A DNA stretch of 64,000 nt from Tessaracoccus palaemonis (lineage in GTDB: Bacteria; Actinomycetota; Actinomycetes; Propionibacteriales; Propionibacteriaceae): assembly GCF_019316905.1 (NCBI RefSeq), contig NZ_CP079216.1:62001-126000 (forward strand), in the 5' to 3' direction. Positions 1-64,000 of this stretch are shown here, piece after piece. Each line of letters opens with the position of its first letter. Position 1 is the first letter of the stretch. Below the pieces are notes generated by a model. The model had not been told where the DNA came from and did not search any database. It worked only from the letters and a program-made list of their open reading frames with translations. Both the position numbers and the translations under genes were made by a program.

Positions 1-270
1 CAGGCGAACCTCGAGTCGACCACCGTCGCCGTGTTCAACACCTGCCTCAACGCGGCCGACCCCGGCAAGCAGGATGAGGCCATCGGGTACAACGCCTCGG
101 CCGTCGAGCTGATCGGAGCCGCGGCCAGCGCGACCTTCGCGGGCCGGTACGAGAAGTCGAAGACCGGGTTCTTCGGCCGGCTCCTGCTCAGGATCCTGCG
201 GAAGCCGGAGCAGGACAACGTCGACCGGGCGGCCGCCCGCGCCTGGGCGCAGGAACTCGTCGAGCTGTAG
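1..270 (+). CDS. Partial hypothetical protein, C-terminal 89 residues
   Basis: The reading frame is open from base 1 to a TAG stop at 268-270, so this is the 3' end of a gene that starts outside the window. A GTG at 31 could start a 79-residue protein, but codons 1-10 read in the same frame without a stop, so truncation by the window edge is more likely. The visible part is mostly charged, with a hydrophobic stretch rich in Ala and Gly (residues about 36-48 from base 1) and a basic cluster around FFGRLLLRILRK. I do not recognise the family. No partner gene is visible. Confidence 0.6.
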   Translation, partial: QANLESTTVAVFNTCLNAADPGKQDEAIGYNASAVELIGAAASATFAGRYEKSKTGFFGRLLLRILRKPEQDNVDRAAARAWAQELVEL

Positions 271-328
271 GCCGCCGTCAGCGCGCGGCCCGACGAGGGA
301 GGGCGAACCGCACCGATAGCCTCCTCAC

Positions 329-667
329 ATGGCACTTCTCACCGTCCGTTGCATCACCATCAACGCCGTCAACCCGACCGCTCTGGCCGCGTTCTGGGCT
401 GAACTCGTCGGCGGCGTCCCGGCTGACTCGTGCAACGGGTTCATCCTGCTGGAACCAGGAGAAGGCAGGGTGCCGCTCCTGTTCCAGCAGAGCGAGGAGA
501 CCGACCAGCGCCGCGGGTGGATCCACCTCGACTGCAGCGTCGCCGACCTCGAGGCGGCGATCGGCCGGATCGAGGAACTCGGCGGTCGCCTGGTCGAGCG
601 ACGCAGGGACAGCAGCGGGGCCTGGGTCGTGATGGCAGACCCGGAGGGAAACCCCTTCTGCATCTGA
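329..667 (+). CDS. VOC-family glyoxalase-like protein
   Basis: This 112-residue protein has the size and pattern of a single vicinal oxygen chelate module of the glyoxalase-like type common in actinobacteria. The first strand reads TVRCITINAVNP, followed by a helix with FWAELVGG, a central WIHLDCSVADLEAAI segment and the terminal MADPEGNPFCI that usually carries a metal-ligand or fold-defining position. Such proteins bind a metal or a small ligand and often act in detoxification or antibiotic binding; the substrate cannot be told from sequence. The start is supported by a TAGCCT box at 317-322, six bases before the ATG, with no Shine-Dalgarno sequence, which suggests a leaderless transcript. 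It stands alone and converges with the next gene across a hairpin repeat. Confidence 0.8.
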   Translation: MALLTVRCITINAVNPTALAAFWAELVGGVPADSCNGFILLEPGEGRVPLLFQQSEETDQRRGWIHLDCSVADLEAAIGRIEELGGRLVERRRDSSGAWVVMADPEGNPFCI

Positions 668-784
668 CGGCCGGACAGTCTCTCTACCGGCTGTCCCGAC
701 TCGGTCGTTGCCCTGTCCGTCGGGCTCGGTCGCCTGCCTGACCTCCACGACGAGACCCTCCCTGTCGATGACCGGCACTCTCCC

Positions 785-853
785 GCACAAGTGTGGCCAG
801 GGCCCAGGCACGCGCGTCATATCCGAGTGCTCCGGCTCTGGCCACAGTTGTGC
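785..853. repeat. Family A hairpin repeat, copy 1
   Basis: This imperfect palindrome of 69 bases has outer arms built on GCACAA...GTGTGGCC and GGCCACAGTTGTGC and an inner pair around GGCACGCG and GAGTGCTC. It lies in the 203-base gap between two convergent genes. Nine more copies occur in the window. Confidence 0.8.
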
Positions 854-870
854 ACGGAAGGTCGGGCGGG

Positions 871-1614
871 TCAGCCTCCGGAGGCGGCGCGGGTGAGGAA
901 CTGGCGCCAGCCGTCGACGTCGGCCAGCGGGGCGGTTATGCCCAGCTCGGACTGGACGGAGCGCACGGCGTCCCGGGTCGCAACGTCGTAGCTCCCGTTC
1001 TCGGGGCAGTCGCGGCCGAAGACGTGCCGCGCCACCCCCTGGACCACCTGGACCTGGGCGCGTGACCGCTCCCGGAACCGGGGCGCGTCGAAACCGTTGA
1101 CCGCGTTGTCGACGTGGATGTGGTTGTGGTGCTGGGCGTTGTAGCTGAGCGTCAGCGTGTACGTGAAGTGCGCGGCGAGTGAGGCGGCCAGCCGCCAGTA
1201 GCCCCGCAGCCGACCCGCGTCGTCACCCCACTCGTCGTAGCGGCACGACACCTCGCCGTCCTCGTGGCGCACGACGGCGACGTCGAAGGCCCGGCCAGCC
1301 GCGTGCCAGGACTCGCAGCGGTCGACGTAAGCGCCGTAGGTCGAGATCTCCGTCAGCCTCCCGAGCCCGGCCGCCGACTCCCAGTCGGCGGCCCAGGTGT
1401 CGAGCAGCTCGACGAACCGGGGGTCTGCCCGGAAGGACTGCCGGTTCCCCGACAGCTCGTACGACAGTGGCGCCCCAACGACGGTGTCGAACGAGACCAG
1501 GCTGTCCGGGGTCCGGCAGCCGCCGAGCGTCGACCCGTCGAACGAACCGACGTCCACGCACCCGGTCAGCGGCAGCGTCACCGCCGCCGCCAGGACCGAT
1601 CGCCTGCTGACCAT
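871..1614 (-). CDS. Exported extensin-like/M15-type lipoprotein with peptidoglycan-binding tail
   Basis: This 247-residue protein starts with a twin-arginine-like signal (SRRSVLAAAV) and a lipobox ending at Cys19 (PLTGC), so it is probably a lipoprotein on the outer face of the membrane. The middle part has HAAGRAFDVAVV and HHNHIHVD, the two motifs of extensin-like C-terminal and related zinc D,D-peptidase folds. The last 60 residues (ENGSYDVATRDAVRSVQ) resemble a peptidoglycan-binding type 1 repeat. A cell wall peptidase or wall-binding role is inferred. I chose the ATG at 1614 because the signal peptide begins there and a TAGCGT box lies seven bases upstream; a TTG at 1644 would add ten residues. 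The gene stands 78 bases from the end of the DUF885 gene and shares its strand. Confidence 0.75.
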   Translation of the reverse strand: MVSRRSVLAAAVTLPLTGCVDVGSFDGSTLGGCRTPDSLVSFDTVVGAPLSYELSGNRQSFRADPRFVELLDTWAADWESAAGLGRLTEISTYGAYVDRCESWHAAGRAFDVAVVRHEDGEVSCRYDEWGDDAGRLRGYWRLAASLAAHFTYTLTLSYNAQHHNHIHVDNAVNGFDAPRFRERSRAQVQVVQGVARHVFGRDCPENGSYDVATRDAVRSVQSELGITAPLADVDGWRQFLTRAASGG

Positions 1615-1692
1615 GGCTCCCACGCTAGGGCCGACCCGCCTCAAGACCCGCGTCGGGGTCAGCCGGAATGCTTCCCCGACGCGGAGGGCGCA

Positions 1693-3354
1693 TCAGCCGG
1701 CCAGCGCCGTGCGCAGCACGTCCAGACCGACCGACCCCAGGTCGAGAGCGCGACGGTGGAACGCCTTCAGGCTGAACTCGTCACCCTCGCGGGCCGCCGT
1801 CTCGTCGCGCGCCTGCTCCCACAGCCGCTGCCCGACCTTGTACGACGGTGCCTGTCCCGGCCAGCCGAGGTAGCGGTCGAGCTCGAAGCGCACGAACTCC
1901 TCGGCCATGTTCACGTTGGCCTTCAGGAACGGCCAGGCCTTCGCCTCGTCCCAGATGCCGCCGCCCCACTCCTCGGGGCACTCCTTGCCGAGGTGCACGC
2001 CGATGTCGAGGACGACGCGGGCGGCGCGCATGCGCTGCGCGTCGAGCATGCCCATCCGGTCGCCGGGATCGTCGAGGAAGCCGAGGTCGGCCATCAGCCG
2101 CTCCGCGTACAGGGCCCAGCCCTCGCCGTGCCCGGAGACCCAGCACAGCAGCGAGCGCCACTTGTTGAGGTCCTTCGCGCGGTAGGTCGCCTGCCCGATC
2201 TGGAGGTGGTGACCCGGCACGCCCTCGTGGTAGACGGTGGTCTTCTCGCGCCAGGTGGCGAACTCGGTCACGCCCGGCGGGACCGACCACCACATGCGAC
2301 CCGGCCGGGAGAAATCGGCCGTCGGGCCGGTGTAGTAGATCCCGCCGTCCTGCGTCGGGGCGATGCAGCACTCGAGGCGACGCAGCTCATCGGCGATGTC
2401 GAAGCTCTCGCCCGCCAGCGCGTCGACGGCCGCGTCGGCGGTGGTCTGCATCCACTTCTGGAGCGCGTCGGTGCCCTGCAACTGGCGGCCGGGGTCCTCA
2501 TCGAGGCGCTTCATGGCCTCCTCGGGGGTGGTGCCGTCGCCGTACAGCTCGACGGCGATGGCCTCCTGCTCCGTGATGATCCGCTGCAGCTCCTCGAGAC
2601 CCCACCGGTAGGTCTCGTCGAGGTCGACGGTGGCGCCGAGGAACTCCCGGGAGAAGCGCTGGTAGCGCTCGCGCCCGACCCCGTCGGCGACGGGGGCGCG
2701 GTCGGTCAGCGAGCGGAACGTGTCGGCGAGCCGCGCGTAGGCGGCGCGGGCGACATCGGCGCCGGCCGTCAGGTCCGCGCGGAGCGACTCGGGAGCGCGG
2801 TCGTCGTCGGCCAGCTGGTTCCAGAACGACGCGTCGCCGGCCAGCTCGTCGGACTGCTGGATGCCGATGTTGATCTGGCGGATCGCCGGGAACGGCAGCT
2901 CGGGGCGCTCGGCGGCGTAGCGCAGCGACTCGATGTACCCGTCGATCGCGCCGCCGACGTTTGCCATGCGGCCGGCGATGGTGCGCCAGTCGTCCTCGGT
3001 GTCGGTGGGCATCAGGTCGAAGATGCTGCGGATGTCCTGCAGCGGAGAGGCGAGATTGTTCAGGGCCGCGTACGTCTCGCCGGCGTCGAACAGCTCGAGC
3101 TCGAGCGAGAGCCGCTCGATCATCGCGTTGCGCGTCACGATGTCGTTGGCGTTGAGCGCCTCGGCCGCCTCGACCTCGCGCAGCGTCGCGCGGGTCGCGT
3201 CGGCGACCGCCTGCAGGCCGGCGGGCGAGTAGTCGTCGAGCGCGGTGTGGTCGCCCTCGAAGCCGAGGTGCGTCGCAAGGGTCGGGCTGAGGCTGACCAT
3301 GGTGTCGACGTACGCGTCGGCGATCTGATCCAGGGGGGTGCGGGTCTCACTCAT
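1693..3354 (-). CDS. DUF885-family metallopeptidase-like protein
   Basis: This 553-residue protein has the length and features of the DUF885 family of soluble alpha-helical proteins related to gluzincin metallopeptidases. The clearest mark is HEGVPGHH at residues 376-383, the family's version of a zinc-binding HExxH region, followed by GHGEGWALYAERLM, which matches the downstream helix that supplies another conserved Glu. No signal peptide is seen, so it is probably cytosolic. The natural substrate is not known for most members. The ATG at 3354 lies seven bases after a TAGTTT box (3362-3367, read on the minus strand), which suggests leaderless transcription. The promoter is divergent from the guanidine riboswitch unit. 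Confidence 0.9.
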   Translation of the reverse strand: MSETRTPLDQIADAYVDTMVSLSPTLATHLGFEGDHTALDDYSPAGLQAVADATRATLREVEAAEALNANDIVTRNAMIERLSLELELFDAGETYAALNNLASPLQDIRSIFDLMPTDTEDDWRTIAGRMANVGGAIDGYIESLRYAAERPELPFPAIRQINIGIQQSDELAGDASFWNQLADDDRAPESLRADLTAGADVARAAYARLADTFRSLTDRAPVADGVGRERYQRFSREFLGATVDLDETYRWGLEELQRIITEQEAIAVELYGDGTTPEEAMKRLDEDPGRQLQGTDALQKWMQTTADAAVDALAGESFDIADELRRLECCIAPTQDGGIYYTGPTADFSRPGRMWWSVPPGVTEFATWREKTTVYHEGVPGHHLQIGQATYRAKDLNKWRSLLCWVSGHGEGWALYAERLMADLGFLDDPGDRMGMLDAQRMRAARVVLDIGVHLGKECPEEWGGGIWDEAKAWPFLKANVNMAEEFVRFELDRYLGWPGQAPSYKVGQRLWEQARDETAAREGDEFSLKAFHRRALDLGSVGLDVLRTALAG

Positions 3355-3418
3355 GCTCCCGAAACTATCAGGGGCGGCGGGGGAGACGTCGGGTAGGATG
3401 GGCCTCGGCGACCCCGCC

Positions 3419-3457
3419 CCGGACGACGGTTCAGTACCCGGTTACGCACGACTGGCC
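3419..3457 (+). ncRNA. Guanidine-III-type riboswitch (ykkC-III)
   Basis: The leader of the two Gdx genes has the compact ykkC-III pattern. CCGG at 3419-3422 is followed by ACGA, and a second CCGG at 3438-3441 sits inside GTACCCGG; the two CCGG blocks can pair with each other. GGTTCAGT at 3428-3435 can pair with ACTGGCC at 3451-3457 with one bulged base, giving the pseudoknotted layout. The GCACGAC segment between them matches the ACAAGAC-like position of known members. This comparison is from memory of the family consensus. A short CCCC-TCA-GGGG hairpin follows at 3459-3469, and the ribosome site AGGGGA (about 3482-3487) precedes the ATG at 3495. Control at translation is likely. The match to exporter genes for guanidinium supports the call. 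Confidence 0.75.
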
Positions 3458-3494
3458 ACCCCTCAGGGGGTTCACGTGCGAAGGGGAAACTCTC

Positions 3495-3809
3495 ATGGAC
3501 TGGGTCATTCTCATCGGCTCCGGCGTTCTGGAGGCCGTCTGGGCGACGGCGCTCGGGCGCTCCGACGGGCTCAAACGGCCGGTGCCGACGGTCGTCTTCA
3601 TCGTCGCCGGGGTGCTGAGCCTCGTCGGCCTCGGTACGGCGCTCGCGACGCTGCCGACCGGCACCGCGTACGCCGTGTGGACCGCGACCGGGGCGTCGCT
3701 CACCGTCGCCTGGGCGATGCTGACCGGCGCCGAGTCGGCCAGCGTGAAGAAGGTGCTGCTGCTGACCGGGATCGTGGTCAGCGTCGTCGGGCTCAAGGTG
3801 ATCTCGTGA
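3495..3809 (+). CDS. gdx: SMR-family guanidinium exporter subunit (Gdx type), first of pair
   Basis: This 104-residue protein has four predicted membrane helices and the Gdx/SugE features of the small multidrug resistance family: the essential Glu at position 13 in GVLEAVWATAL and the LPTGTAYAVWT block in helix 2-3. Gdx proteins exchange protons for guanidinium across the cell membrane as antiparallel dimers. Here two different genes overlap, as in paired exporters such as YkkC-YkkD, so a heterodimer is likely. The upstream guanidine-III-type riboswitch supports guanidinium rather than quaternary amines as substrate. AGGGGA about eight bases upstream is the ribosome site. Confidence 0.9.
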   Translation: MDWVILIGSGVLEAVWATALGRSDGLKRPVPTVVFIVAGVLSLVGLGTALATLPTGTAYAVWTATGASLTVAWAMLTGAESASVKKVLLLTGIVVSVVGLKVIS

Positions 3810-4171
3810 AGCCGGGCTACGCGTGGCCGGTGCTGCTCGCCAGCGCCGTGCTGGAGGCCGTGTGGGCCAACGCGCTGTCCGCGAGCGCCGGGTTCAGCGT
3901 GCTGCTGCCGACGGCGGTGTTCGCCGTCGCGGTCGTCGGCTCGATGATCGGCCTGGCCGCCGCCATGCGCCACATCCCGACGGGGACGGCCTACGCCGTG
4001 TGGACCAGCGTCGGCACGGTGCTGACGGTTGCGTATGCCGCGGCGACGGGCAACGAGGAGCTGTCGTGGCTGAAGGTGGTCTTCCTCGCGGCGATCATCG
4101 GCTGCGTCATCGGCCTCAAGCGCCTCGACGCCTCGAGTGCGCGGGTCGTGGATCCTGTCGAAACGCCCTGA
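3806..4171 (+). CDS. SMR-family guanidinium exporter subunit (Gdx type), second of pair
   Basis: The start GTG at 3806 overlaps the TGA of the previous gene (GTGA), which indicates coupled translation. The 121-residue product has four hydrophobic helices, the conserved Glu at position 17 (VLEAVWA) and IPTGTAYAVWT, the same signature as its partner. It probably forms the second half of a heteromeric guanidinium exporter. Its last eight codons (about VVDPVETP) and its stop codon lie inside the first unit of the family C repeat that follows. The natural end was therefore probably rewritten by repeat insertion, and the tail beyond about residue 113 is unlikely to matter for transport. Confidence 0.88.
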   Translation: MKPGYAWPVLLASAVLEAVWANALSASAGFSVLLPTAVFAVAVVGSMIGLAAAMRHIPTGTAYAVWTSVGTVLTVAYAAATGNEELSWLKVVFLAAIIGCVIGLKRLDASSARVVDPVETP

Positions 4172-4605
4172 GCGGAGCGAAGGGTCAACCCGAGTCCCGC
4201 CTCGCTGCGCTCGGCGCCCTTCGACGAGCTCAGGGAACCGGGTGTGGCTCAGGGAACCTATTCCGGGTCGTTGAGCACTTCGACAGGCTCAGCACAGGCC
4301 CCGTCGAAACGCCCTGAGCGGAGCGAAGGGTTCAACCCGAGTCCCGCCTCGCTGCGCTCGGCGCCCTTCGACGACTCAGGGAACCGGGTGTGGCTCAGGG
4401 AAAACTGGTCCTCGGGTCGTTGAGCACTTCGACAGGCTCAGCACAGGCCCCGTCGAAACGCCCTGAGCGCAGCGAAGGGTCAACCCGGGTCCCGCCTCGC
4501 TGCGCTCGGCGCCCTTCGACGAGCTCAGGGAACCGGGTGTGGCTCAGGGAACCGATTCCGGGTCGTTGAGCCTGTCGAAACGCCCTGAGCGGAGCGAAGG
4601 GTTAA
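4154..4605. repeat. Family C repeat array, three full units and one partial
   Basis: The core GTCGAAACGCCCTGAGC starts at 4157, 4303, 4452 and 4574. The first three units are spaced 146 and 149 bases. The fourth core is 122 bases on because about 27 bases (CACTTCGACAGGCTCAGC and neighbours) are missing. Each unit contains complementary segments such as CTTCGACAGGCTCAG and CCCTGAGCGGAGCGAAGG, so it can fold on itself. The array fills the gap between gdx and a convergent penicillin-binding protein gene. A related copy in the opposite sense lies at the right edge of the window. Confidence 0.85.
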
Positions 4606-4615
4606 CAGGTCCCGA

Positions 4616-6511
4616 CTACGAGAACAGCTTCACGATCAGCGGGGCGGCGGTGGTGCCGCCGGAGTCGCCGACCTCGACGAACGACGCGACCGCGACGTCG
4701 TCGTTGTAGGCGATCATCCAGGCCGACGTCTTCAGGTCGCCGGTCTTGCCCCACTGCGCCGTGCCGGACTTCGCGCCGGTCATGATGCCCTGCAGCTTCG
4801 TGGCCGTGCCGGAGTCGACGGTGGCCTTCATCAGCTGCCGGAGCTGCTTGGTCTCCGTCGACGAGAGCGGTGCGGCGGTCGACTTCGCCGCCTCACCCTC
4901 GACGAGCCACGGGATGGTCGTCTGGCCGGATCCGACCGACGCGGCGACGGCGGCCATGCCGAGCGGCGACATGGTGACCTGGCCCTGGCCGATCTTCGAC
5001 GCGGCGAGGTCGATCTTGTTGCCCGGATCGACGGTGCCGAAGTAGGCGGTGAACCCCGCGTCGTAGTCGACGCCGACGCCGAGCGAGGCCGCGGCGGCGT
5101 GCAGCTGCTTCGCGGACACGTTGGCGCCGGCGAACGCCGTGTTGCACGAGTACTTGAATGCGGTCTCCATCGGCACCTTGCCGGTCGCCGACGACGGGTA
5201 TCCCGAGTAGTTGCCGAACGTGTAGGTGTTGACCTTCAGCGAGCTGGGGCAGTTCACCGTCGACGACGGCTCCTTGCCCTTGCGGAGCATCGCGAGCGAC
5301 GTCGCGACCTTGAACGTCGACCCCGGCGCGTACTTCCCGTAGGTGACGTACGGGTACGTCCCGGCGGCCTCCGACTGGGCGGCGGCGAGCACCCCGCCGT
5401 CGTTCAGGTCGATCACGACGAGCGCCGCCGTGCCCTTCTGGCTCTTCAGCACCTTCTCGGCCTTGGTCTGGAGGTTGCGGTCCAGGCTGATGCTGATGGA
5501 CGACGACACCGAGGCGTCCTGCTGGAACAGGGTCTTCTCCTCGACCGGCTCCGCGGACTCGCCCTCGGCAACCTTGCGTGCGACGAGGTCGACCTTCACG
5601 AGTGGCACGCCGCGCAGCGTCTCGTCGTAGCGGGACTGCAGGCCGCTCGTGCCGACGATATCCGCGCTCGTCAGGGTGCCTGCGGACTCCTCGATCTGCT
5701 CAGCGCTCGGCGCGCCGACCGAGCCGAGGATGGGGACGGCGAACGAGTCGCTGGGGCCGAGGACGGCGCGCACCTCGCGCACCATGGCCCCCGGCACGTC
5801 GGAGATGTTGGTGGGGATGGCGCTCTGCCGCACCTTCGCGCCGACGACGTAGGCCTTCGGCCCGTTGGCAAGGACCTTCTCGACGTAGGACTTCTTGTCG
5901 ATGTCCAGGAGGACAGCGAGGTCACCCGCGGCGGTCTCCCATTCGGCCTCCTCGACCGTGGACTTGTCGAGCCCGACCTCGTACAGTGACCGCTCCTCGA
6001 CGATGGCGTTGCCATCGCGGTCGTTGATGGCGCCCCGCTTTGCGGCCGTCTGCGTGTGCCGCATCCGCGACGCGGACGTCAGATCGGGATGGATGATGGA
6101 CGGCTGCCAGTCGAGACGCCAGGTGTCGGTGACATAGCGGAACGACGCCGTCGACGTGTATGACCAGCCGTTCAGGCCGAGCGCGTAGTCCATGTTCAGG
6201 GTCGCCGACGCGCCGTCGGCCCCGTCGTACGTGACGGCGCCGGCGGTGACGCTGGGGTAGATCTCGTCCATCCCCGCGAAGATGGTGGTGAAGTCGGCCT
6301 GCGCGTCCGAGGCGGCGTTGACGGTGGACAACTCGCTGACGTCGTGGTCGTTGAGCGCCGCGACCAGGGCTGCGACGGCGTCGTCTGCGGCTGGCAGGTC
6401 GGCCGGCGGCTGCGCCGTCGACGCGGGCGCTGAGCCGCCGTCGTCGCCCTCCGGGGCGCATCCGACCAGGCACATCGTCGTCACCAGCAGCAGTGTCAGT
6501 AGACGTCGCAT
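4616..6511 (-). CDS. Class B penicillin-binding protein with NTF2-like N-terminal domain
   Basis: This 631-residue protein begins with a lipoprotein signal (LLLVTTMCLVGC, Cys about 18). An NTF2-like MecA_N-type domain (roughly residues 40-150) is followed by a dimerisation domain with RGAINDRDGN and by a D,D-transpeptidase domain. The catalytic motifs are visible: SxxK in PGSTFK (Ser398), SxN in KYSCNTAF, and KSGTA near residue 581 in place of the more usual KTGT. It should cross-link peptidoglycan on the outer face of the membrane. The MecA_N domain is typical of PBP2a-like proteins with low beta-lactam affinity; resistance itself is not shown. GGGAGG lies six bases before the ATG. The gene is divergent from terC and ends in the repeat array. 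Confidence 0.92.
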   Translation of the reverse strand: MRRLLTLLLVTTMCLVGCAPEGDDGGSAPASTAQPPADLPAADDAVAALVAALNDHDVSELSTVNAASDAQADFTTIFAGMDEIYPSVTAGAVTYDGADGASATLNMDYALGLNGWSYTSTASFRYVTDTWRLDWQPSIIHPDLTSASRMRHTQTAAKRGAINDRDGNAIVEERSLYEVGLDKSTVEEAEWETAAGDLAVLLDIDKKSYVEKVLANGPKAYVVGAKVRQSAIPTNISDVPGAMVREVRAVLGPSDSFAVPILGSVGAPSAEQIEESAGTLTSADIVGTSGLQSRYDETLRGVPLVKVDLVARKVAEGESAEPVEEKTLFQQDASVSSSISISLDRNLQTKAEKVLKSQKGTAALVVIDLNDGGVLAAAQSEAAGTYPYVTYGKYAPGSTFKVATSLAMLRKGKEPSSTVNCPSSLKVNTYTFGNYSGYPSSATGKVPMETAFKYSCNTAFAGANVSAKQLHAAAASLGVGVDYDAGFTAYFGTVDPGNKIDLAASKIGQGQVTMSPLGMAAVAASVGSGQTTIPWLVEGEAAKSTAAPLSSTETKQLRQLMKATVDSGTATKLQGIMTGAKSGTAQWGKTGDLKTSAWMIAYNDDVAVASFVEVGDSGGTTAAPLIVKLFS

Positions 6512-6590
6512 CAAGGACCTCCCGTCGTCGCGCCCAAGGCTACCGGCCGCCGGAGACGGCCTGGGACGGGCACCGTCGCATTGGGGGAAG

Positions 6591-6665
6591 CCCCGCTTCG
6601 CCGGTACCCTGGTGGGGTCATCGACGTTGGCCCTGAAGGGTACCGGTGGCAGAAACCCGTTTTCT
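6591..6665 (+). promoter_or_regulatory. Structured leader of terC, possible metal riboswitch
   Basis: CCGGTACCCT at 6601-6610 and AGGGTACCGG at 6637-6646 form a perfect ten-base-pair stem around 26 bases. Inside it GGGTC and GGCCC can pair with one wobble. GGGGGAAG lies just upstream. TerC-family genes are often controlled by the manganese-sensing yybP-ykoY riboswitch, and the placement fits, but I could not match that consensus convincingly. It may be another RNA element or a protein-binding site. Confidence 0.4.
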
Positions 6666-6688
6666 TGCCCGTATTCAGGAGCAGTTCC

Positions 6689-7894
6689 TTGACGACTACC
6701 AACATGCCCCCATGGGTCTGGGCCATCACGCTCGTCGTGATCCTCGGGCTCCTGGCCTTCGACTTCTTCTTCCATGTGCGCAAGGCGCACGAGCCGACGT
6801 TGAAGGAGGCGGCCTGGTGGTCGGCCTTCTACGTCGGGATCGCGGTCGTGTTCGGCCTGATCCTGCTCGCGGTCGGCGACCATCACCTCGGCATCGAGTA
6901 CTTCTCCGGGTACATCCTGGAAAAAGCCTTGTCGGTTGACAATCTGTTCGTCTTCCTGGTGATCATCTCCAGCTTCGCCGTGCCGCGCAAGGACCAGCAG
7001 AAGGTGCTGCTGTTCGGCATCGTGTTCGCGCTCATCATGCGAAGCCTGTTCATCTTCGCCGGCATGGCCCTGATCGACCACTTCACCTGGGCCTTCTATC
7101 TCTTCGGGCTGATCCTCCTGCTGACGGCCGGCAAACTCCTCGCGCCCGAGGATGAGGACCACGACGACTCGAACAACTTCGTCATCCGGCTGGCCAAGCG
7201 CTTCCTGCGCACCACCGACCACTACGACGGCGACAAGCTGTTCACCTTCGAGAACGGCAAGAGGGTCCTGACCCCGATGCTGCTTGTCATGGTGGCCATC
7301 GGCGGCACCGACATTCTGTTCGCCCTGGACTCCATCCCCGCCATCTACGCCGTGACGACCAATGTCTACATCGTCTTCGCCGCGACCGCGTTCTCGCTGA
7401 TGGGTCTGCGTCAGTTGTACTTCCTGATCGACGGACTCCTCGACCGCCTCGTATACCTCAAGTACGGGCTGGCGATCATCCTGGGCTTCATCGGCGTCAA
7501 GCTGGTGCTCGAGGCGCTGCACACCAACCAGGTCGGCTTCATCAACGGCGGAGAGCCGGTCCACGTCTACACGTTCGACCCGGCCCACTCGCTGATCGTC
7601 ATCATCGCCGTCCTGACCCTCACGGTCATCGCGTCGCTCGTCTCGCCCAAGGGGAAGGTCATGACCGCCGTTCGCTCCGTCGAGCGGAACGCGCACAGCT
7701 ACCTTCACACCGAGTACCACGGGGATGAGGGCGAGCGGGAGGAGTGCTTCCAGAAGATGGTGGCCTCCGTCGAGAAGCTGGCGGCTTTCGATGCCGCGAA
7801 GCAGCCGCAGATCGAGCAGATGATGGAGGAGACCGGCGCCACGCTGGCTGTCCAGAAGGCCGAGAAGCTGCACGCGCAGGCGACGGGGAACTGA
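6689..7894 (+). CDS. TerC-family integral membrane protein
   Basis: This 401-residue protein has about nine hydrophobic helices and the conserved TerC segments EKALSVDNLFVF, LLFGIVFALIMRS and GGTDILFALDSIPA, whose acidic residues lie within the membrane. TerC proteins are linked to tellurite resistance by name, and several members move manganese or other metals or help load metal into exported proteins; metal export is the best general guess. The last 80 residues are soluble and charged. The TTG at 6689 is chosen because AGGAG (6677-6681) stands seven bases upstream; an ATG at 6704 is the alternative. The MFS gene starts four bases after its stop, so the two are probably cotranscribed. Confidence 0.88.
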   Translation: MTTTNMPPWVWAITLVVILGLLAFDFFFHVRKAHEPTLKEAAWWSAFYVGIAVVFGLILLAVGDHHLGIEYFSGYILEKALSVDNLFVFLVIISSFAVPRKDQQKVLLFGIVFALIMRSLFIFAGMALIDHFTWAFYLFGLILLLTAGKLLAPEDEDHDDSNNFVIRLAKRFLRTTDHYDGDKLFTFENGKRVLTPMLLVMVAIGGTDILFALDSIPAIYAVTTNVYIVFAATAFSLMGLRQLYFLIDGLLDRLVYLKYGLAIILGFIGVKLVLEALHTNQVGFINGGEPVHVYTFDPAHSLIVIIAVLTLTVIASLVSPKGKVMTAVRSVERNAHSYLHTEYHGDEGEREECFQKMVASVEKLAAFDAAKQPQIEQMMEETGATLAVQKAEKLHAQATGN

Positions 7895-7898
7895 TCCC

Positions 7899-9239
7899 TT
7901 GACGCTCATCTCCGCCCTGCGGCGCCTGTGGAGGCACGCGGCCTTCCGCCGTCTGCTGACCCTGCGCATCCTGAGCCAGGCGGCCGACGGCACGCTGCAG
8001 GTGGGGATGGCGAGCTACATCCTCTTCTCGCCGACATCCCAGCCCGACGCGTGGGCCATCGCCGGCGTGCTCGCCCTGACGCTGCTGCCGTTCACCGTCA
8101 TCGGCCCGTTCGTGTCACCGCGTCTCGACCGCTGGTCGAGACGCGACGTGGCGCTGTGGTCCGACGTCGCGCGGGCGGTGCTGTCCGTGACCATCGGCAT
8201 CGTCATCTTCACCGGGAGCACCGGCGGGGTATGGAGCGTCGTGCTGTTCGGGGCGCTGCTCGTGGCCATGAGCATCAACCGGTTCATGCTGGCCGGCCTG
8301 TCGGCTGGGCTGCAGCACACCGTCGAGGAGGATGAGTACCTCACCGCGAGCTCGATCGTGCCGACGGTCGGCCCGCTGGGCGTCGTCATCGGCGCGGTCG
8401 TGGGGGTCGCCGCCCGGTTCGCCTTCGCGGACACACTGGGCGCCGACGGCGCCAACGCCCTGGTCTTCTGGCTGGCAGCGGTGCTGTTCGTCGGCTCGGT
8501 GCTGCGGTGCCGCGGGTTCGCGCGAGACGCGCTCGGCCCGTCGGCGACGGAATCACGCGACTCCTCAGGCGTGCGGGAGGTCCTGTCCGGGCTCGGTGAG
8601 GCGGGCCGACACCTGGCGTCGCGCGGGGTGGCCGTCGTCGCGTTGTCGTTGATGGGCGTGACCAGGCTGCTGTTCGGGCTGCTCAGCGTCGCGATCATCC
8701 TGGCCGCGCGCAACATCTGGCACCCGATCGACCAGCCCGACGCGGCGCTCGCCGACCTGACCGTGTGGGGCGTCTTCACCGGTGCCGGGTTCATCCTGTC
8801 GGCTCCTCTGGTGCCCGTGCTGGTGCGCCGGCTGGGGCTGGCCCGCACCGGGTTCGCGCTGCTGGTGGGCGCCGGGGTCGTCACGTTGGCCGTGTCCGGC
8901 ACGTCGGCCCAGTGGGCCTTGTACCTCGGCAGTTTCCTCATCGGCCTGGGTGTGCAGTCGTTCAAGATCTGCGTCGACACCATCGTGCAGGCGCACATCG
9001 ACGAGGGCTACAAGGGGCGGGTCTTCACGTTCTACGACATGACCTTCAACGGCGCCTTCGTGCTGGCGGGAGTCGTCGCGGCGTTCGTTCTCCCGTCGAG
9101 CGGCCTGTCCACCGTCGCCTTCGTCGTCATGGCGTTGGTCTACTTCGGCTGTGCGGCGGTTCTGGCCGCGTCGCGGCGTCGCCTCGGCGCCGCTGAGTTC
9201 GAGAAGGGCACGGAGGACCTGGTCCCGACCCAGGCGTGA
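7899..9239 (+). CDS. MFS transporter
   Basis: This 446-residue protein has about twelve hydrophobic segments arranged in two halves joined by a charged loop around residues 205-230 (FARDALGPSATESRDSSG). It lacks the strict MFS signature between helices 2 and 3 but has VSPRLDRWSRRDV at that position. It belongs to the loose group of actinobacterial MFS exporters; the substrate is unknown. The start is a TTG four bases after the terC stop, with a weak GGGGAA site inside the end of terC. The gene is followed by a low-complexity GC tract. Confidence 0.85.
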   Translation: MTLISALRRLWRHAAFRRLLTLRILSQAADGTLQVGMASYILFSPTSQPDAWAIAGVLALTLLPFTVIGPFVSPRLDRWSRRDVALWSDVARAVLSVTIGIVIFTGSTGGVWSVVLFGALLVAMSINRFMLAGLSAGLQHTVEEDEYLTASSIVPTVGPLGVVIGAVVGVAARFAFADTLGADGANALVFWLAAVLFVGSVLRCRGFARDALGPSATESRDSSGVREVLSGLGEAGRHLASRGVAVVALSLMGVTRLLFGLLSVAIILAARNIWHPIDQPDAALADLTVWGVFTGAGFILSAPLVPVLVRRLGLARTGFALLVGAGVVTLAVSGTSAQWALYLGSFLIGLGVQSFKICVDTIVQAHIDEGYKGRVFTFYDMTFNGAFVLAGVVAAFVLPSSGLSTVAFVVMALVYFGCAAVLAASRRRLGAAEFEKGTEDLVPTQA

Positions 9240-9240
9240 C

Positions 9241-9375
9241 ATCCGGGCTCCCGGGCCTCCCGGCTCCCGGGCCTCCCGGCTCCCGGGGCTCCCGGCCTCC
9301 CGGGCCTCCCGGCTCCCGGGGCTCCCGGCCTCCCCGTCCTCCCGGGCCACCCCGTCCTCCTGGCCTCCCCGCGAA
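9241..9375. repeat. Low-complexity CCCGG-rich tandem tract
   Basis: The tract is built of irregular 9-base blocks such as CTCCCGGGC and CTCCCGGCC, repeated more than ten times directly after the MFS stop codon. It can form many alternative GC hairpins and could stop transcription, but it lacks a T-run. I see no coding potential that resembles the neighbours. Confidence 0.75.
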
Positions 9376-9430
9376 CCTCTTCCCTCTCATGCCCCGCCCG
9401 GACGCCTTCCTCCCCCTCGCCCCTATCTCC

Positions 9431-9500
9431 GTGCAGAAAAGTGGCCAGAGCCGGAGCACGCGGATATTCGACGCGTGCCGGGGGCCAGGCCACAGTTGTG
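9431..9500. repeat. Family A hairpin repeat, copy 2
   Basis: The left arm is GTGCAGAAAAGTGGCC and the right arm GGCCACAGTTGTG. The inner arms are GAGCACGCG and CGCGTGCC around a short loop. It lies in the 557-base gap 9240-9796. Confidence 0.8.
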
Positions 9501-9589
9501 TCGGGTGTCGGGCGCCTAGACACCCTCGAAGGCCTGCTCTCCCGCCAGTTCCTTCCTCGGCGCTCAAGCGCCCCGCGTCTCCCCCATGC

Positions 9590-9660
9590 GTGCACAACTG
9601 TGGCTATAGCCCAAGCACCCGGGCATATCCCGCGTGCTGGGGGCCAGGCCACAGTTGTGC
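9590..9660. repeat. Family A hairpin repeat, copy 3
   Basis: The outer arms CACAACTGTGG and CCACAGTTGTG are perfectly complementary over eleven bases. The inner arms AGCACCCGGG and CCCGCGTGCT pair with one mismatch around CATAT. It is 90 bases downstream of copy 2. Confidence 0.85.
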
Positions 9661-9796
9661 GGAAGGGTGCCCGGGCGGGCGGTAGTGCCGGCCGCGGACG
9701 TCAGGTGAGGTGGGGAGGTGTTGGACTGTGCACAGGGTTATCCACAGGGCGGCCTGAACGTCGCGGGCTGCCCTGCGCGGGGGTCACAGTTGCGAG

Positions 9797-10632
9797 ATGC
9801 ACCTGATGAGCTCTGGACCCTCCATCAACTCCGGGGTCATGTCCTACGCGGAGATCCTTGGAGAAGGCGCCTCGCGACGCGAACTGGAGGCCGCCTTGGC
9901 CGCGGGCTCAGTGAGACGCGTCCAGCGCGGTTGGTACGCACTGCCCTGGGCAGACGAGCGGGTGGTCCGTGCGCTGCACGGCGGCTGCCGGCTTGGTTGC
10001 CTGACCGGCTGCGCCTTTCACGGCCTGTGGGTGCCGACGCATGACGGGATCCATGCCGTCTACGGTCGGGGCCGATCCCCGCGCAACGGGATGGGCTCGT
10101 CCTGCATGCCGACGATCGACGTCGGCCGAAGAACGCCGTCTGGTCGCTGGCCGACTGTCTGCGGCAGGTTGCGCACCGGCACGACCACGAGACGACGTTG
10201 ATCGTGCTGGAATCGGCCTTGAACCTTGGACTGATCCGGGTCGCCGACGTGCAGGACATCGTCGCGTCCATCCCGGAGGAGCGGCGAGGCTTCCTGAGCC
10301 TCCTGAACAGAGCGGAGTCGGGGAGCGAGACCCGGGTGCGGCTGTTCCTTCAGCGTCGCCATGTCACAGTCTCCCCGCAGGTCTACCTACCCGGCATCGG
10401 CCGGGTCGACCTCCTCGTCGGCCGCAGGTTGATCGTCGAGTGCGACAGTGCCGAGTACCACAGCAGCCCGGAGCAACGTCGTCTCGACTATGCGAGGGAC
10501 TTGGCGGCGCGCGACCAGGGCTTCGATCACCTGAGGCTCGACTATCACCAGATCTGGCATCAGTGGGGTAGCACGCAGGAGAGCCTGTTGCGGGAGATCC
10601 GGCGCGACCGTCATCGTCGACCTCCGCGGTGA
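9797..10632 (+). pseudogene. AbiEi-like/DUF559 protein, frameshifted
   Basis: The first part (from ATG 9797) encodes a winged-helix-like AbiEi N-terminus with ASRRELEAALAAGSVRRVQR and GWYALP. The frame continues to an out-of-frame tail that ends at 10201. In the next frame, continuous with the expected protein, LVLHADD...NAVWSLADCLRQV leads into LIVLESALNLGLI and then a DUF559-type nuclease-like domain (GRVDLLVGRRLIVECDS, EYHSSPEQRRLDYARD). Adding one G in the CGGGAT at about 10087-10092 restores a single frame of about 279 codons, the normal length for this family. A real mutation or a base-calling error in a G-run are both possible. A TTG at 10198 could in principle start the second half alone. 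Family members are often orphan antitoxin-like or Vsr-like proteins of unknown role. Confidence 0.75.
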
Positions 10633-10692
10633 CCCAGGACCTGGCCGCCATCTCCGCCTGACCACCCCGGCGGCGTCCATGCGGCCATCACC

Positions 10693-10762
10693 GTGCACAA
10701 CTGTGGCCTGGTCCCCGGCACGTGTCGCATTTCCGAGTGCTCCGGCTCTGGCCACTTCTGTG
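10693..10762. repeat. Family A hairpin repeat, copy 4
   Basis: The outer arms are GTGCACAACTGTGGCC and GGCCACTTCTGTG. The inner arms are GGCACGTG and GAGTGCTC. It lies after the frameshifted gene in the gap 10633-11111. Confidence 0.8.
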
Positions 10763-10871
10763 TACCGGCAGGCATGGCTGCTTGGGGTTATTGGTCCAGT
10801 GGCAAGGGGTCGGTATCGGGGTCCGCCAGCCGGGGACTGGGCGCGGTTGGCCTGGTGGGAGTCACCATCTC

Positions 10872-10945
10872 GCGCACAACTGTGGCCTGGTCCCCAGCAC
10901 GCGTCCTATTTCCGCGTGCTCCGGCTCTAGCCACTTTTTGTGCAC
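10872..10945. repeat. Family A hairpin repeat, copy 5
   Basis: The inner arms AGCACGCG and CGCGTGCT are perfectly complementary. The outer arms are GCGCACAACTGTGGCC and AGCCACTTTTTGTGCAC. It is 109 bases after copy 4, in the same orientation. Confidence 0.82.
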
Positions 10946-11022
10946 GGAAGGTGCCGAGAGATGGTGTGGGAGGGCCGAGCCGAGGGAGGGTGGGTAGAGG
11001 TTCGGAGGGGGAGGGCAGCGAA

Positions 11023-11094
11023 CGGGAGAGGGGGAGCGACCGGGAGAGGGGGAGCGACCGGGAGAGGGCGGAGCGACCGGGAGAGGGCGGAGCC
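11023..11094. repeat. 18-base tandem repeat, four units
   Basis: Units start at 11023, 11041, 11059 and 11078. Each is a version of CGGGAGAGGGGGAGCGAC, the third and fourth carrying one extra or changed base. The tract ends 17 bases before the stop codon of the convergent response regulator gene. Confidence 0.85.
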
Positions 11095-11111
11095 GAAGGG
11101 AGACCCGGCCG

Positions 11112-11759
11112 CTACTGGATGCCGGCCTCGTGGGCGATCAGGACAAGGCCGACGCGGTCGCGGGCCCCGAGCTTGCTGAGCAGCCTGCCGATATGGGTCT
11201 TGACGGTTCCCTCGGCCATGTAGAGGTGCTGCGAGATCTCCTGGTTGTTCGACCCGCGCGCCACCTCGACGAGCACCTCGCGCTCGCGCTCGGTCAGCAC
11301 GTCCAGCCGGTCGTCCTGCTTCGCTCCGGCCTGGGGAAGCATGTCCGCGAAGTGGTCAAGCAGGCGCCGCGTGGTCGACGGTGCGACGACCGCGTCCCCC
11401 TCCGCCACGGCGCGGATGGCGCCGAGCAGCTCGTCGGGGAGTGCGTCCTTCAGCAGGAACCCGCTTGCCCCGTTGCGGATGGCCGCGAAGACGTACTCGT
11501 CCAGGTCGAAGGTGGTCAGCACAAGGACCTTGGTGTCGACTCCCAACGCCGCGATCTGGCGCGTCGCCTCGGTGCCGTCCATGATGGGCATGCGGATGTC
11601 CATCAGCACCACATCCACCGGGCGGGACTTCACGAGCGCCACCGCGTCGCGTCCGTTCTCGACCTCGCCGACGCAGGTCATGTCATCCGCGGAGTCGATG
11701 AGCATCCGGAATCCGGAGCGCACCAGCGCCTGGTCGTCGGCCAGCAACACCCTGATCAT
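11112..11759 (-). CDS. NarL/LuxR-family response regulator
   Basis: This 215-residue protein has a receiver domain (residues 1-120) with the acidic pocket ADD at 7-9, the phosphoacceptor Asp54 (VVLMDIRMP) and the conserved Thr and Lys in later strands (LVLTTFD). A GerE-type helix-turn-helix follows (TEREREVLVEVARGSNNQEI, then VKTHIGRLLSKLGARDR). It should act as a DNA-binding activator or repressor when phosphorylated by the upstream kinase. The ATG at 11759 overlaps the TGA of the kinase gene (ATGA), so the two are one operon. The regulated genes are not evident; no transporter follows, as is often the case in such pairs. Confidence 0.95.
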   Translation of the reverse strand: MIRVLLADDQALVRSGFRMLIDSADDMTCVGEVENGRDAVALVKSRPVDVVLMDIRMPIMDGTEATRQIAALGVDTKVLVLTTFDLDEYVFAAIRNGASGFLLKDALPDELLGAIRAVAEGDAVVAPSTTRRLLDHFADMLPQAGAKQDDRLDVLTEREREVLVEVARGSNNQEISQHLYMAEGTVKTHIGRLLSKLGARDRVGLVLIAHEAGIQ

Positions 11760-12967
11760 CTGTTCGTTCCTCTCAGCCAGCTCGTGCCCAGTTGGCTCGG
11801 TAGCGGCAGTCGTGCGTGCACCTCGAAGCCGCCCCCCGATCGCGGCCCCGCCCTGAACGTGCCGCCCATCGCCTGGACGCGCTCCCGCATCCCGCGGACA
11901 CCGGAGCCGTGGCCATCGCTGCTCGAGAGCACGCCGATCCCATCGTCCCGCACGACGATGTCGACCTCCTGTGGGGAGTAGGTCATGACAACCTCGGCGT
12001 GCGCCGTCGGCCCCGCGTGCTTGAGGACGTTCGTCAGCGACTCCTGCACGACCCGGAACCCGGCCAGCCCCAGCGACTCCGGCACTACGGGCGGCTCCCC
12101 CTCGATGCGCAGGCTCACCCGACCCCCGGATGCGGCGACCAGGTCCGGAATCTGGCTCAGAGTCGGGGCGGGGCCGAAATCGGGGGTCTCCGATTCTCCC
12201 CGCATCACCGCGACGATGCGGCGCACCTCGGCGATCGACTTGCGTCCCGTGTCCGCGATCACTCCCAGAGCTTCGACGGCGGCCTCCGGGCGCTTGGTGG
12301 TCAGCGCCTTCGCGCCCTCCGCCTGCACGACGATGATCGACAGCGAGTGGGCCAACACGTCATGCAACTCCTGCGCCACCTCGGTGCGCGCCCGCCCCTC
12401 GGCGATCGCCAGCTCCTGCGCGGACTGCCGCTGGGCAGCGACGAACTTCTCCGTGGCGATCTCGCGGTCCAGAGACTCGGTGTAGTGGCGCAGCCGCACA
12501 AGCCGACCGGCCAGGTAGGAGAGCGCGACGACGGCCGCGCACACCAGGACGAGAAGCGCGGTGCCGACGAACTGATAGCCCTGTTCGAGGGTCCTCGTCC
12601 AGACCATGGGTCCGACGATCGATCCGACGACTCCGAGAAGCGCGACGGGCGCCATCATGGAGAGCCTGTCGTATCGGGCGACGGAGTACACGACGACAGG
12701 CACGGCGAACAGCGCCGGAACCGGCGCCGACATCGTCACAGCCATCCCGATGCCGGCAGCGGCGACGATCCCCAGCGCCAGCCTCGGGGCCACCCTCCGG
12801 GCGACGACCGAGAGACACATCAGCGCGGACCACAGGGCCGCCCTGGGGAGGAAGCCCGCATCCGGCACCACCGTCAGCGGCAGGATGCTCGCCACCGCGA
12901 GCGCACCGGCCAAGGCAAGGTCTCGCGTCAGCAGGCGGCCGTCCGTGGACCAGCGGAAGTCGAACAT
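11756..12967 (-). CDS. Sensor histidine kinase of the NarX/DesK type
   Basis: This 403-residue protein has four to six N-terminal membrane helices (residues about 15-160), a short coiled linker, and a HisKA_3 dimerisation helix with the phosphorylated His202 in EVAQELHDVLAHSLS. The ATPase domain shows the N box (QESLTNVLKHA), the G1 box (VRDDGIGV) and the G2 box (GSGVRGMRERV). It lacks a large external sensor, so it probably senses a membrane-related cue. It should phosphorylate the response regulator encoded directly downstream. GAGG lies six bases before the ATG, and a TAGTCT box lies 16 bases before it. Confidence 0.93.
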   Translation of the reverse strand: MFDFRWSTDGRLLTRDLALAGALAVASILPLTVVPDAGFLPRAALWSALMCLSVVARRVAPRLALGIVAAAGIGMAVTMSAPVPALFAVPVVVYSVARYDRLSMMAPVALLGVVGSIVGPMVWTRTLEQGYQFVGTALLVLVCAAVVALSYLAGRLVRLRHYTESLDREIATEKFVAAQRQSAQELAIAEGRARTEVAQELHDVLAHSLSIIVVQAEGAKALTTKRPEAAVEALGVIADTGRKSIAEVRRIVAVMRGESETPDFGPAPTLSQIPDLVAASGGRVSLRIEGEPPVVPESLGLAGFRVVQESLTNVLKHAGPTAHAEVVMTYSPQEVDIVVRDDGIGVLSSSDGHGSGVRGMRERVQAMGGTFRAGPRSGGGFEVHARLPLPSQLGTSWLRGTNR

Positions 12968-13105
12968 GATGCCTCACAGACTATGCGGCGGGTCCTCAGG
13001 GGTGGTCAGACCTGGGACTGCGAACCGCGGCGCGACGGTGCACCGCGGTCTGATCTTCGCGAACACCCCTTCCACGGGGTCCCGTCGTCTGCCTATGGTG
13101 GAGGC

Positions 13106-13225
13106 ATGTTCCGAAAGTTCTTCTGGTTGATGGCGATGGTGACCATCGCGATCTCCGTGACCGGCCTCGTCGACCGCAGTGCGGCCAGGCGCCGCCGGGA
13201 GTTGTGGGCCGAAGCCACCGACTGA
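13106..13225 (+). CDS. 39-residue small membrane protein, DLW-39-like
   Basis: A strong ribosome site (GGAGG) lies just upstream of the ATG at 13106. The product starts MFRKFFWLMAMVTIAISVTG, one membrane helix, and ends with a basic stretch and ELWAEATD. The length of 39 residues and the terminal LWAEATD fit the actinobacterial DLW-39 small-protein family as I remember it, with Glu instead of Asp in the name-giving motif. The function of that family is unknown. The gene is single, runs opposite to its neighbours and is followed by a long hairpin. Confidence 0.7.
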   Translation: MFRKFFWLMAMVTIAISVTGLVDRSAARRRRELWAEATD

Positions 13226-13237
13226 CCCAGACACGCC

Positions 13238-13273
13238 GTCGGCCCGCCGTCCCCTCGAGGACGGCGGGCCGAC
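13238..13273. terminator. Perfect 15-base-pair hairpin between convergent genes
   Basis: GTCGGCCCGCCGTCC at 13238-13252 pairs fully with GGACGGCGGGCCGAC at 13259-13273 around a six-base loop. It sits between the small gene ending at 13225 and the rhamnose operon ending at 13285, so it can serve both strands. There is no T-run, which is common for hairpin terminators in high-GC actinobacteria. Confidence 0.75.
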
Positions 13274-13284
13274 GTGCGTCCGGG

Positions 13285-15750
13285 CTACGACGCGGCGACC
13301 TGCTTGCGGTAGGCCTCGGCCTCCCAGGTCTCGATGAAGCGACGCTCGCGCTCGTCGAGGGCGCGCACCGATCCGAGGCGGCTGGCGGCCTCCGCGACCG
13401 TCAGGGCGTCGACGTAGACCTCCAGGGCGGTGCGGGCCGTCTTCTCCGCGTCGCCGACGGCGGCCACCCCGACCCCAGGGACCACCAACACGACGGGGTC
13501 GAGACCCCGCTCGGCCCGGTACGCCTCGAGCGCGGCGGGCACGGCGTCGGCGTCGGCGGCCACCAGCGGGAACGAGCCTGCGTAGACGATCTGGTCCGGG
13601 ATCAGCGGACCGGCCGTCAGGAACGCCGCGCCCGCCTCCGTCACCGGGAACTCGCGGGCCAGCGGACCGGCGTCGGTCGCGACGGCGGCCGCCCCGCGCG
13701 CGGCGCGGAACGCCTCAGCGGCGCTGACAAGGGACTTCGCCCCGGCCAGTTCCGCCTCGATCCTGCCGAGAATCGCATAGCTCGTCTCGCGCACCTCCTC
13801 GGGGGTGGCGCCGGAGACGATCAGCCCGTGGTTCATCAGGAACGTGGCGCGCGGGGGCTCCTGACCCGTGCGAGCCGTGAACGCCTCGCGCTCCTGCTTG
13901 ATCAGGCGGGCCAGCGGCAGCCCGGGATCCACGTAGTCCACCCACAGCACCTCGTCGCCGAACAGGCGTGCCGTCAGCTCGCGACCGTCGGCGTTGCAGG
14001 TGACCGCGTTGATCATCAGTGGATGCGTGTGCAACACGTACGTGTCGGGGATCAGCGCATGGAACAGGATCTCCACAGAGGGCCGACGCGGGCCCTCGTC
14101 ACGCCGAGCCAGGCCCGCGATGTGGTTGACCGGGTCACCGAAAGACGGGTCGGGGTCCGGGGCCTCGAGCGAGCCGTTGAGCACGTCGAGGTCCAGGGGC
14201 ACCAGGTCCTCGGCGGTCATGGTCGCCAGCGAGGTTCCGCTCGGCTTGATCCACAGCACACCGTCGGCCTTGGCTGACGAGTTCCCGCCGCCGGCCCGGG
14301 TGAACGCGGGATCGGCGCCGAACTCGTTGCTCAGCGCGGTGATGACAGCGAGCTCCTCGGTCGGACGGGGGAGGTAGTGCGTGAGGGGGAAAGAGTTCAT
14401 CACGATCCTTCTGAGGTCGTCGAGGGTTCCGGTGATCAGGCCGGTTGCCCGGGCCTGGACGAGCACGTTGCCGATGGCGGTTGCCTCGACGGGACCGGCG
14501 GTCACCGCGACGCCGGTGCGCTCCGCGGTCAGCCGGCACAGCAGCCAGTTCAGGCAGCCGCCGCCCACCACGGCGATCCGGCCGGGCCGGTGCCCCGTGA
14601 TCGCGACGAGTTCGTCGACGGTGTCGCGGTAGGCATCGGCGAGCGACTCCAGCACCGAGCGGGTGAACATGGCTGGGTCGTCGAGGCGCGGATCGCCCCC
14701 GACAAGGGATTTCACCCGCGCCGGCATGTCGCCAGGCGCGAGCAGGGCCGGGCTGGTGGCATCGAAGCGCGGGGCGTCGGCGACGTCGGCGGCGCGGGCG
14801 ATGAGGTCCGTCAGCTCCTCGGGGGAGCCCTCGGCCTCCCAGGTGCGCAGCGCCTCGGAGAGGATCCACATGCCCATGACGTTCTTCAGCAGTCGGACTG
14901 TCCCGTCGACGCCGCCCTCGTTGGTGAGGTTCGCGGCGCTCGCCGCCTCGCTCAGGACCGGTGCGTCGAGTTCCATCCCGATGAGCGACCAGGTACCCGA
15001 CGACAGGTACACGTCGCCCGTGCGCAGCAGCGGTGCGGCGACCACCGCCGACGCGGTGTCGTGCGAGCCGACGGCGACCAGCGGCACTCCGGCGGCCGCG
15101 CCGACGGTGATGGTCCCGACGACCTCGCCCGGATCGACCAGCTCGGGGAACACGCCGCGAAGCAGGCCGAGTCGGTCGATGACGTCCCAGTCCCAGTCGC
15201 GCGTGACGGGGCTCAGCAGCGATGTCGACGACGCGTTGGTCCGCTCGGCGACGGCGCGGCCGGTCAGCCAGTAGCCGATCAGGTCCGGCAGCATGAGGAA
15301 CCGTGCGGCCCGGGCCAGCCGACCCGACGTGACGTCGTGCATCAGCTGGTTGATGGTGTTGATCGCGTTGTCCTGGATCCCGACGCGCGCGTAGAGCTCG
15401 TCGTGCCCGATGCGCTCACGGACCGCCGCCAGCCCCGCGGCGGTGCGCGGGTCGCGGTAGTTGTACGGCTCGTCGAGCAGGGCGCCGTCGGCGTCGAGGA
15501 GCCCGTAGTCGACGGCCCAGCAGTCGATGCCGACGCTTGTCACCGGCGTTCCGGCGGCCTCGACGGCGGCAGTGATGCCGCGCTGAACCTCGGCGAACAC
15601 GCCCTCGATGTCGAGGCGCAGCCCGTCGTCGGTCTGACGGGCAGCGGTGGAGAAGCGGTGGACCTCGGTCAGCGCGACGGACCCGTCGGCGACGGTGGCC
15701 AGGACGACCCGGCCACTCGTCGCCCCGAGATCAACGGCGATGACCGCCAC
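13285..15750 (-). CDS. Rhamnulokinase fused to class II rhamnulose-1-phosphate aldolase
   Basis: One open frame of 821 residues holds two enzymes of the L-rhamnose pathway. Residues 1-462 are a FGGY-type rhamnulokinase (VDLGATSGR at the start, GSHDTASAV, GGGCLNWLLC near 410), which phosphorylates L-rhamnulose with ATP. Residues from about 465 are a class II aldolase with AGGGNSSAK, catalytic-type Glu560, zinc ligands His574 and His576 (HTHP) and a third His641 (MNHGL); it should split rhamnulose 1-phosphate into dihydroxyacetone phosphate and lactaldehyde. The kinase C-terminus (SFPLTHYLPR) runs straight into the aldolase. AGAAGGA five bases before Met451 (ATG at 14398-14400) could also give a separate aldolase. 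The start lies one base after the rhaI stop, so the two are coupled. Confidence 0.88.
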   Translation of the reverse strand: MAVIAVDLGATSGRVVLATVADGSVALTEVHRFSTAARQTDDGLRLDIEGVFAEVQRGITAAVEAAGTPVTSVGIDCWAVDYGLLDADGALLDEPYNYRDPRTAAGLAAVRERIGHDELYARVGIQDNAINTINQLMHDVTSGRLARAARFLMLPDLIGYWLTGRAVAERTNASSTSLLSPVTRDWDWDVIDRLGLLRGVFPELVDPGEVVGTITVGAAAGVPLVAVGSHDTASAVVAAPLLRTGDVYLSSGTWSLIGMELDAPVLSEAASAANLTNEGGVDGTVRLLKNVMGMWILSEALRTWEAEGSPEELTDLIARAADVADAPRFDATSPALLAPGDMPARVKSLVGGDPRLDDPAMFTRSVLESLADAYRDTVDELVAITGHRPGRIAVVGGGCLNWLLCRLTAERTGVAVTAGPVEATAIGNVLVQARATGLITGTLDDLRRIVMNSFPLTHYLPRPTEELAVITALSNEFGADPAFTRAGGGNSSAKADGVLWIKPSGTSLATMTAEDLVPLDLDVLNGSLEAPDPDPSFGDPVNHIAGLARRDEGPRRPSVEILFHALIPDTYVLHTHPLMINAVTCNADGRELTARLFGDEVLWVDYVDPGLPLARLIKQEREAFTARTGQEPPRATFLMNHGLIVSGATPEEVRETSYAILGRIEAELAGAKSLVSAAEAFRAARGAAAVATDAGPLAREFPVTEAGAAFLTAGPLIPDQIVYAGSFPLVAADADAVPAALEAYRAERGLDPVVLVVPGVGVAAVGDAEKTARTALEVYVDALTVAEAASRLGSVRALDERERRFIETWEAEAYRKQVAAS

Positions 15751-15751
15751 G

Positions 15752-16918
15752 TCACGCGCCCCAGCCGGCCTGGGTGCCGCCGACGCGCTCCTCGGCGATC
15801 TTCGCCAGGTAGCCCGACTCGCGGAAGGCCTTCATCGGGTCGGCGGGCAGGCCCCGCGACTCGCGCCAGCGCGCCAGGTCGCCGCGGACGTCGGTGTAGA
15901 ACGCATCCATGAAGATCGCGCTCGCGCCCAGCACGTCGCCTGCGGTCTGCGCGGCCTCCAGCTCGACGGTGTCGACGAGCAGCGCGCGGGCCGTCATCTC
16001 CTGCACGTTGAGCACGGAGCGGATCTGGCCGGGGATCTTGTCCTCGACGTTGTGGCACTGGTCGAGCATGAACGCGACGCCCGAGTCCGGCTCGAAGCCG
16101 CCGCCGCGACGCACCTCGTACATGATGCGGAACAGCTGGAAGGGGTCGGCGGCGCCGACGATCAGGTCGTCGTCGGCGTAGAAGCGCGAGTTGAAGTCGA
16201 AGGAGCCGAGCTTCCCGAGCCGCAGGAGCTGCGCGACGATGAACTCGATGTTGGTGCCGGGGGCGTGGTGGCCCGTGTCGAGGCAGACGAACGCCTTCTC
16301 GCCCAGCGCGCTGACGTGCGCGAACGACGTGCCCCAGTCCGGGACGTCGGTGTGGTAGAACGCCGGCTCGAAGAACTTGTACTCCAGCACGAGGCGCTGG
16401 TCGGCGCCGAGTGAGGCGTAGATCTTCGCCAGCGAGTCTGCGAGCCAGTCCTGGCGACGGCGGATGTCTCCCTGGCCCGGGTAGTTCGTGCCGTCGGCCA
16501 GCCAGATCTTGAGGTCGGTGGAGCCGATGATGTCCATGATCTCGAGGCACTCGAGGTGGTGGTCGATGGCCTTCTGGCGCACGGCCGGGTCGTGGTGCGC
16601 GAGGCTGCCGAACTTGTAGTCCTCGTCCTGGAACGTGTTCGAGTTCACGGTGCCGAGCTCGACGCCGACCTCCGCCGCATAGTCAGACAGGGCCTTCCAG
16701 TCGTCCACCTTGTCCCAGGGGTAGTGGAGCGCGACCTTCGGCGCCAGGCCGGTGTAGGCGTTGACCTGGGCGGCGTCGGCCAGCTTCTCGAACACCGTGC
16801 GCGGGGTCCCGGGGGAGCCGAAGACGCGAAAGCGGGTACCGGAGTTGCCGTAGGCCCACGAAGGGACCTCAATGACCTGCTGCGCGAGCTGGTCCGTGAT
16901 GGCGTCGAATGCAGTCAT
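15752..16918 (-). CDS. rhaI: L-rhamnose isomerase
   Basis: This 388-residue TIM-barrel protein matches the RhaI type of rhamnose isomerase found in pseudomonads and actinobacteria rather than the E. coli RhaA type. Metal-site residues fall in LEYKFFEPAFYHTD, CLDTGHHAPGTN and SFDFNSRFYADDD. It converts L-rhamnose to L-rhamnulose with a divalent metal. I chose the ATG at 16918 because GAGGAAGAGC directly precedes it; the longer frame from 16987 would run across the operator and promoter. It is the first gene of the rhaI-rhaB/D operon, under the LacI-type operator at 16938-16951. Expression is probably induced by rhamnose. Confidence 0.93.
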   Translation of the reverse strand: MTAFDAITDQLAQQVIEVPSWAYGNSGTRFRVFGSPGTPRTVFEKLADAAQVNAYTGLAPKVALHYPWDKVDDWKALSDYAAEVGVELGTVNSNTFQDEDYKFGSLAHHDPAVRQKAIDHHLECLEIMDIIGSTDLKIWLADGTNYPGQGDIRRRQDWLADSLAKIYASLGADQRLVLEYKFFEPAFYHTDVPDWGTSFAHVSALGEKAFVCLDTGHHAPGTNIEFIVAQLLRLGKLGSFDFNSRFYADDDLIVGAADPFQLFRIMYEVRRGGGFEPDSGVAFMLDQCHNVEDKIPGQIRSVLNVQEMTARALLVDTVELEAAQTAGDVLGASAIFMDAFYTDVRGDLARWRESRGLPADPMKAFRESGYLAKIAEERVGGTQAGWGA

Positions 16919-16937
16919 GCTCTTCCTCATTGAAGGG

Positions 16938-16987
16938 TTGAATCGTTTCAATAGGGAGAACGTACCCTCCGCCTCCGGATGAGTCAA
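16938..16987 (-). promoter_or_regulatory. rhaI promoter with LacI-type operator
   Basis: On the minus strand a TTGACT -35 box (complement of 16982-16987) is followed by 17 bases and a TACGTT -10 box (16959-16964). The palindrome TTGAA-TCGT-TTCAA at 16938-16951 lies where transcription should start. The central CG and the arm length are typical of LacI-family operators, so a repressor bound there would block the polymerase. A near copy lies in the ABC importer promoter. Confidence 0.75.
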
Positions 16988-16990
16988 GGA

Positions 16991-18043
16991 TCAGTGTGCG
17001 GGGGCGCTGGAATCGCGGACGACCAGCTCGGGGGTGAACTGGACGGCCTGGTGGACGTGCGCGAGCCCGTTCGCGGTCGCGTCGAACTCTGCGATCAGCA
17101 GCTCGGCCGCCGTGGTGCCCAGCCTGCGGCGCGGCTGCCCGACAGACGACAGCGGCACCGCCGCTGCCGCGGCGAAGTCGATGTCGTCGTAGCCGACGAT
17201 CGCGACGTCGTCCGGCACCCGCAGGCCGTGGCCGATGAGCCCCTGCAGCAGCCCGACCGCGACGAGGTCGTTGGTGCAGAAGACCCCGGTCGGGCGCTCG
17301 TGCGGGTCCATCAGAGCGAGTTCCCCGGCGGCCCGGCGGCCCCCGGCGAAGTCGAGGTGGTCCGTGGAGATGGACAGCAGGCTCGCCTCGGCCGCGTCGA
17401 CCGCCTCCTGGGCCCCGCGCCGCCGGTCGCGGACCTGGGCGAGCGTCGACCTGCCGCCGACGATGGCCAGCCGGCGGTGTCCGCGCTCCAGGAGATGCTC
17501 GACGGCGATCCGGCCGCCCGCGACGTCGTCGACGCCCACGGTGCAGCACACGCCCCCCTCGAGGACGCGGTCGACCAGGACAGTGTTGATGCCCGCGTGG
17601 GTCAGCTCGTCGAGGTCCGCTGCCTCCAGGCCGATGGGTCCGAGGATGACGCCGCGCACGCGTTGCTCGAGGAAGCCGTGCAGGATCCGTTGCTGGCGGT
17701 CGAGGTCGTTGTCGGCGTCGCCGATCACCGTGCGGTAGCCGGCCGCTTCGAGCGCGGAGTTGGCGCCGCGGAGGAGGTCGGCGAAGAAGGGGTTCGTGAC
17801 GTCCATCACGGCAAGCCCGATGGTCTGACTCCGGCCGGCGCGGAGGTCGCGCGCCTGCTTATTCGGTACCCAGCCCAGTTCGCGGATGGCCTCCTCGACG
17901 CGCTCGCGCGTGGCAGGCAGGACGCGGTCGGGGTAGTTCAGGACGTTGGAGACCGTGCCGATCGAGACCTGGGCGCGCGCGGCAACCTCGCGGGTGCTGA
18001 TGCGTTGGCGGCGCCCGTGGCCGTCGCGTCCGGGGGTGGTCAC
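16991..18043 (-). CDS. LacI-family transcriptional regulator of the rhamnose genes
   Basis: This 350-residue protein has an N-terminal LacI helix-turn-helix with hinge (STREVAARAQVSIGTVSNVLN, then PNKQARDLRAGRS) and a periplasmic-binding-protein-like sensor core with VMDVTNPFF and GYDDIDFA. It should bind the two TTGA-rich operators that flank it at 16938 and 18109 and release them when rhamnose or a derivative binds. I placed the start at GTG 18043, seven bases after a TAGAGT box (18051-18056); a GTG at 18052 overlaps that box and is less likely. It lies between the two operons it probably controls. Confidence 0.9.
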   Translation of the reverse strand: MTTPGRDGHGRRQRISTREVAARAQVSIGTVSNVLNYPDRVLPATRERVEEAIRELGWVPNKQARDLRAGRSQTIGLAVMDVTNPFFADLLRGANSALEAAGYRTVIGDADNDLDRQQRILHGFLEQRVRGVILGPIGLEAADLDELTHAGINTVLVDRVLEGGVCCTVGVDDVAGGRIAVEHLLERGHRRLAIVGGRSTLAQVRDRRRGAQEAVDAAEASLLSISTDHLDFAGGRRAAGELALMDPHERPTGVFCTNDLVAVGLLQGLIGHGLRVPDDVAIVGYDDIDFAAAAAVPLSSVGQPRRRLGTTAAELLIAEFDATANGLAHVHQAVQFTPELVVRDSSAPAH

Positions 18044-18108
18044 GTCGGACACTCTAGGGCGCGGATGCGGAAGTCGCCACAGTAATCAATTCGTTATCGT
18101 CGAAGTGA

Positions 18109-18138
18109 TTGACACGTTTCAATCTCACCACGTAGTGT
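18109..18138 (+). promoter_or_regulatory. Promoter and LacI-type operator of the rhamnose ABC operon
   Basis: TTGACA at 18109-18114, an 18-base spacer and TAGTGT at 18133-18138 form a good promoter. The operator TTGACACGTTTCAA (18109-18122) overlaps the -35 box and resembles the one in front of rhaI. A repressor here would exclude the polymerase. Confidence 0.75.
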
Positions 18139-18202
18139 CCTCCTCAACCTACCCGCGTCGGCTCAAGGATGAGTCCGACGTCGAGAAGCAAGGAGGCTGG
18201 GT

Positions 18203-19707
<1,505 letters not shown>

Positions 19708-19711
<4 letters not shown>

Positions 19712-20760
19712 CCAGCACCGCTGAGAAGCCGTCCGTCGTGGGCAGGAAGCCCGCCGACCCGGCGTTCAAGAAGAAGAGCCCCCTGACGCGCATCTTCGCC
19801 TCCCGCGAGACCAGCATCGCCATTGCGGTGATCCTGATCATCGCCGTCACCACCCTGAGGAACCCCACGTTCCTCACCAGCGCCGACGGGTTCCGCGACC
19901 TGCTCGTGACCCCGTCGATCCTGCTGGTCGTCGCGCTGGGCCAGGCCGTGGTCATCATCACCCGCAGCGTCGACCTGTCGGTCGGCTCGGTGCTCGGCCT
20001 GACCGCCTACCTCGTCGGCACGCTGTTCGTGGCCTTCCCGTCGATCCCGATCCCGCTGATGTTCCTCATCGGCCTGGCGTTCGGCGGGCTCCTCGGCCTG
20101 ATCAACGGCGCGCTGGTCGCGTTCGGGCGGGTGCCTGCGATGGTCATCACGCTCGGCACGCTCTACGCCTTCCGCGGCATCAACGTCGCCTGGACAGGCT
20201 CGAACCGCATCAACGCCTCCGACATGCCGTCGGGCTTCCTCAAGCTCGGCACACAGCAGATCCTGGGCATCCCGGTGCTGACGATCATCGCGCTGATCGC
20301 GCTCGTCGTCGTCGCCTGGTACCTCCACAACACCCGCGGCGGCCGCGAGTTCTACGCGATCGGGTCCGACCCCGAGGCCGCGGAGCTGTACGGCCTGCAG
20401 AAGACCAAGCGCGTGCTGATGGCCTTCGTCTTCTCCGGCGCTATGGCCGGCCTCGGCGGCGTCCTGTACGCGGCCCGCTACGGCACGATCAACTCCCAGG
20501 CCGGCGACGGTTTCGAGCTCCAGGCCGTCGGCGCGGCGGTGATCGGCGGAGTCGCCATCACCGGCGGCACCGGCACCGTCATCGGCGCGGCGCTCGGCGC
20601 CTTCCTGCTGGTGACCATCAACCGCGCGCTGCCCGTCCTCGGCATCCCGGACTTCTGGCAGAAGGCCGTGGTCGGCGCCCTCATCCTCGGCGCGATCGTG
20701 CTCGACCGGGTGATGGCGAAGCGCAACCACCAGAAGCTCCTCGAGAAGCGAGACCGATGA
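19708..20760 (+). CDS. rhaP: Rhamnose ABC importer permease 1
   Basis: This 350-residue protein has eight to ten membrane helices and the RbsC-type motif GQAVVIITRSVDLSVGSVLG. The region GSDPEAAELYGLQKTK forms the cytoplasmic coupling segment that meets the ATPase. The GTG start at 19708 overlaps the stop of the ATPase gene (GTGA), and AAGGAGG lies just upstream. It pairs with the next permease to form the channel. Which of the two matches rhizobial RhaP or RhaQ cannot be settled by eye. Confidence 0.9.
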
Positions 20761-21806
20761 TGAGCGAGACCACCGCCCCGCGCACCTACAAGGACTTCGC
20801 GCAGCCGATCGTCCGGCGCCTGCTGCTCACCCGCGAGTCGGCGATCATCGCGCTGCTGATCGTCGTCCTGATCGGCGCGTCGCTGATCGTGCCGAGCTTC
20901 GCCTCCGCCGCCACCGCGACGTACCTGATGCTCGACGTCGCCACGATCCTGCTCATCTCTCTCGTGATGGCGCCCATCATGATCACCGGCGACATCGACC
21001 TGTCGGTCGGCTCGATGGTGGGTCTCAGCTCGGTGGTGTTCGGCGTCGCCTTCCAGGCCGGGCTCCCGGTCCCCGTCGGCATCGTCTTCGCGCTGGTCGT
21101 CGGCGCCGTCGGCGGCCTGTTCAACGGCTGGCTCATCACGCACATCGACCTGCCGGCGCTGGCCGTCACCATCGGCACGATGGCGCTGTTCCGCGGCATC
21201 GCCGTCGGCCTGCTCGGCACGACGGCGGTCACCGGCTTCCCGCAGGAGTGGACCAAGCTGGCCCGCGCCAAGATCGGCGACAGCCCCATCCCCGTCATCA
21301 TGATCCTGTTCGTCGTCCTGCTGATCGGCGCGGTCTGGATGCTGCACTTCAGCAAGTTCGGCCGCGGCATCTTCGCGATCGGCCTGAGCAAGGAGGCGGC
21401 CGCCTTCTCCGGCGTCGACGTCGCAAGGACCCGCCTGATCCTGTTCGTGCTGAGCGGCACCATCGCCGCGCTGGCCGGCGTGTACTTCACGCTGCGCTAC
21501 GGCTCGGCCCGCGGCGACAACGCGACCGGCCTCGAGCTGCAGGTCATCGCGGCGGTCGTGCTGGGCGGGGTCTCCGTATTCGGCGGCCGGGGCGCTCTGC
21601 ACGGCGTGATCGCCGGCGTGTTCCTGATCGGCGCGCTGTCCAGCGCGCTGCGCCTTGCCAACGTCACCTCCGATGTCATCAACATCATCACGGGCGTCCT
21701 CCTCGTGGCGTCCGTCATCGCCAGCTCGGTCCTCGACTGGTTCAAGAGGCAGCGCGCCCGCCGGGCGTTGCGGTCAGCAACCCAGCAACCGGTCACGGCC
21801 GGCTAG
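20757..21806 (+). CDS. rhaQ: Rhamnose ABC importer permease 2
   Basis: This 349-residue membrane protein has the same RbsC-type fold, with MAPIMITGDIDLSVGSMVGL and the coupling segment GLSKEAAAFSGVDVART. The ATG at 20757 overlaps the TGA of the previous gene. It is the second half of the transmembrane channel. The C-terminal tail is basic (WFKRQRARRALRS). The gene is followed by 36 bases and the binding protein gene. Confidence 0.9.
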   Translation: MMSETTAPRTYKDFAQPIVRRLLLTRESAIIALLIVVLIGASLIVPSFASAATATYLMLDVATILLISLVMAPIMITGDIDLSVGSMVGLSSVVFGVAFQAGLPVPVGIVFALVVGAVGGLFNGWLITHIDLPALAVTIGTMALFRGIAVGLLGTTAVTGFPQEWTKLARAKIGDSPIPVIMILFVVLLIGAVWMLHFSKFGRGIFAIGLSKEAAAFSGVDVARTRLILFVLSGTIAALAGVYFTLRYGSARGDNATGLELQVIAAVVLGGVSVFGGRGALHGVIAGVFLIGALSSALRLANVTSDVINIITGVLLVASVIASSVLDWFKRQRARRALRSATQQPVTAG

Positions 21807-21842
21807 TCACCAACCACCCACCACCACCCAGAGAGAAGAACA

Positions 21843-22889
21843 ATGAAGCTCAACTCCCGCCTCGGTGCCAAGCTGCTCGCCGGCACCGCCGCCATCAGCC
21901 TGGCCCTCACCGGCTGCGGCTCCTCCGAAACGGCCTCGACCGGCGACTCCACCGCCTCCGGCGACGCCGGCTCGGCCAACCTGTCCGTGACGTTCCTGCC
22001 CAAGAACCTGGGCAACCCGTACTTCGACGCCTCGTCGACGGGTGGCAAGGCGGCCATCGAGGCCCTCGGCGGCACGTTCAACGAGGTCGGTCCGGCCACC
22101 GCCACCGCCGACGCTCAGGTGTCCTACATCAACACCCTCACGCAGCAGCAGGTCGGCGCGATCGTCGTGTCCGCGAACGACCCGGCCGCCATCTGCGACG
22201 CCCTCAACGAGGCCCGCGACGCCGGCATCAAGGTCGTCACCTTCGACTCCGACACCAACGCCGAGTGCCGCGACCTGTTCGTCAGCCAGGCCGACGCCGC
22301 CGGCATCGCCAAGGCGCAGGTCGACATGATCGCCGAGCAGATCGGCGACGAGGGCCAGATCGCCATCCTGTCCGCGTCCGCCAACGCGACGAACCAGAAC
22401 GCCTGGATCGAGGACATGAAGTCGCAGCTCGAGGCCGACCACCCGAACATCGAGCTGGTCGAGGTTGCCTACGGTGACGACGACGACCAGACCTCGTTCG
22501 ACAAGACCGCCGCCCTGCTGCAGACCTACCCCGACCTGAAGGGCATCGTGTCGCCCACGACCGTCGGCATCGCCGCGGCCGCGCGCTACGTCTCCACCTC
22601 GTCGTTCAAGGGCAAGGTCGCCGTCACCGGCCTCGGCACCCCGAACCAGATGCGCGAATACGTGAAGGACGGCACCGTCACCGAGTTCGCCCTGTGGAAC
22701 CCGCAGGACCTGGGCACGCTGTCCGCCTACGCGGCCGCCGCGCTCATCAAGGGCGACATCAGCGGCGCCGAGGGTGACTCCTTCGAGGCCGGCGACCTCG
22801 GCTCCTTCACCGTCGGTGCGGACCAGACCGTCCTCCTTGGAGATCCCTACCGCTTCAACGCCGACAACATCGACGACTTCGACTTCTGA
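21843..22889 (+). CDS. rhaS: Rhamnose ABC importer substrate-binding lipoprotein
   Basis: This 348-residue protein has a lipoprotein signal peptide ending in SLALTGC and a Ser/Thr-rich linker, followed by a type 1 periplasmic-binding-protein fold (FLPKNLGNPYFDASSTGG, VVSANDPAAICDALNEARDAG). The motif layout matches the rhamnose/autoinducer-type binding proteins RhaS and LsrB. It is anchored outside the cell and delivers sugar to the permeases. The gene ends the ABC operon; a strong hairpin follows at 22974. The 36-base gap before it has only a weak AGAGAAG ribosome site. Confidence 0.92.
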   Translation: MKLNSRLGAKLLAGTAAISLALTGCGSSETASTGDSTASGDAGSANLSVTFLPKNLGNPYFDASSTGGKAAIEALGGTFNEVGPATATADAQVSYINTLTQQQVGAIVVSANDPAAICDALNEARDAGIKVVTFDSDTNAECRDLFVSQADAAGIAKAQVDMIAEQIGDEGQIAILSASANATNQNAWIEDMKSQLEADHPNIELVEVAYGDDDDQTSFDKTAALLQTYPDLKGIVSPTTVGIAAAARYVSTSSFKGKVAVTGLGTPNQMREYVKDGTVTEFALWNPQDLGTLSAYAAAALIKGDISGAEGDSFEAGDLGSFTVGADQTVLLGDPYRFNADNIDDFDF

Positions 22890-22973
22890 TCGGTAGCGTC
22901 CGGCGCCGGGTGGCCTACGCACACACCTCCCGGCGCATCCGGAGCGGCTCCTGAGCGGGCCACCGGACAGATC

Positions 22974-23006
22974 GAGGGGGAGGGCAGCGTCGCTGCCCTC
23001 CCCCTC
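22974..23006 (+). terminator. Strong hairpin terminator after rhaS
   Basis: GAGGGGGAGGGCAGCG at 22974-22989 is the exact reverse complement of CGCTGCCCTCCCCCTC at 22991-23006, with one base between them; about 15 pairs can form. It lies 85 bases after the rhaS stop. No T-run is present. Confidence 0.8.
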
Positions 23007-23123
23007 ATCCATCCCCACCGAAGGCCCTGATCACTCGGATCGGGCACCTCACCAGTCCATCGAAGGCCCCGATGCACTCCCGTCGGGCCTTCCATCCACC
23101 TCCATCCACGGAAGGACACCTGC

Positions 23124-23462
23124 ATGAAGCGCTACTGCTTCCTCGGACACGTCGACCCGGCGAACCTGGCGAAGTACCGCGAGGCCCACGCGGCAGTGTG
23201 GCCGGAGCTGCTCCGCGCCCTGCGGGACGCGGGCTGGCACAACTACTCGCTGCACCTGCGCGACGACGGCCTGCTCGTCGGCTATGTCGAGTCCGAGGAC
23301 CTCGACGCGGCCCAGGCGAGGGTCGCGGCGACCGACGTCAACCGTCGCTGGCAGGCCGAGATGGGCCGCCTGTTCGCGTCGGAGGGGTCTCCCGACGAGT
23401 CGTGGGAGTTCCTGGACGAGGTCTTCCACCTCGAATCGCAGCTCGCCGCCGCCGATTCCTGA
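23124..23462 (+). CDS. rhaM: L-rhamnose mutarotase
   Basis: This 112-residue protein matches the RhaM family: a ferredoxin-like fold starting RYCFLGHVDPANLAKYREAH, then WPELLRALRDAGWHNYSLHL and a terminal ESWEFLDEVFHLE. It speeds the exchange between alpha and beta anomers of L-rhamnose so that the isomerase gets its preferred form. GGAAGGA lies eight bases before the ATG. It stands after the terminator of the ABC operon and may have its own promoter. A 24-base copy of its 3' end occurs about 300 bases downstream. Confidence 0.93.
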   Translation: MKRYCFLGHVDPANLAKYREAHAAVWPELLRALRDAGWHNYSLHLRDDGLLVGYVESEDLDAAQARVAATDVNRRWQAEMGRLFASEGSPDESWEFLDEVFHLESQLAAADS

Positions 23463-23474
23463 GTCGACTTTCCC

Positions 23475-23545
23475 GCACAACTGTGGCCAGAGCCGAAGCA
23501 CTCGGCGTATATCCGGGTACTGGGGCTCTGGCCACTTCTGTGCAC
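23475..23545. repeat. Family A hairpin repeat, copy 6
   Basis: The outer arms are GCACAACTGTGGCCAGAGCC and GGCTCTGGCCACTTCTGTGC. The inner arms are AGCACTCGG and CCGGGTACT around CGTATAT. It begins 12 bases after the rhaM stop codon. Confidence 0.85.
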
Positions 23546-23741
23546 GCGACGGGCGGTGCACCGTCGTCGCGCCATCCGAGCCCGTCGCCTCATCCGGACG
23601 CCCCAACGTCACCCAGACGCCCGTGGGTCAACCCGAAAATCGGGCAGTGCCCGCTTCTCCCCGGTCCGATGACGAGAAGCGCACACTGCTTAAGGGGTGT
23701 CTGGGTGGTGGGGACGGACGAACGGTCTCGTCGGGGGGTGG

Positions 23742-23765
23742 AGCTCGCCGCCGCCGACTCCTGAG
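23742..23765 (+). repeat. Duplicated 3' end of rhaM
   Basis: These 24 bases match 23441-23464, the last codons and stop of rhaM, with one difference. They again encode LAAADS and a stop, and are again followed closely by a family A repeat. The copy has no gene of its own and is a duplication scar. Confidence 0.8.
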
Positions 23766-23774
23766 CCGCCTCTC

Positions 23775-23847
23775 GCGCATAAGAGTGGCCCGGGCCGGAG
23801 CACTCGGCGTATATCCGGGTACTGGGGCTCTGGCCACAGTTGTGCAC
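23775..23847. repeat. Family A hairpin repeat, copy 7
   Basis: The outer arms are GCGCATAAGAGTGGCC and GGCCACAGTTGTGCAC; the CATAA to TTGTG pairing would use a wobble. The inner loop is the same CGTATAT as in copy 6. It follows the duplicated rhaM end. Confidence 0.85.
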
Positions 23848-23895
23848 ACGACGGGCGGTGCGGGGGAGTCTGGGAGGGCTGGTGGACGGGGCGGT

Positions 23896-23959
23896 TGACC
23901 GAGTGTCCGGCTGATCGAGTGCCCTGCTGACCGAGTGCCCGGCTGACCGTGTGCCGGGG
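23896..23959. repeat. 16-base tandem repeat, four units
   Basis: Units of the form TGACCGAGTGCCCGGC start at 23896, 23912, 23928 and 23944, with one to four changes each. It lies between family A copies 7 and 8 and holds no recognisable gene. Confidence 0.8.
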
Positions 23960-23989
23960 AGTTGACGACCGGGTGGCCGGCTGACCGGC

Positions 23990-24006
23990 TCAGCAGCCGA
24001 GCATCT
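23990..24006 (-). repeat. Duplicated 3' end of galE
   Basis: The 17 bases match 24294-24310, the stop and last codons of galE, with one difference. They lie just before family A copy 8. With the rhaM copy this shows that both flanking gene ends were duplicated into the gap. Confidence 0.65.
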
Positions 24007-24021
24007 GCTGAGCGGCCTCTC

Positions 24022-24094
24022 GCGCACAACTGTGGCTAGAGCCGGAGCACTCGGCGTATATCCAGGTGCTGGGGCTCTGGCCACTTTTGTGCAC
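24022..24094. repeat. Family A hairpin repeat, copy 8
   Basis: The outer arms are GCGCACAACTGTGGCTAGAG and CTCTGGCCACTTTTGTGCAC. The inner arms are AGCACTCGG and CAGGTGCT. It keeps the central CGTATAT. Confidence 0.85.
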
Positions 24095-24169
24095 GCGACG
24101 GGCGGTGCAGGGGCTGGTCGGGTGGTGAGCGTCCGGGGTGTGATGGCTCGGACGTGTGGGGCACCTCTT

Positions 24170-24243
24170 GCGCATAACTGTGGCCAGAGCCGGAGCACTC
24201 GGCGTATATCCGGGTGCTGGGGCCCTGGCCACTTTTATGTACA
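24170..24243. repeat. Family A hairpin repeat, copy 9
   Basis: The left arm carries CATAA and the right arm TTATG, a matched change from the usual CACAA and TTGTG. The inner arms AGCACTCGG and CCGGGTGCT pair with one wobble. It ends 50 bases before the galE stop. Confidence 0.85.
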
Positions 24244-24293
24244 CGACGCGCGGCGCCGGTGGCGTCGGGCAGATGTGTGGGAGGGGGCCCGGT

Positions 24294-25283
24294 TCAGTAG
24301 CCGAGCATCTCCTTGCGCACCGGGAGCCAGGCGATGGCGTCGCGGACGGCCTGCTGCTCGGTGAGCTTGGCCTCCCAGCCCAGCACGTCCTTGGCCTTCG
24401 GCGACACGGAGTAGACACCCGCGACGTCACCGGGGCGCGACGGGCCGAACTCGACCTTCAGCGGGTCGCCGGAGATCTCCTCGAACGACGCGGCGAGCTC
24501 CTTGACCGTGACGCCGTTGCCGGTGCCGATGTTGAAGACCTGGTAGTGCTCCTCGGCCGTGGCCTTGTCGAAGCCCTCCAGCGCGGCGACGTGGGCCTGC
24601 GCCAGGTCCCAGACGTGGATGAAGTCGCGGATGCCGGAGCCGTCGCGGGTGGGCCAGTCGACGCCGGTGACCGTGAAGGTCTCGCCCTTCTGCCAGGCCT
24701 CGAGCAGCTTCGCGAGCACGTGCGAAGGGTGCTCCAGCTGCTGCCCGGAGCGGAGCTTCGGGTCGGTGCCGATGGGGTTGAAATAGCGCAGCGACAGCAC
24801 GTGCATGTCGGAGGCCTTCGTGAAGTCCTCCAGGATCATCTCGACCATGAACTTGGTGCGCGCGTACGGCGAGCCGGGCCGCAGCGGGGACTCCTCGGTG
24901 ACGATGAAGTTCTCGTCAGGAGCGTAGATCGACGCCGACGAACTGAACAGGAAGCGGTGCACGCCGTTGCGGTCGAGGGCCTCGAGCAGCGTGACCGTCT
25001 TGCTGACGTTGTTCTCGTAGTAGGAGAGCGGCTGCTCGACGGACTCGGGCACGACGATCTTCGCGGCGCAGTCCACGACGGCGTCGATCTGGTTCTCGGC
25101 GCAGATCCGGTCGATCAGCTCGACGTCGGCGATGTCGCCCTCGTACAGCTTGCGGTCGCCGATGAACTCGCGGCGTCCGGTGGAGAAGTCATCGAGGATG
25201 ACGACCTGGTGGCCGGCGTCCTCACAGGCCGATGCGACGGTGCTGCCGATGTAGCCGGCGCCGCCGGTGATCAGGACCAACAA
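24294..25283 (-). CDS. galE: UDP-glucose 4-epimerase
   Basis: This 329-residue short-chain dehydrogenase-type protein has the NAD-binding GGAGYIGS at residues 7-14, the catalytic Ser region SSSASIY and the catalytic Tyr/Lys pair in YARTK. GalE-type features RYFNPIGTD and RDGSGIRDFIHVWDLA are present. It interconverts UDP-glucose and UDP-galactose for sugar use or cell wall polymers. The start is a TTG at 25283, with AAAGGGA seven bases upstream; the next codon is also TTG. It is a single gene. It converges on the repeat-rich gap after rhaM. Confidence 0.9.
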   Translation of the reverse strand: MLVLITGGAGYIGSTVASACEDAGHQVVILDDFSTGRREFIGDRKLYEGDIADVELIDRICAENQIDAVVDCAAKIVVPESVEQPLSYYENNVSKTVTLLEALDRNGVHRFLFSSSASIYAPDENFIVTEESPLRPGSPYARTKFMVEMILEDFTKASDMHVLSLRYFNPIGTDPKLRSGQQLEHPSHVLAKLLEAWQKGETFTVTGVDWPTRDGSGIRDFIHVWDLAQAHVAALEGFDKATAEEHYQVFNIGTGNGVTVKELAASFEEISGDPLKVEFGPSRPGDVAGVYSVSPKAKDVLGWEAKLTEQQAVRDAIAWLPVRKEMLGY

Positions 25284-25383
25284 TGGAGTATCCCTTTCTC
25301 AGACTCCATCCATCCTAGAGTGGCCGGTTCTGGCGGCACACCCCGGCGCGCACCATCGGTGAGCGACCACGCCCGGCGGCGGA

Positions 25384-26004
25384 CTACCAGCCCCGCTCGA
25401 TCCATTCCTCGAGGTGCGGAGCCTCGGCGCCGATCGTCGTCGAGTCCCCGTGCCCGGGATGTACGACGGTGTCGGCGGGCAGCTCGAAGAGCCCACGCAG
25501 CGAGCCGATGATGGTCTCGAAGCTGGAGTAGTCCCAGCGCGTGGCGCCCGGGCCGCCGGGGAAGAGGGTGTCGCCCGTGAAGACCGCCGTCAGGTCGTCG
25601 GCGAGGATCGATGTCGACCCGGGCGTGTGTCCGGGCGTGTGCCGAGCGACGAGACTGACTCCGGCGACCTCGACGACAGCCCCGTCGGCCAGCTCATCGA
25701 ATGGCTCGTCGCCGAGTTCCTGACGCCAGAGGAAGGCGTCGGCCGGGTTCATCCGTGGCGTGACCCCCACCCGGTGCCCCAGCTCGGCGGCCCTGCGGAT
25801 GTGATCCCAGTGCCCGTGCGTGATCAGGACCGCGACGACGCGACGATCGCCGACGGCGGCCAGCACGGCGTTGGCGTCGTGCGCGGGGTCGATGACGACG
25901 ACCTCGGCGTCGTCGCCGATCAGCCACGTGTTGTTCTCGTGGATCGGCGGCCCGGCCGGGTCGCTGTTGCCGGCGGTGAGGACTCGGGTGATGAGTGCGG
26001 TCAC
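25384..26004 (-). CDS. Metallo-beta-lactamase-fold hydrolase
   Basis: This 206-residue protein has the metal-binding HGHWDH motif in ITHGHWDHI, then HTPGHTPGST and FTGDTLFPGG, the layout of glyoxalase II-like and persulfide dioxygenase-like MBL proteins. It probably hydrolyses a thioester or a related small substrate with two metal ions. The substrate is not clear. Its start overlaps the end of the TetR gene by four bases, so both are made from one message. That link may mean the enzyme is controlled by the same signal as the divergent MmpL gene. Confidence 0.88.
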   Translation of the reverse strand: MTALITRVLTAGNSDPAGPPIHENNTWLIGDDAEVVVIDPAHDANAVLAAVGDRRVVAVLITHGHWDHIRRAAELGHRVGVTPRMNPADAFLWRQELGDEPFDELADGAVVEVAGVSLVARHTPGHTPGSTSILADDLTAVFTGDTLFPGGPGATRWDYSSFETIIGSLRGLFELPADTVVHPGHGDSTTIGAEAPHLEEWIERGW

Positions 26005-26612
26005 GGCTGCTCCTGGGGATGGGTGTCACGGGTCAGGTGGTTCGCGACGCAGGCGATGAGCCTCAGGCTAGTTCCCTCCCTGGCCAGCGTGGGGGCGAAG
26101 AACAGCGCCTCGAAGATCCGGATCAGGTCGTTGACGTCGACGAGCATCTCGACGCCCGCCTGGGCCGTCGCGCGGGCGATGACCTCCGCGGCAAGGGGCA
26201 GGGTGTCGGCGCGGACGGCGGCCATTCTCGCGCCCAGCTCGGGGTCGCGCCAGGCCCGCAGCTGCAGTTCGAGCTGCGTGCGGTGCTCGTCCTCGGTGAG
26301 GCTCGCGGCGCCGAGGATCTGCGCGACGATGTCGACGGGGGTGGGCCTGTCGGGGAGCGAGGCGAGGGCCTCGTGGCACGAACGGATCGTCTGCTCGGCG
26401 AAGTGCTCCGCGATCGCGACGCACAGGTCGTCCTTGGTGGCGAAGTTGGAGTAGAACGCACCGCGGGTGAACCCGGCCGCCTCGCACAGTTGTTCGACGC
26501 TGGTCGCGTCGATGCCGTTCTTGCCGAACTCCTGCTGGGCGGCCTGCACGAGCCGGGCGCGCGTCGCGCGGCGGCGTGCGCTCTCCGGCGCGGCGGTGCT
26601 CACGGGTTCCAT
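26001..26612 (-). CDS. TetR-family transcriptional regulator next to mmpL
   Basis: This 203-residue protein has a TetR helix-turn-helix at residues about 15-60 (VQAAQQEFGKNGIDATSVEQ, then FTRGAFYSNFATKDDL) and an alpha-helical ligand domain. GGAAGG lies six bases before the ATG. It is divergent from the MmpL-YhgE operon and probably represses it through the overlapping palindromes at 26625-26649. The ligand is unknown. It is followed by the MBL-fold hydrolase. Confidence 0.92.
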   Translation of the reverse strand: MEPVSTAAPESARRRATRARLVQAAQQEFGKNGIDATSVEQLCEAAGFTRGAFYSNFATKDDLCVAIAEHFAEQTIRSCHEALASLPDRPTPVDIVAQILGAASLTEDEHRTQLELQLRAWRDPELGARMAAVRADTLPLAAEVIARATAQAGVEMLVDVNDLIRIFEALFFAPTLAREGTSLRLIACVANHLTRDTHPQEQP

Positions 26613-26624
26613 TTCGTACCTTCC

Positions 26625-26649
26625 GTATCCGTGGATACACTAATGTATC
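26625..26649. promoter_or_regulatory. Candidate TetR operator between tetR and mmpL
   Basis: GTATCC-GT-GGATAC (26625-26638) overlaps a second inverted repeat, GATAC at 26634-26638 with GTATC at 26645-26649. The site lies right upstream of the TetR ribosome site and 65 bases before mmpL. A TACACT box at 26636-26641 could be the mmpL -10 element. Confidence 0.6.
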
Positions 26650-26713
26650 GAACCGGTTGCCGCCCGTCTCCGCGGCCACCTCCAGGGATCCACTCAACAG
26701 GATTGGTTGACAC

Positions 26714-29365
26714 ATGTCAGCTTGGCTCTATGCCGTCGGGCGCTGGTGCTTCCGGCGTCGTCTCACCGTCATCGCGATCTGGGTCGCCCTGCTGGCCGGC
26801 CTGGGTGGCGCGGCCCTCGTGGGTCACGGCTCGTTCAACAATGCGTTCGAGATCCCTTCGTCCAGCTCGCAGGAGGCCCTCGACCGCCTCTCGATGACCT
26901 TCCCGTCCGCCGCCGCGCTGTCGGCGATGGCCGTCATCGAGCTGCCCGAGGGCGACAGCGTCGACGACTACAAGGCCGAGATCGAGGACGCCGTCAAGGA
27001 GTTCGAGGCGCTCGACGAGGTCGACACCGGCACCTCCCCCTGGAACGAGTACGTCACCGGGCTGATCTCCGACGACGAGCGCGCCGCGATCATCCAGCTC
27101 GCGCTCACCTTCGAGGAAACTCCGACCGAGGCTGACCTGGAGCCCATCACTCATGTCGCCGACGACCTGGCAGACGCGCTCCCCGAGGGCAGCATCGTCA
27201 GCATGGGCGGCGAGGCCTACAACATCGAGCTGCCCGCGCTGAGCATCATCGAGGGGCTCGGCCTGCTTGTCGCCCTCGTTGTCCTGACCATCGTGCTCGG
27301 CTCACTCGTCGCCGCCGGCCTGCCGCTGGTCACCGCGATCATCGGCGTGGGCGTCTCGATGGCCCTGCTCTTCCTGTTGACCGGCATCTTCGACATCAAC
27401 TCCACGACCCCGCTGCTGTCGATCATGCTCGGCCTGGCGGTCGGCATCGACTACGCCCTGTTCATCCTGTCGCGCCACCGGGACCAGCTGGCGGCGGGGA
27501 TCGAGCCGGAGGAGTCCGCCGGCCGCGCCGTCGGAACCTCGGGGTCGGCTGTGGTGTTCGCCGGCCTGACGGTGTTCATCGCCCTGCTCGGCCTGAGCGT
27601 CGCCAACATCCCGTTCCTGACCGTGATGGGTATCTTCGCCGCCCTGACCGTCGCGTTCTCCGTCGCGATCGCGCTCACGCTGCTGCCCGCGCTGATGGGC
27701 CTGCTCGGCGCGCGCATGACGCCCAAGGCGCGCAAGCCGAGGAAGGCGAAGAAGAAGGAGGGGTTCGGCTTCGCCTGGTGGGTGAGGACGGTCACGACCC
27801 ATCCGATCGTGACGATGGTCATCGTCGTCACCGCCCTCGGCGCCCTGACCGTCCCCACGCTCGGGCTGCAGGTCTCGCTCCCCAACGCGGGCCAGCAGAC
27901 GGCGGGCACCCCCGCCCGCGTGGCATTCGACCTGCTCGAGGAGAACTTCGGACCCGGCATCAACGGTCCGCTGATCGTCACAGCCGACATCATCGGCAGC
28001 ACCGACCCGCTCGGGGTGATGGCCGGCCTGAAGGAGGACATCGAGGCGATGGACGGCGTCGCGTCCGTGCCGATGTCCACGCCGAACCAGAATGCCGACA
28101 CCGGCCTGGTCCAGGTCGTCCCGACCACCGGCCCCACCGACCCCGCCACGGCCGATCTCGTCCGCGCCCTCGCTGATCGTGCAGACGAGTGGGAGGCCGA
28201 GTACGGCGTCGCCACCAACGTCACCGGCCTGACCGCGGTGCAGATCGACATCAGCGAGAAACTGACGGCGGCCCTCCTGCCGTTCGGCGTACTCGTCGTC
28301 GGCCTCTCCCTGATCCTGCTCGCCGCCGTCTTCCGTTCGGTGTGGGTGCCGGTCAAGGCGACGCTGGGCTACCTCCTCAGCGTCGGCGCCGCGTTCGGCG
28401 CCACCGCCCTGGTGTTCAACTACGGCGTCGGCAAGGAACTGATCAACCTCGAGAAACCGATGCCGGTCATCTCGTTCCTCCCGATCCTCCTGATGGGCAT
28501 CCTCTTCGGCCTTGCGATGGACTACGAGGTGTTCCTCGTCAGCCGCATGCGCGAGGAGTACGTGCACGGCAAGTCCGCGATCGAGGCCATCCGCAGCGGC
28601 TTCGTCGCCTCTGGACCGGTCGTCGCCGCCGCCGCGATCATCATGTTCTCCGTCTTCGCGTTCTTCGTGCCCGAGGGCATGGGCGCCATCAAGGCGATCG
28701 CGTTCGCGCTTGCCGTCGGCGTCGCCGTAGACGCGTTCCTCGTCCGCATGACTCTCGTGCCGGCCGTCATGGCGCTGCTGGGCGACAAGGCCTGGTGGCT
28801 GCCGAAGTGGCTCGATCGCATCCTCCCGACGTTCGACGTGGAGGGCGAGGTGCTCAGCACCGAGATGAGGCTCAAGGACTGGCCCGGCGACGACTCCCTG
28901 GTGTTCGCCGACGACCTCGCCGTAGAGGGTGTCGTCGGCCCCATCAGCCTTCGGCTCGTGCCGGGCAACGTCGTCGGCCTCGTGGGCCCGGTGAGCGCCC
29001 GGACCGGCGCCGCGCTGGCGCTCAGCGGGAGGCTCGAGACCACCTCCGGCAGGGCCCGCGTCGTCGGCGCGCTGCTCCCCGAGGGGGCCAGCCGGGTCCA
29101 CCGTCGCGTCAACTACGTCGACCTGGCCCTGGTCGAGGACCGCCCCGGAGTGCTGCACAAGATCGGCGCCGGCTCCGTCGTGTTCATCGACTCGGTCGAG
29201 CTCTCCACCGACCCCGACACCCACGCGGCGTTGGAGGATCTCATCGAACGTGTCCGTCCCTCCGGGGTGGTGGTGCTCTGCGCCGCCGCCGAGGAGCAAC
29301 TCAGCAACCTGCCGGTCGACGGGGTCTACCCTGCGCCGACCGCTCTCGAGGGGAGCCTCGCATGA
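26714..29365 (+). CDS. MmpL-family transporter with a degenerate ABC ATPase-like tail
   Basis: This 883-residue protein has the MMPL/RND layout: one N-terminal helix, an external loop, five to six helices (with GLAVGIDYALFILSRHRDQ), then the same again (GILFGLAMDYEVFLVSRMREE). Such proteins export lipids or drugs with the proton gradient. After the last helix, from about residue 728, is a 150-residue segment that reads like an ABC ATPase N-terminal half: a beta-rich start, GLVGPVSARTGAALALSG where Walker A should be, and VVFIDSVEL. The Walker A Lys is missing, so it cannot bind ATP normally. The stop overlaps the start of the YhgE gene. A shared complex of MmpL and YhgE is likely. Confidence 0.9.
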   Translation: MSAWLYAVGRWCFRRRLTVIAIWVALLAGLGGAALVGHGSFNNAFEIPSSSSQEALDRLSMTFPSAAALSAMAVIELPEGDSVDDYKAEIEDAVKEFEALDEVDTGTSPWNEYVTGLISDDERAAIIQLALTFEETPTEADLEPITHVADDLADALPEGSIVSMGGEAYNIELPALSIIEGLGLLVALVVLTIVLGSLVAAGLPLVTAIIGVGVSMALLFLLTGIFDINSTTPLLSIMLGLAVGIDYALFILSRHRDQLAAGIEPEESAGRAVGTSGSAVVFAGLTVFIALLGLSVANIPFLTVMGIFAALTVAFSVAIALTLLPALMGLLGARMTPKARKPRKAKKKEGFGFAWWVRTVTTHPIVTMVIVVTALGALTVPTLGLQVSLPNAGQQTAGTPARVAFDLLEENFGPGINGPLIVTADIIGSTDPLGVMAGLKEDIEAMDGVASVPMSTPNQNADTGLVQVVPTTGPTDPATADLVRALADRADEWEAEYGVATNVTGLTAVQIDISEKLTAALLPFGVLVVGLSLILLAAVFRSVWVPVKATLGYLLSVGAAFGATALVFNYGVGKELINLEKPMPVISFLPILLMGILFGLAMDYEVFLVSRMREEYVHGKSAIEAIRSGFVASGPVVAAAAIIMFSVFAFFVPEGMGAIKAIAFALAVGVAVDAFLVRMTLVPAVMALLGDKAWWLPKWLDRILPTFDVEGEVLSTEMRLKDWPGDDSLVFADDLAVEGVVGPISLRLVPGNVVGLVGPVSARTGAALALSGRLETTSGRARVVGALLPEGASRVHRRVNYVDLALVEDRPGVLHKIGAGSVVFIDSVELSTDPDTHAALEDLIERVRPSGVVVLCAAAEEQLSNLPVDGVYPAPTALEGSLA

Positions 29366-31776
29366 AGTCCATCAAGCTGCCGGCGCTGATCGCGCTGATC
29401 CTGGTGCCGTTGCTCGCGGTCGCCGCGCTGATCGGCCTGACCACGCGCGACGACGAGGCCATCAGCGCCGCCGTCGTCAACCTCGACGAGGCCGTCACGA
29501 TCGACGGTCAGATGGTGCCGATGGGGCGCCAGCTGGCTGCGGCGATGGTCGATCGCGATGGCGACAACGTCTCCTGGACGCTGGCCGATGCGCCCAGCGC
29601 CGCCGCGGGGTTGAAGACCGGTCGGTTCTCCGCCGTCGTGACGATCCCGAAGACGTTCTCGGCGGCCGCCACGTCGTTCTCCGAGAACGACGCCGACGCC
29701 GCCGAGCAGGCCACCATCAAGGTGCAGGTCTCGGACAACTCCCCGGTCACCGACTCGCAGGTCGCCCAGCAGGTCGCCCGCCTGGCGGTCGACACCATCA
29801 ACTCGACGCTCACCGAGAGCTACCTCGACGGCATCTACGTCGGTTTCAACACCGTCGGCGACCAGTTCGTCACCATCGTCGACGGCGTGAACCAGCTGCA
29901 CGACGGCTCCTCCCAGCTCGCCGACGGCACCGAGCAGGCCACGCAGGGCGCGGCCCAGCTCGCCTCCGGCCTCGGGCTGCTGCGCGACAACTCGCAGCAG
30001 TTGATCGACGGCGGCGCCGAGCTCGCCTCGGGCGCCGACGACCTCGCCGACGGAGCCTCCCAGCTGGCCGACGGCGCCTCCCAGCTTGCCGACGGCGTGG
30101 GGGAGCTCTCCGAGCAGGCCCCGCAGCTCGTCGACGGCGTGGGCCAGCTTGCCGACGGAGCCGACCAGCTCCTCGGCCAGATCCCCGACTACGCCGACGG
30201 CGCCGCGCAGGCCATCGGAGGCGTGAGTTCCATCAGCGACGGACTCACCCAGGTCATCGACGGCCTCGACTCGGCCGGCTCGACCGACACCAGCCAGCTG
30301 GACCAGCTGGTCGCGGGCGCGGAAGGGCTCAGCGACGGGATCCAGCAGGTGGACGACGCCATGAGCGGCCTGGCACAGCCCAACGCACCGCTGCCCAGCG
30401 GCGTCGAGTCCGGCGTCTCGCAGCAGGTGCTCGCGGCGATGGGCATGAGCAGTGGTTTCGACTGCGCCACCTTCGGCATCGATCAGGCGAACTGCGCCCA
30501 GGCGACTGCGGCCTTCAACGCCGCGCTCTCGGCCGGAATCCAGGGCGGCTTCAAGGCGGGCACGACCGCCGCGTCGACGGCCCTGAACACCGAGGACCCC
30601 TCGACTGGTCAGTCGCTCGTCAGCGGCGCCTCCCAGCTGGCGGCGGGCGTCGACCAGCTCGCCACCGAGCTGCCCAAGCAGACCGCGGAACAGCTCGGCG
30701 CCCTCAAGACGGGGCTGACGCAGATCCGCGACGGCGCCGATCAGCTCTCTGAGCAGGCCCAGCCCATCGTCGACAACGCGTCGGCGATCGGCGACGGCGC
30801 CACCCAGCTGCTCGACGGCATCAACCAGCTGGACTCGCAGATCGGGCAGCTCCCCGATGGCATCGAGCAGCTCGCAGACGGCACGAACCAGCTCGCAGAC
30901 GGCACGACCCAGCTCGCCGACGGAGCATCCCAGCTCGCCGACGGCGTCGGGGCCTACACCTCCGGCGTCACGCAGTATGCGGAGGGCGTGGTGCAGGCGG
31001 CCGACGGGGCCGACGAGTTCGCGGCCGGCATGGTGGATCTGAGCGACGGGGTGAGCCAGCTCGATGAGGGCATCGCCACGTTCGCGTCCGAGATGGCAAA
31101 GGGCGCCGATCAGCTGCCCAGCTACTCGCAGAGCGACCGCGAGGCGCTCAAGACGGTCGTCGCGGCCCCCGTGCAGCAGTCCGACTCGCTGATCTCGTCG
31201 TCGCAGATCCCGATGATCTCCCTGCTGCTCGCCTGCGCCCTGTGGCTGGGCGCGCTCGCCAGCTTCGTCGCCATCCGCCCCATCCCGCGCGACGTGGTCA
31301 CGTCCCGCGCCTCCAGCCTGCTGCTGTGGGCCCGGATGATCTGGCTGCCGGTCGTGGTGGTGGCCGGCCAGGGCGTCGTGATGGGCATCATCGGCGGGGC
31401 CGTGCTCAACACGAGCATCGGCACGACGGTCGGCCTGGCGGCGCTGCTCGCGGTCGCGGGCGTCTCCTTCGTGTTCGCCAACCATGCGCTGGCGTCGTGG
31501 TTCGGCAATGTCGGTCGCGCGATCTCGGTGATCCTGCTCGCTGTGACCGTGGCGCTCGGTCTGTCGTCGGCCACCGGGTGGCTCAGCCCGCTCGGCACCA
31601 TCTCGCCTCTGCACAACGCGTTCGTGCTCGTGCGCACGTGGTTGGCGGGTGGTTCCGGCGAGGTGGGTCTCGCCGCCGTCGCGGTCCTGATGGCTGCGAT
31701 CGGTGCGGTGCTCTCGATCATGTCGATCACCGCCCGTCGTCGCCTCACCGCGGAGAAGTTCCGCAAGGCAGCCTGA
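29362..31776 (+). CDS. YhgE/Pip-type membrane protein 1
   Basis: This 804-residue protein has one N-terminal helix (residues 5-25), a long external region and five to six helices after about residue 615. The external part between roughly 175 and 590 is full of repeats of the QLADGASQ type, often at 7- or 14-residue spacing, which form long helical stalks. Proteins of this type resemble ABC-2 permeases and bacteriophage receptors such as YueB and Pip, and are found with TetR and MmpL genes. The role is probably envelope transport or secretion. The ATG at 29362 overlaps the mmpL stop (ATGA). Confidence 0.9.
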   Translation: MKSIKLPALIALILVPLLAVAALIGLTTRDDEAISAAVVNLDEAVTIDGQMVPMGRQLAAAMVDRDGDNVSWTLADAPSAAAGLKTGRFSAVVTIPKTFSAAATSFSENDADAAEQATIKVQVSDNSPVTDSQVAQQVARLAVDTINSTLTESYLDGIYVGFNTVGDQFVTIVDGVNQLHDGSSQLADGTEQATQGAAQLASGLGLLRDNSQQLIDGGAELASGADDLADGASQLADGASQLADGVGELSEQAPQLVDGVGQLADGADQLLGQIPDYADGAAQAIGGVSSISDGLTQVIDGLDSAGSTDTSQLDQLVAGAEGLSDGIQQVDDAMSGLAQPNAPLPSGVESGVSQQVLAAMGMSSGFDCATFGIDQANCAQATAAFNAALSAGIQGGFKAGTTAASTALNTEDPSTGQSLVSGASQLAAGVDQLATELPKQTAEQLGALKTGLTQIRDGADQLSEQAQPIVDNASAIGDGATQLLDGINQLDSQIGQLPDGIEQLADGTNQLADGTTQLADGASQLADGVGAYTSGVTQYAEGVVQAADGADEFAAGMVDLSDGVSQLDEGIATFASEMAKGADQLPSYSQSDREALKTVVAAPVQQSDSLISSSQIPMISLLLACALWLGALASFVAIRPIPRDVVTSRASSLLLWARMIWLPVVVVAGQGVVMGIIGGAVLNTSIGTTVGLAALLAVAGVSFVFANHALASWFGNVGRAISVILLAVTVALGLSSATGWLSPLGTISPLHNAFVLVRTWLAGGSGEVGLAAVAVLMAAIGAVLSIMSITARRRLTAEKFRKAA

Positions 31777-32106
31777 CGGCCAGCTCGCGGATACGGGCGG
31801 CGACCGTCTCCGGTTCGTGGAGGAAGTGGAGGTGGGCGCCGGCGATCCGGGCCTGCGGCCAGCCCTCGGCGAGCGCGAACTCGAGCTGCGCGACGTAGGT
31901 GGCGCCGAAGGCGAGGTAGGCGTTGGGCCCCGTGACCCAGTCCGTCGGCGGCGCGATTCGGTAGTCGAAGTAGCTCAGTGGTAGGCGGGGGCAGGCGGCG
32001 CGACGTCGACATCGCACCCCTGCGCCCGCAGCGCCGCCGCCAACGGTTGGTAGACCCTGGCCGGAAGCAGAGGGGTCGGGAGGATGACGACTCTGGAGGC
32101 ATCCAT
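31745..32106 (-). pseudogene. Remnant of an alpha/beta-hydrolase-like gene
   Basis: Read on the minus strand, an ATG at 32106 starts MDASRVVILPTPLLPARVYQ..., the typical first strand and helix of a small alpha/beta hydrolase, and meets a stop after 43 residues. A different frame then gives a C-terminal half (LSYFDYRIAPPTDW..., ending HLHFLHEPETVAARI), also like these hydrolases. The middle with the nucleophile elbow is absent. I read this as a gene with an internal deletion and frameshift. The end overlaps the 3' end of the YhgE gene by about 30 bases. The assignment is by pattern only. Confidence 0.5.
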
Positions 32107-32210
32107 GGGGCGAGCCTAGAAGCTCTGGTGGAACAACCCGCGGAGGATGTCACGGTGGCGCCGGCTCTGGCATAGTCTCGAGACCAGCGCAGGACCAACC
32201 GGGGGAGCCC

Positions 32211-33026
32211 ATGACGAATCGCCTCTTCGACGACGACGTGCCGCAGGCGCCGCCGGCGGACGTCGGGGTCGAGATGCGCGTGGCCGAGACGCTCGACATG
32301 CCGGAGGCGCCCGAGTACGGCGCCCCGGGCGAGCAGTCCGCTCACGTCCCCAGCTTCACCGATGCGGACAGGGTCCTGCGTGTCTGGATCGACGACGGGG
32401 CTCTCGTGCGCGTGCAGGTCTCCCCGTCCTGGGCACACAAGCTGAAGGGGCGCGACACCCTCGAGCGGCACTTCCGGCAGGCCTTCGCGCTCGCCGCCGT
32501 CGACCTGGCGATTCCCGACGAGCCGCTCGAGGCGCCCCCCGACCGGGCCGCCGATCCGCTGGCCGGACTGCCCGACGACGTCCTGGCGGAGTTCGAGAGG
32601 ATCCCACCCCTCAACAAGCGCACCATCTCATCGTTCACCGCACTGTTCCGTGACCTGGACGCGCGACTCGAGGCGGCCATCGCGCGGGCCGACTCCGTGC
32701 CTCAACCCACCACACAACGCGTCAGCGCGAGGTCCAAGGGGGCAACGGTCACGCTCGACGAGGCGGGTCGACCCTTCGAGGTGGCGTTCGAGCCTCGCTG
32801 GCTCGACGGCGCCGACGCGGGTGCGATCGGCGCGAACGTCCTGCGAGCGGCCGGGCGGGCACGACTGCGCTACCTGCCGCCGGCCGAGGTCGACCGCACC
32901 GAACTCGACGAGCTGACCGCCGAGCAGGACCTTCTCAATCGGGCATATCTCGCCGCCCTCCTGCCGCATCGGGCTTTCCGCGCCACCCCGGGCTCCGCCC
33001 GGAGCGCGGACGAGGCGGACCGGTGA
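32211..33026 (+). CDS. YbaB/EbfC-like two-module protein, first gene of a type VII-like set
   Basis: This 271-residue soluble protein has two stretches that look like YbaB/EbfC modules. Residues about 55-100 read LRVWIDDGALVRVQVSPSW and then a helix with DTLERHFRQAFALAA; residues about 178-222 read TLDEAGRPFEVAFEPRWL and GAIGANVLRAAGRARL. YbaB-type proteins of this kind often lie in actinobacterial type VII secretion loci. The N-terminus is acidic and Pro-rich. GGGGGAG precedes the ATG, and a TAGTCT box lies at 32173-32178. The next gene overlaps by four bases. The function is inferred from company only. Confidence 0.55.
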   Translation: MTNRLFDDDVPQAPPADVGVEMRVAETLDMPEAPEYGAPGEQSAHVPSFTDADRVLRVWIDDGALVRVQVSPSWAHKLKGRDTLERHFRQAFALAAVDLAIPDEPLEAPPDRAADPLAGLPDDVLAEFERIPPLNKRTISSFTALFRDLDARLEAAIARADSVPQPTTQRVSARSKGATVTLDEAGRPFEVAFEPRWLDGADAGAIGANVLRAAGRARLRYLPPAEVDRTELDELTAEQDLLNRAYLAALLPHRAFRATPGSARSADEADR

Positions 33027-33508
33027 GGGGCTGGCGGGCGGCGGCCCTGGCGCTGGCGGGGGCCGTCGCGCTGACGACGGGCTGCACGCCCACCCCCGAG
33101 CCGTCCGGCCCGACGACGGCCGCATCGTCGACCCCCTCAGCGACGCGGACCAACGACGCCGGCACGCTCGGCGAGGACGCGTACCCCGAGCAGGTCGACA
33201 GCTTCACGTTCCACTGGGAGGGTGGCGCGCCGATGTACGAGCGCGTCGGGGACGACGTCGACCGCATCAACGTGCAGGACATGGGGCGCTCGGCCGAGGA
33301 CTTCGCGGTCAACCGCACTCTCCTCGGCTTCGACGCGGCCGAGGAGACTGCGCCGGGCATCTTCTGCCAGACGCAGGACGGCCTGGCCAGCTGCGTCACC
33401 GAGTCTGATTCGCTGCGCCTGTGGATCTTCACAGATCTGGTCGGCACGCTGGGTATCGACGACCTGGCCGCCTGGACCGCTACATTCCTAGAGGCCACCC
33501 CCGGATGA
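33023..33508 (+). CDS. Small secreted lipoprotein
   Basis: This 161-residue protein has a lipoprotein signal peptide (LALAGAVALTTGC, Cys about 21) and a Thr/Ser/Pro-rich linker. The globular part contains two Cys residues (FCQTQDGLASC) that may form a disulphide. I do not recognise the fold. The GTG start at 33023 overlaps the TGA of the YbaB-like gene. It is the second gene in the four-gene set and may act outside the cell with the two proteins that follow. Confidence 0.75.
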   Translation: MRGWRAAALALAGAVALTTGCTPTPEPSGPTTAASSTPSATRTNDAGTLGEDAYPEQVDSFTFHWEGGAPMYERVGDDVDRINVQDMGRSAEDFAVNRTLLGFDAAEETAPGIFCQTQDGLASCVTESDSLRLWIFTDLVGTLGIDDLAAWTATFLEATPG

Positions 33509-33521
33509 TTCAGGAGCAGAG

Positions 33522-34463
33522 ATGAGCAGCCTCGGACTCACCGCATCGCGCATCAGCGACGCAGTAAGGAAGGCATCGCTGGAGTTGGGCGGTGTGGATC
33601 TCGGCCTCGGGAGAGTCTCGGTGGTTCGCTCCAGGGCCGACTCGCTACGTGCGGCGGTCGAGGCCGCCATCGCCAAGGACGATGCAGAGGCCAACGACTT
33701 CTGGGTAGAGCTGAACGCCCTGTTCGAGCACGGTTTCCAGTACTGGTCGAAGAAGCAGGAGTTCGAGGCCGCCGCCGCGAGCCGCAAACGCATGGTCCGT
33801 GGGCTTCTCGACCAGATCGACGGCGTCCTGGCGGCGGCCATCGCCAGGGGCGGCACGGCCGCCGCGGAGTTGGAGCGTGCGGCTCAGGAATGGAACTCGG
33901 CGGCCGCCCGGATCGACCAGGCCGCGACAGCGGTGGACGGCGTCAGCACCATCCCCGGGTGGGGCGGGGCGGCATCCGGCACCTACCGCCTCGCCGCGGA
34001 GGTGCAGGTCGGCGCGGCGCGTGAGCTCGGCGGCGTGACGGGGTCGGTGGCTGGCGCCCTGCAGCACCTGAGTAACTTCAACACCGCCTTGTTCGCGAAG
34101 ATGTCGCAGGAGCTGGGCGACGCAACCCACCGCGTCCGACAGCTCCCCACGGTCTGTTCTCCCGGCCGTTACTACCAGCGGACCTCCGGCGCCATCGGCG
34201 TCGTGCAGGCCACCCTCACGGGTGTGTCGAGCGCCGCGCGAGGCGAACCGGTCGCGGCTGCCGGACGGGAGCTCGACAGCAGGTTGCACCAGTCCCTCGC
34301 GGCACCGGAGCTGCTCAACGAGGGCGACTGGCCCACCGGCACCGCCCAGGCGGACGTGCCGGCCACCGACACCAACACCATCCCGATGCCGGATGAGAAC
34401 GAGGCGCCCGACACCGGCGACCTGGAGAACAAGAGTGGCGCGGTCCCCGGGTTGGACCGCTGA
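33522..34463 (+). CDS. Helical WXG-like protein, third gene of the set
   Basis: This 313-residue protein is mainly helical. It has no signal peptide. Residues about 105-190 contain EWNSAAARIDQAATAV and a WxG turn (GWGGAASGTY, Trp147) followed by a long amphipathic helix, the pattern of WXG100-type substrates. The C-terminal third is Pro/Ala/Glu-rich and probably unstructured. AGGAG lies upstream of the ATG. No secretion ATPase is nearby. I infer a secreted partner or chaperone of the next protein. Confidence 0.6.
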   Translation: MSSLGLTASRISDAVRKASLELGGVDLGLGRVSVVRSRADSLRAAVEAAIAKDDAEANDFWVELNALFEHGFQYWSKKQEFEAAAASRKRMVRGLLDQIDGVLAAAIARGGTAAAELERAAQEWNSAAARIDQAATAVDGVSTIPGWGGAASGTYRLAAEVQVGAARELGGVTGSVAGALQHLSNFNTALFAKMSQELGDATHRVRQLPTVCSPGRYYQRTSGAIGVVQATLTGVSSAARGEPVAAAGRELDSRLHQSLAAPELLNEGDWPTGTAQADVPATDTNTIPMPDENEAPDTGDLENKSGAVPGLDR

Positions 34464-34478
34464 GCGAAGGAGCGACTG

Positions 34479-35684
34479 ATGACCGAAGCCGATAAGGCCT
34501 GGGAGGCCGTAGCGCGCCGCGTCGCCGAGGGAAGGTTCAGCGGCCTGCGCTCCGACAGCGACGATCTCCTGCACGACGAGGACCTCCGTGAGGCGCTCAT
34601 CAACCCCAAAACGCAGCCGGGCGGCAAGGGAAGGCAGGGCGGCCAGGCCGGCGCGCTGCCGCCCATGATGGCGGGTGGATCCGGCGGCGGGAACGCCACC
34701 GCGGCGGCTGCCGGACCGGTCGCGACGGGCGGCTCCGCGGCTGCGGGAGGTGCCGGCGGCGTCGGTGCGGTGGGAGCCGCTGGTGCGACGGGTGCAGCCA
34801 GCACGGCGCTGGGCTCCGGGTCGTCCTCGGCGCTGGGCGCCGGTTCGACGGCGGGCTCCACGTTCGGTGTCGGCGGCGGATCCGGCGTCGGCACGGGACT
34901 CGGCTCTGGGGTCGGACTGGGGTCGGGCGCTGGTCTCGGCGCAGGCGTGGGGGCCGGTGCCGGGCTCGCGGGACAGCCGCTGGCTTCCGGGGTCGATGGG
35001 GCCGATGGCGTCCCGGGCGCCGGATCGGGGTCGGGCTCTGCCGGGTCGGGATCTGACTGGCCGTGGCAGGACGGTGGCGGCTCGGGCGGATCTGAACAGG
35101 GCGGATCGGGGTCAAACGGAACCGGCGGCTCGGACGGGAGCGGCTGGACCTGGCCAGGCAGCGGCGTCGGTGTCGGCACCGACCCAGGTGGTTCCTCCTC
35201 CGGTGGTTCCTCCTCCGGCGGTTCGTCGTCCGGTGGTTCGTCGTCGAGTGGTTCGACCTCGGGCGGCGCGTCGTCGGGTGGTTCGACCTCCGGCGGATGG
35301 TCGTCGGGTGGTTCGTCCTCGGGCGGATCGTCGGGCTACTCCGGACCGACGTCTGGTGGTTCGTCATCGACGGTTCTTGCGTCGGGAGCAGCTTCCGGAT
35401 CAGGCAGCTATCAGGTCAGCACGGATGGGCTGCGCAGCGCGGCCGACACCTGGTACGCGGCCAGCGCCGAGGTCAGGGAGTCGGCATCGGTGCGGCTTCC
35501 GTCGAGCTTCGGGCTCGTGGGGGACTTCGGCACGGGGGAGACCTCCGCCGTGTCAACGGACTGGTCTGCGACAGCCTCGGGTGAGTACGCCTCGATCGGG
35601 GACAAGCTGCTGAGATCAGCTGGTTCCTACTCCGACGCCGAGGCCGATAACGCGGCCATCTCCAGGCGAATCATCGGCTCCTGA
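34479..35684 (+). CDS. Gly/Ser-rich protein with EspC-like C-terminal domain
   Basis: This 401-residue protein has a charged N-terminus (1-50), then a Gly/Ala/Ser-rich region to about 300 that includes a near-perfect GGSSS repeat (about 238-285). A C-terminal helical domain (308-401) begins YQVSTDGLRSAADTW and ends LLRSAGSYSDAEADNAA. The latter fits the type VII EspC-type pattern, and YSDAE (Tyr near 384) matches the YxxxD/E secretion signal. It is probably exported through a type VII system encoded elsewhere and may lie at the cell surface. GAAGGAG precedes the ATG. It is the last of the set. Confidence 0.65.
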   Translation: MTEADKAWEAVARRVAEGRFSGLRSDSDDLLHDEDLREALINPKTQPGGKGRQGGQAGALPPMMAGGSGGGNATAAAAGPVATGGSAAAGGAGGVGAVGAAGATGAASTALGSGSSSALGAGSTAGSTFGVGGGSGVGTGLGSGVGLGSGAGLGAGVGAGAGLAGQPLASGVDGADGVPGAGSGSGSAGSGSDWPWQDGGGSGGSEQGGSGSNGTGGSDGSGWTWPGSGVGVGTDPGGSSSGGSSSGGSSSGGSSSSGSTSGGASSGGSTSGGWSSGGSSSGGSSGYSGPTSGGSSSTVLASGAASGSGSYQVSTDGLRSAADTWYAASAEVRESASVRLPSSFGLVGDFGTGETSAVSTDWSATASGEYASIGDKLLRSAGSYSDAEADNAAISRRIIGS

Positions 35685-35931
35685 ACCGCGCTCGCCCGGG
35701 CGGGTATAGCGTCTGGTGGTGTGTGGGTCTTTCGGGCCGATGAGTCGGCCTGACAAGGCGTTACGAGGGTCGAATCTCATAGCCCGACGGCCGGAAAATG
35801 TAACTCCACGGCCGGTAGGCGGGCTTTCGGGTGTCCGAAAGTAGCGGGTATGGCACATTAGTACACGTCCGCGTCCAGAGTAAATCCAATCCGCCATTTC
35901 TGATCCGAAGTGCACCCCCTGGGGCACCCCC

Positions 35932-35945
35932 TGCACGATCGTGCA
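35932..35945. promoter_or_regulatory. Perfect 14-base palindrome upstream of glpF
   Basis: TGCACGATCGTGCA is a perfect palindrome 122 bases before the glpF start, and GTTGCAAC follows six bases on. It is a good candidate operator for a glycerol regulator, which is not encoded nearby. Confidence 0.5.
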
Positions 35946-36036
35946 TGAGAGTTGCAACGACGTGCAGGCCCGCGCTTTGCTGGTGAACAAGGCGCCGCTC
36001 GGGCGCCCCAAACTGTGCGCGTCGCTCGACGCAAAC

Positions 36037-36052
36037 CTGACACAGCTGTCAG
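36037..36052. promoter_or_regulatory. Inverted repeat before the glpF ribosome site
   Basis: CTGACA and TGTCAG flank CAGC at 36037-36052, four bases before GGAG (36057-36060). It could be an operator or a leader hairpin affecting translation. Confidence 0.45.
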
Positions 36053-36067
36053 AAATGGAGCTTCACA

Positions 36068-36832
36068 ATGACGTTGGGAACCATCTTCCTCAGCGAGCTG
36101 GTCGGTACGGCCATGCTGATCCTGCTTGGTGCTGGCGTGGTCGCCAATACCGCCCTCAACAAGTCCAAGGGCCAGAACACCGGCTTCCTGTTCGTGAACT
36201 TCGGCTGGGGCTTCGCGGTGTTCTGCGGTGTTCTCGTGTCGGCCCGCTCGGGCGGCCACCTGAACCCGGCAGTGACCATCGGCGTCGCGTCCTCCGGTGC
36301 CGCTGAGTTCGTCCCCGGCATCCCGGTCAACTTCGCCTCGATCTGCACCTACATCGGTGCCCAGATGATCGGCGCGATCCTCGGCGCGTTCCTCGCCTAC
36401 CTCGCCTACAAGAAGCAGTTCGACGCCACCGAGGACGGCCCCACCAAGCTGGGTGTCTTCTCGACCGCTCCCGAGGTGCGCAGCACCGGCTGGAACATCG
36501 TCACTGAGGCCATCGGCACCTTCGTCCTGGTCTTCGTCGTGCTCGCCTTCGGCCGTTGGAACGGAGCCGAGACCGCCGGCAGCCTCGGTGCGCTCGGCGC
36601 CCTGGCCGTCGCCTTCCTGGTGTTCGTGATCGGCACCGGCCTCGGCGGCCCCACCGGTTACGCCATCAACCCCGCCCGTGACCTCGGCCCCCGCATCGCG
36701 CACGCTCTGATCCCGATGAAGAACAAGGGCAGCAACGACTGGGGCTACTCCTGGATCCCCGTCGTCGGCCCGATCATCGGCGGCGTCCTGGCCGGTCTGC
36801 TCTCCACCCCGCTGCTGGGTGCGATCGGCTGA
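36068..36832 (+). CDS. glpF: Glycerol facilitator (aquaglyceroporin)
   Basis: This 254-residue protein has six membrane helices and the two MIP half-helices with GGHLNPAVTIG and GYAINPARDLGPR. The Asp after the second NPAR fits glycerol channels rather than strict water channels. It lets glycerol enter by diffusion. GGAG lies seven bases before the ATG. The glycerol kinase gene follows after 54 bases, so the pair is likely one operon that traps glycerol as glycerol 3-phosphate. Confidence 0.95.
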   Translation: MTLGTIFLSELVGTAMLILLGAGVVANTALNKSKGQNTGFLFVNFGWGFAVFCGVLVSARSGGHLNPAVTIGVASSGAAEFVPGIPVNFASICTYIGAQMIGAILGAFLAYLAYKKQFDATEDGPTKLGVFSTAPEVRSTGWNIVTEAIGTFVLVFVVLAFGRWNGAETAGSLGALGALAVAFLVFVIGTGLGGPTGYAINPARDLGPRIAHALIPMKNKGSNDWGYSWIPVVGPIIGGVLAGLLSTPLLGAIG

Positions 36833-36886
36833 TCAGCCCGTTCCGACAACATCAATCACCAACAACACACAAGGAAGTGCTGATTA

Positions 36887-38410
36887 ATGGCTGAGAAGAA
36901 GTACGTTCTGGCGGTCGATCAGGGAACCACGAGCTCCCGCGCCATCATCTTCGATCACAAGGGCACCATTGTCGCGACGGGTCAGAAGGAGCACGAGCAG
37001 ATCTTCCCGCGCGCCGGCTGGGTCGAGCACAACCCGATCGAGGTCTGGGACAACGTCCGCGCGGTCGTCGGCGAGGCTCTCGCCAACGGCTCGATGAACA
37101 AGCACGAGATCCACGCGGTCGGCATCACCAACCAGCGCGAGACCACCGTCGTCTGGGACAAGAACACCGGTGAGCCCGTCTACAACGCCATCGTCTGGCA
37201 GGACACCCGCACCGGCAAGATCGTCGAGGAGCTCGGCGGCGAGGTCGGCCAGGACAAGTACAAGGACCGCGTCGGTCTGCCTCTGGCGACCTACTTCTGT
37301 GGCCCCAAGGTCAAGTGGATCCTCGACAACGTCGAGGGCGCCCGCGAGCGCGCCGAGGCCGGCGACCTCATCATGGGCACCATGGACACCTGGGTCCTGT
37401 GGAACATGACCGGTGGTGTCAACGGCGGCGTCCACGTCACCGACGTGACCAACGCCTCCCGCACCATGCTCATGGACCTCAAGACCCTCGACTGGGATCC
37501 CGAGATCGCCGCGGACATGACCATCCCGATGTCGATGCTGCCGGAGATCCGCAGCTCGGCGGAGACCTACGGCGTCGGCCGTGAGCAGGGCCTCCTCGCG
37601 GGTGTCCCGATCGCCGGCATCCTGGGCGACCAGCAGGCCGCGACCTTCGGTCAGGCCTGCTTCGAGCCCGGCATGGCGAAGAACACCTACGGCACCGGCA
37701 ACTTCATGCTGATGAACACCGGCACGGACATCGTCCCGTCGAAGAACGGCCTCCTGACCACCGTCTGCTACAAGATCGGCGACCAGGCTCCCATCTACGC
37801 CCTCGAGGGTTCGATCGCCGTCACCGGATCGCTGGTCCAGTGGCTGCGCGACAACCTGCGCATGTTCGACTCCGCTCCCGAGGTCGAGACCCTGGCCGCC
37901 ACGGTCGAGGACAACGGCGGCGCGTACTTCGTGCCCGCGTTCTCCGGCCTGTTCGCCCCGTACTGGCGTGCAGACGCCCGCGGCGCGATCGTCGGCCTGA
38001 CCCGTTACGTCAACCGTGGCCACATCGCCCGCGCCGTCCTGGAGGCCACCGCCTACCAGAGCCGTGAGGTGCTGGACGCGATGGAGGCCGACTCGGGCGT
38101 CAAGCTGGCCGAACTCAAGGTCGACGGCGGCATGACCGCCAACGAGACCCTGATGCAGTTCCAGGCCGACCAGCTGGGTGTGGACGTCGTCCGCCCGGTC
38201 GTCGCCGAGACCACCGCGCTGGGCGCCGCGTACGCGGCCGGCATCGCGACCGGCTTCTGGGGCGGCGAGCAGGACGTCATCGACAACTGGGCCGAGGCCA
38301 AGCGCTGGAGCCCGACGATGGAGGAGGGCGAGCGCGCCCGCCTCTACCGCCAGTGGAAGAAGGCGGTCACCCGCACCTTCGACTGGGTCGACGAGGACAG
38401 CAACGAGTGA
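36887..38410 (+). CDS. glpK: Glycerol kinase
   Basis: This 507-residue FGGY-family kinase begins with the ATP-site [10 protein letters not shown] and has the substrate loop [17 protein letters not shown], then [13 protein letters not shown] and [14 protein letters not shown]. Length and motifs match GlpK throughout. It phosphorylates glycerol with ATP. AAGGAAG lies nine bases before the ATG. The codon choice is more uniform than in neighbours, as in highly expressed genes. A strong hairpin follows. Confidence 0.97.
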
Positions 38411-38430
38411 TTCCACTCACGTAACCACAG

Positions 38431-38464
38431 CGAGGGGGCCCCGGCAGTTGCCGGGGCCCCCTCG
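38431..38464. terminator. Hairpin terminator shared by glpK and the convergent YhgE gene
   Basis: CGAGGGGGCCCCGG (38431-38444) and CCGGGGCCCCCTCG (38451-38464) are perfectly complementary around a six-base loop. It lies 20 bases after the glpK stop and 15 bases from the end of the convergent gene. Confidence 0.82.
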
Positions 38465-38479
38465 TCGTGTGCGCTCCTG

Positions 38480-40633
38480 TCAGTCGAAGGGCGGGTGCAG
38501 ATCCGTCATGGAGAACCGACGGCGACGGTGCACCACCAGCATCAGCAGGCCGATGCACGAGCCGAAGAGCACGAGCAGCAGCGCGATGTCGCGCAGGAAC
38601 TTCGTCATCAGGCCACCGGAGATGGCGATGCGGAACGCGTCGATGGTGTAGGTCATCGGCATGAAGTGTCCGATGGTCGAGAACAGCGGCGGCAGGAGTT
38701 CCGGGGGATAGGTGCCGCCGGCCGACGACAGCTGCAGGATCAGCAGGACCAGCATCACGGCGGTCGCGACGAGGCCGAAGGACGTTCTCATCAGGTGCGC
38801 GACGGCGGAGAAGGCCAGCGCGACGAGCGTGACGAGCAGGATCGTCAACCAGGGGTGGATGGGGTCGAGACCCAGCCCGATCCAGGCGACCGCGAGCATG
38901 ATCCAGCTGGCCACCACCGACAACGCACCGAGGGTCAGCCAGGCGGTCACCCCCACGCGGAGGTTGCTGCCGCGGCTGGCCAGGATGCGGCCCGTGATGG
39001 GGCGGACGAGGAAGAACGCGGAGATGCCCATCACCCACAGCGCGATGGAGAAGAACATCGGCGCCAGGCCGCGGCCGTAGTAGGTGGCGGGGTTGTCGAC
39101 CGTCATGCTGACGTCCACGGGGGCCGACAGCACGCTGACGGCGTCGGTCTCCTCGTCGTCGGTCAGAACCGGGATCTGCTTGACCCCGGAACTGAGCCCG
39201 GTCGCCAGGGTTTCGGCGCCGTCGGCCAGCTGCGCGATGCCGTCGTCGAGCGAGGTCGCGCCGTCGCTCAGCGTGTGGAGGCCGTCGGTCAGGGTGTCGG
39301 TGCCCGTGGCGAGTTTCTGCGCGCCGGCGTCGAGGTCGCCCAGACCGCTGTTCAGGGTCTTGGCCCCGGAGTAGGCCTGGGAGGCGCCGTCGGACAGGTC
39401 TGAGGCGCCGTCGGCAACCTGCTGCGCACCGTCGTTGAGCTGGTCGATCTTGCTCTGGGCTTCGGATGCCTTGGCCGACAGGTCGCCGGCGTTGTCGAGT
39501 GCCTTGTCGGCGTCGTTGACGGCGTCCGCGATGGTCGTCGCGTGGTCGGCGGCCGTGTCGGCGCGATTGGCGAGAGTGTCCGCGAGCCTCTGGAGTTCCT
39601 TGTAGTTGGCGTCGGAAGAGAGGCCGGGATTGTCGGCGCCGAGCTGGTCGACGGCGTCGCTGATGTCGCCAGAGACGTCGGCGATGCTGGACGACCCCGT
39701 CGCGACGGTGTTGCTCAGATCTGCCGCGGCATCGGCCGCACCGGTCACGGCATCCTGGATGTCGGGCAGTCGGTCGGCGGCCAGGGTCAGGACGGGGTCG
39801 AGCGTGTCGGCGAGCGTCTGGGTCCCGTCTGCCACCTGCTTCGACCCGTCGGCGAGACGGCTGGCGCCGTCGTTGAGGTCCCCCAGGCCGCTCGTGAGCG
39901 TGGATGCGCCGTCTGAGGCGGTGGAGGCGCCGGTCGCGAGTTGGGCCGCGCCGGTATTGAGCTTGTCGGCACCGGTGACGGCGTCCTTGGCGCCGTCGGC
40001 CAGCTTCGTACTGCCGTCGTGCGCCGTCGCGAGCCCGTCGTCGAGCTGCTGTGCCCCGTCGGCGGCCTCGACGAGCGACTCCCGGATCGTCGCAAGGTTG
40101 GCGAAGACAGCCTCGAAGTAGCTCTTCACGGCGGTCTCGTCGATGGCCTTCGCGATGGAGGTCTGGGCCGAGTTGGTGATGGTGCCGATGACGAAGCCGT
40201 TGGCGTCGTTGCGGCGCAGCATGATCTGGGCCCGCTGCGGGTTGTCGCTGTCGCCGCTTGTCAGGTCCACGGAGAAGCTCTTGGGCACCGTGATGACCAG
40301 GTAGTAGTCTCCCCGGGCGAGGCCGTCGGCCGCCTCCTGCTCGGTGGTGTCGGTGAACTTGAAGGTCCCCGCGTCGTGCAGCGAGTCGACGAAGTCCTGG
40401 CCCGCGTGGATGTCCTTGCCGTTGAAGGTGGTGGGCTCGTCGTGGTTCACGATCGCGACAGGGACGTTGTCGAGCCTGCCGTAGGGGTCCCAGTTCCCGG
40501 CCAGGTAGATGCAGCCGTAGAGCATCGGGATGAGCAGGATGAAGGCCAGGGCGAGACGCGGCAGCGGGCCGCGGAAGCGCTTGATCTCGAAGCGGGCCAG
40601 CGTGAGCGGGTTGTTGCGGTCCAGGTCAGGCAT
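38480..40633 (-). CDS. YhgE/Pip-type membrane protein 2
   Basis: This 717-residue protein is a second YhgE/Pip protein. It starts with a cytosolic segment and a helix at 26-47 (ALAFILLIPMLYGCIYLAG), followed by YGRLDNVPVAIVNHDEP, the classic start of the external part. The stalk (about 195-510) has many ADGA and DLSDGA repeats. Five to six helices follow from about 525. It resembles an ABC-2 permease and overlaps by eight bases the gene for an ABC ATPase-like partner. Export of an envelope molecule is the likely role. It shares strand and promoter with the ATPase gene. Confidence 0.92.
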   Translation of the reverse strand: MPDLDRNNPLTLARFEIKRFRGPLPRLALAFILLIPMLYGCIYLAGNWDPYGRLDNVPVAIVNHDEPTTFNGKDIHAGQDFVDSLHDAGTFKFTDTTEQEAADGLARGDYYLVITVPKSFSVDLTSGDSDNPQRAQIMLRRNDANGFVIGTITNSAQTSIAKAIDETAVKSYFEAVFANLATIRESLVEAADGAQQLDDGLATAHDGSTKLADGAKDAVTGADKLNTGAAQLATGASTASDGASTLTSGLGDLNDGASRLADGSKQVADGTQTLADTLDPVLTLAADRLPDIQDAVTGAADAAADLSNTVATGSSSIADVSGDISDAVDQLGADNPGLSSDANYKELQRLADTLANRADTAADHATTIADAVNDADKALDNAGDLSAKASEAQSKIDQLNDGAQQVADGASDLSDGASQAYSGAKTLNSGLGDLDAGAQKLATGTDTLTDGLHTLSDGATSLDDGIAQLADGAETLATGLSSGVKQIPVLTDDEETDAVSVLSAPVDVSMTVDNPATYYGRGLAPMFFSIALWVMGISAFFLVRPITGRILASRGSNLRVGVTAWLTLGALSVVASWIMLAVAWIGLGLDPIHPWLTILLVTLVALAFSAVAHLMRTSFGLVATAVMLVLLILQLSSAGGTYPPELLPPLFSTIGHFMPMTYTIDAFRIAISGGLMTKFLRDIALLLVLFGSCIGLLMLVVHRRRRFSMTDLHPPFD

Positions 40634-41285
40634 GATGCGCCTCCATCTCGATGGTCATGGCCTCGGGGGGAATCGTCGTCCGCTCGGTGGTTGCGGCGAT
40701 CACGGTGATCCCCTCCGCGGCGAGGGCGAGCAGGCCGTTCCACAGCTGCTCCTGGTCGGCCAGCGTCGCGCCGTGGTCGAAGTCGTCGAGGACCACGATC
40801 TTCGGCGGCTGGATGGTTGCGAAGGCAATGGCCGCGCGGGTCTGGTCCGCTGGGGTGAGCTGGCGGTACAGCGTCGTGAGCTGTGCCTTGAGGCCGAGCA
40901 CGCCTGCGGTGTGGAGGTAGTTCGCGAGCCTCGCCCTGGCCGGGCAGGCGTCGGCGAGCCCACGCTCGGTGATGCAGTCCTCGATCGACAGGGACCCCTC
41001 GGGAACGACCAGCTCGTCGATCCTGGCGACCGACGTGAGTCGTCGGATCCGACCCGGGTGGGCGATCCCGTCGACCCCGTCGACTTTCAGTTCTCCCCGG
41101 ACACCTCGCATGCGGCCCGTCAGCGCCAGTAGGAGTGACGACTTGCCGGAGTCGGGATCGCCGACGACGGCCACGACGGCTCCCGCCGGGATGTGGATGT
41201 CGATCGGCCTGAAGACCTCGCCGGCCGGCGTATGCACCGTCAGAGAGGTGGCCGTGAGCAGGGGCTCGCCATGTGTTCCAGTCAC
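40626..41285 (-). CDS. ABC ATPase-like partner of YhgE protein 2
   Basis: This 219-residue protein has Walker A GDPDSGKSSL and Walker B KIVVLDDFD, but the signature region reads QLTPADQTRAA in place of LSGGQ, and the catalytic Glu after Walker B is Asp. It is a divergent ABC ATPase. The GTG at 41285 lies six bases after a TATGCT box (41292-41297), suggesting a leaderless message that starts under the first TetR operator. The end overlaps the YhgE start. It may energise or gate the YhgE protein. Confidence 0.8.
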   Translation of the reverse strand: MTGTHGEPLLTATSLTVHTPAGEVFRPIDIHIPAGAVVAVVGDPDSGKSSLLLALTGRMRGVRGELKVDGVDGIAHPGRIRRLTSVARIDELVVPEGSLSIEDCITERGLADACPARARLANYLHTAGVLGLKAQLTTLYRQLTPADQTRAAIAFATIQPPKIVVLDDFDHGATLADQEQLWNGLLALAAEGITVIAATTERTTIPPEAMTIEMEAHHA

Positions 41286-41296
41286 AAGCCGAGCAT

Positions 41297-41326
41297 ACTC
41301 ATAAATGAGTGTACTCAGAAATGAGC
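41297..41326. promoter_or_regulatory. Two tandem TetR operators in a divergent promoter
   Basis: ACTCATAAATGAGT (41297-41310) and ACTCAGAAATGAGC (41313-41326) are near-palindromes 16 bases apart. They lie between the -10 boxes of the ABC gene (TATGCT, minus strand) and of tetR (TAGACT at 41327-41332). Repressor bound here would block both directions. Confidence 0.75.
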
Positions 41327-41339
41327 TAGACTGCCGACC

Positions 41340-42086
41340 ATGGACGTCCCCAGCACCCTCGGTCTCCGGGCCCGCAACAAGGCCGCGAAGCGCGCCGCCA
41401 TCTCGCGGGCAGCGGCCGAACTGTTCGCCGCCCACGGGTACGCGGGCACGACGACGCAGCAGGTGGCCCGTGCGGCCGACGTCGCCGAGGGGACCGTGTT
41501 CAGGTACGCGAGCTCGAAGCCCGAGCTGCTGCTGATGGTGATCAATGAGCATCTCCGGCCGCTCGTGGAGTCTGCCTCCGACCTGCCCGACGGGGCCGCC
41601 CCCGACGAGGCGGTGCTCGGCATCCTCGATCCGATCATCGACCTGGCCCACGACCAGCCCGACAACGCGGCCCCCTTCCTACGGGAGGTGCTGTTCGGGG
41701 AGGACGGCCCGCAGCGCTCCGAGTCACTCGAGATCGTCGCGGAGCTGCGGGGACGGATCGCGGCCGTCGTCGCCCCCTACGGGGGGCGGGGCGATGGCGT
41801 CGACGTCGAGGTCGGCCCGCGTAATGTCCAGGGTTCTCGCTCCTTCGGGGGGCGGTTCGAGGGCGTGGGCGTTGAGGTGGGCCCGCAACCGGTCCAGGGT
41901 TCTCGCCCCCTCGGGGGGCAGTTCGAGGGCATGGGCCTCGAGGAGGTGGCGAGCTGGCTCTTCTCGACGGTGGTGACGGAGCTGTTGCGCGAGGTCGTCG
42001 GCCTCGGCTCGTCCGACCCCCGGGCCGTCCTCCGGGCCCGTGTCCGGGTGTTGCTTCGCGGGCTCGGCATCCCCGTCGGCCCCTGA
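41340..42086 (+). CDS. TetR-family regulator with an internal 22-residue tandem repeat
   Basis: This 248-residue protein has a TetR helix-turn-helix at residues 18-63 (AAAELFAAHGYAGTTTQQVA, then VAEGTVFRYASSKPELL). The ligand domain is interrupted by a tandem repeat: two units of 22 residues (148-169 and 170-191), each of the form GGRFEGVGVEVGPQPVQGSR, and a third partial unit. The helical domain resumes at EEVASWLFSTVV. The repeat is encoded by 66-base units at 41781 and 41847. The ATG lies seven bases after TAGACT, so the message is probably leaderless. It should control itself and the divergent ABC-YhgE operon. Confidence 0.88.
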   Translation: MDVPSTLGLRARNKAAKRAAISRAAAELFAAHGYAGTTTQQVARAADVAEGTVFRYASSKPELLLMVINEHLRPLVESASDLPDGAAPDEAVLGILDPIIDLAHDQPDNAAPFLREVLFGEDGPQRSESLEIVAELRGRIAAVVAPYGGRGDGVDVEVGPRNVQGSRSFGGRFEGVGVEVGPQPVQGSRPLGGQFEGMGLEEVASWLFSTVVTELLREVVGLGSSDPRAVLRARVRVLLRGLGIPVGP

Positions 42087-42148
42087 TCTTCCCTGCCCCT
42101 GCTCTTCCCGCGACCCCACCCTCGCCTTCCAGGTCCCGCCGCTGTTCC

Positions 42149-42221
42149 GCGCACAACGATGCCTATTTCGGGAGCGCTGCGATATACGAACAGCGCTGGG
42201 AGCATACGCATCGTTGTGCAC
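42149..42221. repeat. Family A-like hairpin repeat, divergent copy 10
   Basis: The outer arms GCACAACGATGC (42151-42162) and GCATCGTTGTGC (42208-42219) pair perfectly. The inner AGCGCT blocks at 42173 and 42192 also pair. The bases differ from copies 1-9, but the arm layout, the ATATAC-like loop and the length are kept. Confidence 0.75.
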
Positions 42222-42263
42222 GAGGTGGTGGGCGGAGGACGGGCGGACGGATACGGTTGCGAC

Positions 42264-44444
42264 ATGGCTGGGGAGGCTGGGAGAAGAGAACTGACCCTGC
42301 ACGTCGACGGGGCGCAGACCCGCGACGTGCGGCTGACGAGCCCTGACAAGGTGCTCTGGCCCGACGCGGACGGTGGTCCGGTGACCAAAGGGGAGCTGGC
42401 CCGCTACCTCGTGGCCGTCTCGGGGGAGTTCCTGCGGCTCGCCGGGGACCGCCCGATGACGCTGCAGCGTTTCCCCGACGGGGTCGGGGGCGAGGAGTTC
42501 TTCGCGAAGCGGCCCCCGCGCGGCGCGCCCGACTACCTCCGCACCGTCACCTGCACCTATCCCTCCGGCCGACGACACGACCAGCTCGTGTTCGACGAGC
42601 CCGCCGCGCTCGCCTGGGCCGCCCAACTCGGCACCATCACGTTCCACCCGTGGCCGGTGCGCACCGCGAACCTCGACAACCCCGACGAGCTGCGCATCGA
42701 CCTCGATCCGCAGCCCGGCCGAGGATTCGCCGACGCCGTGACCGCGGCACTGACGCTCCGCGACCTGATGGCCGAGCTCGGGCTGAAGGCCTTCGCCAAG
42801 ACCTCCGGAAACCGCGGCGTCCATGTCTACGCGCGCATCCGGCCCGACCACGAGTTCCAGCAGGTGCGCCACGCGGTGATCGGCATCGCACGCGAGCTGG
42901 AACGCCGACTCCCGGACCTTGTCACATCGTCATGGTGGAAGGAGGAGCGCGGCGAGCGGGTGTTCGTCGACTTCAACCAGGCCAACCGTGACCGCACCAT
43001 CGCCGCCGCCTACTCACCCCGTCCCCTGCCCGCCGCCACGGTGTCGACCCCGCTGGCCTGGAAGGAGCTGCCCGACGCCGACCCGCGCCAGTTCACCGTC
43101 CGGACCGTTCCCGCGCTGCTGGAGCGACGACCCTGCCCATGGTCGGACATCGACGACGAGGTGGGTGACATCACGGCCGCCCTCGGGCTCTGGGAGGCCG
43201 ACCTGGAGCGCGGCCTCGGCGAGCTGAACTTCCCTCCCGACTACCCCAAGATGCCCGGCGAGCCGCCGCGGGTCCCGCCGAGCCGCCGCAAGGCCGACCG
43301 CGCCGACGAGGAGTACATGCCACCGAAGGCCGAGCGCGACGCGCAGTGGGGCACGGCCATCCACCCGCCGTTCGGCCCGATGCTGGCCAAGCCCGTGAAG
43401 AAGCTCCCCAAGGGCGAGTACCTCTTCGAGCCCAAGTGGGACGGCTTCCGCGCGATCATCTGGCGGTCGGGGGACCAGGTGGAGATCGGGTCGCGCAACT
43501 CGCGCCCGATGACCCGCTACTTCCCGGAACTCGTCGAGGCGGTGATCGCGAGCTTCCCCGACCACAGCGTCATCGACGGTGAGATCGTCATGATCGACCC
43601 CACCACCGGCGACCGCCTCAACTTCGACGCCCTCCAGCAGCGCATCCACCCGGCCGCGTCGCGGATCGCCAAACTGAGCGCCTCCATGCCCGCGACCTTC
43701 GTCGCCTTCGACATGCTCGCTCTCGGCCAGGAGAACCTGGCCGAGCGCCCCTTCGCCGAGCGGCGCGCCGCGCTCGAGAAGGCACTCGCCGACGCGAAGC
43801 CACCCGTCTTCCTCACCCGCGCCACGCGAGACGAGGCCCTCGCGATGGAGTGGTTCTCGTCGTTCGAGGGCGCCGGACTCGACGGTGTGATCGCCAAGCC
43901 GCTGGGGGAGCCGTACGCCGAGGACAAGCGCGTGATGTACAAGCTCAAGCACGAGCGGACAGCCGACTGCGTCGTCGCCGGCTACCGGCTGTACCGCGAC
44001 GAGCCGGGGGTCATCGGGTCGCTGCTGCTCGGCCTCTACACGGTCGACGGGAACCTCAATTCCGTCGGCGTCATCGGAGCGTTCCCGATGGAGCGCCGTC
44101 GGGAGCTGTTCGAGGAGCTGCAGCCGCTGGTCACCGACTTCGAGGGTCACCCCTGGGCGTGGGCCGCACCCGAACCCGAGTCGCCCGACAATCGCGACCA
44201 GCCCGTGCCACGGACACCGTCGGCAGCCGCGCACTCCCGCTGGAACGCGAAGAAGGACCTGTCGTTCACACCGCTTCGACCCGAGCGCGTCGTAGAGGTG
44301 CGGTTCGACCACATGGAGGGCGACCGGTTCCGCCACACGGCGCAGTTCGTGCGGTGGCGTGAGGATCGCGAGCCGGGGTCGTGCACCTATGAGCAGCTGG
44401 AGGAGCCCCTCAGCTACGACCTGGCCGACGTGCTCGGCACCTGA
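42264..44444 (+). CDS. ligD: LigD-type ATP-dependent DNA ligase with polymerase/primase domain
   Basis: This 726-residue protein has an N-terminal LigD polymerase domain (residues about 10-290; HPWPVRTANLDNPDELRIDLD holds the metal-binding Asp pair) and a C-terminal ATP-dependent ligase domain (about 360-720) with adenylated Lys391 in EPKWDGFRA. There is no phosphoesterase domain. LigD repairs double-strand breaks with Ku by end joining; no ku gene is seen here. I set the start at ATG 42264 because TACGGT lies six bases upstream; an earlier in-frame ATG at 42159 would run through the hairpin repeat. It is monocistronic. Confidence 0.9.
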   Translation: MAGEAGRRELTLHVDGAQTRDVRLTSPDKVLWPDADGGPVTKGELARYLVAVSGEFLRLAGDRPMTLQRFPDGVGGEEFFAKRPPRGAPDYLRTVTCTYPSGRRHDQLVFDEPAALAWAAQLGTITFHPWPVRTANLDNPDELRIDLDPQPGRGFADAVTAALTLRDLMAELGLKAFAKTSGNRGVHVYARIRPDHEFQQVRHAVIGIARELERRLPDLVTSSWWKEERGERVFVDFNQANRDRTIAAAYSPRPLPAATVSTPLAWKELPDADPRQFTVRTVPALLERRPCPWSDIDDEVGDITAALGLWEADLERGLGELNFPPDYPKMPGEPPRVPPSRRKADRADEEYMPPKAERDAQWGTAIHPPFGPMLAKPVKKLPKGEYLFEPKWDGFRAIIWRSGDQVEIGSRNSRPMTRYFPELVEAVIASFPDHSVIDGEIVMIDPTTGDRLNFDALQQRIHPAASRIAKLSASMPATFVAFDMLALGQENLAERPFAERRAALEKALADAKPPVFLTRATRDEALAMEWFSSFEGAGLDGVIAKPLGEPYAEDKRVMYKLKHERTADCVVAGYRLYRDEPGVIGSLLLGLYTVDGNLNSVGVIGAFPMERRRELFEELQPLVTDFEGHPWAWAAPEPESPDNRDQPVPRTPSAAAHSRWNAKKDLSFTPLRPERVVEVRFDHMEGDRFRHTAQFVRWREDREPGSCTYEQLEEPLSYDLADVLGT

Positions 44445-44632
44445 TGCCGGCCAGGTCGCGGCGTGGGATCGAACTCGTGCCGAGCGCAACCGCGTCCCGG
44501 TGCTCGCATGGTGGGACCCGTCGGTCACCGTCGGGCCGCGTCCCGGAAGAATGACGCAGACGTCGACTGCCCGGGTGACAGCGCCGGGACATGGTCGTCG
44601 GATGGCGTAGTCAGCACCGCGGAGGGACCCCG

Positions 44633-45109
44633 ATGACCGCACACCTGCCCGAGCGCAGCCGACTCGTCGCGAAGGCGGTCCTCGACGCCGGCCTCGATCT
44701 GGAGGTCCGTGAGCTGTCTGCCTCCACGCGCACCGCGCGCGAGGCCGCCGACGCGCTCGGCTGCGACGTCGGGGCCATCGCCAGTTCGCTGCTATTCCTC
44801 GCCGACGGCGAACCGCTGCTCGTGATGACGAGCGGCGCGCACCGGGTCGACACGAGCGTCCTCGCCGTCGAGGTCGGGGCGACGAGCATTGCCATGGCGA
44901 ACGCCGCGCGCGTGCGCGAGGTGACCGGTCAGGCCATCGGCGGCGTGGCGCCCGTCGGGCATCCGGCTCCGGTGCGGACCGTCGTTGACGGGTCACTGGC
45001 CGACCACGAGGTCGTCTGGACCGCCGCGGGCACTCCGCACACGCTGATGCCGATGACCTACGACGAGCTCCTCCGCCTCACCGGAGGCGAGGTCGTGCGG
45101 GTCGCCTGA
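44633..45109 (+). CDS. ybaK: YbaK/EbsC-family aminoacyl-tRNA editing protein
   Basis: This 158-residue protein has the YbaK fold with DALGCDVGAIASSLLFL, VMTSGAHRVD, GGVAPVGHP and WTAAGTPHTLMPMTYDELL. Members remove wrongly attached amino acids, often from Cys-tRNA(Pro). GGAGGG lies six bases before the ATG at 44633, which is why I reject a start at 44591. It converges with the paiB gene across family B repeat copy 1. Confidence 0.9.
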   Translation: MTAHLPERSRLVAKAVLDAGLDLEVRELSASTRTAREAADALGCDVGAIASSLLFLADGEPLLVMTSGAHRVDTSVLAVEVGATSIAMANAARVREVTGQAIGGVAPVGHPAPVRTVVDGSLADHEVVWTAAGTPHTLMPMTYDELLRLTGGEVVRVA

Positions 45110-45152
45110 GCCACCATCGATCCGCCCATCCGGCCTGGATCGCGACCGCCGA

Positions 45153-45232
45153 ATGAGCAGATCCTCCTGCCCATCGCGTCTCTGTGCGGTTTTTTGAGGG
45201 GTTCTCGCGACGACAAGTGTGTCGTGCTCATC
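45153..45232. repeat. Family B repeat, copy 1
   Basis: About 80 bases run from ATGAGCAGATCCTCCTGC to GTGCTCATC, with terminal complementary ends. The last 24 bases of this region (from GACAAGTGTG to ATCGCG) are identical in copy 2. It is in direct orientation with copy 2 on the other side of paiB. Confidence 0.8.
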
Positions 45233-45253
45233 GCGCTTCGGAGAGTGACCCGG

Positions 45254-45967
45254 CTACGCCTCGTAGAGCGGGGTGGCGTCGTCCATGGCGTCGGCGACGG
45301 CGAGGTCCTGGCCGCGGCCGCGCTCGCGCAGCCCCGCCGAGGCACCCGAGCGGTCCTGCTCCGTGCGGTTCTGGCCCAGCTTGAAGCGGCCCTTCACCTC
45401 CGTGACGCGCAGCTCCAGCCCGACGACGCCGTGCAGCATGGCCTCGTAGTAGGCGGTCGGGGCCTCGTCGTGGGTCCACGGGCCGCGGTGCGCGTCGGCG
45501 GGGCAGCCGTCGGTGATGCGCTTCTCGTCGAAGTCCTCGGCGAGCGTCGTCATCTCGTCGCGCAGTCGGTCGGTGTCGCGGTGGACGCGGAGCATCCCGG
45601 CGATCTGCACCTGCTGGTAGTTCCACGTCCCGACACCGCGACCCTCCGCGCGGCCGCGCGCGGCGCCGCCGTTCTCGCTCGACTGCACACTCGGCAGCCA
45701 GCGCGGCGAGATGTAGCTGTTCGGGCCCTGGACCACGACGCGGCACGGCATCTCGCCGTCGATCCTCGCGAACTGCTCGTTGTGCCCGGACGCGTGGGCG
45801 GTCAGGGTGTTGCCGCGCCACAGCGTCGGCAGCAGCGTCGCGCAGGGGATCTCGTCGCCGTCGGCCGTGATCCACAGCGCGGCGCCGACCTCCTCGAGCA
45901 GGGCGCGGCACTCCTTCTCGTCGACCTCCTGGCTGGCGGGGATGTAGACGTAGCTCGCGGGATCCAT
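45254..45967 (-). CDS. PaiB-type FMN-binding protein
   Basis: This 237-residue protein fits the PaiB family (FMN-binding negative transcriptional regulator): YIPASQEVDEKE at the start, GHNEQFARIDG, SPRWLPSV, TWNYQQVQ and the end signature KGRFKLGQNR. PaiB proteins bind FMN in a split-barrel fold; the regulatory role was named in Bacillus and is not certain here. The ATG lies seven bases after a TAGTCT box, so a leaderless transcript is likely. It is flanked on both sides by family B repeats. Confidence 0.9.
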   Translation of the reverse strand: MDPASYVYIPASQEVDEKECRALLEEVGAALWITADGDEIPCATLLPTLWRGNTLTAHASGHNEQFARIDGEMPCRVVVQGPNSYISPRWLPSVQSSENGGAARGRAEGRGVGTWNYQQVQIAGMLRVHRDTDRLRDEMTTLAEDFDEKRITDGCPADAHRGPWTHDEAPTAYYEAMLHGVVGLELRVTEVKGRFKLGQNRTEQDRSGASAGLRERGRGQDLAVADAMDDATPLYEA

Positions 45968-46016
45968 GGAGACCAGACTAGGCGCAGGCGGTCGCGGGGC
46001 CGATCACGGCCCGTCG

Positions 46017-46097
46017 GATGAGCACATCCTCCTGCTCGTCGGCCGAAAACCGTGATCTGAACGCTCACATCTCGGTGACAAGTGTGTCGTGCTCATC
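46017..46097. repeat. Family B repeat, copy 2
   Basis: It runs from GATGAGCAC (46017-46025) to its complement GTGCTCATC (46089-46097). The right 24 bases match copy 1, and ATCCTCCTGC near the left end is also shared. It lies between paiB and the murJ end. Confidence 0.8.
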
Positions 46098-46130
46098 GCG
46101 CCCCCGGGACGAGCGGATCCCGGCCCGGGC

Positions 46131-46162
46131 GGGGAGGGACGGGAGGGGAGGGGAGGGGAGGG
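46131..46162 (+). other. G-tract with four or more GGG runs
   Basis: Seven runs of three or four G, each separated by one or two bases, end directly at the murJ stop codon on the opposite strand. It fits the G-quadruplex pattern. It may slow polymerase at the end of murJ, but this is inference. Confidence 0.6.
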
Positions 46163-49100
46163 TCAGCGGACGGTGATCTCGTTGACCTCGGCACGGTAGC
46201 CGCCGTCGACCTTGGGGAGATTGGTGAAGTAGACGAGCAGGTACCGGGTCGAGACGGGCTCGTCGAGCTCGATCGTTCCCGAGCCCTTGACCTTGTCCGT
46301 CGCGACGACGTTCCAGTTGGCCGACGTGCGCATCGACGCCTCCGAGCCGTTCGGCACCCGCAGCTCGACGGTGGTCGTGCCGCCCGTCAGCTGCAGCTCG
46401 ACCGATGCCACCTGCTGCTCCTCACCCAGGTCGAGCACGATGCCGACGCCCGGCTTCAACCCGCCGAGGTTCGGCCGGTTGAGGTAGCGCATGGTCTGCC
46501 AGCTGGTCGCCGGGTCGCCGTCGATGACGGCTGCGACCTCGCCCGGGTTCTCCTCGCCGTTGCCGCCGTCCGCCTCGGGATCGAAGTCCCTTGCGGAGGC
46601 GATCGCGATGGGTTCGGTGGCTCCGGACTGCTCCGGCGAGGCGGTGCCGCCCGCGGATGCGGATGCCGCTGGGTCGGCGGCATTGTCGCGGATGCTGTTC
46701 ATGCCGACGACGATCAGCGAGATGACGAGCGCCGCCGTGGCGAGGATCAGCACGATCCACAGGCCGCGGCGGGATTCCGGCTCGCGCCGCGCGGCCATCC
46801 CCGCATCGCCTTCGGCCGGGTCCTGGTCGCCGGCCGCGTCGCTGCCTGCCGCCAGACGGTCGAGTCGGCTCAGCTGGCCGGTGGGGCCCCCTGGGAAGCC
46901 GGCGTCCGTCGCATCTCGAGCGGCGCCGAGAGTGGCTCCGGCGGCCTCGCCGCTCGAGGAGCCGGAAGCCGCTGAGCGTGTCGCCGAACCGCCGGGGGCC
47001 AGCGAGAGCGCCAGGTCGGGCCGCTGACCGGAGGCCGCGGTCCACGACGGTGCTGCGGGTGCCCAGGAGCGGACGCGGGCCTCGAGGTCCGCCGACGCGT
47101 CGGCGGAGCCGAGCACCTGGACGAGGGCCGTGACGAACTGCGCGGCGGTGGTGATCCTCCGTTCCCCGGCGGCCCCCCGCTCTGTGATCGTGGCGCTGCA
47201 GATGCGGTCGAGGGCGGGGGAGACACCCACCTGCACGGTGTGCGCGGGCGCGGTCTCGCCGGCGATGATCGGCGCGGCAGGAAGCCCGAACTCGTCGTCC
47301 CCCGGCCAGTGACTGACCAGCATCGCGTAGAGGAGCCTGCCGAGGCCGACGACGTCCGCGGACTCGCGGTCCGACCAGGAGACCGGACGCTCATCCGCCG
47401 CCAGCGTCGCGTCGATGCCGAAGCCGACGAGCCGGACTGCGCCGACGGTCGTGATGATGACCGACTCCGGGTTGATCTGCTCGTGGAAGAGGCCCTGAGC
47501 GTGTACGCCGACCAGGGCGTCGCCCAGCTCGCGGGCTACGAAGGCCGCTTCGATGGCGCTCAGCGGTCCTCCCCTCAGCAGTTCGCCCAGCGTGCGGCCT
47601 GGGGCGAACTCCGCCACGACGTAGGCGCCGATGCCGGCGGTGGGATCCACGATCTCGTCCGCGTCCAGGACGCGCAGGAACCGCGAGTCGGTGGCGGCGG
47701 CGCCCTTGCGGGCCGCCGCCAGCAGGGACGTGATGCGCGCATCGCCCGGTGCGACGACGTGCACGACGACGTCGCGCGACAACACCTGGTCGTGAGCCCG
47801 CCAGGACTCCGTCCCGAGACGCGTGGTGAGCAGCTCCTCCAGCTCGTAGCGGGTCTGCAGCAGCGTGCCGACGGTGGCGATGCGCTGCGTCGCCTCCGCC
47901 TCCGCCTCCGCCTCCGGTTCGGGCTCCTCCGCGGGCCGGAACACCGAGTCGAGGTCGAAGCCCTCGTCGTCGGCAGGCGGGGCGGGTTCGGTCACGGCGG
48001 CCATGGGCGCGGTCGCCGGCCCGGCCTCGGTGCCCTCGAACGTGTGCGTGGTCATCGCAGGCCTGGTGCGGATGACCGTGGGCGGATCGAAGTCGGGGAC
48101 GTCATCGGCTCCCCGGCGCGGGGACTCGTCGACGATCGCCGGCTGGATGAGCGTCGGCAGCTGGTCGTCGAACAGCTGCTCGCGGGCGGAGAGCTCGTTC
48201 GCGTCCTCCTCGGAGGCGGAGTCCCCGGTGCCGCGGCGGCCGAATCGGGTGCGGACCAGCTCACCGAGGTTGGCAAGCTCGCGCACGTGCAGGGCCTTGG
48301 CGATCAGCAGGTAGGCCGCGAGGATCAGCACCCCGCCGACGATCAGCGCGACGATGTCGCCGACCACGGCGCTCGGGATCAGGTTGATGATCGGGTCCGT
48401 CAGGAAGTACGCGGCGACGCCGCCGATGGAGGATCCGAGCAGCAGCCGCACGATGTGGAGGACCAGCTGGCCGCCGTCGAGGTCGGGGATCCGCTTCTTG
48501 AGCGCCTGCCACGAGAAGAACACACCGATCAGGTATGCGAGCGAGAAGGCCGTGGCGAGCGCCGCGGCGACCCAGCCCGGGTCGGTGACCACCCAGACGA
48601 GCACCCAGGCGCCGAGCATGTTGGTGCCCGCGATGATGATCTGCAGCATGAAGGGCGTCCGGGTGTCCTCCAGCGCGTAAAACGTGCGGAGGCAGACGAA
48701 CTGCACCGTGTAGGGGATCAGACCGATCGCGAAGCCCATGAGGGTCCAGGCGATCCAGCTGGCGTCCTCGGAGCCGGTGCCGTGCCCGAACAGGAGCATC
48801 GCCATCGGGCCGGAGAGCGACATGAACGCGACGGTGGCGGGCACGATCGCGATCAGCGAGAGCCGGATGGTCTTGGTGAACTCCTGCGCGACGCCGGCGC
48901 TGTCACCGCTGGCCGCCAGCCGCGAGGCGTTGGGGAGCATCGCGGTGGCCAGCGAGACGGTGATGAGCGAGTGCGGCAGGATCCACAGGAGGTGGGCGTT
49001 GGAGTACACCGTCGCGCCGGCGCCGTGCCCGGTGGCGGTCGCCGACGTGGCCAGCTGGTTGACCAGCATCAGGGCGACCTGGTTCACCGCGACGAAGCCG

Positions 49101-49873
49101 AACGTCCACTTGGTCAGCGAGAACGTCTTCCCCAGCCCCGTCCCCTTCAGGTCGAAGCGGGGCCGCAGCTTGAACCCGACGCGTCGGATGAACGGCAGCA
49201 GGGTGATGAGCTGGGCGGCGATGCCGAGCGTCGAGCCGATGCCGAGCACCAGGATCTGCGCGGTGGTGAAGGCCTGGGAGTGGTCGTCGCCGTTGCCCCA
49301 GACGACGAAGTAGACGCCCATCGTGAGGATGGAGATCACGTTGTTCGTGATGGGTGCCCACATCATCGGGCCGAACTTGTCGCGCGCGTTGAGGATCTGG
49401 CCGAACAGGAAGAACGCGCCGTAGAAGAAGATCTGCGGCAGCGTCAGGTAGGTCAGCGCGACCATCGCCGCGTACTGCGACGAGAGCTCCTCGACGCGCC
49501 AGTCTGCCGACGTGTACAGCTGCGTGACGAGCGGCGCGGCCGCCGTGATGATGACCGCCACGGCCGTCACGGCGATCATGAAGGCCGTCATGATGCGGTT
49601 GGTGTACGCCTCGCCGCCGTCGTCGTCGTTCTTGATGGCCCTGACGATCTGCGGCACGAGGACCGTGTTCAGCGCCCCGCCCGCCAGCAGGATGTAGAGC
49701 GCGTTGGGCACCATCGTGGCGATGTTGAGCATGTCGGCCTGGCGGGTGCCGTTGCCGAGGATGAACGCGACCATCATGACGCGGACGACGCCGAGGACGC
49801 GCGAGATCATGGTGCCCGCGGCCATGAAGGCGCTGGCCGACAGGAGTTTCTTCGTGCTGCTGACCTGGCTCAC
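46163..49873 (-). CDS. murJ: Lipid II flippase MurJ with pseudokinase and discoidin-like tail
   Basis: This 1236-residue protein has a MurJ/MviN flippase (residues 1-540, about 14 helices; MISRVLGVVRVM, NARDKFGPMMWAPITNN), an acidic linker, a kinase-like domain (about 674-924), a helix at 1037-1058 and a beta-rich C-terminal domain. The kinase-like part lacks the catalytic Asp (HEQINPES instead of HRDLKPxN) and DFG (GFG), so it is a pseudokinase that probably binds an FHA protein. This is the known mycobacterial MviN layout. It flips lipid II for peptidoglycan. The GTG at 49873 overlaps the end of the DUF6049 gene, with GAGGGGG eight bases upstream. Confidence 0.93.
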   Translation of the reverse strand: MSQVSSTKKLLSASAFMAAGTMISRVLGVVRVMMVAFILGNGTRQADMLNIATMVPNALYILLAGGALNTVLVPQIVRAIKNDDDGGEAYTNRIMTAFMIAVTAVAVIITAAAPLVTQLYTSADWRVEELSSQYAAMVALTYLTLPQIFFYGAFFLFGQILNARDKFGPMMWAPITNNVISILTMGVYFVVWGNGDDHSQAFTTAQILVLGIGSTLGIAAQLITLLPFIRRVGFKLRPRFDLKGTGLGKTFSLTKWTFGFVAVNQVALMLVNQLATSATATGHGAGATVYSNAHLLWILPHSLITVSLATAMLPNASRLAASGDSAGVAQEFTKTIRLSLIAIVPATVAFMSLSGPMAMLLFGHGTGSEDASWIAWTLMGFAIGLIPYTVQFVCLRTFYALEDTRTPFMLQIIIAGTNMLGAWVLVWVVTDPGWVAAALATAFSLAYLIGVFFSWQALKKRIPDLDGGQLVLHIVRLLLGSSIGGVAAYFLTDPIINLIPSAVVGDIVALIVGGVLILAAYLLIAKALHVRELANLGELVRTRFGRRGTGDSASEEDANELSAREQLFDDQLPTLIQPAIVDESPRRGADDVPDFDPPTVIRTRPAMTTHTFEGTEAGPATAPMAAVTEPAPPADDEGFDLDSVFRPAEEPEPEAEAEAEATQRIATVGTLLQTRYELEELLTTRLGTESWRAHDQVLSRDVVVHVVAPGDARITSLLAAARKGAAATDSRFLRVLDADEIVDPTAGIGAYVVAEFAPGRTLGELLRGGPLSAIEAAFVARELGDALVGVHAQGLFHEQINPESVIITTVGAVRLVGFGIDATLAADERPVSWSDRESADVVGLGRLLYAMLVSHWPGDDEFGLPAAPIIAGETAPAHTVQVGVSPALDRICSATITERGAAGERRITTAAQFVTALVQVLGSADASADLEARVRSWAPAAPSWTAASGQRPDLALSLAPGGSATRSAASGSSSGEAAGATLGAARDATDAGFPGGPTGQLSRLDRLAAGSDAAGDQDPAEGDAGMAARREPESRRGLWIVLILATAALVISLIVVGMNSIRDNAADPAASASAGGTASPEQSGATEPIAIASARDFDPEADGGNGEENPGEVAAVIDGDPATSWQTMRYLNRPNLGGLKPGVGIVLDLGEEQQVASVELQLTGGTTTVELRVPNGSEASMRTSANWNVVATDKVKGSGTIELDEPVSTRYLLVYFTNLPKVDGGYRAEVNEITVR

Positions 49874-51765
49874 GGCTGGACCCCCTCGGACTCCGCCCTG
49901 GCGCGCTCGCGCCGGACGGTGCGGATCCGCCACGCGGTGCCGCCGAGTACCACTGCACCCGAGACGACGATGATGATCCAGCCGACACGCCCGAAGTTCG
50001 TCGCCGTGATCTCGATGGTCACCGGAGCGCCGATCGGGACCCCTCCGGTGCTTGTCACCTGGGCGTGGACCAGCGAGACGCCGTTGGAGGAGGCCTCGGG
50101 CACGACCTCGAGCGTCAGGGCCTCGCCCGGCTGGACGGTGACGCCCGCCAGGTCGGGCACGCGGATGCGCTGGGGCGAGTCCGACGTGAAGCGCACGTCC
50201 ACGGTGACGGGGACGGCGAGCGTATTGGTCAGCGTGGCCGGGAAGGTGTTGGTGCGCGAACCCATCACGAAGGACGCCGCCGCGCGCAGGGTGACGGCGT
50301 CGTTCGAGACGCGTTCGGGGGCGTTCGTCCTTGTCCAGGCCAGCGCGTCCGCCTGCGTGGCGAAGTCGGCGCTGAAGGCGGTCGCGAAGAGGGAGTCGAT
50401 CCCTGCGGGCTCTGTTCCGCTCAGGTCGCCGATCAGCCCGGCGTTGCCGCGGGCATCGTGCAGGGCATCGGCGACGTCGCTCCAGGCAGCCACCGTGGTG
50501 TCCGTCGGCCAGACCAGCGCGGACTGCGGCATGGTCGTGGGGACGGTGCGGGTGCGCAGGTGGTCGAGTTCGGCATCGCGCCTCGCCTCGGCGGCCGTGC
50601 TGATCAGGTAGAGGGGGGTGCGGTCGGCGACCAGGTCGTCGGCCACCTGTCTCGCGAGTTGCACGCCCTCCTCGAGGCCGCCGAGCTCAGCCTGCGACGC
50701 GGCCATGATGACGTTGGGTGCGCCTGCCTGTGAGCCGGAGCCTCCGTCGACGATCACGGTGTCGATGTCGCTGAGGTCCGCCAGCATCGACTCGTCGGCC
50801 CCGGCCGTGAGGACGGCGACGCTCGGCAGACCGAGCAGCGCCTCAGGGGTGGCGGACGCGGCCGCTTCGAGCGTCGGGGCGAGCGCGCCGCTGGCCGCCG
50901 CGCGGACCAGGTCGGGGTTGCCGTAGGGCAGCCGCCAGACGGAGCCCGCCGCAATCAGCTCGTCGACCCGACGCACCCAGCGCAGCGCGACCCCGCTGCC
51001 CGACTCCTCATCCTCCCCGACGGTGTGGGTGCCGGACATCTTCTGGGCCGCATCGTAGAGGGCCGGGTCGAGGGCGGTCACGACGTCGGTGCGGCTCGCG
51101 CTGCCGAGCAGCGTCTCGAGTCGCCCGCCGAGCTCGTCCTCGAGGGAGTCGTCGATGAAGGTGCCGTCGGTCGTCCACGTCGGCGTGGCGGTCAGCAGCA
51201 CCACCGACGAGGACTCGACGCTCTGGCCGGTGGCGGCCATCGCGATGGCGTCGCGGCCGACGACGCTGCGGCCGGTCGCGTCGTTGGGCAGCCCACGGAC
51301 CTGGACGCCGATCAGGTACACCACATCGGTGGCGGTCAGCGGCGTGCCCTCATCCGTCAGCTGGGCGACGGTGCCGCTGACGGTGAAGTCCACTCGCTCG
51401 CCCGGCCCGAACTCGTCCTCCTGCGAGATGGTGAAGTAGTTGTCCTCGCTCTGGTTCAGGCGTTCGCCCGCGGGCGGCGCCTCGAGCGCCGCGGTGACGG
51501 CCGCGCTGCTGGCCAGTGGCGTGGGGGAACGCCAGAAGTGCACGTTGGCGAAGCGGATCGGCACCGTGGAGACGTTGGTGACCGTGCCCTTCAGCGTGAT
51601 GACCTGGTCCGGGTCCGTGAGGTCGATCGTCGCCGTCGAGACCGAGGAGATGGTGACGTCGAGGTACTCGCCGGCGGCGAGGGCCGGGCGCACGGAGGCG
51701 CTGACGAGGGTCACGGCGAACAGCGCGGCGGCGAGGGCTGCGCGCAGCAACCGGGAGGAAATCAC
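49870..51765 (-). CDS. DUF6049-family membrane-anchored protein
   Basis: This 631-residue protein has a signal peptide (1-31), a large external part with beta-sandwich ends and a C-terminal helix near residues 597-617 followed by a basic tail. Proteins of this family stand directly upstream of murJ in most actinobacteria, for example Rv3909 in mycobacteria, and are thought to help cell envelope synthesis. The GTG start lies six bases after TACCAT. The stop overlaps the murJ start. Confidence 0.88.
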   Translation of the reverse strand: MISSRLLRAALAAALFAVTLVSASVRPALAAGEYLDVTISSVSTATIDLTDPDQVITLKGTVTNVSTVPIRFANVHFWRSPTPLASSAAVTAALEAPPAGERLNQSEDNYFTISQEDEFGPGERVDFTVSGTVAQLTDEGTPLTATDVVYLIGVQVRGLPNDATGRSVVGRDAIAMAATGQSVESSSVVLLTATPTWTTDGTFIDDSLEDELGGRLETLLGSASRTDVVTALDPALYDAAQKMSGTHTVGEDEESGSGVALRWVRRVDELIAAGSVWRLPYGNPDLVRAAASGALAPTLEAAASATPEALLGLPSVAVLTAGADESMLADLSDIDTVIVDGGSGSQAGAPNVIMAASQAELGGLEEGVQLARQVADDLVADRTPLYLISTAAEARRDAELDHLRTRTVPTTMPQSALVWPTDTTVAAWSDVADALHDARGNAGLIGDLSGTEPAGIDSLFATAFSADFATQADALAWTRTNAPERVSNDAVTLRAAASFVMGSRTNTFPATLTNTLAVPVTVDVRFTSDSPQRIRVPDLAGVTVQPGEALTLEVVPEASSNGVSLVHAQVTSTGGVPIGAPVTIEITATNFGRVGWIIIVVSGAVVLGGTAWRIRTVRRERARAESEGVQP

Positions 51766-51828
51766 CGTCTCATGGTAGTCGGACGCCGCGGCGGCCCCGC
51801 AGCAAAGCTCCCCGACGCGCGGACGCCG

Positions 51829-52566
51829 TCAGGTGGGCGACCCCGGGAGAACGACGGCGTCGCGCACCTCGTCGAGGATGGCCTGCATCGCGGAGCGCGC
51901 GGTCGCCGGGTCTCCGCGGAAGATCGCCTCGGCCACGGCCTCGTGCCCGGCGAGGGCCTCGGGCTGTGGGCGCGGGGGCATCAGGCCGAGTTCCGTGCGG
52001 CCGGTCAGCACGACGGCGACGACGTCGCTCAGCGCGGCGAACAGCTCGTTGCCGCTCAGCGCCAGGATCGTGCGGTGGAAGTCGATGTCCACCTGGAGGA
52101 ACTCGGTCAGCTCGCCCGCCTCGCCGAGCCTGCGCATCTCCGAGGCCAGGGGCATCAGCCGCGCACGGGCGTGGACGTCGCCGTTGCGGGCCGCGCCTTC
52201 CGCCGCTGCGGGCTCGACGGCCAGGCGCAGATGGGTGAGGGAGCGGAGCTGCTCCTCGCGTCGCGTGGAGTGGAGCCGCAGATCGATGAGTGAGGAGTCG
52301 AGCACGTGCCACAGGGACTTCTGCTGCGCGACCAGCCCGTGCCGTCGGCGAGTCCGCACCAGGCCCATCGTCTCGAGCTGGCGTGCCGCCTCGCGCGCGA
52401 CCGTGCGGGAGACATTGAACCGGCCCTGGATGTCCTCCAGCGTCCGGGGCTGGCCGATCTCCCAGACGCCGTCGATGATCTCGATGCCCAGCGTGCGGGT
52501 GACCCCCTCATGCAGGAGGTCTCCGGGGCCCGCGGCTTCACCGGTCGGATCGACGTCGATTCTCAT
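51829..52566 (-). CDS. gntR: GntR-family (FadR subgroup) regulator of the gluconate genes
   Basis: This 245-residue protein has a winged helix-turn-helix at about residues 30-85 (GQPRTLEDIQGRFNVSRTVA, then LETMGLVRTRRRHG) and a helical FCD ligand domain with metal-type residues (DIDFHRTILALSGN). It is divergent from gntK and probably represses the gluconate genes until gluconate or 6-phosphogluconate binds. The ATG lies six bases after a TAGACT box (52573-52578, minus strand). Confidence 0.9.
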   Translation of the reverse strand: MRIDVDPTGEAAGPGDLLHEGVTRTLGIEIIDGVWEIGQPRTLEDIQGRFNVSRTVAREAARQLETMGLVRTRRRHGLVAQQKSLWHVLDSSLIDLRLHSTRREEQLRSLTHLRLAVEPAAAEGAARNGDVHARARLMPLASEMRRLGEAGELTEFLQVDIDFHRTILALSGNELFAALSDVVAVVLTGRTELGLMPPRPQPEALAGHEAVAEAIFRGDPATARSAMQAILDEVRDAVVLPGSPT

Positions 52567-52625
52567 GACCCGAGTCTAGTGAGGGCATACCCTGCGTGCC
52601 CCGCGGACTCCCTGTGGGAAGAAAG

Positions 52626-52669
52626 ATGATACGAATCTCTTGTCAAGGAACACCTTTACGGGTTATGGT
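52626..52669 (+). promoter_or_regulatory. Promoter of the gluconate operon with candidate GntR site
   Basis: TTGTCA at 52640-52645, an 18-base spacer and TATGGT at 52664-52669 form the promoter. An imperfect inverted repeat, TGATAC with TTGTCA, spans 52627-52645 and overlaps the -35 box, the position expected for the GntR repressor. Confidence 0.6.
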
Positions 52670-52712
52670 CATCCCACAGACGGGCACAGGTGCCCGACGA
52701 GAAGGGTCAAAG

Positions 52713-53258
52713 ATGACGGATACAGACCACCGGAGCATCCACCTGGTCCTCATGGGCGTCGCGGGCTCCGGGAAGACCACGATCCTGCACGCGCTGGCAG
52801 ACCGGCTCGGCTGGTCGGTGGCGGAGGGCGACGCCTTCCACCCCGAGGCGAACGTCGCCAAGATGCAAGCCGGGCACCCGCTCACCGACGAGGACCGCTG
52901 GCCCTGGCTGGAGCGGATCGTGACGTGGACCGACGTCGAGGACGCCGCGGGCAGGGACACGCTCGTCACCTGCTCCGCGCTGCGCCGCGTCTACCGCGAC
53001 AAGCTCCGCGAGGCTCCCGGCCGCACGATCTGCGTGCACCTGGCCGGGGCCGAGAAGCTGATCGCCGAGCGGATGGCCGCCCGCGCGGGGCACTTCATGC
53101 CCACCTCGCTGCTGCCGTCGCAGATCGCGACGCTCGAACCCCTTGGCGACGACGAGGACGGCATTGTCGTCGACGTCAACCAGACCACAGAGGAGATCAC
53201 CGACGAGATCGTCTCGCGGCTGCACCTCGTCGCTGCCAACTACCACACCCACCACTGA
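52713..53258 (+). CDS. gntK: Gluconokinase
   Basis: This 181-residue P-loop kinase has Walker A GVAGSGKTT (residues 15-23), then WSVAEGDAFHP, SCSALRR-like TCSALRRVYRDKLR and ARAGHFMPTSLLPSQ, the full GntK signature. It phosphorylates gluconate to 6-phosphogluconate. I set the start at ATG 52713, within reach of GAAGGG; an earlier frame from 52596 crosses the promoter. The permease gene follows after 14 bases. Confidence 0.95.
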   Translation: MTDTDHRSIHLVLMGVAGSGKTTILHALADRLGWSVAEGDAFHPEANVAKMQAGHPLTDEDRWPWLERIVTWTDVEDAAGRDTLVTCSALRRVYRDKLREAPGRTICVHLAGAEKLIAERMAARAGHFMPTSLLPSQIATLEPLGDDEDGIVVDVNQTTEEITDEIVSRLHLVAANYHTHH

Positions 53259-53272
53259 CACCGGAGTCACCC

Positions 53273-54610
53273 ATGACCACTCAGCTCGTTCTCGCGGCCC
53301 TGGCAGGTATCGCCGTCATCGTCGCGCTCATCGTCTGGCTCAAGATCCATCCCTTCCTGGCGCTGATGGCCGGCGCCGGCACGATGGCCATCGCGGCCGG
53401 AACCCCCTACCAGGACCTGTTCTCCTCCTTCACGACGGGACTCGGCGACACCATCGCGGGCGTCGGCCTGCTCATCGTGCTCGGCTCGATCATCGGCACA
53501 CTGCTCGTCCACTCGGGCGGCGCCGATGTGATCGTCGACACCATCCTCGCGAAGACCCCCGTGAAGCGGCTGCCATGGGCCATGGCGCTCATCGCCTTCG
53601 TCGTCGGCATCCCGCTGTTCTTCGAGGTCGGCGTCGTGATCCTGATCCCCGTCGTGATGTTCGCCGCGCATCGCGCCAAGCTGCCCGTGATCCTGCTCGG
53701 CATCCCCGCGCTCGCCGGCCTCTCCGCGCTGCACGGCCTCGTGCCCCCGCACCCCGGACCCCTGATCGCGATCGACGCGCTGGGCGCCAACCTCGGCCTC
53801 ACGCTGGGCTTCGGCCTGCTCGTCGCCATCCCCTGCGTCGCGATCTCCGGCCCGATCCTCGGCCGCGTGATGGCGAAGTGGGTCCCGATCCCGGCCCGCG
53901 AGAACTTCCTCGGCGAGGTCGACACGGATGCCCCCGACGGCCGCAGGCCCTCCTTCGCCGCGGCGCTGATCGTCGTCCTGCTTCCCGTGGTCCTCATGCT
54001 CGCCCGCACCGTCGTGGAGATGGCGGGCTCCGAGGAGTCCGGGCTCGGCCAGGCCGTCGTGTTCGTCGGCACGCCGCTGATCGCGCTGACCATCACCACC
54101 GTCGTCGCGATGTTTCTCCTGGGCTACACGTTGGGCCGCACCCTGAAGCAGGTCTCCGACACCGTCGGCTCCTCCTTCGCGCCGATCGCCAGCATCCTGC
54201 TGATCGTCGCGGCGGGCGGCGGCTTCAAGCAGACGCTGGTCGACTCCGGCATCGCCGACGTCATCGCGTCGGGCATCGTGCAGGCCTCCATCCCCGTGAT
54301 CCTGGCCGGCTGGATCGTCTCGGCGCTCATCCGCGTCGCGACGGGCTCCGCGACCGTCGCGACCATCACGGCCTCGGGCATCATGGCCCCGCTGGCGACC
54401 GACCTCACCTCCCCGCACCTTGCGCTGCTCGTGCTGGCCATCGGCTCCGGCTCGGTGTTCCTCTCCCACGTCAACGACGCGGGCTTCTGGCTGGTCAAGG
54501 AGTACTTCGGCATGACGGTGGGCCAGACGTTCAAGACCTGGTCGCTGATGGAGACCGTGCTGTCCGTCACGGGCCTCGCCTCGGTGATGCTCCTCTCGCT
54601 CGCTTTCTGA
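53273..54610 (+). CDS. gntP: Gluconate:H+ symporter (GntP family)
   Basis: This 445-residue protein has about twelve to fourteen helices and GntP features such as LLVHSGGADVIVDTI, GIPLFFEVGVVIL, HGLVPPHPGPL and HVNDAGFWLVKEYFGM. It imports gluconate with protons. CGGAG precedes the ATG. It lies between gntK and the 6-phosphogluconate dehydrogenase gene in one operon. Confidence 0.94.
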   Translation: MTTQLVLAALAGIAVIVALIVWLKIHPFLALMAGAGTMAIAAGTPYQDLFSSFTTGLGDTIAGVGLLIVLGSIIGTLLVHSGGADVIVDTILAKTPVKRLPWAMALIAFVVGIPLFFEVGVVILIPVVMFAAHRAKLPVILLGIPALAGLSALHGLVPPHPGPLIAIDALGANLGLTLGFGLLVAIPCVAISGPILGRVMAKWVPIPARENFLGEVDTDAPDGRRPSFAAALIVVLLPVVLMLARTVVEMAGSEESGLGQAVVFVGTPLIALTITTVVAMFLLGYTLGRTLKQVSDTVGSSFAPIASILLIVAAGGGFKQTLVDSGIADVIASGIVQASIPVILAGWIVSALIRVATGSATVATITASGIMAPLATDLTSPHLALLVLAIGSGSVFLSHVNDAGFWLVKEYFGMTVGQTFKTWSLMETVLSVTGLASVMLLSLAF

Positions 54611-54623
54611 CAAGGAGTCACAC

Positions 54624-55646
<1,023 letters not shown>

Positions 55647-55690
55647 GGGGTCGGTCGCGCTCAGCCGGGGGTCGTTGACATACTCGTGAC

Positions 55691-56794
55691 GTGATCGAAG
55701 CCTGGACCTGGCCCGCCTACGTGGGCGTGCTGCTCGGCGCGGCTGCGTTCGTCGCGCTCTTCGTACCCATCCTCGTGTGGGAGTCGCGCCGGATGGGGCA
55801 GATCCGCCTGCTGCGGGTCGTCGGGGCGGCGGCCGTCGCCGTCTACGGGGTGGCGCTGATCGCCTACACGCTGCTGCCCATTCCGGACTCGCAGTGGTGC
55901 GCCGCCAACCCGTCGCCGCCGCGCAACCTGAAGCCGCTCAGCTTCGTCGGCGACCTGCTCGACTACTACCGGGCCAACGGCGTCCGTTCGCTGCTCCGGA
56001 GTTTCGTGTTCCTGCAGGTCGTGTTCAACGTCGTGCTGTTCCTCCCCTTCGGCGGCCTGTGGAGGCGGTACTTCGGCGGGCGGGTCGCCACGGCGACGCT
56101 GCTCGGTTTCTGCGCGTCGGTGGCCATCGAGGTCACGCAGACGACGGGGGCCCTCGGCCTCCTGCCCTGCGCGTACCGGGTCGGCGATGTGGACGACGTG
56201 CTCCTCAACTCGACCGGCGCCCTCATCGGCGCCGCCCTCGCGGGGGCGTTGTTCTTCTTCGTCCCTGACGCGCGCGCCGAGTCGCGGCGACGGGGCCGCC
56301 CCCGCCCCGTCAGCAGGAGCCGCCGCCTGGTCGGCATGCTGGTCGACTACGCACTGCTTGCCGCGGTGCAGGCGTCGATCGCGCTGGGCTGGCGCGCGAC
56401 GCAGTACTGGATCCTCAAGGTGCCGGCCAACCGCCTCGACGAGGTCGACGGCGTCTTCTGGGGAGGGGTCGTCGGCTTTGTGCTGGTCGTCGTCCTGCCG
56501 TGGTTCACGGCGAGCGGCGCGTCGCTGGGTCAGCGGACGGTGTGGCTGACGCCGGGCGGGGAGAGGGCCGGCTTCTGGCGGCATGCTGCGCGTTCGCTCG
56601 CGGGTTTCGGCGGCTGGGCGCTGCTCAGCACGGTCGCCTCGGTGCCCGGACTGCCGGCCGCGGCCGTCTCGGGGCTGGAACTGGCCGCATCGGTGCTCGT
56701 CGGCGCCACGTTCGTCGCGCTGGTGTTCGACCGGAGCGCCCGCGGCCTGTCGTTCCGGGCCGCCGGCCTGGAGGTCGTCGACTCGCGGGCCTGA
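55691..56794 (+). CDS. VanZ-like and RDD-like membrane protein
   Basis: This 367-residue protein has a VanZ-like N-terminal half (about residues 1-190, with VVFNVVLFLPFGGL, EVTQTTGALG and DVDDVLLNSTGALIG) and an RDD-like second half (205-360, opening RRLVGMLVDYALLAA). Seven to nine helices are visible. VanZ proteins are linked to low-level teicoplanin resistance or other surface functions; the role here is unknown. The start is a GTG with no ribosome site and a CATACT box six bases upstream. The stop is two bases from the stop of the convergent PfkB gene. Confidence 0.82.
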   Translation: MIEAWTWPAYVGVLLGAAAFVALFVPILVWESRRMGQIRLLRVVGAAAVAVYGVALIAYTLLPIPDSQWCAANPSPPRNLKPLSFVGDLLDYYRANGVRSLLRSFVFLQVVFNVVLFLPFGGLWRRYFGGRVATATLLGFCASVAIEVTQTTGALGLLPCAYRVGDVDDVLLNSTGALIGAALAGALFFFVPDARAESRRRGRPRPVSRSRRLVGMLVDYALLAAVQASIALGWRATQYWILKVPANRLDEVDGVFWGGVVGFVLVVVLPWFTASGASLGQRTVWLTPGGERAGFWRHAARSLAGFGGWALLSTVASVPGLPAAAVSGLELAASVLVGATFVALVFDRSARGLSFRAAGLEVVDSRA

Positions 56795-56796
56795 GG

Positions 56797-57735
56797 TCAG
56801 GCGAACACCACGCGCGGCAGGTTGGCCCAGGCCGCCTCGCCGAGCTCCGTGCCGCGGTTGCCGGCGACGTGCGCGGCGGCCGCCGCGAGGCCGTGCCGCA
56901 CCCACCCCGTCGGTTCGTCCCCGTCGAGCACGCCCCAGGCGAGGCCCGCGACCAGCGCGTCGCCCGCCATCACCGACTGGACCGGACGCTCGACGGGGCA
57001 CGCGGCCCTCGCGACGCGGGTACCGTCGAGGAACGCGACGCCGGCGGCGCCCAGCGACACCAGCGGCAGCCGCGCCCCGGCGGCGGCGAAGGCGTCGAGC
57101 GCGGCGCGCACCCGGTTGGCGGGATCGGCCGCGGCCACGGCCGGGAGGGCCAGGATCTCGTCGTCGTTCGGCTTGAACGCCAGCACCCCCGGCACCTCCA
57201 GCGCGGCGACGAGCGCGTCCTTCTGCGCGTCCACGATCACCCGCGCACCGCGGGCCAGGCAGGCGCGCGCCAGGTCCGCCCACGTCGTGGCGGGCAGCCC
57301 GGCAGGTGTCGACCCGTTGAGGGTGACGACGTCGCCGGGGGCCACGTCGGCGAGCAGGCGGCGCGCCAGGTTCTCCAGCGGCGCCGGGTCGGCGAGCCGG
57401 AACCCGGCGCCGACGAAGTGCGCCGCGACCTTCTCGCCCGTCTGGTCGACGAGCGTCAGGTTGTGCCGGGTCGCCCCCGGCACCGCGACGAGCGAGTGGG
57501 CGATGCCCTCGGCCGTCAGGCGGGCTGAGTAGTCGGGCTGGTCGTCGGCGCCGATGAGCGCGTACGCGACCACGTCGAGGCCCAGCGCGACCGCGGTCCT
57601 GGCGCAGCTGATGCCCTTGCCGGAGCAGACCGAGCGGAAGTCGTGCATGGTCCCGACGCCGCCCCAGGCCAGGCCGCTGACCGTGAAGTAGTCGTCGTAG
57701 CCGGTGTTCAGGGTGACGGTGCGCAGGACTGCCAT
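56797..57735 (-). CDS. PfkB-family sugar kinase (1-phosphofructokinase-like)
   Basis: This 312-residue protein has the PfkB/LacC layout: TVTLNTGYDDYF at the start, a sugar-site motif SGKGISCARTAVALG and the anion-hole motif VMAGDALVAGLAWG. The usual GGKGxNVA reads SGKGISCA and the usual GAGD reads MAGD. The catalytic Asp is kept. The substrate is probably a phosphorylated hexose, but the change at the sugar site makes it uncertain. The ATG lies six bases after TATCTT. It is next to cca, 22 bases away, on the same strand. Confidence 0.82.
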   Translation of the reverse strand: MAVLRTVTLNTGYDDYFTVSGLAWGGVGTMHDFRSVCSGKGISCARTAVALGLDVVAYALIGADDQPDYSARLTAEGIAHSLVAVPGATRHNLTLVDQTGEKVAAHFVGAGFRLADPAPLENLARRLLADVAPGDVVTLNGSTPAGLPATTWADLARACLARGARVIVDAQKDALVAALEVPGVLAFKPNDDEILALPAVAAADPANRVRAALDAFAAAGARLPLVSLGAAGVAFLDGTRVARAACPVERPVQSVMAGDALVAGLAWGVLDGDEPTGWVRHGLAAAAAHVAGNRGTELGEAAWANLPRVVFA

Positions 57736-57757
57736 GGCGCCAAGATACCGGCGGTGG

Positions 57758-59191
57758 TCAGCGGGCGGCCCACCACTCCTTCAGCAGGCGGACGGCGTCG
57801 TCGTGCTCGCGCGGGCCGTTCTCCGTGCGGTCCTCGAGCAGGAAGCGGTACGCCTCGCCGACCTCGCGGCCCGGCCTGATGCCCAGCACGGCCATGATCT
57901 CGTCGCCGTCGAGGTGCGGGCGCAGCGCCTGGAGCTCCTCCTGCGCGGCCAGTTCGTCGATGCGCCACTCGAGCTCCTCGTAGCTGCGCCGCAGCCGCGT
58001 GGCCTTCTGCCGGTTGCGGGTCGTGCAGTCGGCGCGGGTAAGGATGTGCAGGTGCTCGAGCTCGTCGCCGGCGTCGCGGACGTAGCGGCGGACTGCGGCA
58101 TCGCTCCAGCCGCCGTCGCCGTATCCGTGGAACCTCAGGTGCAGCTCGATCAGCTTCGCGACGGACTTCACGACGGCGGCCGGGTACGTCATGGCCTTCA
58201 GACGCTTCTTGATGAGCTTGGCGCCGACGATGTCGTGGTGGTGGAACGTGACCTTCGAGCCCTCGAACCGTCGGGTGGCGGGCTTGCCGGCGTCGTGCAG
58301 CAGAGCGGCGAGGCGGTTGACGATGTCGGGCTGGTGGCCGCGGGCCTTCTCCAGCTCGATCGCCTGGTCGAGGACGGTGAGCGAATGCTGGTAGACGTCC
58401 TTGTGGCGCGCGTGTTCGTCGAGTTCGAGCTGCATTGCGGACAGCTCGGGAATGAAGTGGTCTGCCACGCCCGTGCGCACGAGCAGGTCGATACCCTCGC
58501 GGGGAGCGTCGGTCAGGAGCAGGCCGGAGAACTCCGTCTGGATCCGCTCGGCGGAGACGATCTCGATCCGGTCGGCCATGTCCTTCATGGCGGCGACGAC
58601 GTCGGGCGCGACGCTGAACCCCAGCCGCGAGGCGAAGCGCGCGGCGCGCAGCATGCGCAGCGGGTCGTCGGAGAAGCTGATCTCGGGCGTCGACGGGGTG
58701 CGGATGATGCCGTCGGCGAGGTCGTCGAGGCCGCCGTAGGGATCAAGGAAGGCCTTGGTGGCGACGTTGATCGCCATGGCGTTGACGGTGAAGTCGCGGC
58801 GGATCAGGTCGCCGTCGATCGTGTCGCCGAACGCCACCTCGGGCTTGCGGGACTCGCTGCGGTACACGTCGGCGCGGAAGGTGGTGACCTCGATCTGCCA
58901 CTGCGTGCCTCCGGAGTTCTTGAGGGCACCGATGGTGCCGAAGTCCTTGCCGATGTCCCACGTCGCGGGGGTGAACTGCTTCAGCAGCGCGTGTGTCTCG
59001 TCGGGGGTGGCGGAGGTGGTGAAATCGAGGTCGTGCCCCAGCTCGCCGAGCAGGGCGTCGCGGACGGAACCGCCGACCAGGAAGATCTCGTGTCCGGCCT
59101 CGGAGAACAGGCGACCCAGATCGTCGATGACGGGCGCGATGCGCAGGAGTTGGCGCATCGCGTTGGTCTGGGCTTCGGTCAGACTGGGCAC
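57758..59191 (-). CDS. cca: CCA tRNA nucleotidyltransferase
   Basis: This 477-residue protein has the class II nucleotidyltransferase head LVGGSVRDALLGELGHDLDF, the RRDFTVNAMAI segment, and an HD-type domain with LLHDAGKPATRRF. It adds or repairs the CCA end of tRNAs. The start is set at GTG 59191, eight bases after TAGAAT (59200-59205, minus strand); a start at 59221 would lie upstream of that box. In most actinobacteria cca lies near the DUF6049 and murJ genes; here they are 6 kb apart. Confidence 0.93.
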   Translation of the reverse strand: MPSLTEAQTNAMRQLLRIAPVIDDLGRLFSEAGHEIFLVGGSVRDALLGELGHDLDFTTSATPDETHALLKQFTPATWDIGKDFGTIGALKNSGGTQWQIEVTTFRADVYRSESRKPEVAFGDTIDGDLIRRDFTVNAMAINVATKAFLDPYGGLDDLADGIIRTPSTPEISFSDDPLRMLRAARFASRLGFSVAPDVVAAMKDMADRIEIVSAERIQTEFSGLLLTDAPREGIDLLVRTGVADHFIPELSAMQLELDEHARHKDVYQHSLTVLDQAIELEKARGHQPDIVNRLAALLHDAGKPATRRFEGSKVTFHHHDIVGAKLIKKRLKAMTYPAAVVKSVAKLIELHLRFHGYGDGGWSDAAVRRYVRDAGDELEHLHILTRADCTTRNRQKATRLRRSYEELEWRIDELAAQEELQALRPHLDGDEIMAVLGIRPGREVGEAYRFLLEDRTENGPREHDDAVRLLKEWWAAR

Positions 59192-59243
59192 GAGGCACGA
59201 TTCTAGTGCCGCGCATCGCACTCAAGCCCCGGGAGGAGCCCAG

Positions 59244-60044
59244 ATGTCGGAAATCGGCGTTGCCGCAGCCCAGTTCGGCCCCGTCGCGGACGAGGCCGCC
59301 AATCTCGATCGCATCCGGGAACTCGCCACGCAGGCGGCCGGCCGCGGCGCCCGCGTGGTCGTCCTCCCGGAGTACTCCAGCTACTTCGTCGACCCGTTCG
59401 ACGACACACTGGCGGCCCACGCCCAGAGCGTCGACGGCCCCTTCGTCGCGGGCCTGCGCGACCTGGCGGCCCGCCTCGACCAGGTGCTCGTCGCCGGACT
59501 GCTGGAACAGGGATCGGGCGGGCGGGTCCGCAACACCGTCGTCGCGGTCGGGGCCGACGGCCCGCTCGCCACCTACCGCAAGGCCCATCTCTACGACGCG
59601 TTCGGGCAGCGCGAGTCCGACCGGGTGGAACCCGGCGAGCTGACGGCGCCGGAGACCTTCGACCTCGACGGCCTCCGGTTCGGGCTGGTCACCTGCTACG
59701 ACCTACGGTTCCCGGAGTCGACGCGCGTGCTCGCCGACGCGGGCGTCACCGCGGTCCTGATGCCCGCGCAGTGGGTCCGCGGCCCTCTCAAGGAGGACCA
59801 CTGGGCGACGCTGATCGCGGCGCGGGCCATCGAGAACACCTGCTACGTGGCGGCCGCCGACCACCCGCCGAAGTACGGCATCGGGCTCAGCCGGGTGGTC
59901 GACCCGCAGGGCGTGACGCTCGCCGGCATCGGGGCGGGCGACGGGCTCGCCGTCGGCTTCCTGGCGGCCGACGAGGTCCGCCGGGTGCGCGAGCGGAACC
60001 CCGCCCTGGAGCTGCGCCGGTACCGGGTCGTACCGCGCGGATAG
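59244..60044 (+). CDS. Carbon-nitrogen hydrolase (nitrilase superfamily)
   Basis: This 266-residue protein has the Glu-Lys-Cys triad of the nitrilase superfamily: Glu43 (VVLPEYSSYF), Lys113 (YRKAHLYDAF) and Cys151 (VTCYDLRFPE). It belongs to the Nit/omega-amidase-like branch and probably hydrolyses a small amide. GGGAGGAG precedes the ATG at 59244. It is divergent from cca. There is a 166-base gap to the next gene with no recognised element. Confidence 0.92.
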   Translation: MSEIGVAAAQFGPVADEAANLDRIRELATQAAGRGARVVVLPEYSSYFVDPFDDTLAAHAQSVDGPFVAGLRDLAARLDQVLVAGLLEQGSGGRVRNTVVAVGADGPLATYRKAHLYDAFGQRESDRVEPGELTAPETFDLDGLRFGLVTCYDLRFPESTRVLADAGVTAVLMPAQWVRGPLKEDHWATLIAARAIENTCYVAAADHPPKYGIGLSRVVDPQGVTLAGIGAGDGLAVGFLAADEVRRVRERNPALELRRYRVVPRG

Positions 60045-60210
60045 GCGCCCGCGACCGCGGTCCGATCCTGTGCGGGAGGGGCGACACCGTGGTCCCCGAT
60101 CTGCCGGCTTCGCCCGGTGTGGATGTGGCCGATCTTGCCCCGACGCTTACGCTGGTACGGGCGACCCGCACAGTGGGCCGTCGGGGGAGAAGGAATCTTA
60201 AGGACGTCAC

Positions 60211-62499
60211 ATGGCCAAGTCACCAAGCTCCGGAGGCAAGCGCGGGAAGACCAAGTCCCGCGCCCGCACGATCTGGGGCCGCATCGGCATCGGCGCCCTC
60301 GTCGCGTTCATCGTCGTCGGCCTGACCGGGCTCGGTGGCCTGTTCTTCCTCTACACGACCACCGACCTGCCGGACCCCAACTCCGACTTCACGACGAACA
60401 CCACGTTCATCTACTACGCCGACGGCGAGACGCAGATGAGCTCCCTGTCGGTGCAGAACCGCGTCAGCCTCGACTACGAGGACATGCCGCAGGTCATGAA
60501 GGACGCCGTCGTGGCGGCCGAGAACCGGTCCTTCTGGGAGGACCCGGGCTTCTCGATCTCCGGCATGGCGCGCGGCGCGTGGAGCATCGCCACCGGCGGT
60601 GAGCTCCAGGGCGGCTCGACCATCACCCAGCAGTACATCAAGATCCTCTACCTCGACTCCAGCCAGACGGTCACCCGCAAGGTCCGCGAGCTGATGCTCG
60701 CCACCAAGATGGGCCGCGAGATGCCCAAGGAGGACATCCTCGAGGGCTACCTCAACACCATCTACTTCGGGCGCGGCGCGTACGGCATCCAGGCGGCCTC
60801 CCGCTCCTTCTTCCTGAAGGACGCCAAGGATCTCAGCCTCTCGGAGGCAGCGGCGCTGGCGGCGATCCTCAACAACCCCAGCGCCTTCAACCCGTCCGGC
60901 GGCGACGAGAAGCTCGAGGCGCTCTACGACCGCTACACCTACGTCCTCGACGGCATGCTGTCCATGGGGACCATCACGCAGGCCGAGCACGACGAGGCGT
61001 ACGGCTCGCTGCCCGAGTTCCCCGAGGTCCCCGTCAACAACCGCTACGGCGGCTCGAAGGGCTTCCTGGTGAAGATGGCCGAGGACGAACTCGTCGAGCA
61101 CGGCTTCTCCGAGGAGGAGATCCAGGGCGGCGGGCTGCGCATCGTCACCACGATCGACAAGACGATGCAGGACGCGGCCGCCAAGACCGCGAAGGCCTAC
61201 ACGAAGCAGGCGGCCGAGGACGCGTACGGCGACCCGGATCCCGCCGACCTGCACGTTGCCATCTCGTCGGTCGACACGTCCAACGGGGCGATCCTGGCGC
61301 AGTACGGCGGCCCTGACTACGTGAAGAACCAGCGCAACTGGGCGACGACCGACCGTCCGGCGGCGTCGACGTTCAAGACCTTCGCAACCATCGCGGGGCT
61401 GCGCAACGGCTTCTCGCTCGACTCGACCTTCAATGGCAACACGTTCGTTCCGCGCGGGGATACGCAGACCATCCGCAACGAGTTCAGCTACCAGTACGGC
61501 CCGGCCGTCACGCTGCGGAAGGCGACCGCGGACTCGATCAACACCGCCTTCGTCGACATGACGCAGCAGATCACCGACGGTGCCAGCGAGGTTGAGAAGG
61601 CCGCCAACGATGCGGGCGCCCCGACCAGCCGCGGCTGGGACCTCAACAACCGCATCGCGCTCGGCGCCGCGGAGGTCAGCCCGCTGAACATGGCCAACTC
61701 GTACGCGACGCTCGCCAACGGTGGGGAGCGCAACGACACCCACATCGTCGCGAAGGTCATGGACAGCGAGGGCAAGGTCATCTACGAGGCCGACCCCGGC
61801 TCGGAGCAGACCATCGAGAAGAACGTCGCGGCCAACGTGACCGACGCCCTGACCTCCGTGGTCACGGAGGGCACCGGCACGCGGGCCTCGGCGCTCGGCC
61901 GCCCCGTCGCGGGCAAGACCGGCACCAACGGCGTAGAGGACGCCATCACGTCGGCCTGGTTCGTCGGCTACACCAAGCAGATCTCGACGGCCGTGATGTA
62001 CGTCGCGGGCGATTCCGGCAATGAGGATCTCGAGGACTACAAGCGGCCCCAGGATGCGACGTTCTTCGGCTCCAGCTACCCGCTGATGACGTGGGTGGAC
62101 TACATGATGATCGCCACCGACGGGATGGACGTCGAGCAGTTCGACACCGCCGACGACATCAAGCCCGAGGTCAGCACCAGCCCCGCGGCGACCAGGTCAG
62201 CCAGCCCGACGGCCTCGCCGTCACCGACCCCGTCGGAGACCCCCTCCGAGGACCCGTCGGAGGAGCCGACGAGCGCGGCCCCGACGACCGCCGCCCCGAC
62301 CACGGCAGCCCCGACGACGGCGGTGCCGACGACCGCGACGCCCACCCAGGCTCCGACGACCGCGACGCCCACGAAGGAGCCGACCCTGGCGACGCAGGAA
62401 CCGACCGCGAAGCCGGATGAGACCGGCGACGCCGGTGGCGACGGGGACGGTGACGGGGACACCGGTGAGGGCGCGGGCGACGGCGGCAGTGAGGGATAG
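60211..62499 (+). CDS. Class A penicillin-binding protein
   Basis: This 762-residue bifunctional enzyme has a basic N-terminus, a helix at about 24-48, a GT51 glycosyltransferase domain (VVAAENRSFWEDPGFSISG, GGSTITQQYIK) and a transpeptidase domain with Ser386 (PAASTFKTF), SxN (DSINTAF) and KTGT (Lys569). It polymerises and cross-links peptidoglycan outside the membrane. The last 110 residues are Pro/Thr/Ala-rich repeats (TAAPTTAAPTT) then Gly/Asp-rich, probably a wall spacer. AAGGA lies six bases before the ATG. Confidence 0.95.
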   Translation: MAKSPSSGGKRGKTKSRARTIWGRIGIGALVAFIVVGLTGLGGLFFLYTTTDLPDPNSDFTTNTTFIYYADGETQMSSLSVQNRVSLDYEDMPQVMKDAVVAAENRSFWEDPGFSISGMARGAWSIATGGELQGGSTITQQYIKILYLDSSQTVTRKVRELMLATKMGREMPKEDILEGYLNTIYFGRGAYGIQAASRSFFLKDAKDLSLSEAAALAAILNNPSAFNPSGGDEKLEALYDRYTYVLDGMLSMGTITQAEHDEAYGSLPEFPEVPVNNRYGGSKGFLVKMAEDELVEHGFSEEEIQGGGLRIVTTIDKTMQDAAAKTAKAYTKQAAEDAYGDPDPADLHVAISSVDTSNGAILAQYGGPDYVKNQRNWATTDRPAASTFKTFATIAGLRNGFSLDSTFNGNTFVPRGDTQTIRNEFSYQYGPAVTLRKATADSINTAFVDMTQQITDGASEVEKAANDAGAPTSRGWDLNNRIALGAAEVSPLNMANSYATLANGGERNDTHIVAKVMDSEGKVIYEADPGSEQTIEKNVAANVTDALTSVVTEGTGTRASALGRPVAGKTGTNGVEDAITSAWFVGYTKQISTAVMYVAGDSGNEDLEDYKRPQDATFFGSSYPLMTWVDYMMIATDGMDVEQFDTADDIKPEVSTSPAATRSASPTASPSPTPSETPSEDPSEEPTSAAPTTAAPTTAAPTTAVPTTATPTQAPTTATPTKEPTLATQEPTAKPDETGDAGGDGDGDGDTGEGAGDGGSEG

Positions 62500-62528
62500 C
62501 GTTCGGCGCGCCCACTAGAGTGATGGGC

Positions 62529-63893
62529 GTGACCAACGCGATGTGGCCCCGGCTCGGTGGCCCGATGGGCAGCCACGCGGCTCCGAGGGGAGTCTGGTTC
62601 AACCCGCTGCCCTGGATCCTGCTGGCCGGCACCGCGGTCTTCCTCGTCCTGTTCCTGAGGCACACGCCGTGCGTGCAGGTCGTGGCCGACAACGCCGTCA
62701 ACGTCTACATCCGCGTCTGCTACTCCGACATCCAGGCCACGTTCCTGTCCCAGGGGTTCGGGCAGGGCGTGTCGGCCTTCGGGACCGACGCCATGACCTT
62801 CCCGCCGCTGACGGCCGCGTTCATCTACACGACGCAGCTGATCGGCGTGTGGGTCTTCGGTTCCTCGGTCTACCCGGGCGCCGCGCTGCAGGAACAGGTC
62901 GACGCGTCCGTCGTGTTCTTCGGGCTGACGGCCGTCGGGCTGTTCGTGTGCCTGCTCGTCACGCTGCTGTGCCTCGCCCGGCTGGGCCGCGACTCCGACG
63001 CGCGCAGGCCGAGCTGGGACGCGATGATGGTCGCCGCGTCGCCCGTCGTGCTCGCGGTCGGCCTGATCAACTGGGACCTGTTCGGCATCGCCCTGACGTG
63101 CCTCGGCATGTTCCTGTTCGCGCGCCGCGCCGTCGTCGAGTCGGGGATCGTGCTCGGGTTGGCCGCCTGCGCGGCGACCATGCCGATCGCCGTCGTGCTG
63201 GCCGTCACGGTCGCGTGCGGGCTTAGGGGCGGCTGGAAGGTCGCGCTGCGCTTCGTGGTGCCCGCCGTCGCCGCGTTCTTCCTGGTCCACCTACCGCTGG
63301 TGATCCAGGACTTCGACTCGGTCTACGCCTTCTACCACGGCGAGATCAACAAGGAGACGGGCTACGGCTCGCTCTGGTACCTGGCGTCGCTGATGGGCGC
63401 CTCGACGCGCAGCACCGGGTCGCTGGCCTTCGTGCTGCTGATGCTCGGGTTCGGCATCCTGATAGCCTGGCTGTACGTCACGCACCGCACGCCGCGCGTC
63501 GGGTCGCTGGTCGAGGTGATGCTGCTCGCTACCTGCCTGCTCGGCCCGGCGTATCCGCCGCAGACGGCCCTGTGGCTGCTCGTCGCCGTCTACTGGGCGC
63601 GCCCGTACCGCTGGGAGATGGCGGCCTTCACCCTCACGCAGGTCGCGTACTACCTGGCCGTCTGGCCTTGGCTGAACGGCTCGCTGACCAGCGCCCAGTC
63701 GGGCCCGTACGCGGTGTACTGGCTCGCCATCCTGGCCCGCGCGGGCGTCGAGGCCTGGCTGCTGGTGTCCTGCCTGCGCGACATCGCGACCCCCCGCCGC
63801 GACCTGCTGCGCACCCCGTCGTCGCCGGACCCCATCGGCGGTGTCCTGAACGACGGCGAGACCCTCACGAGAGTCGCCGCGCCGGTTCCCTGA
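62529..63893 (+). CDS. GT87-type multi-pass membrane glycosyltransferase
   Basis: This roughly 454-residue protein has ten or more helices, an acidic residue pair in the first external loop (RVCYSDIQATF) and the general layout of GT87/DUF2029 polyprenyl-phosphate mannosyl-type transferases. It probably adds a sugar to an envelope polymer. I placed the start at GTG 62529 because TAGAGT (62516-62521) lies seven bases upstream; ATG 62523 is the alternative. The final codons (PVP and stop) lie in a family C repeat. It follows the penicillin-binding protein gene by 29 bases. Confidence 0.8.
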   Translation: MTNAMWPRLGGPMGSHAAPRGVWFNPLPWILLAGTAVFLVLFLRHTPCVQVVADNAVNVYIRVCYSDIQATFLSQGFGQGVSAFGTDAMTFPPLTAAFIYTTQLIGVWVFGSSVYPGAALQEQVDASVVFFGLTAVGLFVCLLVTLLCLARLGRDSDARRPSWDAMMVAASPVVLAVGLINWDLFGIALTCLGMFLFARRAVVESGIVLGLAACAATMPIAVVLAVTVACGLRGGWKVALRFVVPAVAAFFLVHLPLVIQDFDSVYAFYHGEINKETGYGSLWYLASLMGASTRSTGSLAFVLLMLGFGILIAWLYVTHRTPRVGSLVEVMLLATCLLGPAYPPQTALWLLVAVYWARPYRWEMAAFTLTQVAYYLAVWPWLNGSLTSAQSGPYAVYWLAILARAGVEAWLLVSCLRDIATPRRDLLRTPSSPDPIGGVLNDGETLTRVAAPVP

Positions 63894-64000
63894 GCCGTTG
63901 CCGGTTCCCTGAGCCTGTCGAAGGGCGCCGAAGCGAAGCGAGGCGGAATCCCCCGCGGCAAGACCTTTCGCTTCGCTCAAGGCACCTCGACAAGCTCGGC
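63884..64000. repeat. Family C repeat at the right edge
   Basis: GGTTCCCTGAGC occurs at 63884 and again at 63903, followed by CTGTCGAAGGGCGCC and AGCGAAGCGAGGCGG. This is the reverse complement of the family C units at 4154-4605 with changes. The repeat runs to the window edge and probably beyond. Confidence 0.8.

Follow-up and report, generated by a model that had tools for sequence, protein, structure and literature searches.

Palindromic 73-bp repeats of Tessaracoccus and their possible tie to hairpin-flanked genes for a predicted nuclease

What are the hairpin repeats scattered through a stretch of the Tessaracoccus palaemonis chromosome, and by what means could they have spread? The window analysed here (64,000 nucleotides, positions 62,001 to 126,000 of contig NZ_CP079216.1) contains ten such sites, described in a first-pass annotation as one family, and a hairpin is indeed present at all ten places. 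Nine of them, copies 1 to 9, form a family termed type A, all on the forward strand: a copy at 783..855, the outer and inner left partners (9431..9503 and 9590..9662) and the inner and outer right partners (10693..10765 and 10872..10945) of a frameshifted gene, and a local four-copy array at 23473..23545, 23775..23847, 24022..24094 and 24170..24242, which is matched as one in the close relative G021. These type A copies are 73 nt long, except for the 74 nt of the one at 10872. The tenth hairpin, at 42149..42221 on the reverse strand and with an orthologue in G021 at 2998853, scores 30 bits against a model of the other nine; it has the ends, length and centre of type A but belongs to a sister family, type B, so that the single family of the annotation shrinks to nine. 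When folded as single-stranded DNA and compared with dinucleotide shuffles, eight of the ten window copies reach z-scores of -2.9 to -6.9, the weaker folds being those at 10693 and 23775 (z -1.7 and -1.6).

Beyond the window, five families, types A to E, have in common a length of 73 bp, the ends GTGCACAA...TTGTGCAC and an AT-containing centre, whereas their stems are wholly different. Types A and B occur in the present genome (G000) and in G021, type C in T. caeni, type D in T. bendigoensis (G011) and type E in Subtercola boreus, which belongs to another family and another order; type A was found in two of the 198 genomes of the host's family. Despite the different stems, 26-31 of 36 positions are paired in each of the five consensus sequences, on inspection of which the conserved ends also pair with each other, 1-2 positions excepted. 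A symmetrical inverted arrangement of this kind, in which the ends are conserved and an interior of fixed length pairs, characterises REP/REPIN-RAYT systems, and the layout is REPIN-like. With up to two mismatches, the pattern GTGCACAA-N57-TTGTGCAC gives 47, 21, 24 and 12 matches in four Tessaracoccus genomes, in each of which the reversed-pattern control gives none, and 0-2 matches per genome in the other 193 of 197 genomes. With up to three mismatches, Subtercola boreus gives 19 matches against 3 for the control, and all 15 that were retrieved fold into hairpins, 17-28 of the 36 possible pairs being formed. The genes next to Subtercola and Tessaracoccus elements show only weak or broad matches to one another, with the exception of one 39% pair (L179/L164). 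In the present genome, exact type A 13-mer ends lie without exception within hairpin copies, as do those of type B save a partnerless one at 2345257; a variant 13-mer stands at 3131908. The exact type A pattern was absent from 84,980 genomes, a collection from which the host's own and very near records are possibly missing; nor were matches found for one type A copy among plasmids and phages, for one type C and one type E copy among plasmids, or for any hairpin in viral contigs.

Changes in one arm of the hairpin that are matched in the other had been put forward in the annotation as a sign of selection on the folded form. The named examples exist, but in the window's own copies they do not exceed chance: among the nine type A copies, 2 pairs have changes on both sides where shuffles average 3.7, and pairing is kept in 88.5% of cells, compared with 89.4% in shuffles, so that the argument from these copies was rejected. 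Across 45 type A copies, 8 two-sided pairs compare with 8.0 in shuffles and 209 of 500 shuffles reach the covariation score, whereas against a rough tree-based null both the paired fraction (0/300) and the covariation score (9/300) are high. The argument does hold for the sister families B (32 copies) and E (15 copies), whose covariation scores are reached by none of 500 shuffles and none of 300 tree simulations, although the counts of two-sided pairs are weaker against shuffles (67/500 for B, 46/500 for E). In type C (10 copies) there is no excess; in type D (11 copies) there is none over shuffles, with 8/300 against the tree null.

The further proposal that the repeats are copied as a unit, in the manner of REP elements, is supported by similar copies having dissimilar flanks. 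Among the 20 most similar pairs lying more than 10 kb apart (12 of type A, 8 of type B), the type A pairs are identical at 65-67 of 73 positions while their 20-base flanks match at 5-11 positions only; four of the eight type B pairs have a flank with at least 15 matching positions. Of the aligned sites that differ between G000 and G021, most show remnants or larger changes, and no insertion accompanied by a target duplication was seen. Only one site, 358248, comes close to being cleanly empty: G021 is there without the 73 bp and about 9 bp alongside, again with no duplication. Orthologous elements are only slightly better conserved than their flanks (88.7% against 85.6%, 13 pairs).

The annotation had named a RAYT transposase as a possible mover of the hairpins while seeing no such transposase in the window. 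A RAYT as partner was rejected, since the Y1 transposase domain (PF01797) is absent from all five carrier genomes; the control search was positive in 5 of 14 named genomes, E. coli included. The annotation was thus right that there is no Y1 transposase, but it missed a candidate partner gene at 9797-10632, which sits between the two pairs of type A hairpins on the forward strand. Its first piece (9797..10201) encodes an AbiEi-like winged-helix N-terminal part, weakly matching AbiEi models (AbiEi_4, E 5e-4, under the cut-off; 104 bits with a profile of its relatives), and its second piece (10198..10632) an MTES_1575/DUF559 domain of the Vsr/homing-endonuclease-type PD-(D/E)XK fold (MTES_1575, E 9e-9, just under the cut-off; profile 256 bits). 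In PDB the profile matches 3hrl_A at E 2e-11 and, at E 5.5e-4, 3r3p_A, which is named 'Mobile intron protein' and which we take to be I-Bth0305I. Acidic residues have a catalytic role in PD-(D/E)XK and Vsr-like nucleases; here E170, D197 and E207 are invariant, and D209 nearly so, across 18 sequences including the window's second piece, the alignment of which retains E, D and E-x-D. The protein thus has the acidic residues of such enzymes and is, as judged from its sequence, a predicted nuclease. Hairpin carriers do not stand out from other genomes in how many MTES_1575 genes they have (3, 1, 3 and 2 as against 0-7), and no relatives of the nuclease were found in viral contigs. A literature search of titles and the openings of abstracts, with subscription papers mostly outside it, found none linking DUF559, AbiEi or MTES_1575 proteins with palindromic repeats.

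The arrangement in the window recurs elsewhere. In G000 an intact gene at about 830.4-831.2 kb lies between two type B hairpins (L212), in G021 another intact gene lies between two type B pairs (L213), and in T. bendigoensis a further intact one has type D on both sides, one copy being degenerate (L215), so that types A, B and D each have an enzyme gene with cognate repeats on either side. In other Tessaracoccus genomes the gene is flanked on either side by matched hairpins of other kinds (L217, L221, L227, L229 and L238), and the genes adjoining the units are unrelated housekeeping genes, different in most species. Of 48 nuclease loci, 23 have repeats that match between the two flanks, compared with 7 of 188 ordinary genes (p 6e-13), the latter all taken from the single genome G021; so do 19 of 40 loci picked solely by profile match before their flanks were inspected. 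Hairpins scoring at least 15 occupy both flanks at 5 of the 48 loci against 1 of the 188 control genes, with only a mild enrichment on either flank (12/48 against 21/188). A subfamily with GWYA-like and ECDS motifs makes up 13 of 53 loci, some of them probably one locus in related species, and 10 of these 13 have matching flank repeats; of the remaining three, one has hairpins on both sides and two a downstream hairpin only. At several loci (L224, L226, L234 and L241) the flank repeats are non-palindromic. Outside the genus, two of four relatives, with gene limits set by hand, have matching flank hairpins, and the other two have no flank repeats. Protein and hairpin distances correlate weakly (Mantel 0.277, 26/5000), partly as a reflection of orthologous loci.

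We favour, with some confidence, the reading that the hairpins are dispersed non-autonomous end copies of a mobile unit of roughly 1.1 kb, composed of hairpin, nuclease gene and hairpin, and we infer that their spread results from binding and cutting of the hairpin by the nuclease. What weighs against this reading is that no insertion with a target duplication was seen, that orthologous elements exceed their flanks so little in conservation, that 25 of the 48 loci lack matching flank repeats and several flank repeats are non-palindromic, that no partner genes were found for types C and E, and that protein and hairpin correlate so weakly. The protein would recognise its own hairpin, either as an extruded cruciform or as folded single-stranded DNA at forks, its contacts being the AT-containing tip, the constant length and the conserved ends; it would nick or cut there, and repair or replication would copy the hairpin or the whole unit to another intergenic place. 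If protein and hairpin diverge together, each lineage would come to have a hairpin sequence of its own with the shape unchanged. Because a frameshift breaks the partner gene of type A here, the spread of type A in this genome has probably ended; that of type B has an intact reading frame. More tentatively, and a little short of an even chance in our estimation, these units may form an undescribed class of mobile elements in Actinomycetes: genes for AbiEi-winged-helix/Vsr-like nucleases, each bordered on either side by an AT-tipped hairpin of 50-80 bp specific to it, which is released as solo hairpins, with fast co-divergence leaving little recognisable but the shape, the length and a few end bases. 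Such a class would mean that the REP/RAYT strategy had been invented a second time, independently, with a restriction-type nuclease cleaving the folded hairpin in place of an HUH transposase.

The hairpins might instead be REP- or MITE-like relics of a lost or unrecognised transposase, with the nuclease genes as cargo or as residents of the same insertion-tolerant gaps. The decayed look of the differing G000/G021 sites would suit such relics, as would the 25 of 48 MTES_1575-type loci without matching flank repeats and the failure to find partner genes for type C (the T. caeni nuclease, L217, has other hairpins) or type E (in the surroundings of 15 sites in Subtercola). We nevertheless consider this account unlikely, given the cognate hairpins around the gene in types A, B and D, the unrelated matched hairpins in other species, the excess of flank repeats over ordinary genes and the lack of Y1 in the five carriers. 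Less probable still is a regulatory role, in which the AbiEi-like winged helix binds the hairpins as operators of its own gene and a dispersed regulon and the nuclease is not the mover. AbiEi proteins regulate their own promoters, relatives of the present protein are named AbiEi antitoxin domain proteins at NCBI, and a hairpin scoring at least 15 lies upstream of 8 of 53 genes; against this, one hairpin begins 8-12 bases past the stop codon in five loci flanked on both sides, and an AbiEii toxin is found in none of ten neighbouring proteins from six loci.

The placement of the repeats bears on this as well. None of 64 elements lies within a called gene, and convergent gaps, in which the annotation often placed the copies, are preferred by type A (22 of 38 classifiable cases, the 74-nt copy not being among them, against 64 of 335 gaps overall) but not by type B (4 of 22); two of the 22, the copies at 9431 and 9590, turn tandem if the broken gene 9797-10632 is counted. 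Operators would have little use in convergent gaps, whereas gene-end hairpins that act as functional RNAs or terminate transcription in both directions would be at home there and would also fold stably, as these do. That explanation is nonetheless very improbable: the bases beyond the hairpin ends are G-rich, with no T-run following, the preference is absent from type B, the ends are fixed, as is the length of 73 bp, type A covariation stays within the range of shuffles, and Rfam gives no match in the window at gathering thresholds, sub-threshold microRNA models (E 0.14 and 0.83) being all that appears in 23440-24300. Type A also favours the origin-proximal half of the chromosome (26 of 28 clusters, KS p 5e-8, against 13 of 20 for type B; by genome-wide 13-mers only, 24/25 against 12/19, p 0.014), as if it marked an origin domain. 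We regard this as the least credible account, since type A occurs in so few genomes of its family and its orientation relative to strand and replichore is unbiased (16 against 12 clusters). The ends were also rejected as DnaA boxes: those near dnaA read TTGTCCACA/TTATCCACA, and TTGTGCAC is absent from that stretch.

REP-like repeats have long been puzzling, and to our knowledge it is RAYTs that have so far been connected with them as enzymes. Were the mobile-unit reading true, a non-homologous nuclease with hairpins of its own would mean that the REP strategy arose twice; it would suggest a function for many genes annotated as AbiEi antitoxin-domain or DUF559, and would explain how the fold of a repeat family can outlast the replacement of its sequence from one species to another. 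Like REP/REPIN-RAYT systems (REPtrons; PMC3116915), the hairpins are intergenic palindromes dispersed as a unit, with a gene for a DNA-processing enzyme between its own repeats and with lineage-specific sequences, and they share the gene-end enrichment of REPs given in PMC3733652. In contrast to these, the five carriers are without the Y1 HUH transposase (TnpA-REP), the enzyme has a PD-(D/E)XK domain of the Vsr/homing-endonuclease type, and the five consensus sequences show no unpaired tag beside the stem of the GTAG/GTGG or CGTC kind described in PMC3733652 and PMC6006769. The CGTC REPs are a parallel in that these palindromic repeats apparently lack a dedicated transposase (PMC3733652), yet the REPs of that paper measure 20-40 bp, whereas the Tessaracoccus hairpins measure 73 bp and have a candidate partner gene. 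With regard to MITEs of a DDE insertion sequence, the only full-length candidates found are the hairpin-gene-hairpin units. ERIC/RU and similar MITE-like elements are intergenic imperfect palindromes of about 70-130 bp and thus comparable in kind and size, but here no target duplication was seen and a partner nuclease gene lies between hairpins. The N-terminal part weakly resembles AbiEi, the antitoxin of the AbiE type IV toxin-antitoxin system, but the present protein carries a fused nuclease domain and has no AbiEii among the ten neighbours examined. Vsr-like homing endonucleases such as 3r3p differ in that no intron or intein was seen here and in that a winged helix and flanking and solo hairpins are added; their nuclease domain is nonetheless related by profile, and the analogy is that of a selfish gene spreading by cutting.

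All ten hairpins that the first-pass annotation had placed in the window are present, but only nine of them hold together as one family: with a covariance model of those nine, each of them gets 73-93 bits and the tenth, the type B copy at 42149, only 30 bits. The nine-copy family is 73 nt long, with the exception of the 74-nt copy at 10872. When folded as single-stranded DNA, eight of the ten window copies are clearly more stable than shuffled sequences (z -2.9 to -6.9), and those at 10693 and 23775 weakly so (z -1.7 and -1.6). A LigD-type polymerase-ligase gene (42264-44444) lies directly downstream of this type B hairpin, and a different palindromic repeat family, of the CCCTGAGCCTGTCGAAGGG type, has several copies at 4118-4606 and 63892-63931; similar sequence borders several 73-bp hairpins elsewhere in the T. 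palaemonis genome.

The ends of the hairpins reach further than their stems. The pattern GTGCACAA...TTGTGCAC with 46-66 bases between occurs at 14 places in four of 39 Tessaracoccus genomes, 11 of them 73 bp long, and the control gave zero. With the spacing fixed at exactly 57 and at most two mismatches, four of 197 genomes of the family hold 47, 21, 24 and 12 matches and the remainder 0-2 each, the same level as the control; this count misses some carriers, since another genome (G020) has a type B-like 73-mer with four end mismatches. The stems within these ends are unrelated: CTGTGGCC in type A and CGATGCC in type B, both found in T. palaemonis and its close relative G021, ATCTGCG in type C (T. 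caeni), and ATCTCTG in type D (T. bendigoensis). A scan of 84,980 genomes for the end pattern with AT in the centre returned five records, namely two from T. caeni, one from T. bendigoensis, one from Subtercola boreus, of the Microbacteriaceae, and one chance match pairing at 15 of 36 positions. When as many as three mismatches are allowed, the Subtercola genome has 19 places against three in the control; all 15 that were fetched are hairpins, with the stem TTCAGG (type E), and among 398 genomes drawn from its family none but the S. boreus genome rose above background. These searches across genomes indicate that from type to type the stems are replaced while shape, length, the eight end bases and the AT-containing centre are kept.

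The suggestion that matched changes in the two arms exceed expectation does not hold for the window, where the nine copies show two pairs with two-sided changes against a shuffle mean of 3.7, nor for a set of 45 type A copies taken from two genomes, in which two-sided changes likewise do not rise above shuffles. Against a rough tree-based null, whose simulations started from the consensus, the paired fraction of these 45 copies (0.795 vs 0.728) was reached by none of 300 simulations and their covariation score by nine of 300. In types B (32 copies) and E (15 copies) the covariation score lies beyond every shuffle and every simulation; their number of pairs with two-sided changes is matched in 67 and 46 of 500 shuffles, respectively. 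Type C (10 copies) has no excess; type D (11 copies) has none over shuffles, with 8 of 300 against the tree null. All copies from G021, T. bendigoensis, T. caeni and Subtercola had passed a filter requiring 17-20 of the 36 positions to pair, which may inflate pairing. In 13 copies orthologous between T. palaemonis and G021, seven double changes preserved a pair, 34 changes turned a pair into a mismatch and five into a wobble, and identity is 88.7% in the element vs 85.6% in the flanks.

As the first-pass annotation had remarked, a RAYT-type transposase is not visible, and no Y1 transposase was found in five carrier genomes. What lies between window copies 3 and 4, with two type A hairpins on each side, is a frameshifted gene (9797-10632) whose first piece resembles AbiEi_4 (E 5e-4, below the cut-off) and whose second piece resembles MTES_1575 (E 9e-9, just below the cut-off) and also DUF559. 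Low-complexity tandem repeats, at 9243-9346 and 11012-11087, stand one on each side just outside this cluster. From the MTES_1575 matches listed in the 39 Tessaracoccus genomes, 13 loci were fetched, eight in carriers and five in other genomes. The second nuclease gene of T. palaemonis has a type B hairpin on both sides, that of G021 two type B hairpins on each side, and one in T. bendigoensis is bordered at either end by type D, of which one copy is degenerate; one T. caeni gene is accompanied by two long palindromes of a sequence other than type C, and that of a further Tessaracoccus genome (G004) by a pair of 71-75-nt palindromes. Loci L216 and L223 carry other repeats, and L214, L218, L219 and L222 are without flank repeats. 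No partner gene was found between type C hairpins among the nuclease matches of T. caeni, nor for type E in the stretches around the 15 Subtercola sites.

Among 40 further loci picked by profile match alone (20 mostly full, 20 partial), 19 have repeats in the upstream 450 bp that match repeats in the downstream 450 bp (12 mostly full, 7 partial). Overall, 23 of 48 nuclease loci (the 53 minus five set aside for protein length or short flanks) have matching flank repeats vs 7 of 188 ordinary genes, all from the one genome G021. A hairpin score of at least 15 is reached on both flanks at 5/48 vs 1/188, and on either flank at 12/48 vs 21/188. A GWYA-like motif occurs together with ECDS in 13 of 53 proteins, 10 of which have matching flank repeats; within this subset L217 has hairpins on both flanks, and L232 and L236 only downstream. 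At L217, L221, L225, L227, L229, L231, L232, L236, L238 and L247 the best downstream hairpin begins 0-12 bases past the stop codon, and many nuclease-flanking hairpins have an ATAT-like tip. The neighbours at six loci are unrelated housekeeping genes, different at most loci; L227 and L229, which have neighbours in common, probably represent the same site in two species. Some members of the gene family have non-palindromic flank repeats. A motif resembling CGACACGCCG or its complement recurs in the flank repeats of L224, L230, L234, L245, L252 and L254 and may point to a further repeat superfamily associated with MTES_1575/DUF559 genes. No flank repeat is stronger than that of L241 (genome G053; score 83), which is inverted and non-palindromic, stands on either side of a DUF559-type gene and looks like long terminal inverted repeats.

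Across 18 aligned sequences, chosen partly for their flank repeats and so informative on the protein alone, E170, D197, E207 and R226 never vary and D209 hardly does, and such a pattern of acidic residues is that of PD-(D/E)XK enzymes. In the PDB the profile matches an 'Endonuclease-Like Protein', 3hrl_A, at E 2e-11 and a 'Mobile intron protein', 3r3p_A, at E 5.5e-4, the latter being the Vsr-like homing endonuclease I-Bth0305I. At NCBI, relatives go under the name 'type IV toxin-antitoxin system AbiEi family antitoxin domain-containing protein', and none of 10 neighbouring proteins at six loci is an AbiEii toxin. Of four relatives outside the genus, those at one Tsukamurella locus and on one phage-labelled contig, both with hand-set gene limits, have matching flank hairpins, and those at two further Tsukamurella loci have none. 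The Tsukamurella 'plasmids' on which relatives lie (L264-L266; PLSDB NZ_LR134468, NZ_LR134454, NZ_LR134466) hold genes such as pheA and may be fragments of chromosome deposited under the heading of plasmids.

The hairpins are dispersed between genes. By gene calls from a simple codon-usage script, which missed the broken gene of the window, 0 of 64 elements lie inside a gene, and a 6-bp overlap with a called start occurs for one type B element; convergent gaps hold 22 of 38 type A and 4 of 22 type B elements, and of all 335 gaps 64 are convergent. Among pairs separated by over 10 kb, the 20 closest in sequence, identical at 65-67 of 73 positions, comprise 12 of type A, with flanks matching at 5-11 of 20, and eight of type B, four of which have a flank matching at 15/20 or better. 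A GGAAG-like short extension is enriched just outside the hairpin ends, and arrays whose flanks are partly duplicated form locally. Where a copy is missing from G021, the site is usually marked by a remnant or by some larger change, with 358248 nearly clean; at the position corresponding to the window's cluster of four copies (G021:C1 ~3028803-3028828) a 25-bp collapsed element keeps both ends and has lost most of the hairpin. No insertion with target duplication was seen among the aligned sites of the two genomes. The T. palaemonis chromosome is a single contig of 3,204,344 bp, of which the window covers positions 62001-126000. The first open frame of the contig reads from its sequence as dnaA; dnaN and recF come after it, yidC and rsmG precede it. 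The origin-proximal half of the chromosome holds 26 of 28 type A and 13 of 20 type B clusters. Type A lies almost solely within 900 kb of the origin and type B over the whole chromosome.

On the fewest assumptions, the nuclease encoded between the hairpins would act on hairpins of its own type and be the agent of their spread. The weak points of this reading are the unseen target duplication, the missing partners of types C and E, the one-genome control and the flank repeats that are non-palindromic in some of the genes. The type B gene of T. palaemonis is intact; besides the broken type A gene, the only MTES_1575 matches in this genome at E 0.001 are that gene and an 812-residue frame, which together with the broken gene fits a type A family that is no longer spreading. 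REPINs are described (PMC3116915) as conserved 16-mers with first residues 71 bp apart, their ends conserved and their interior kept in length and pairing, and the hairpins fit this closely, except in the defining enzyme. With the REPtron, likewise, the anatomy of hairpin and gene is alike and the enzyme is different.
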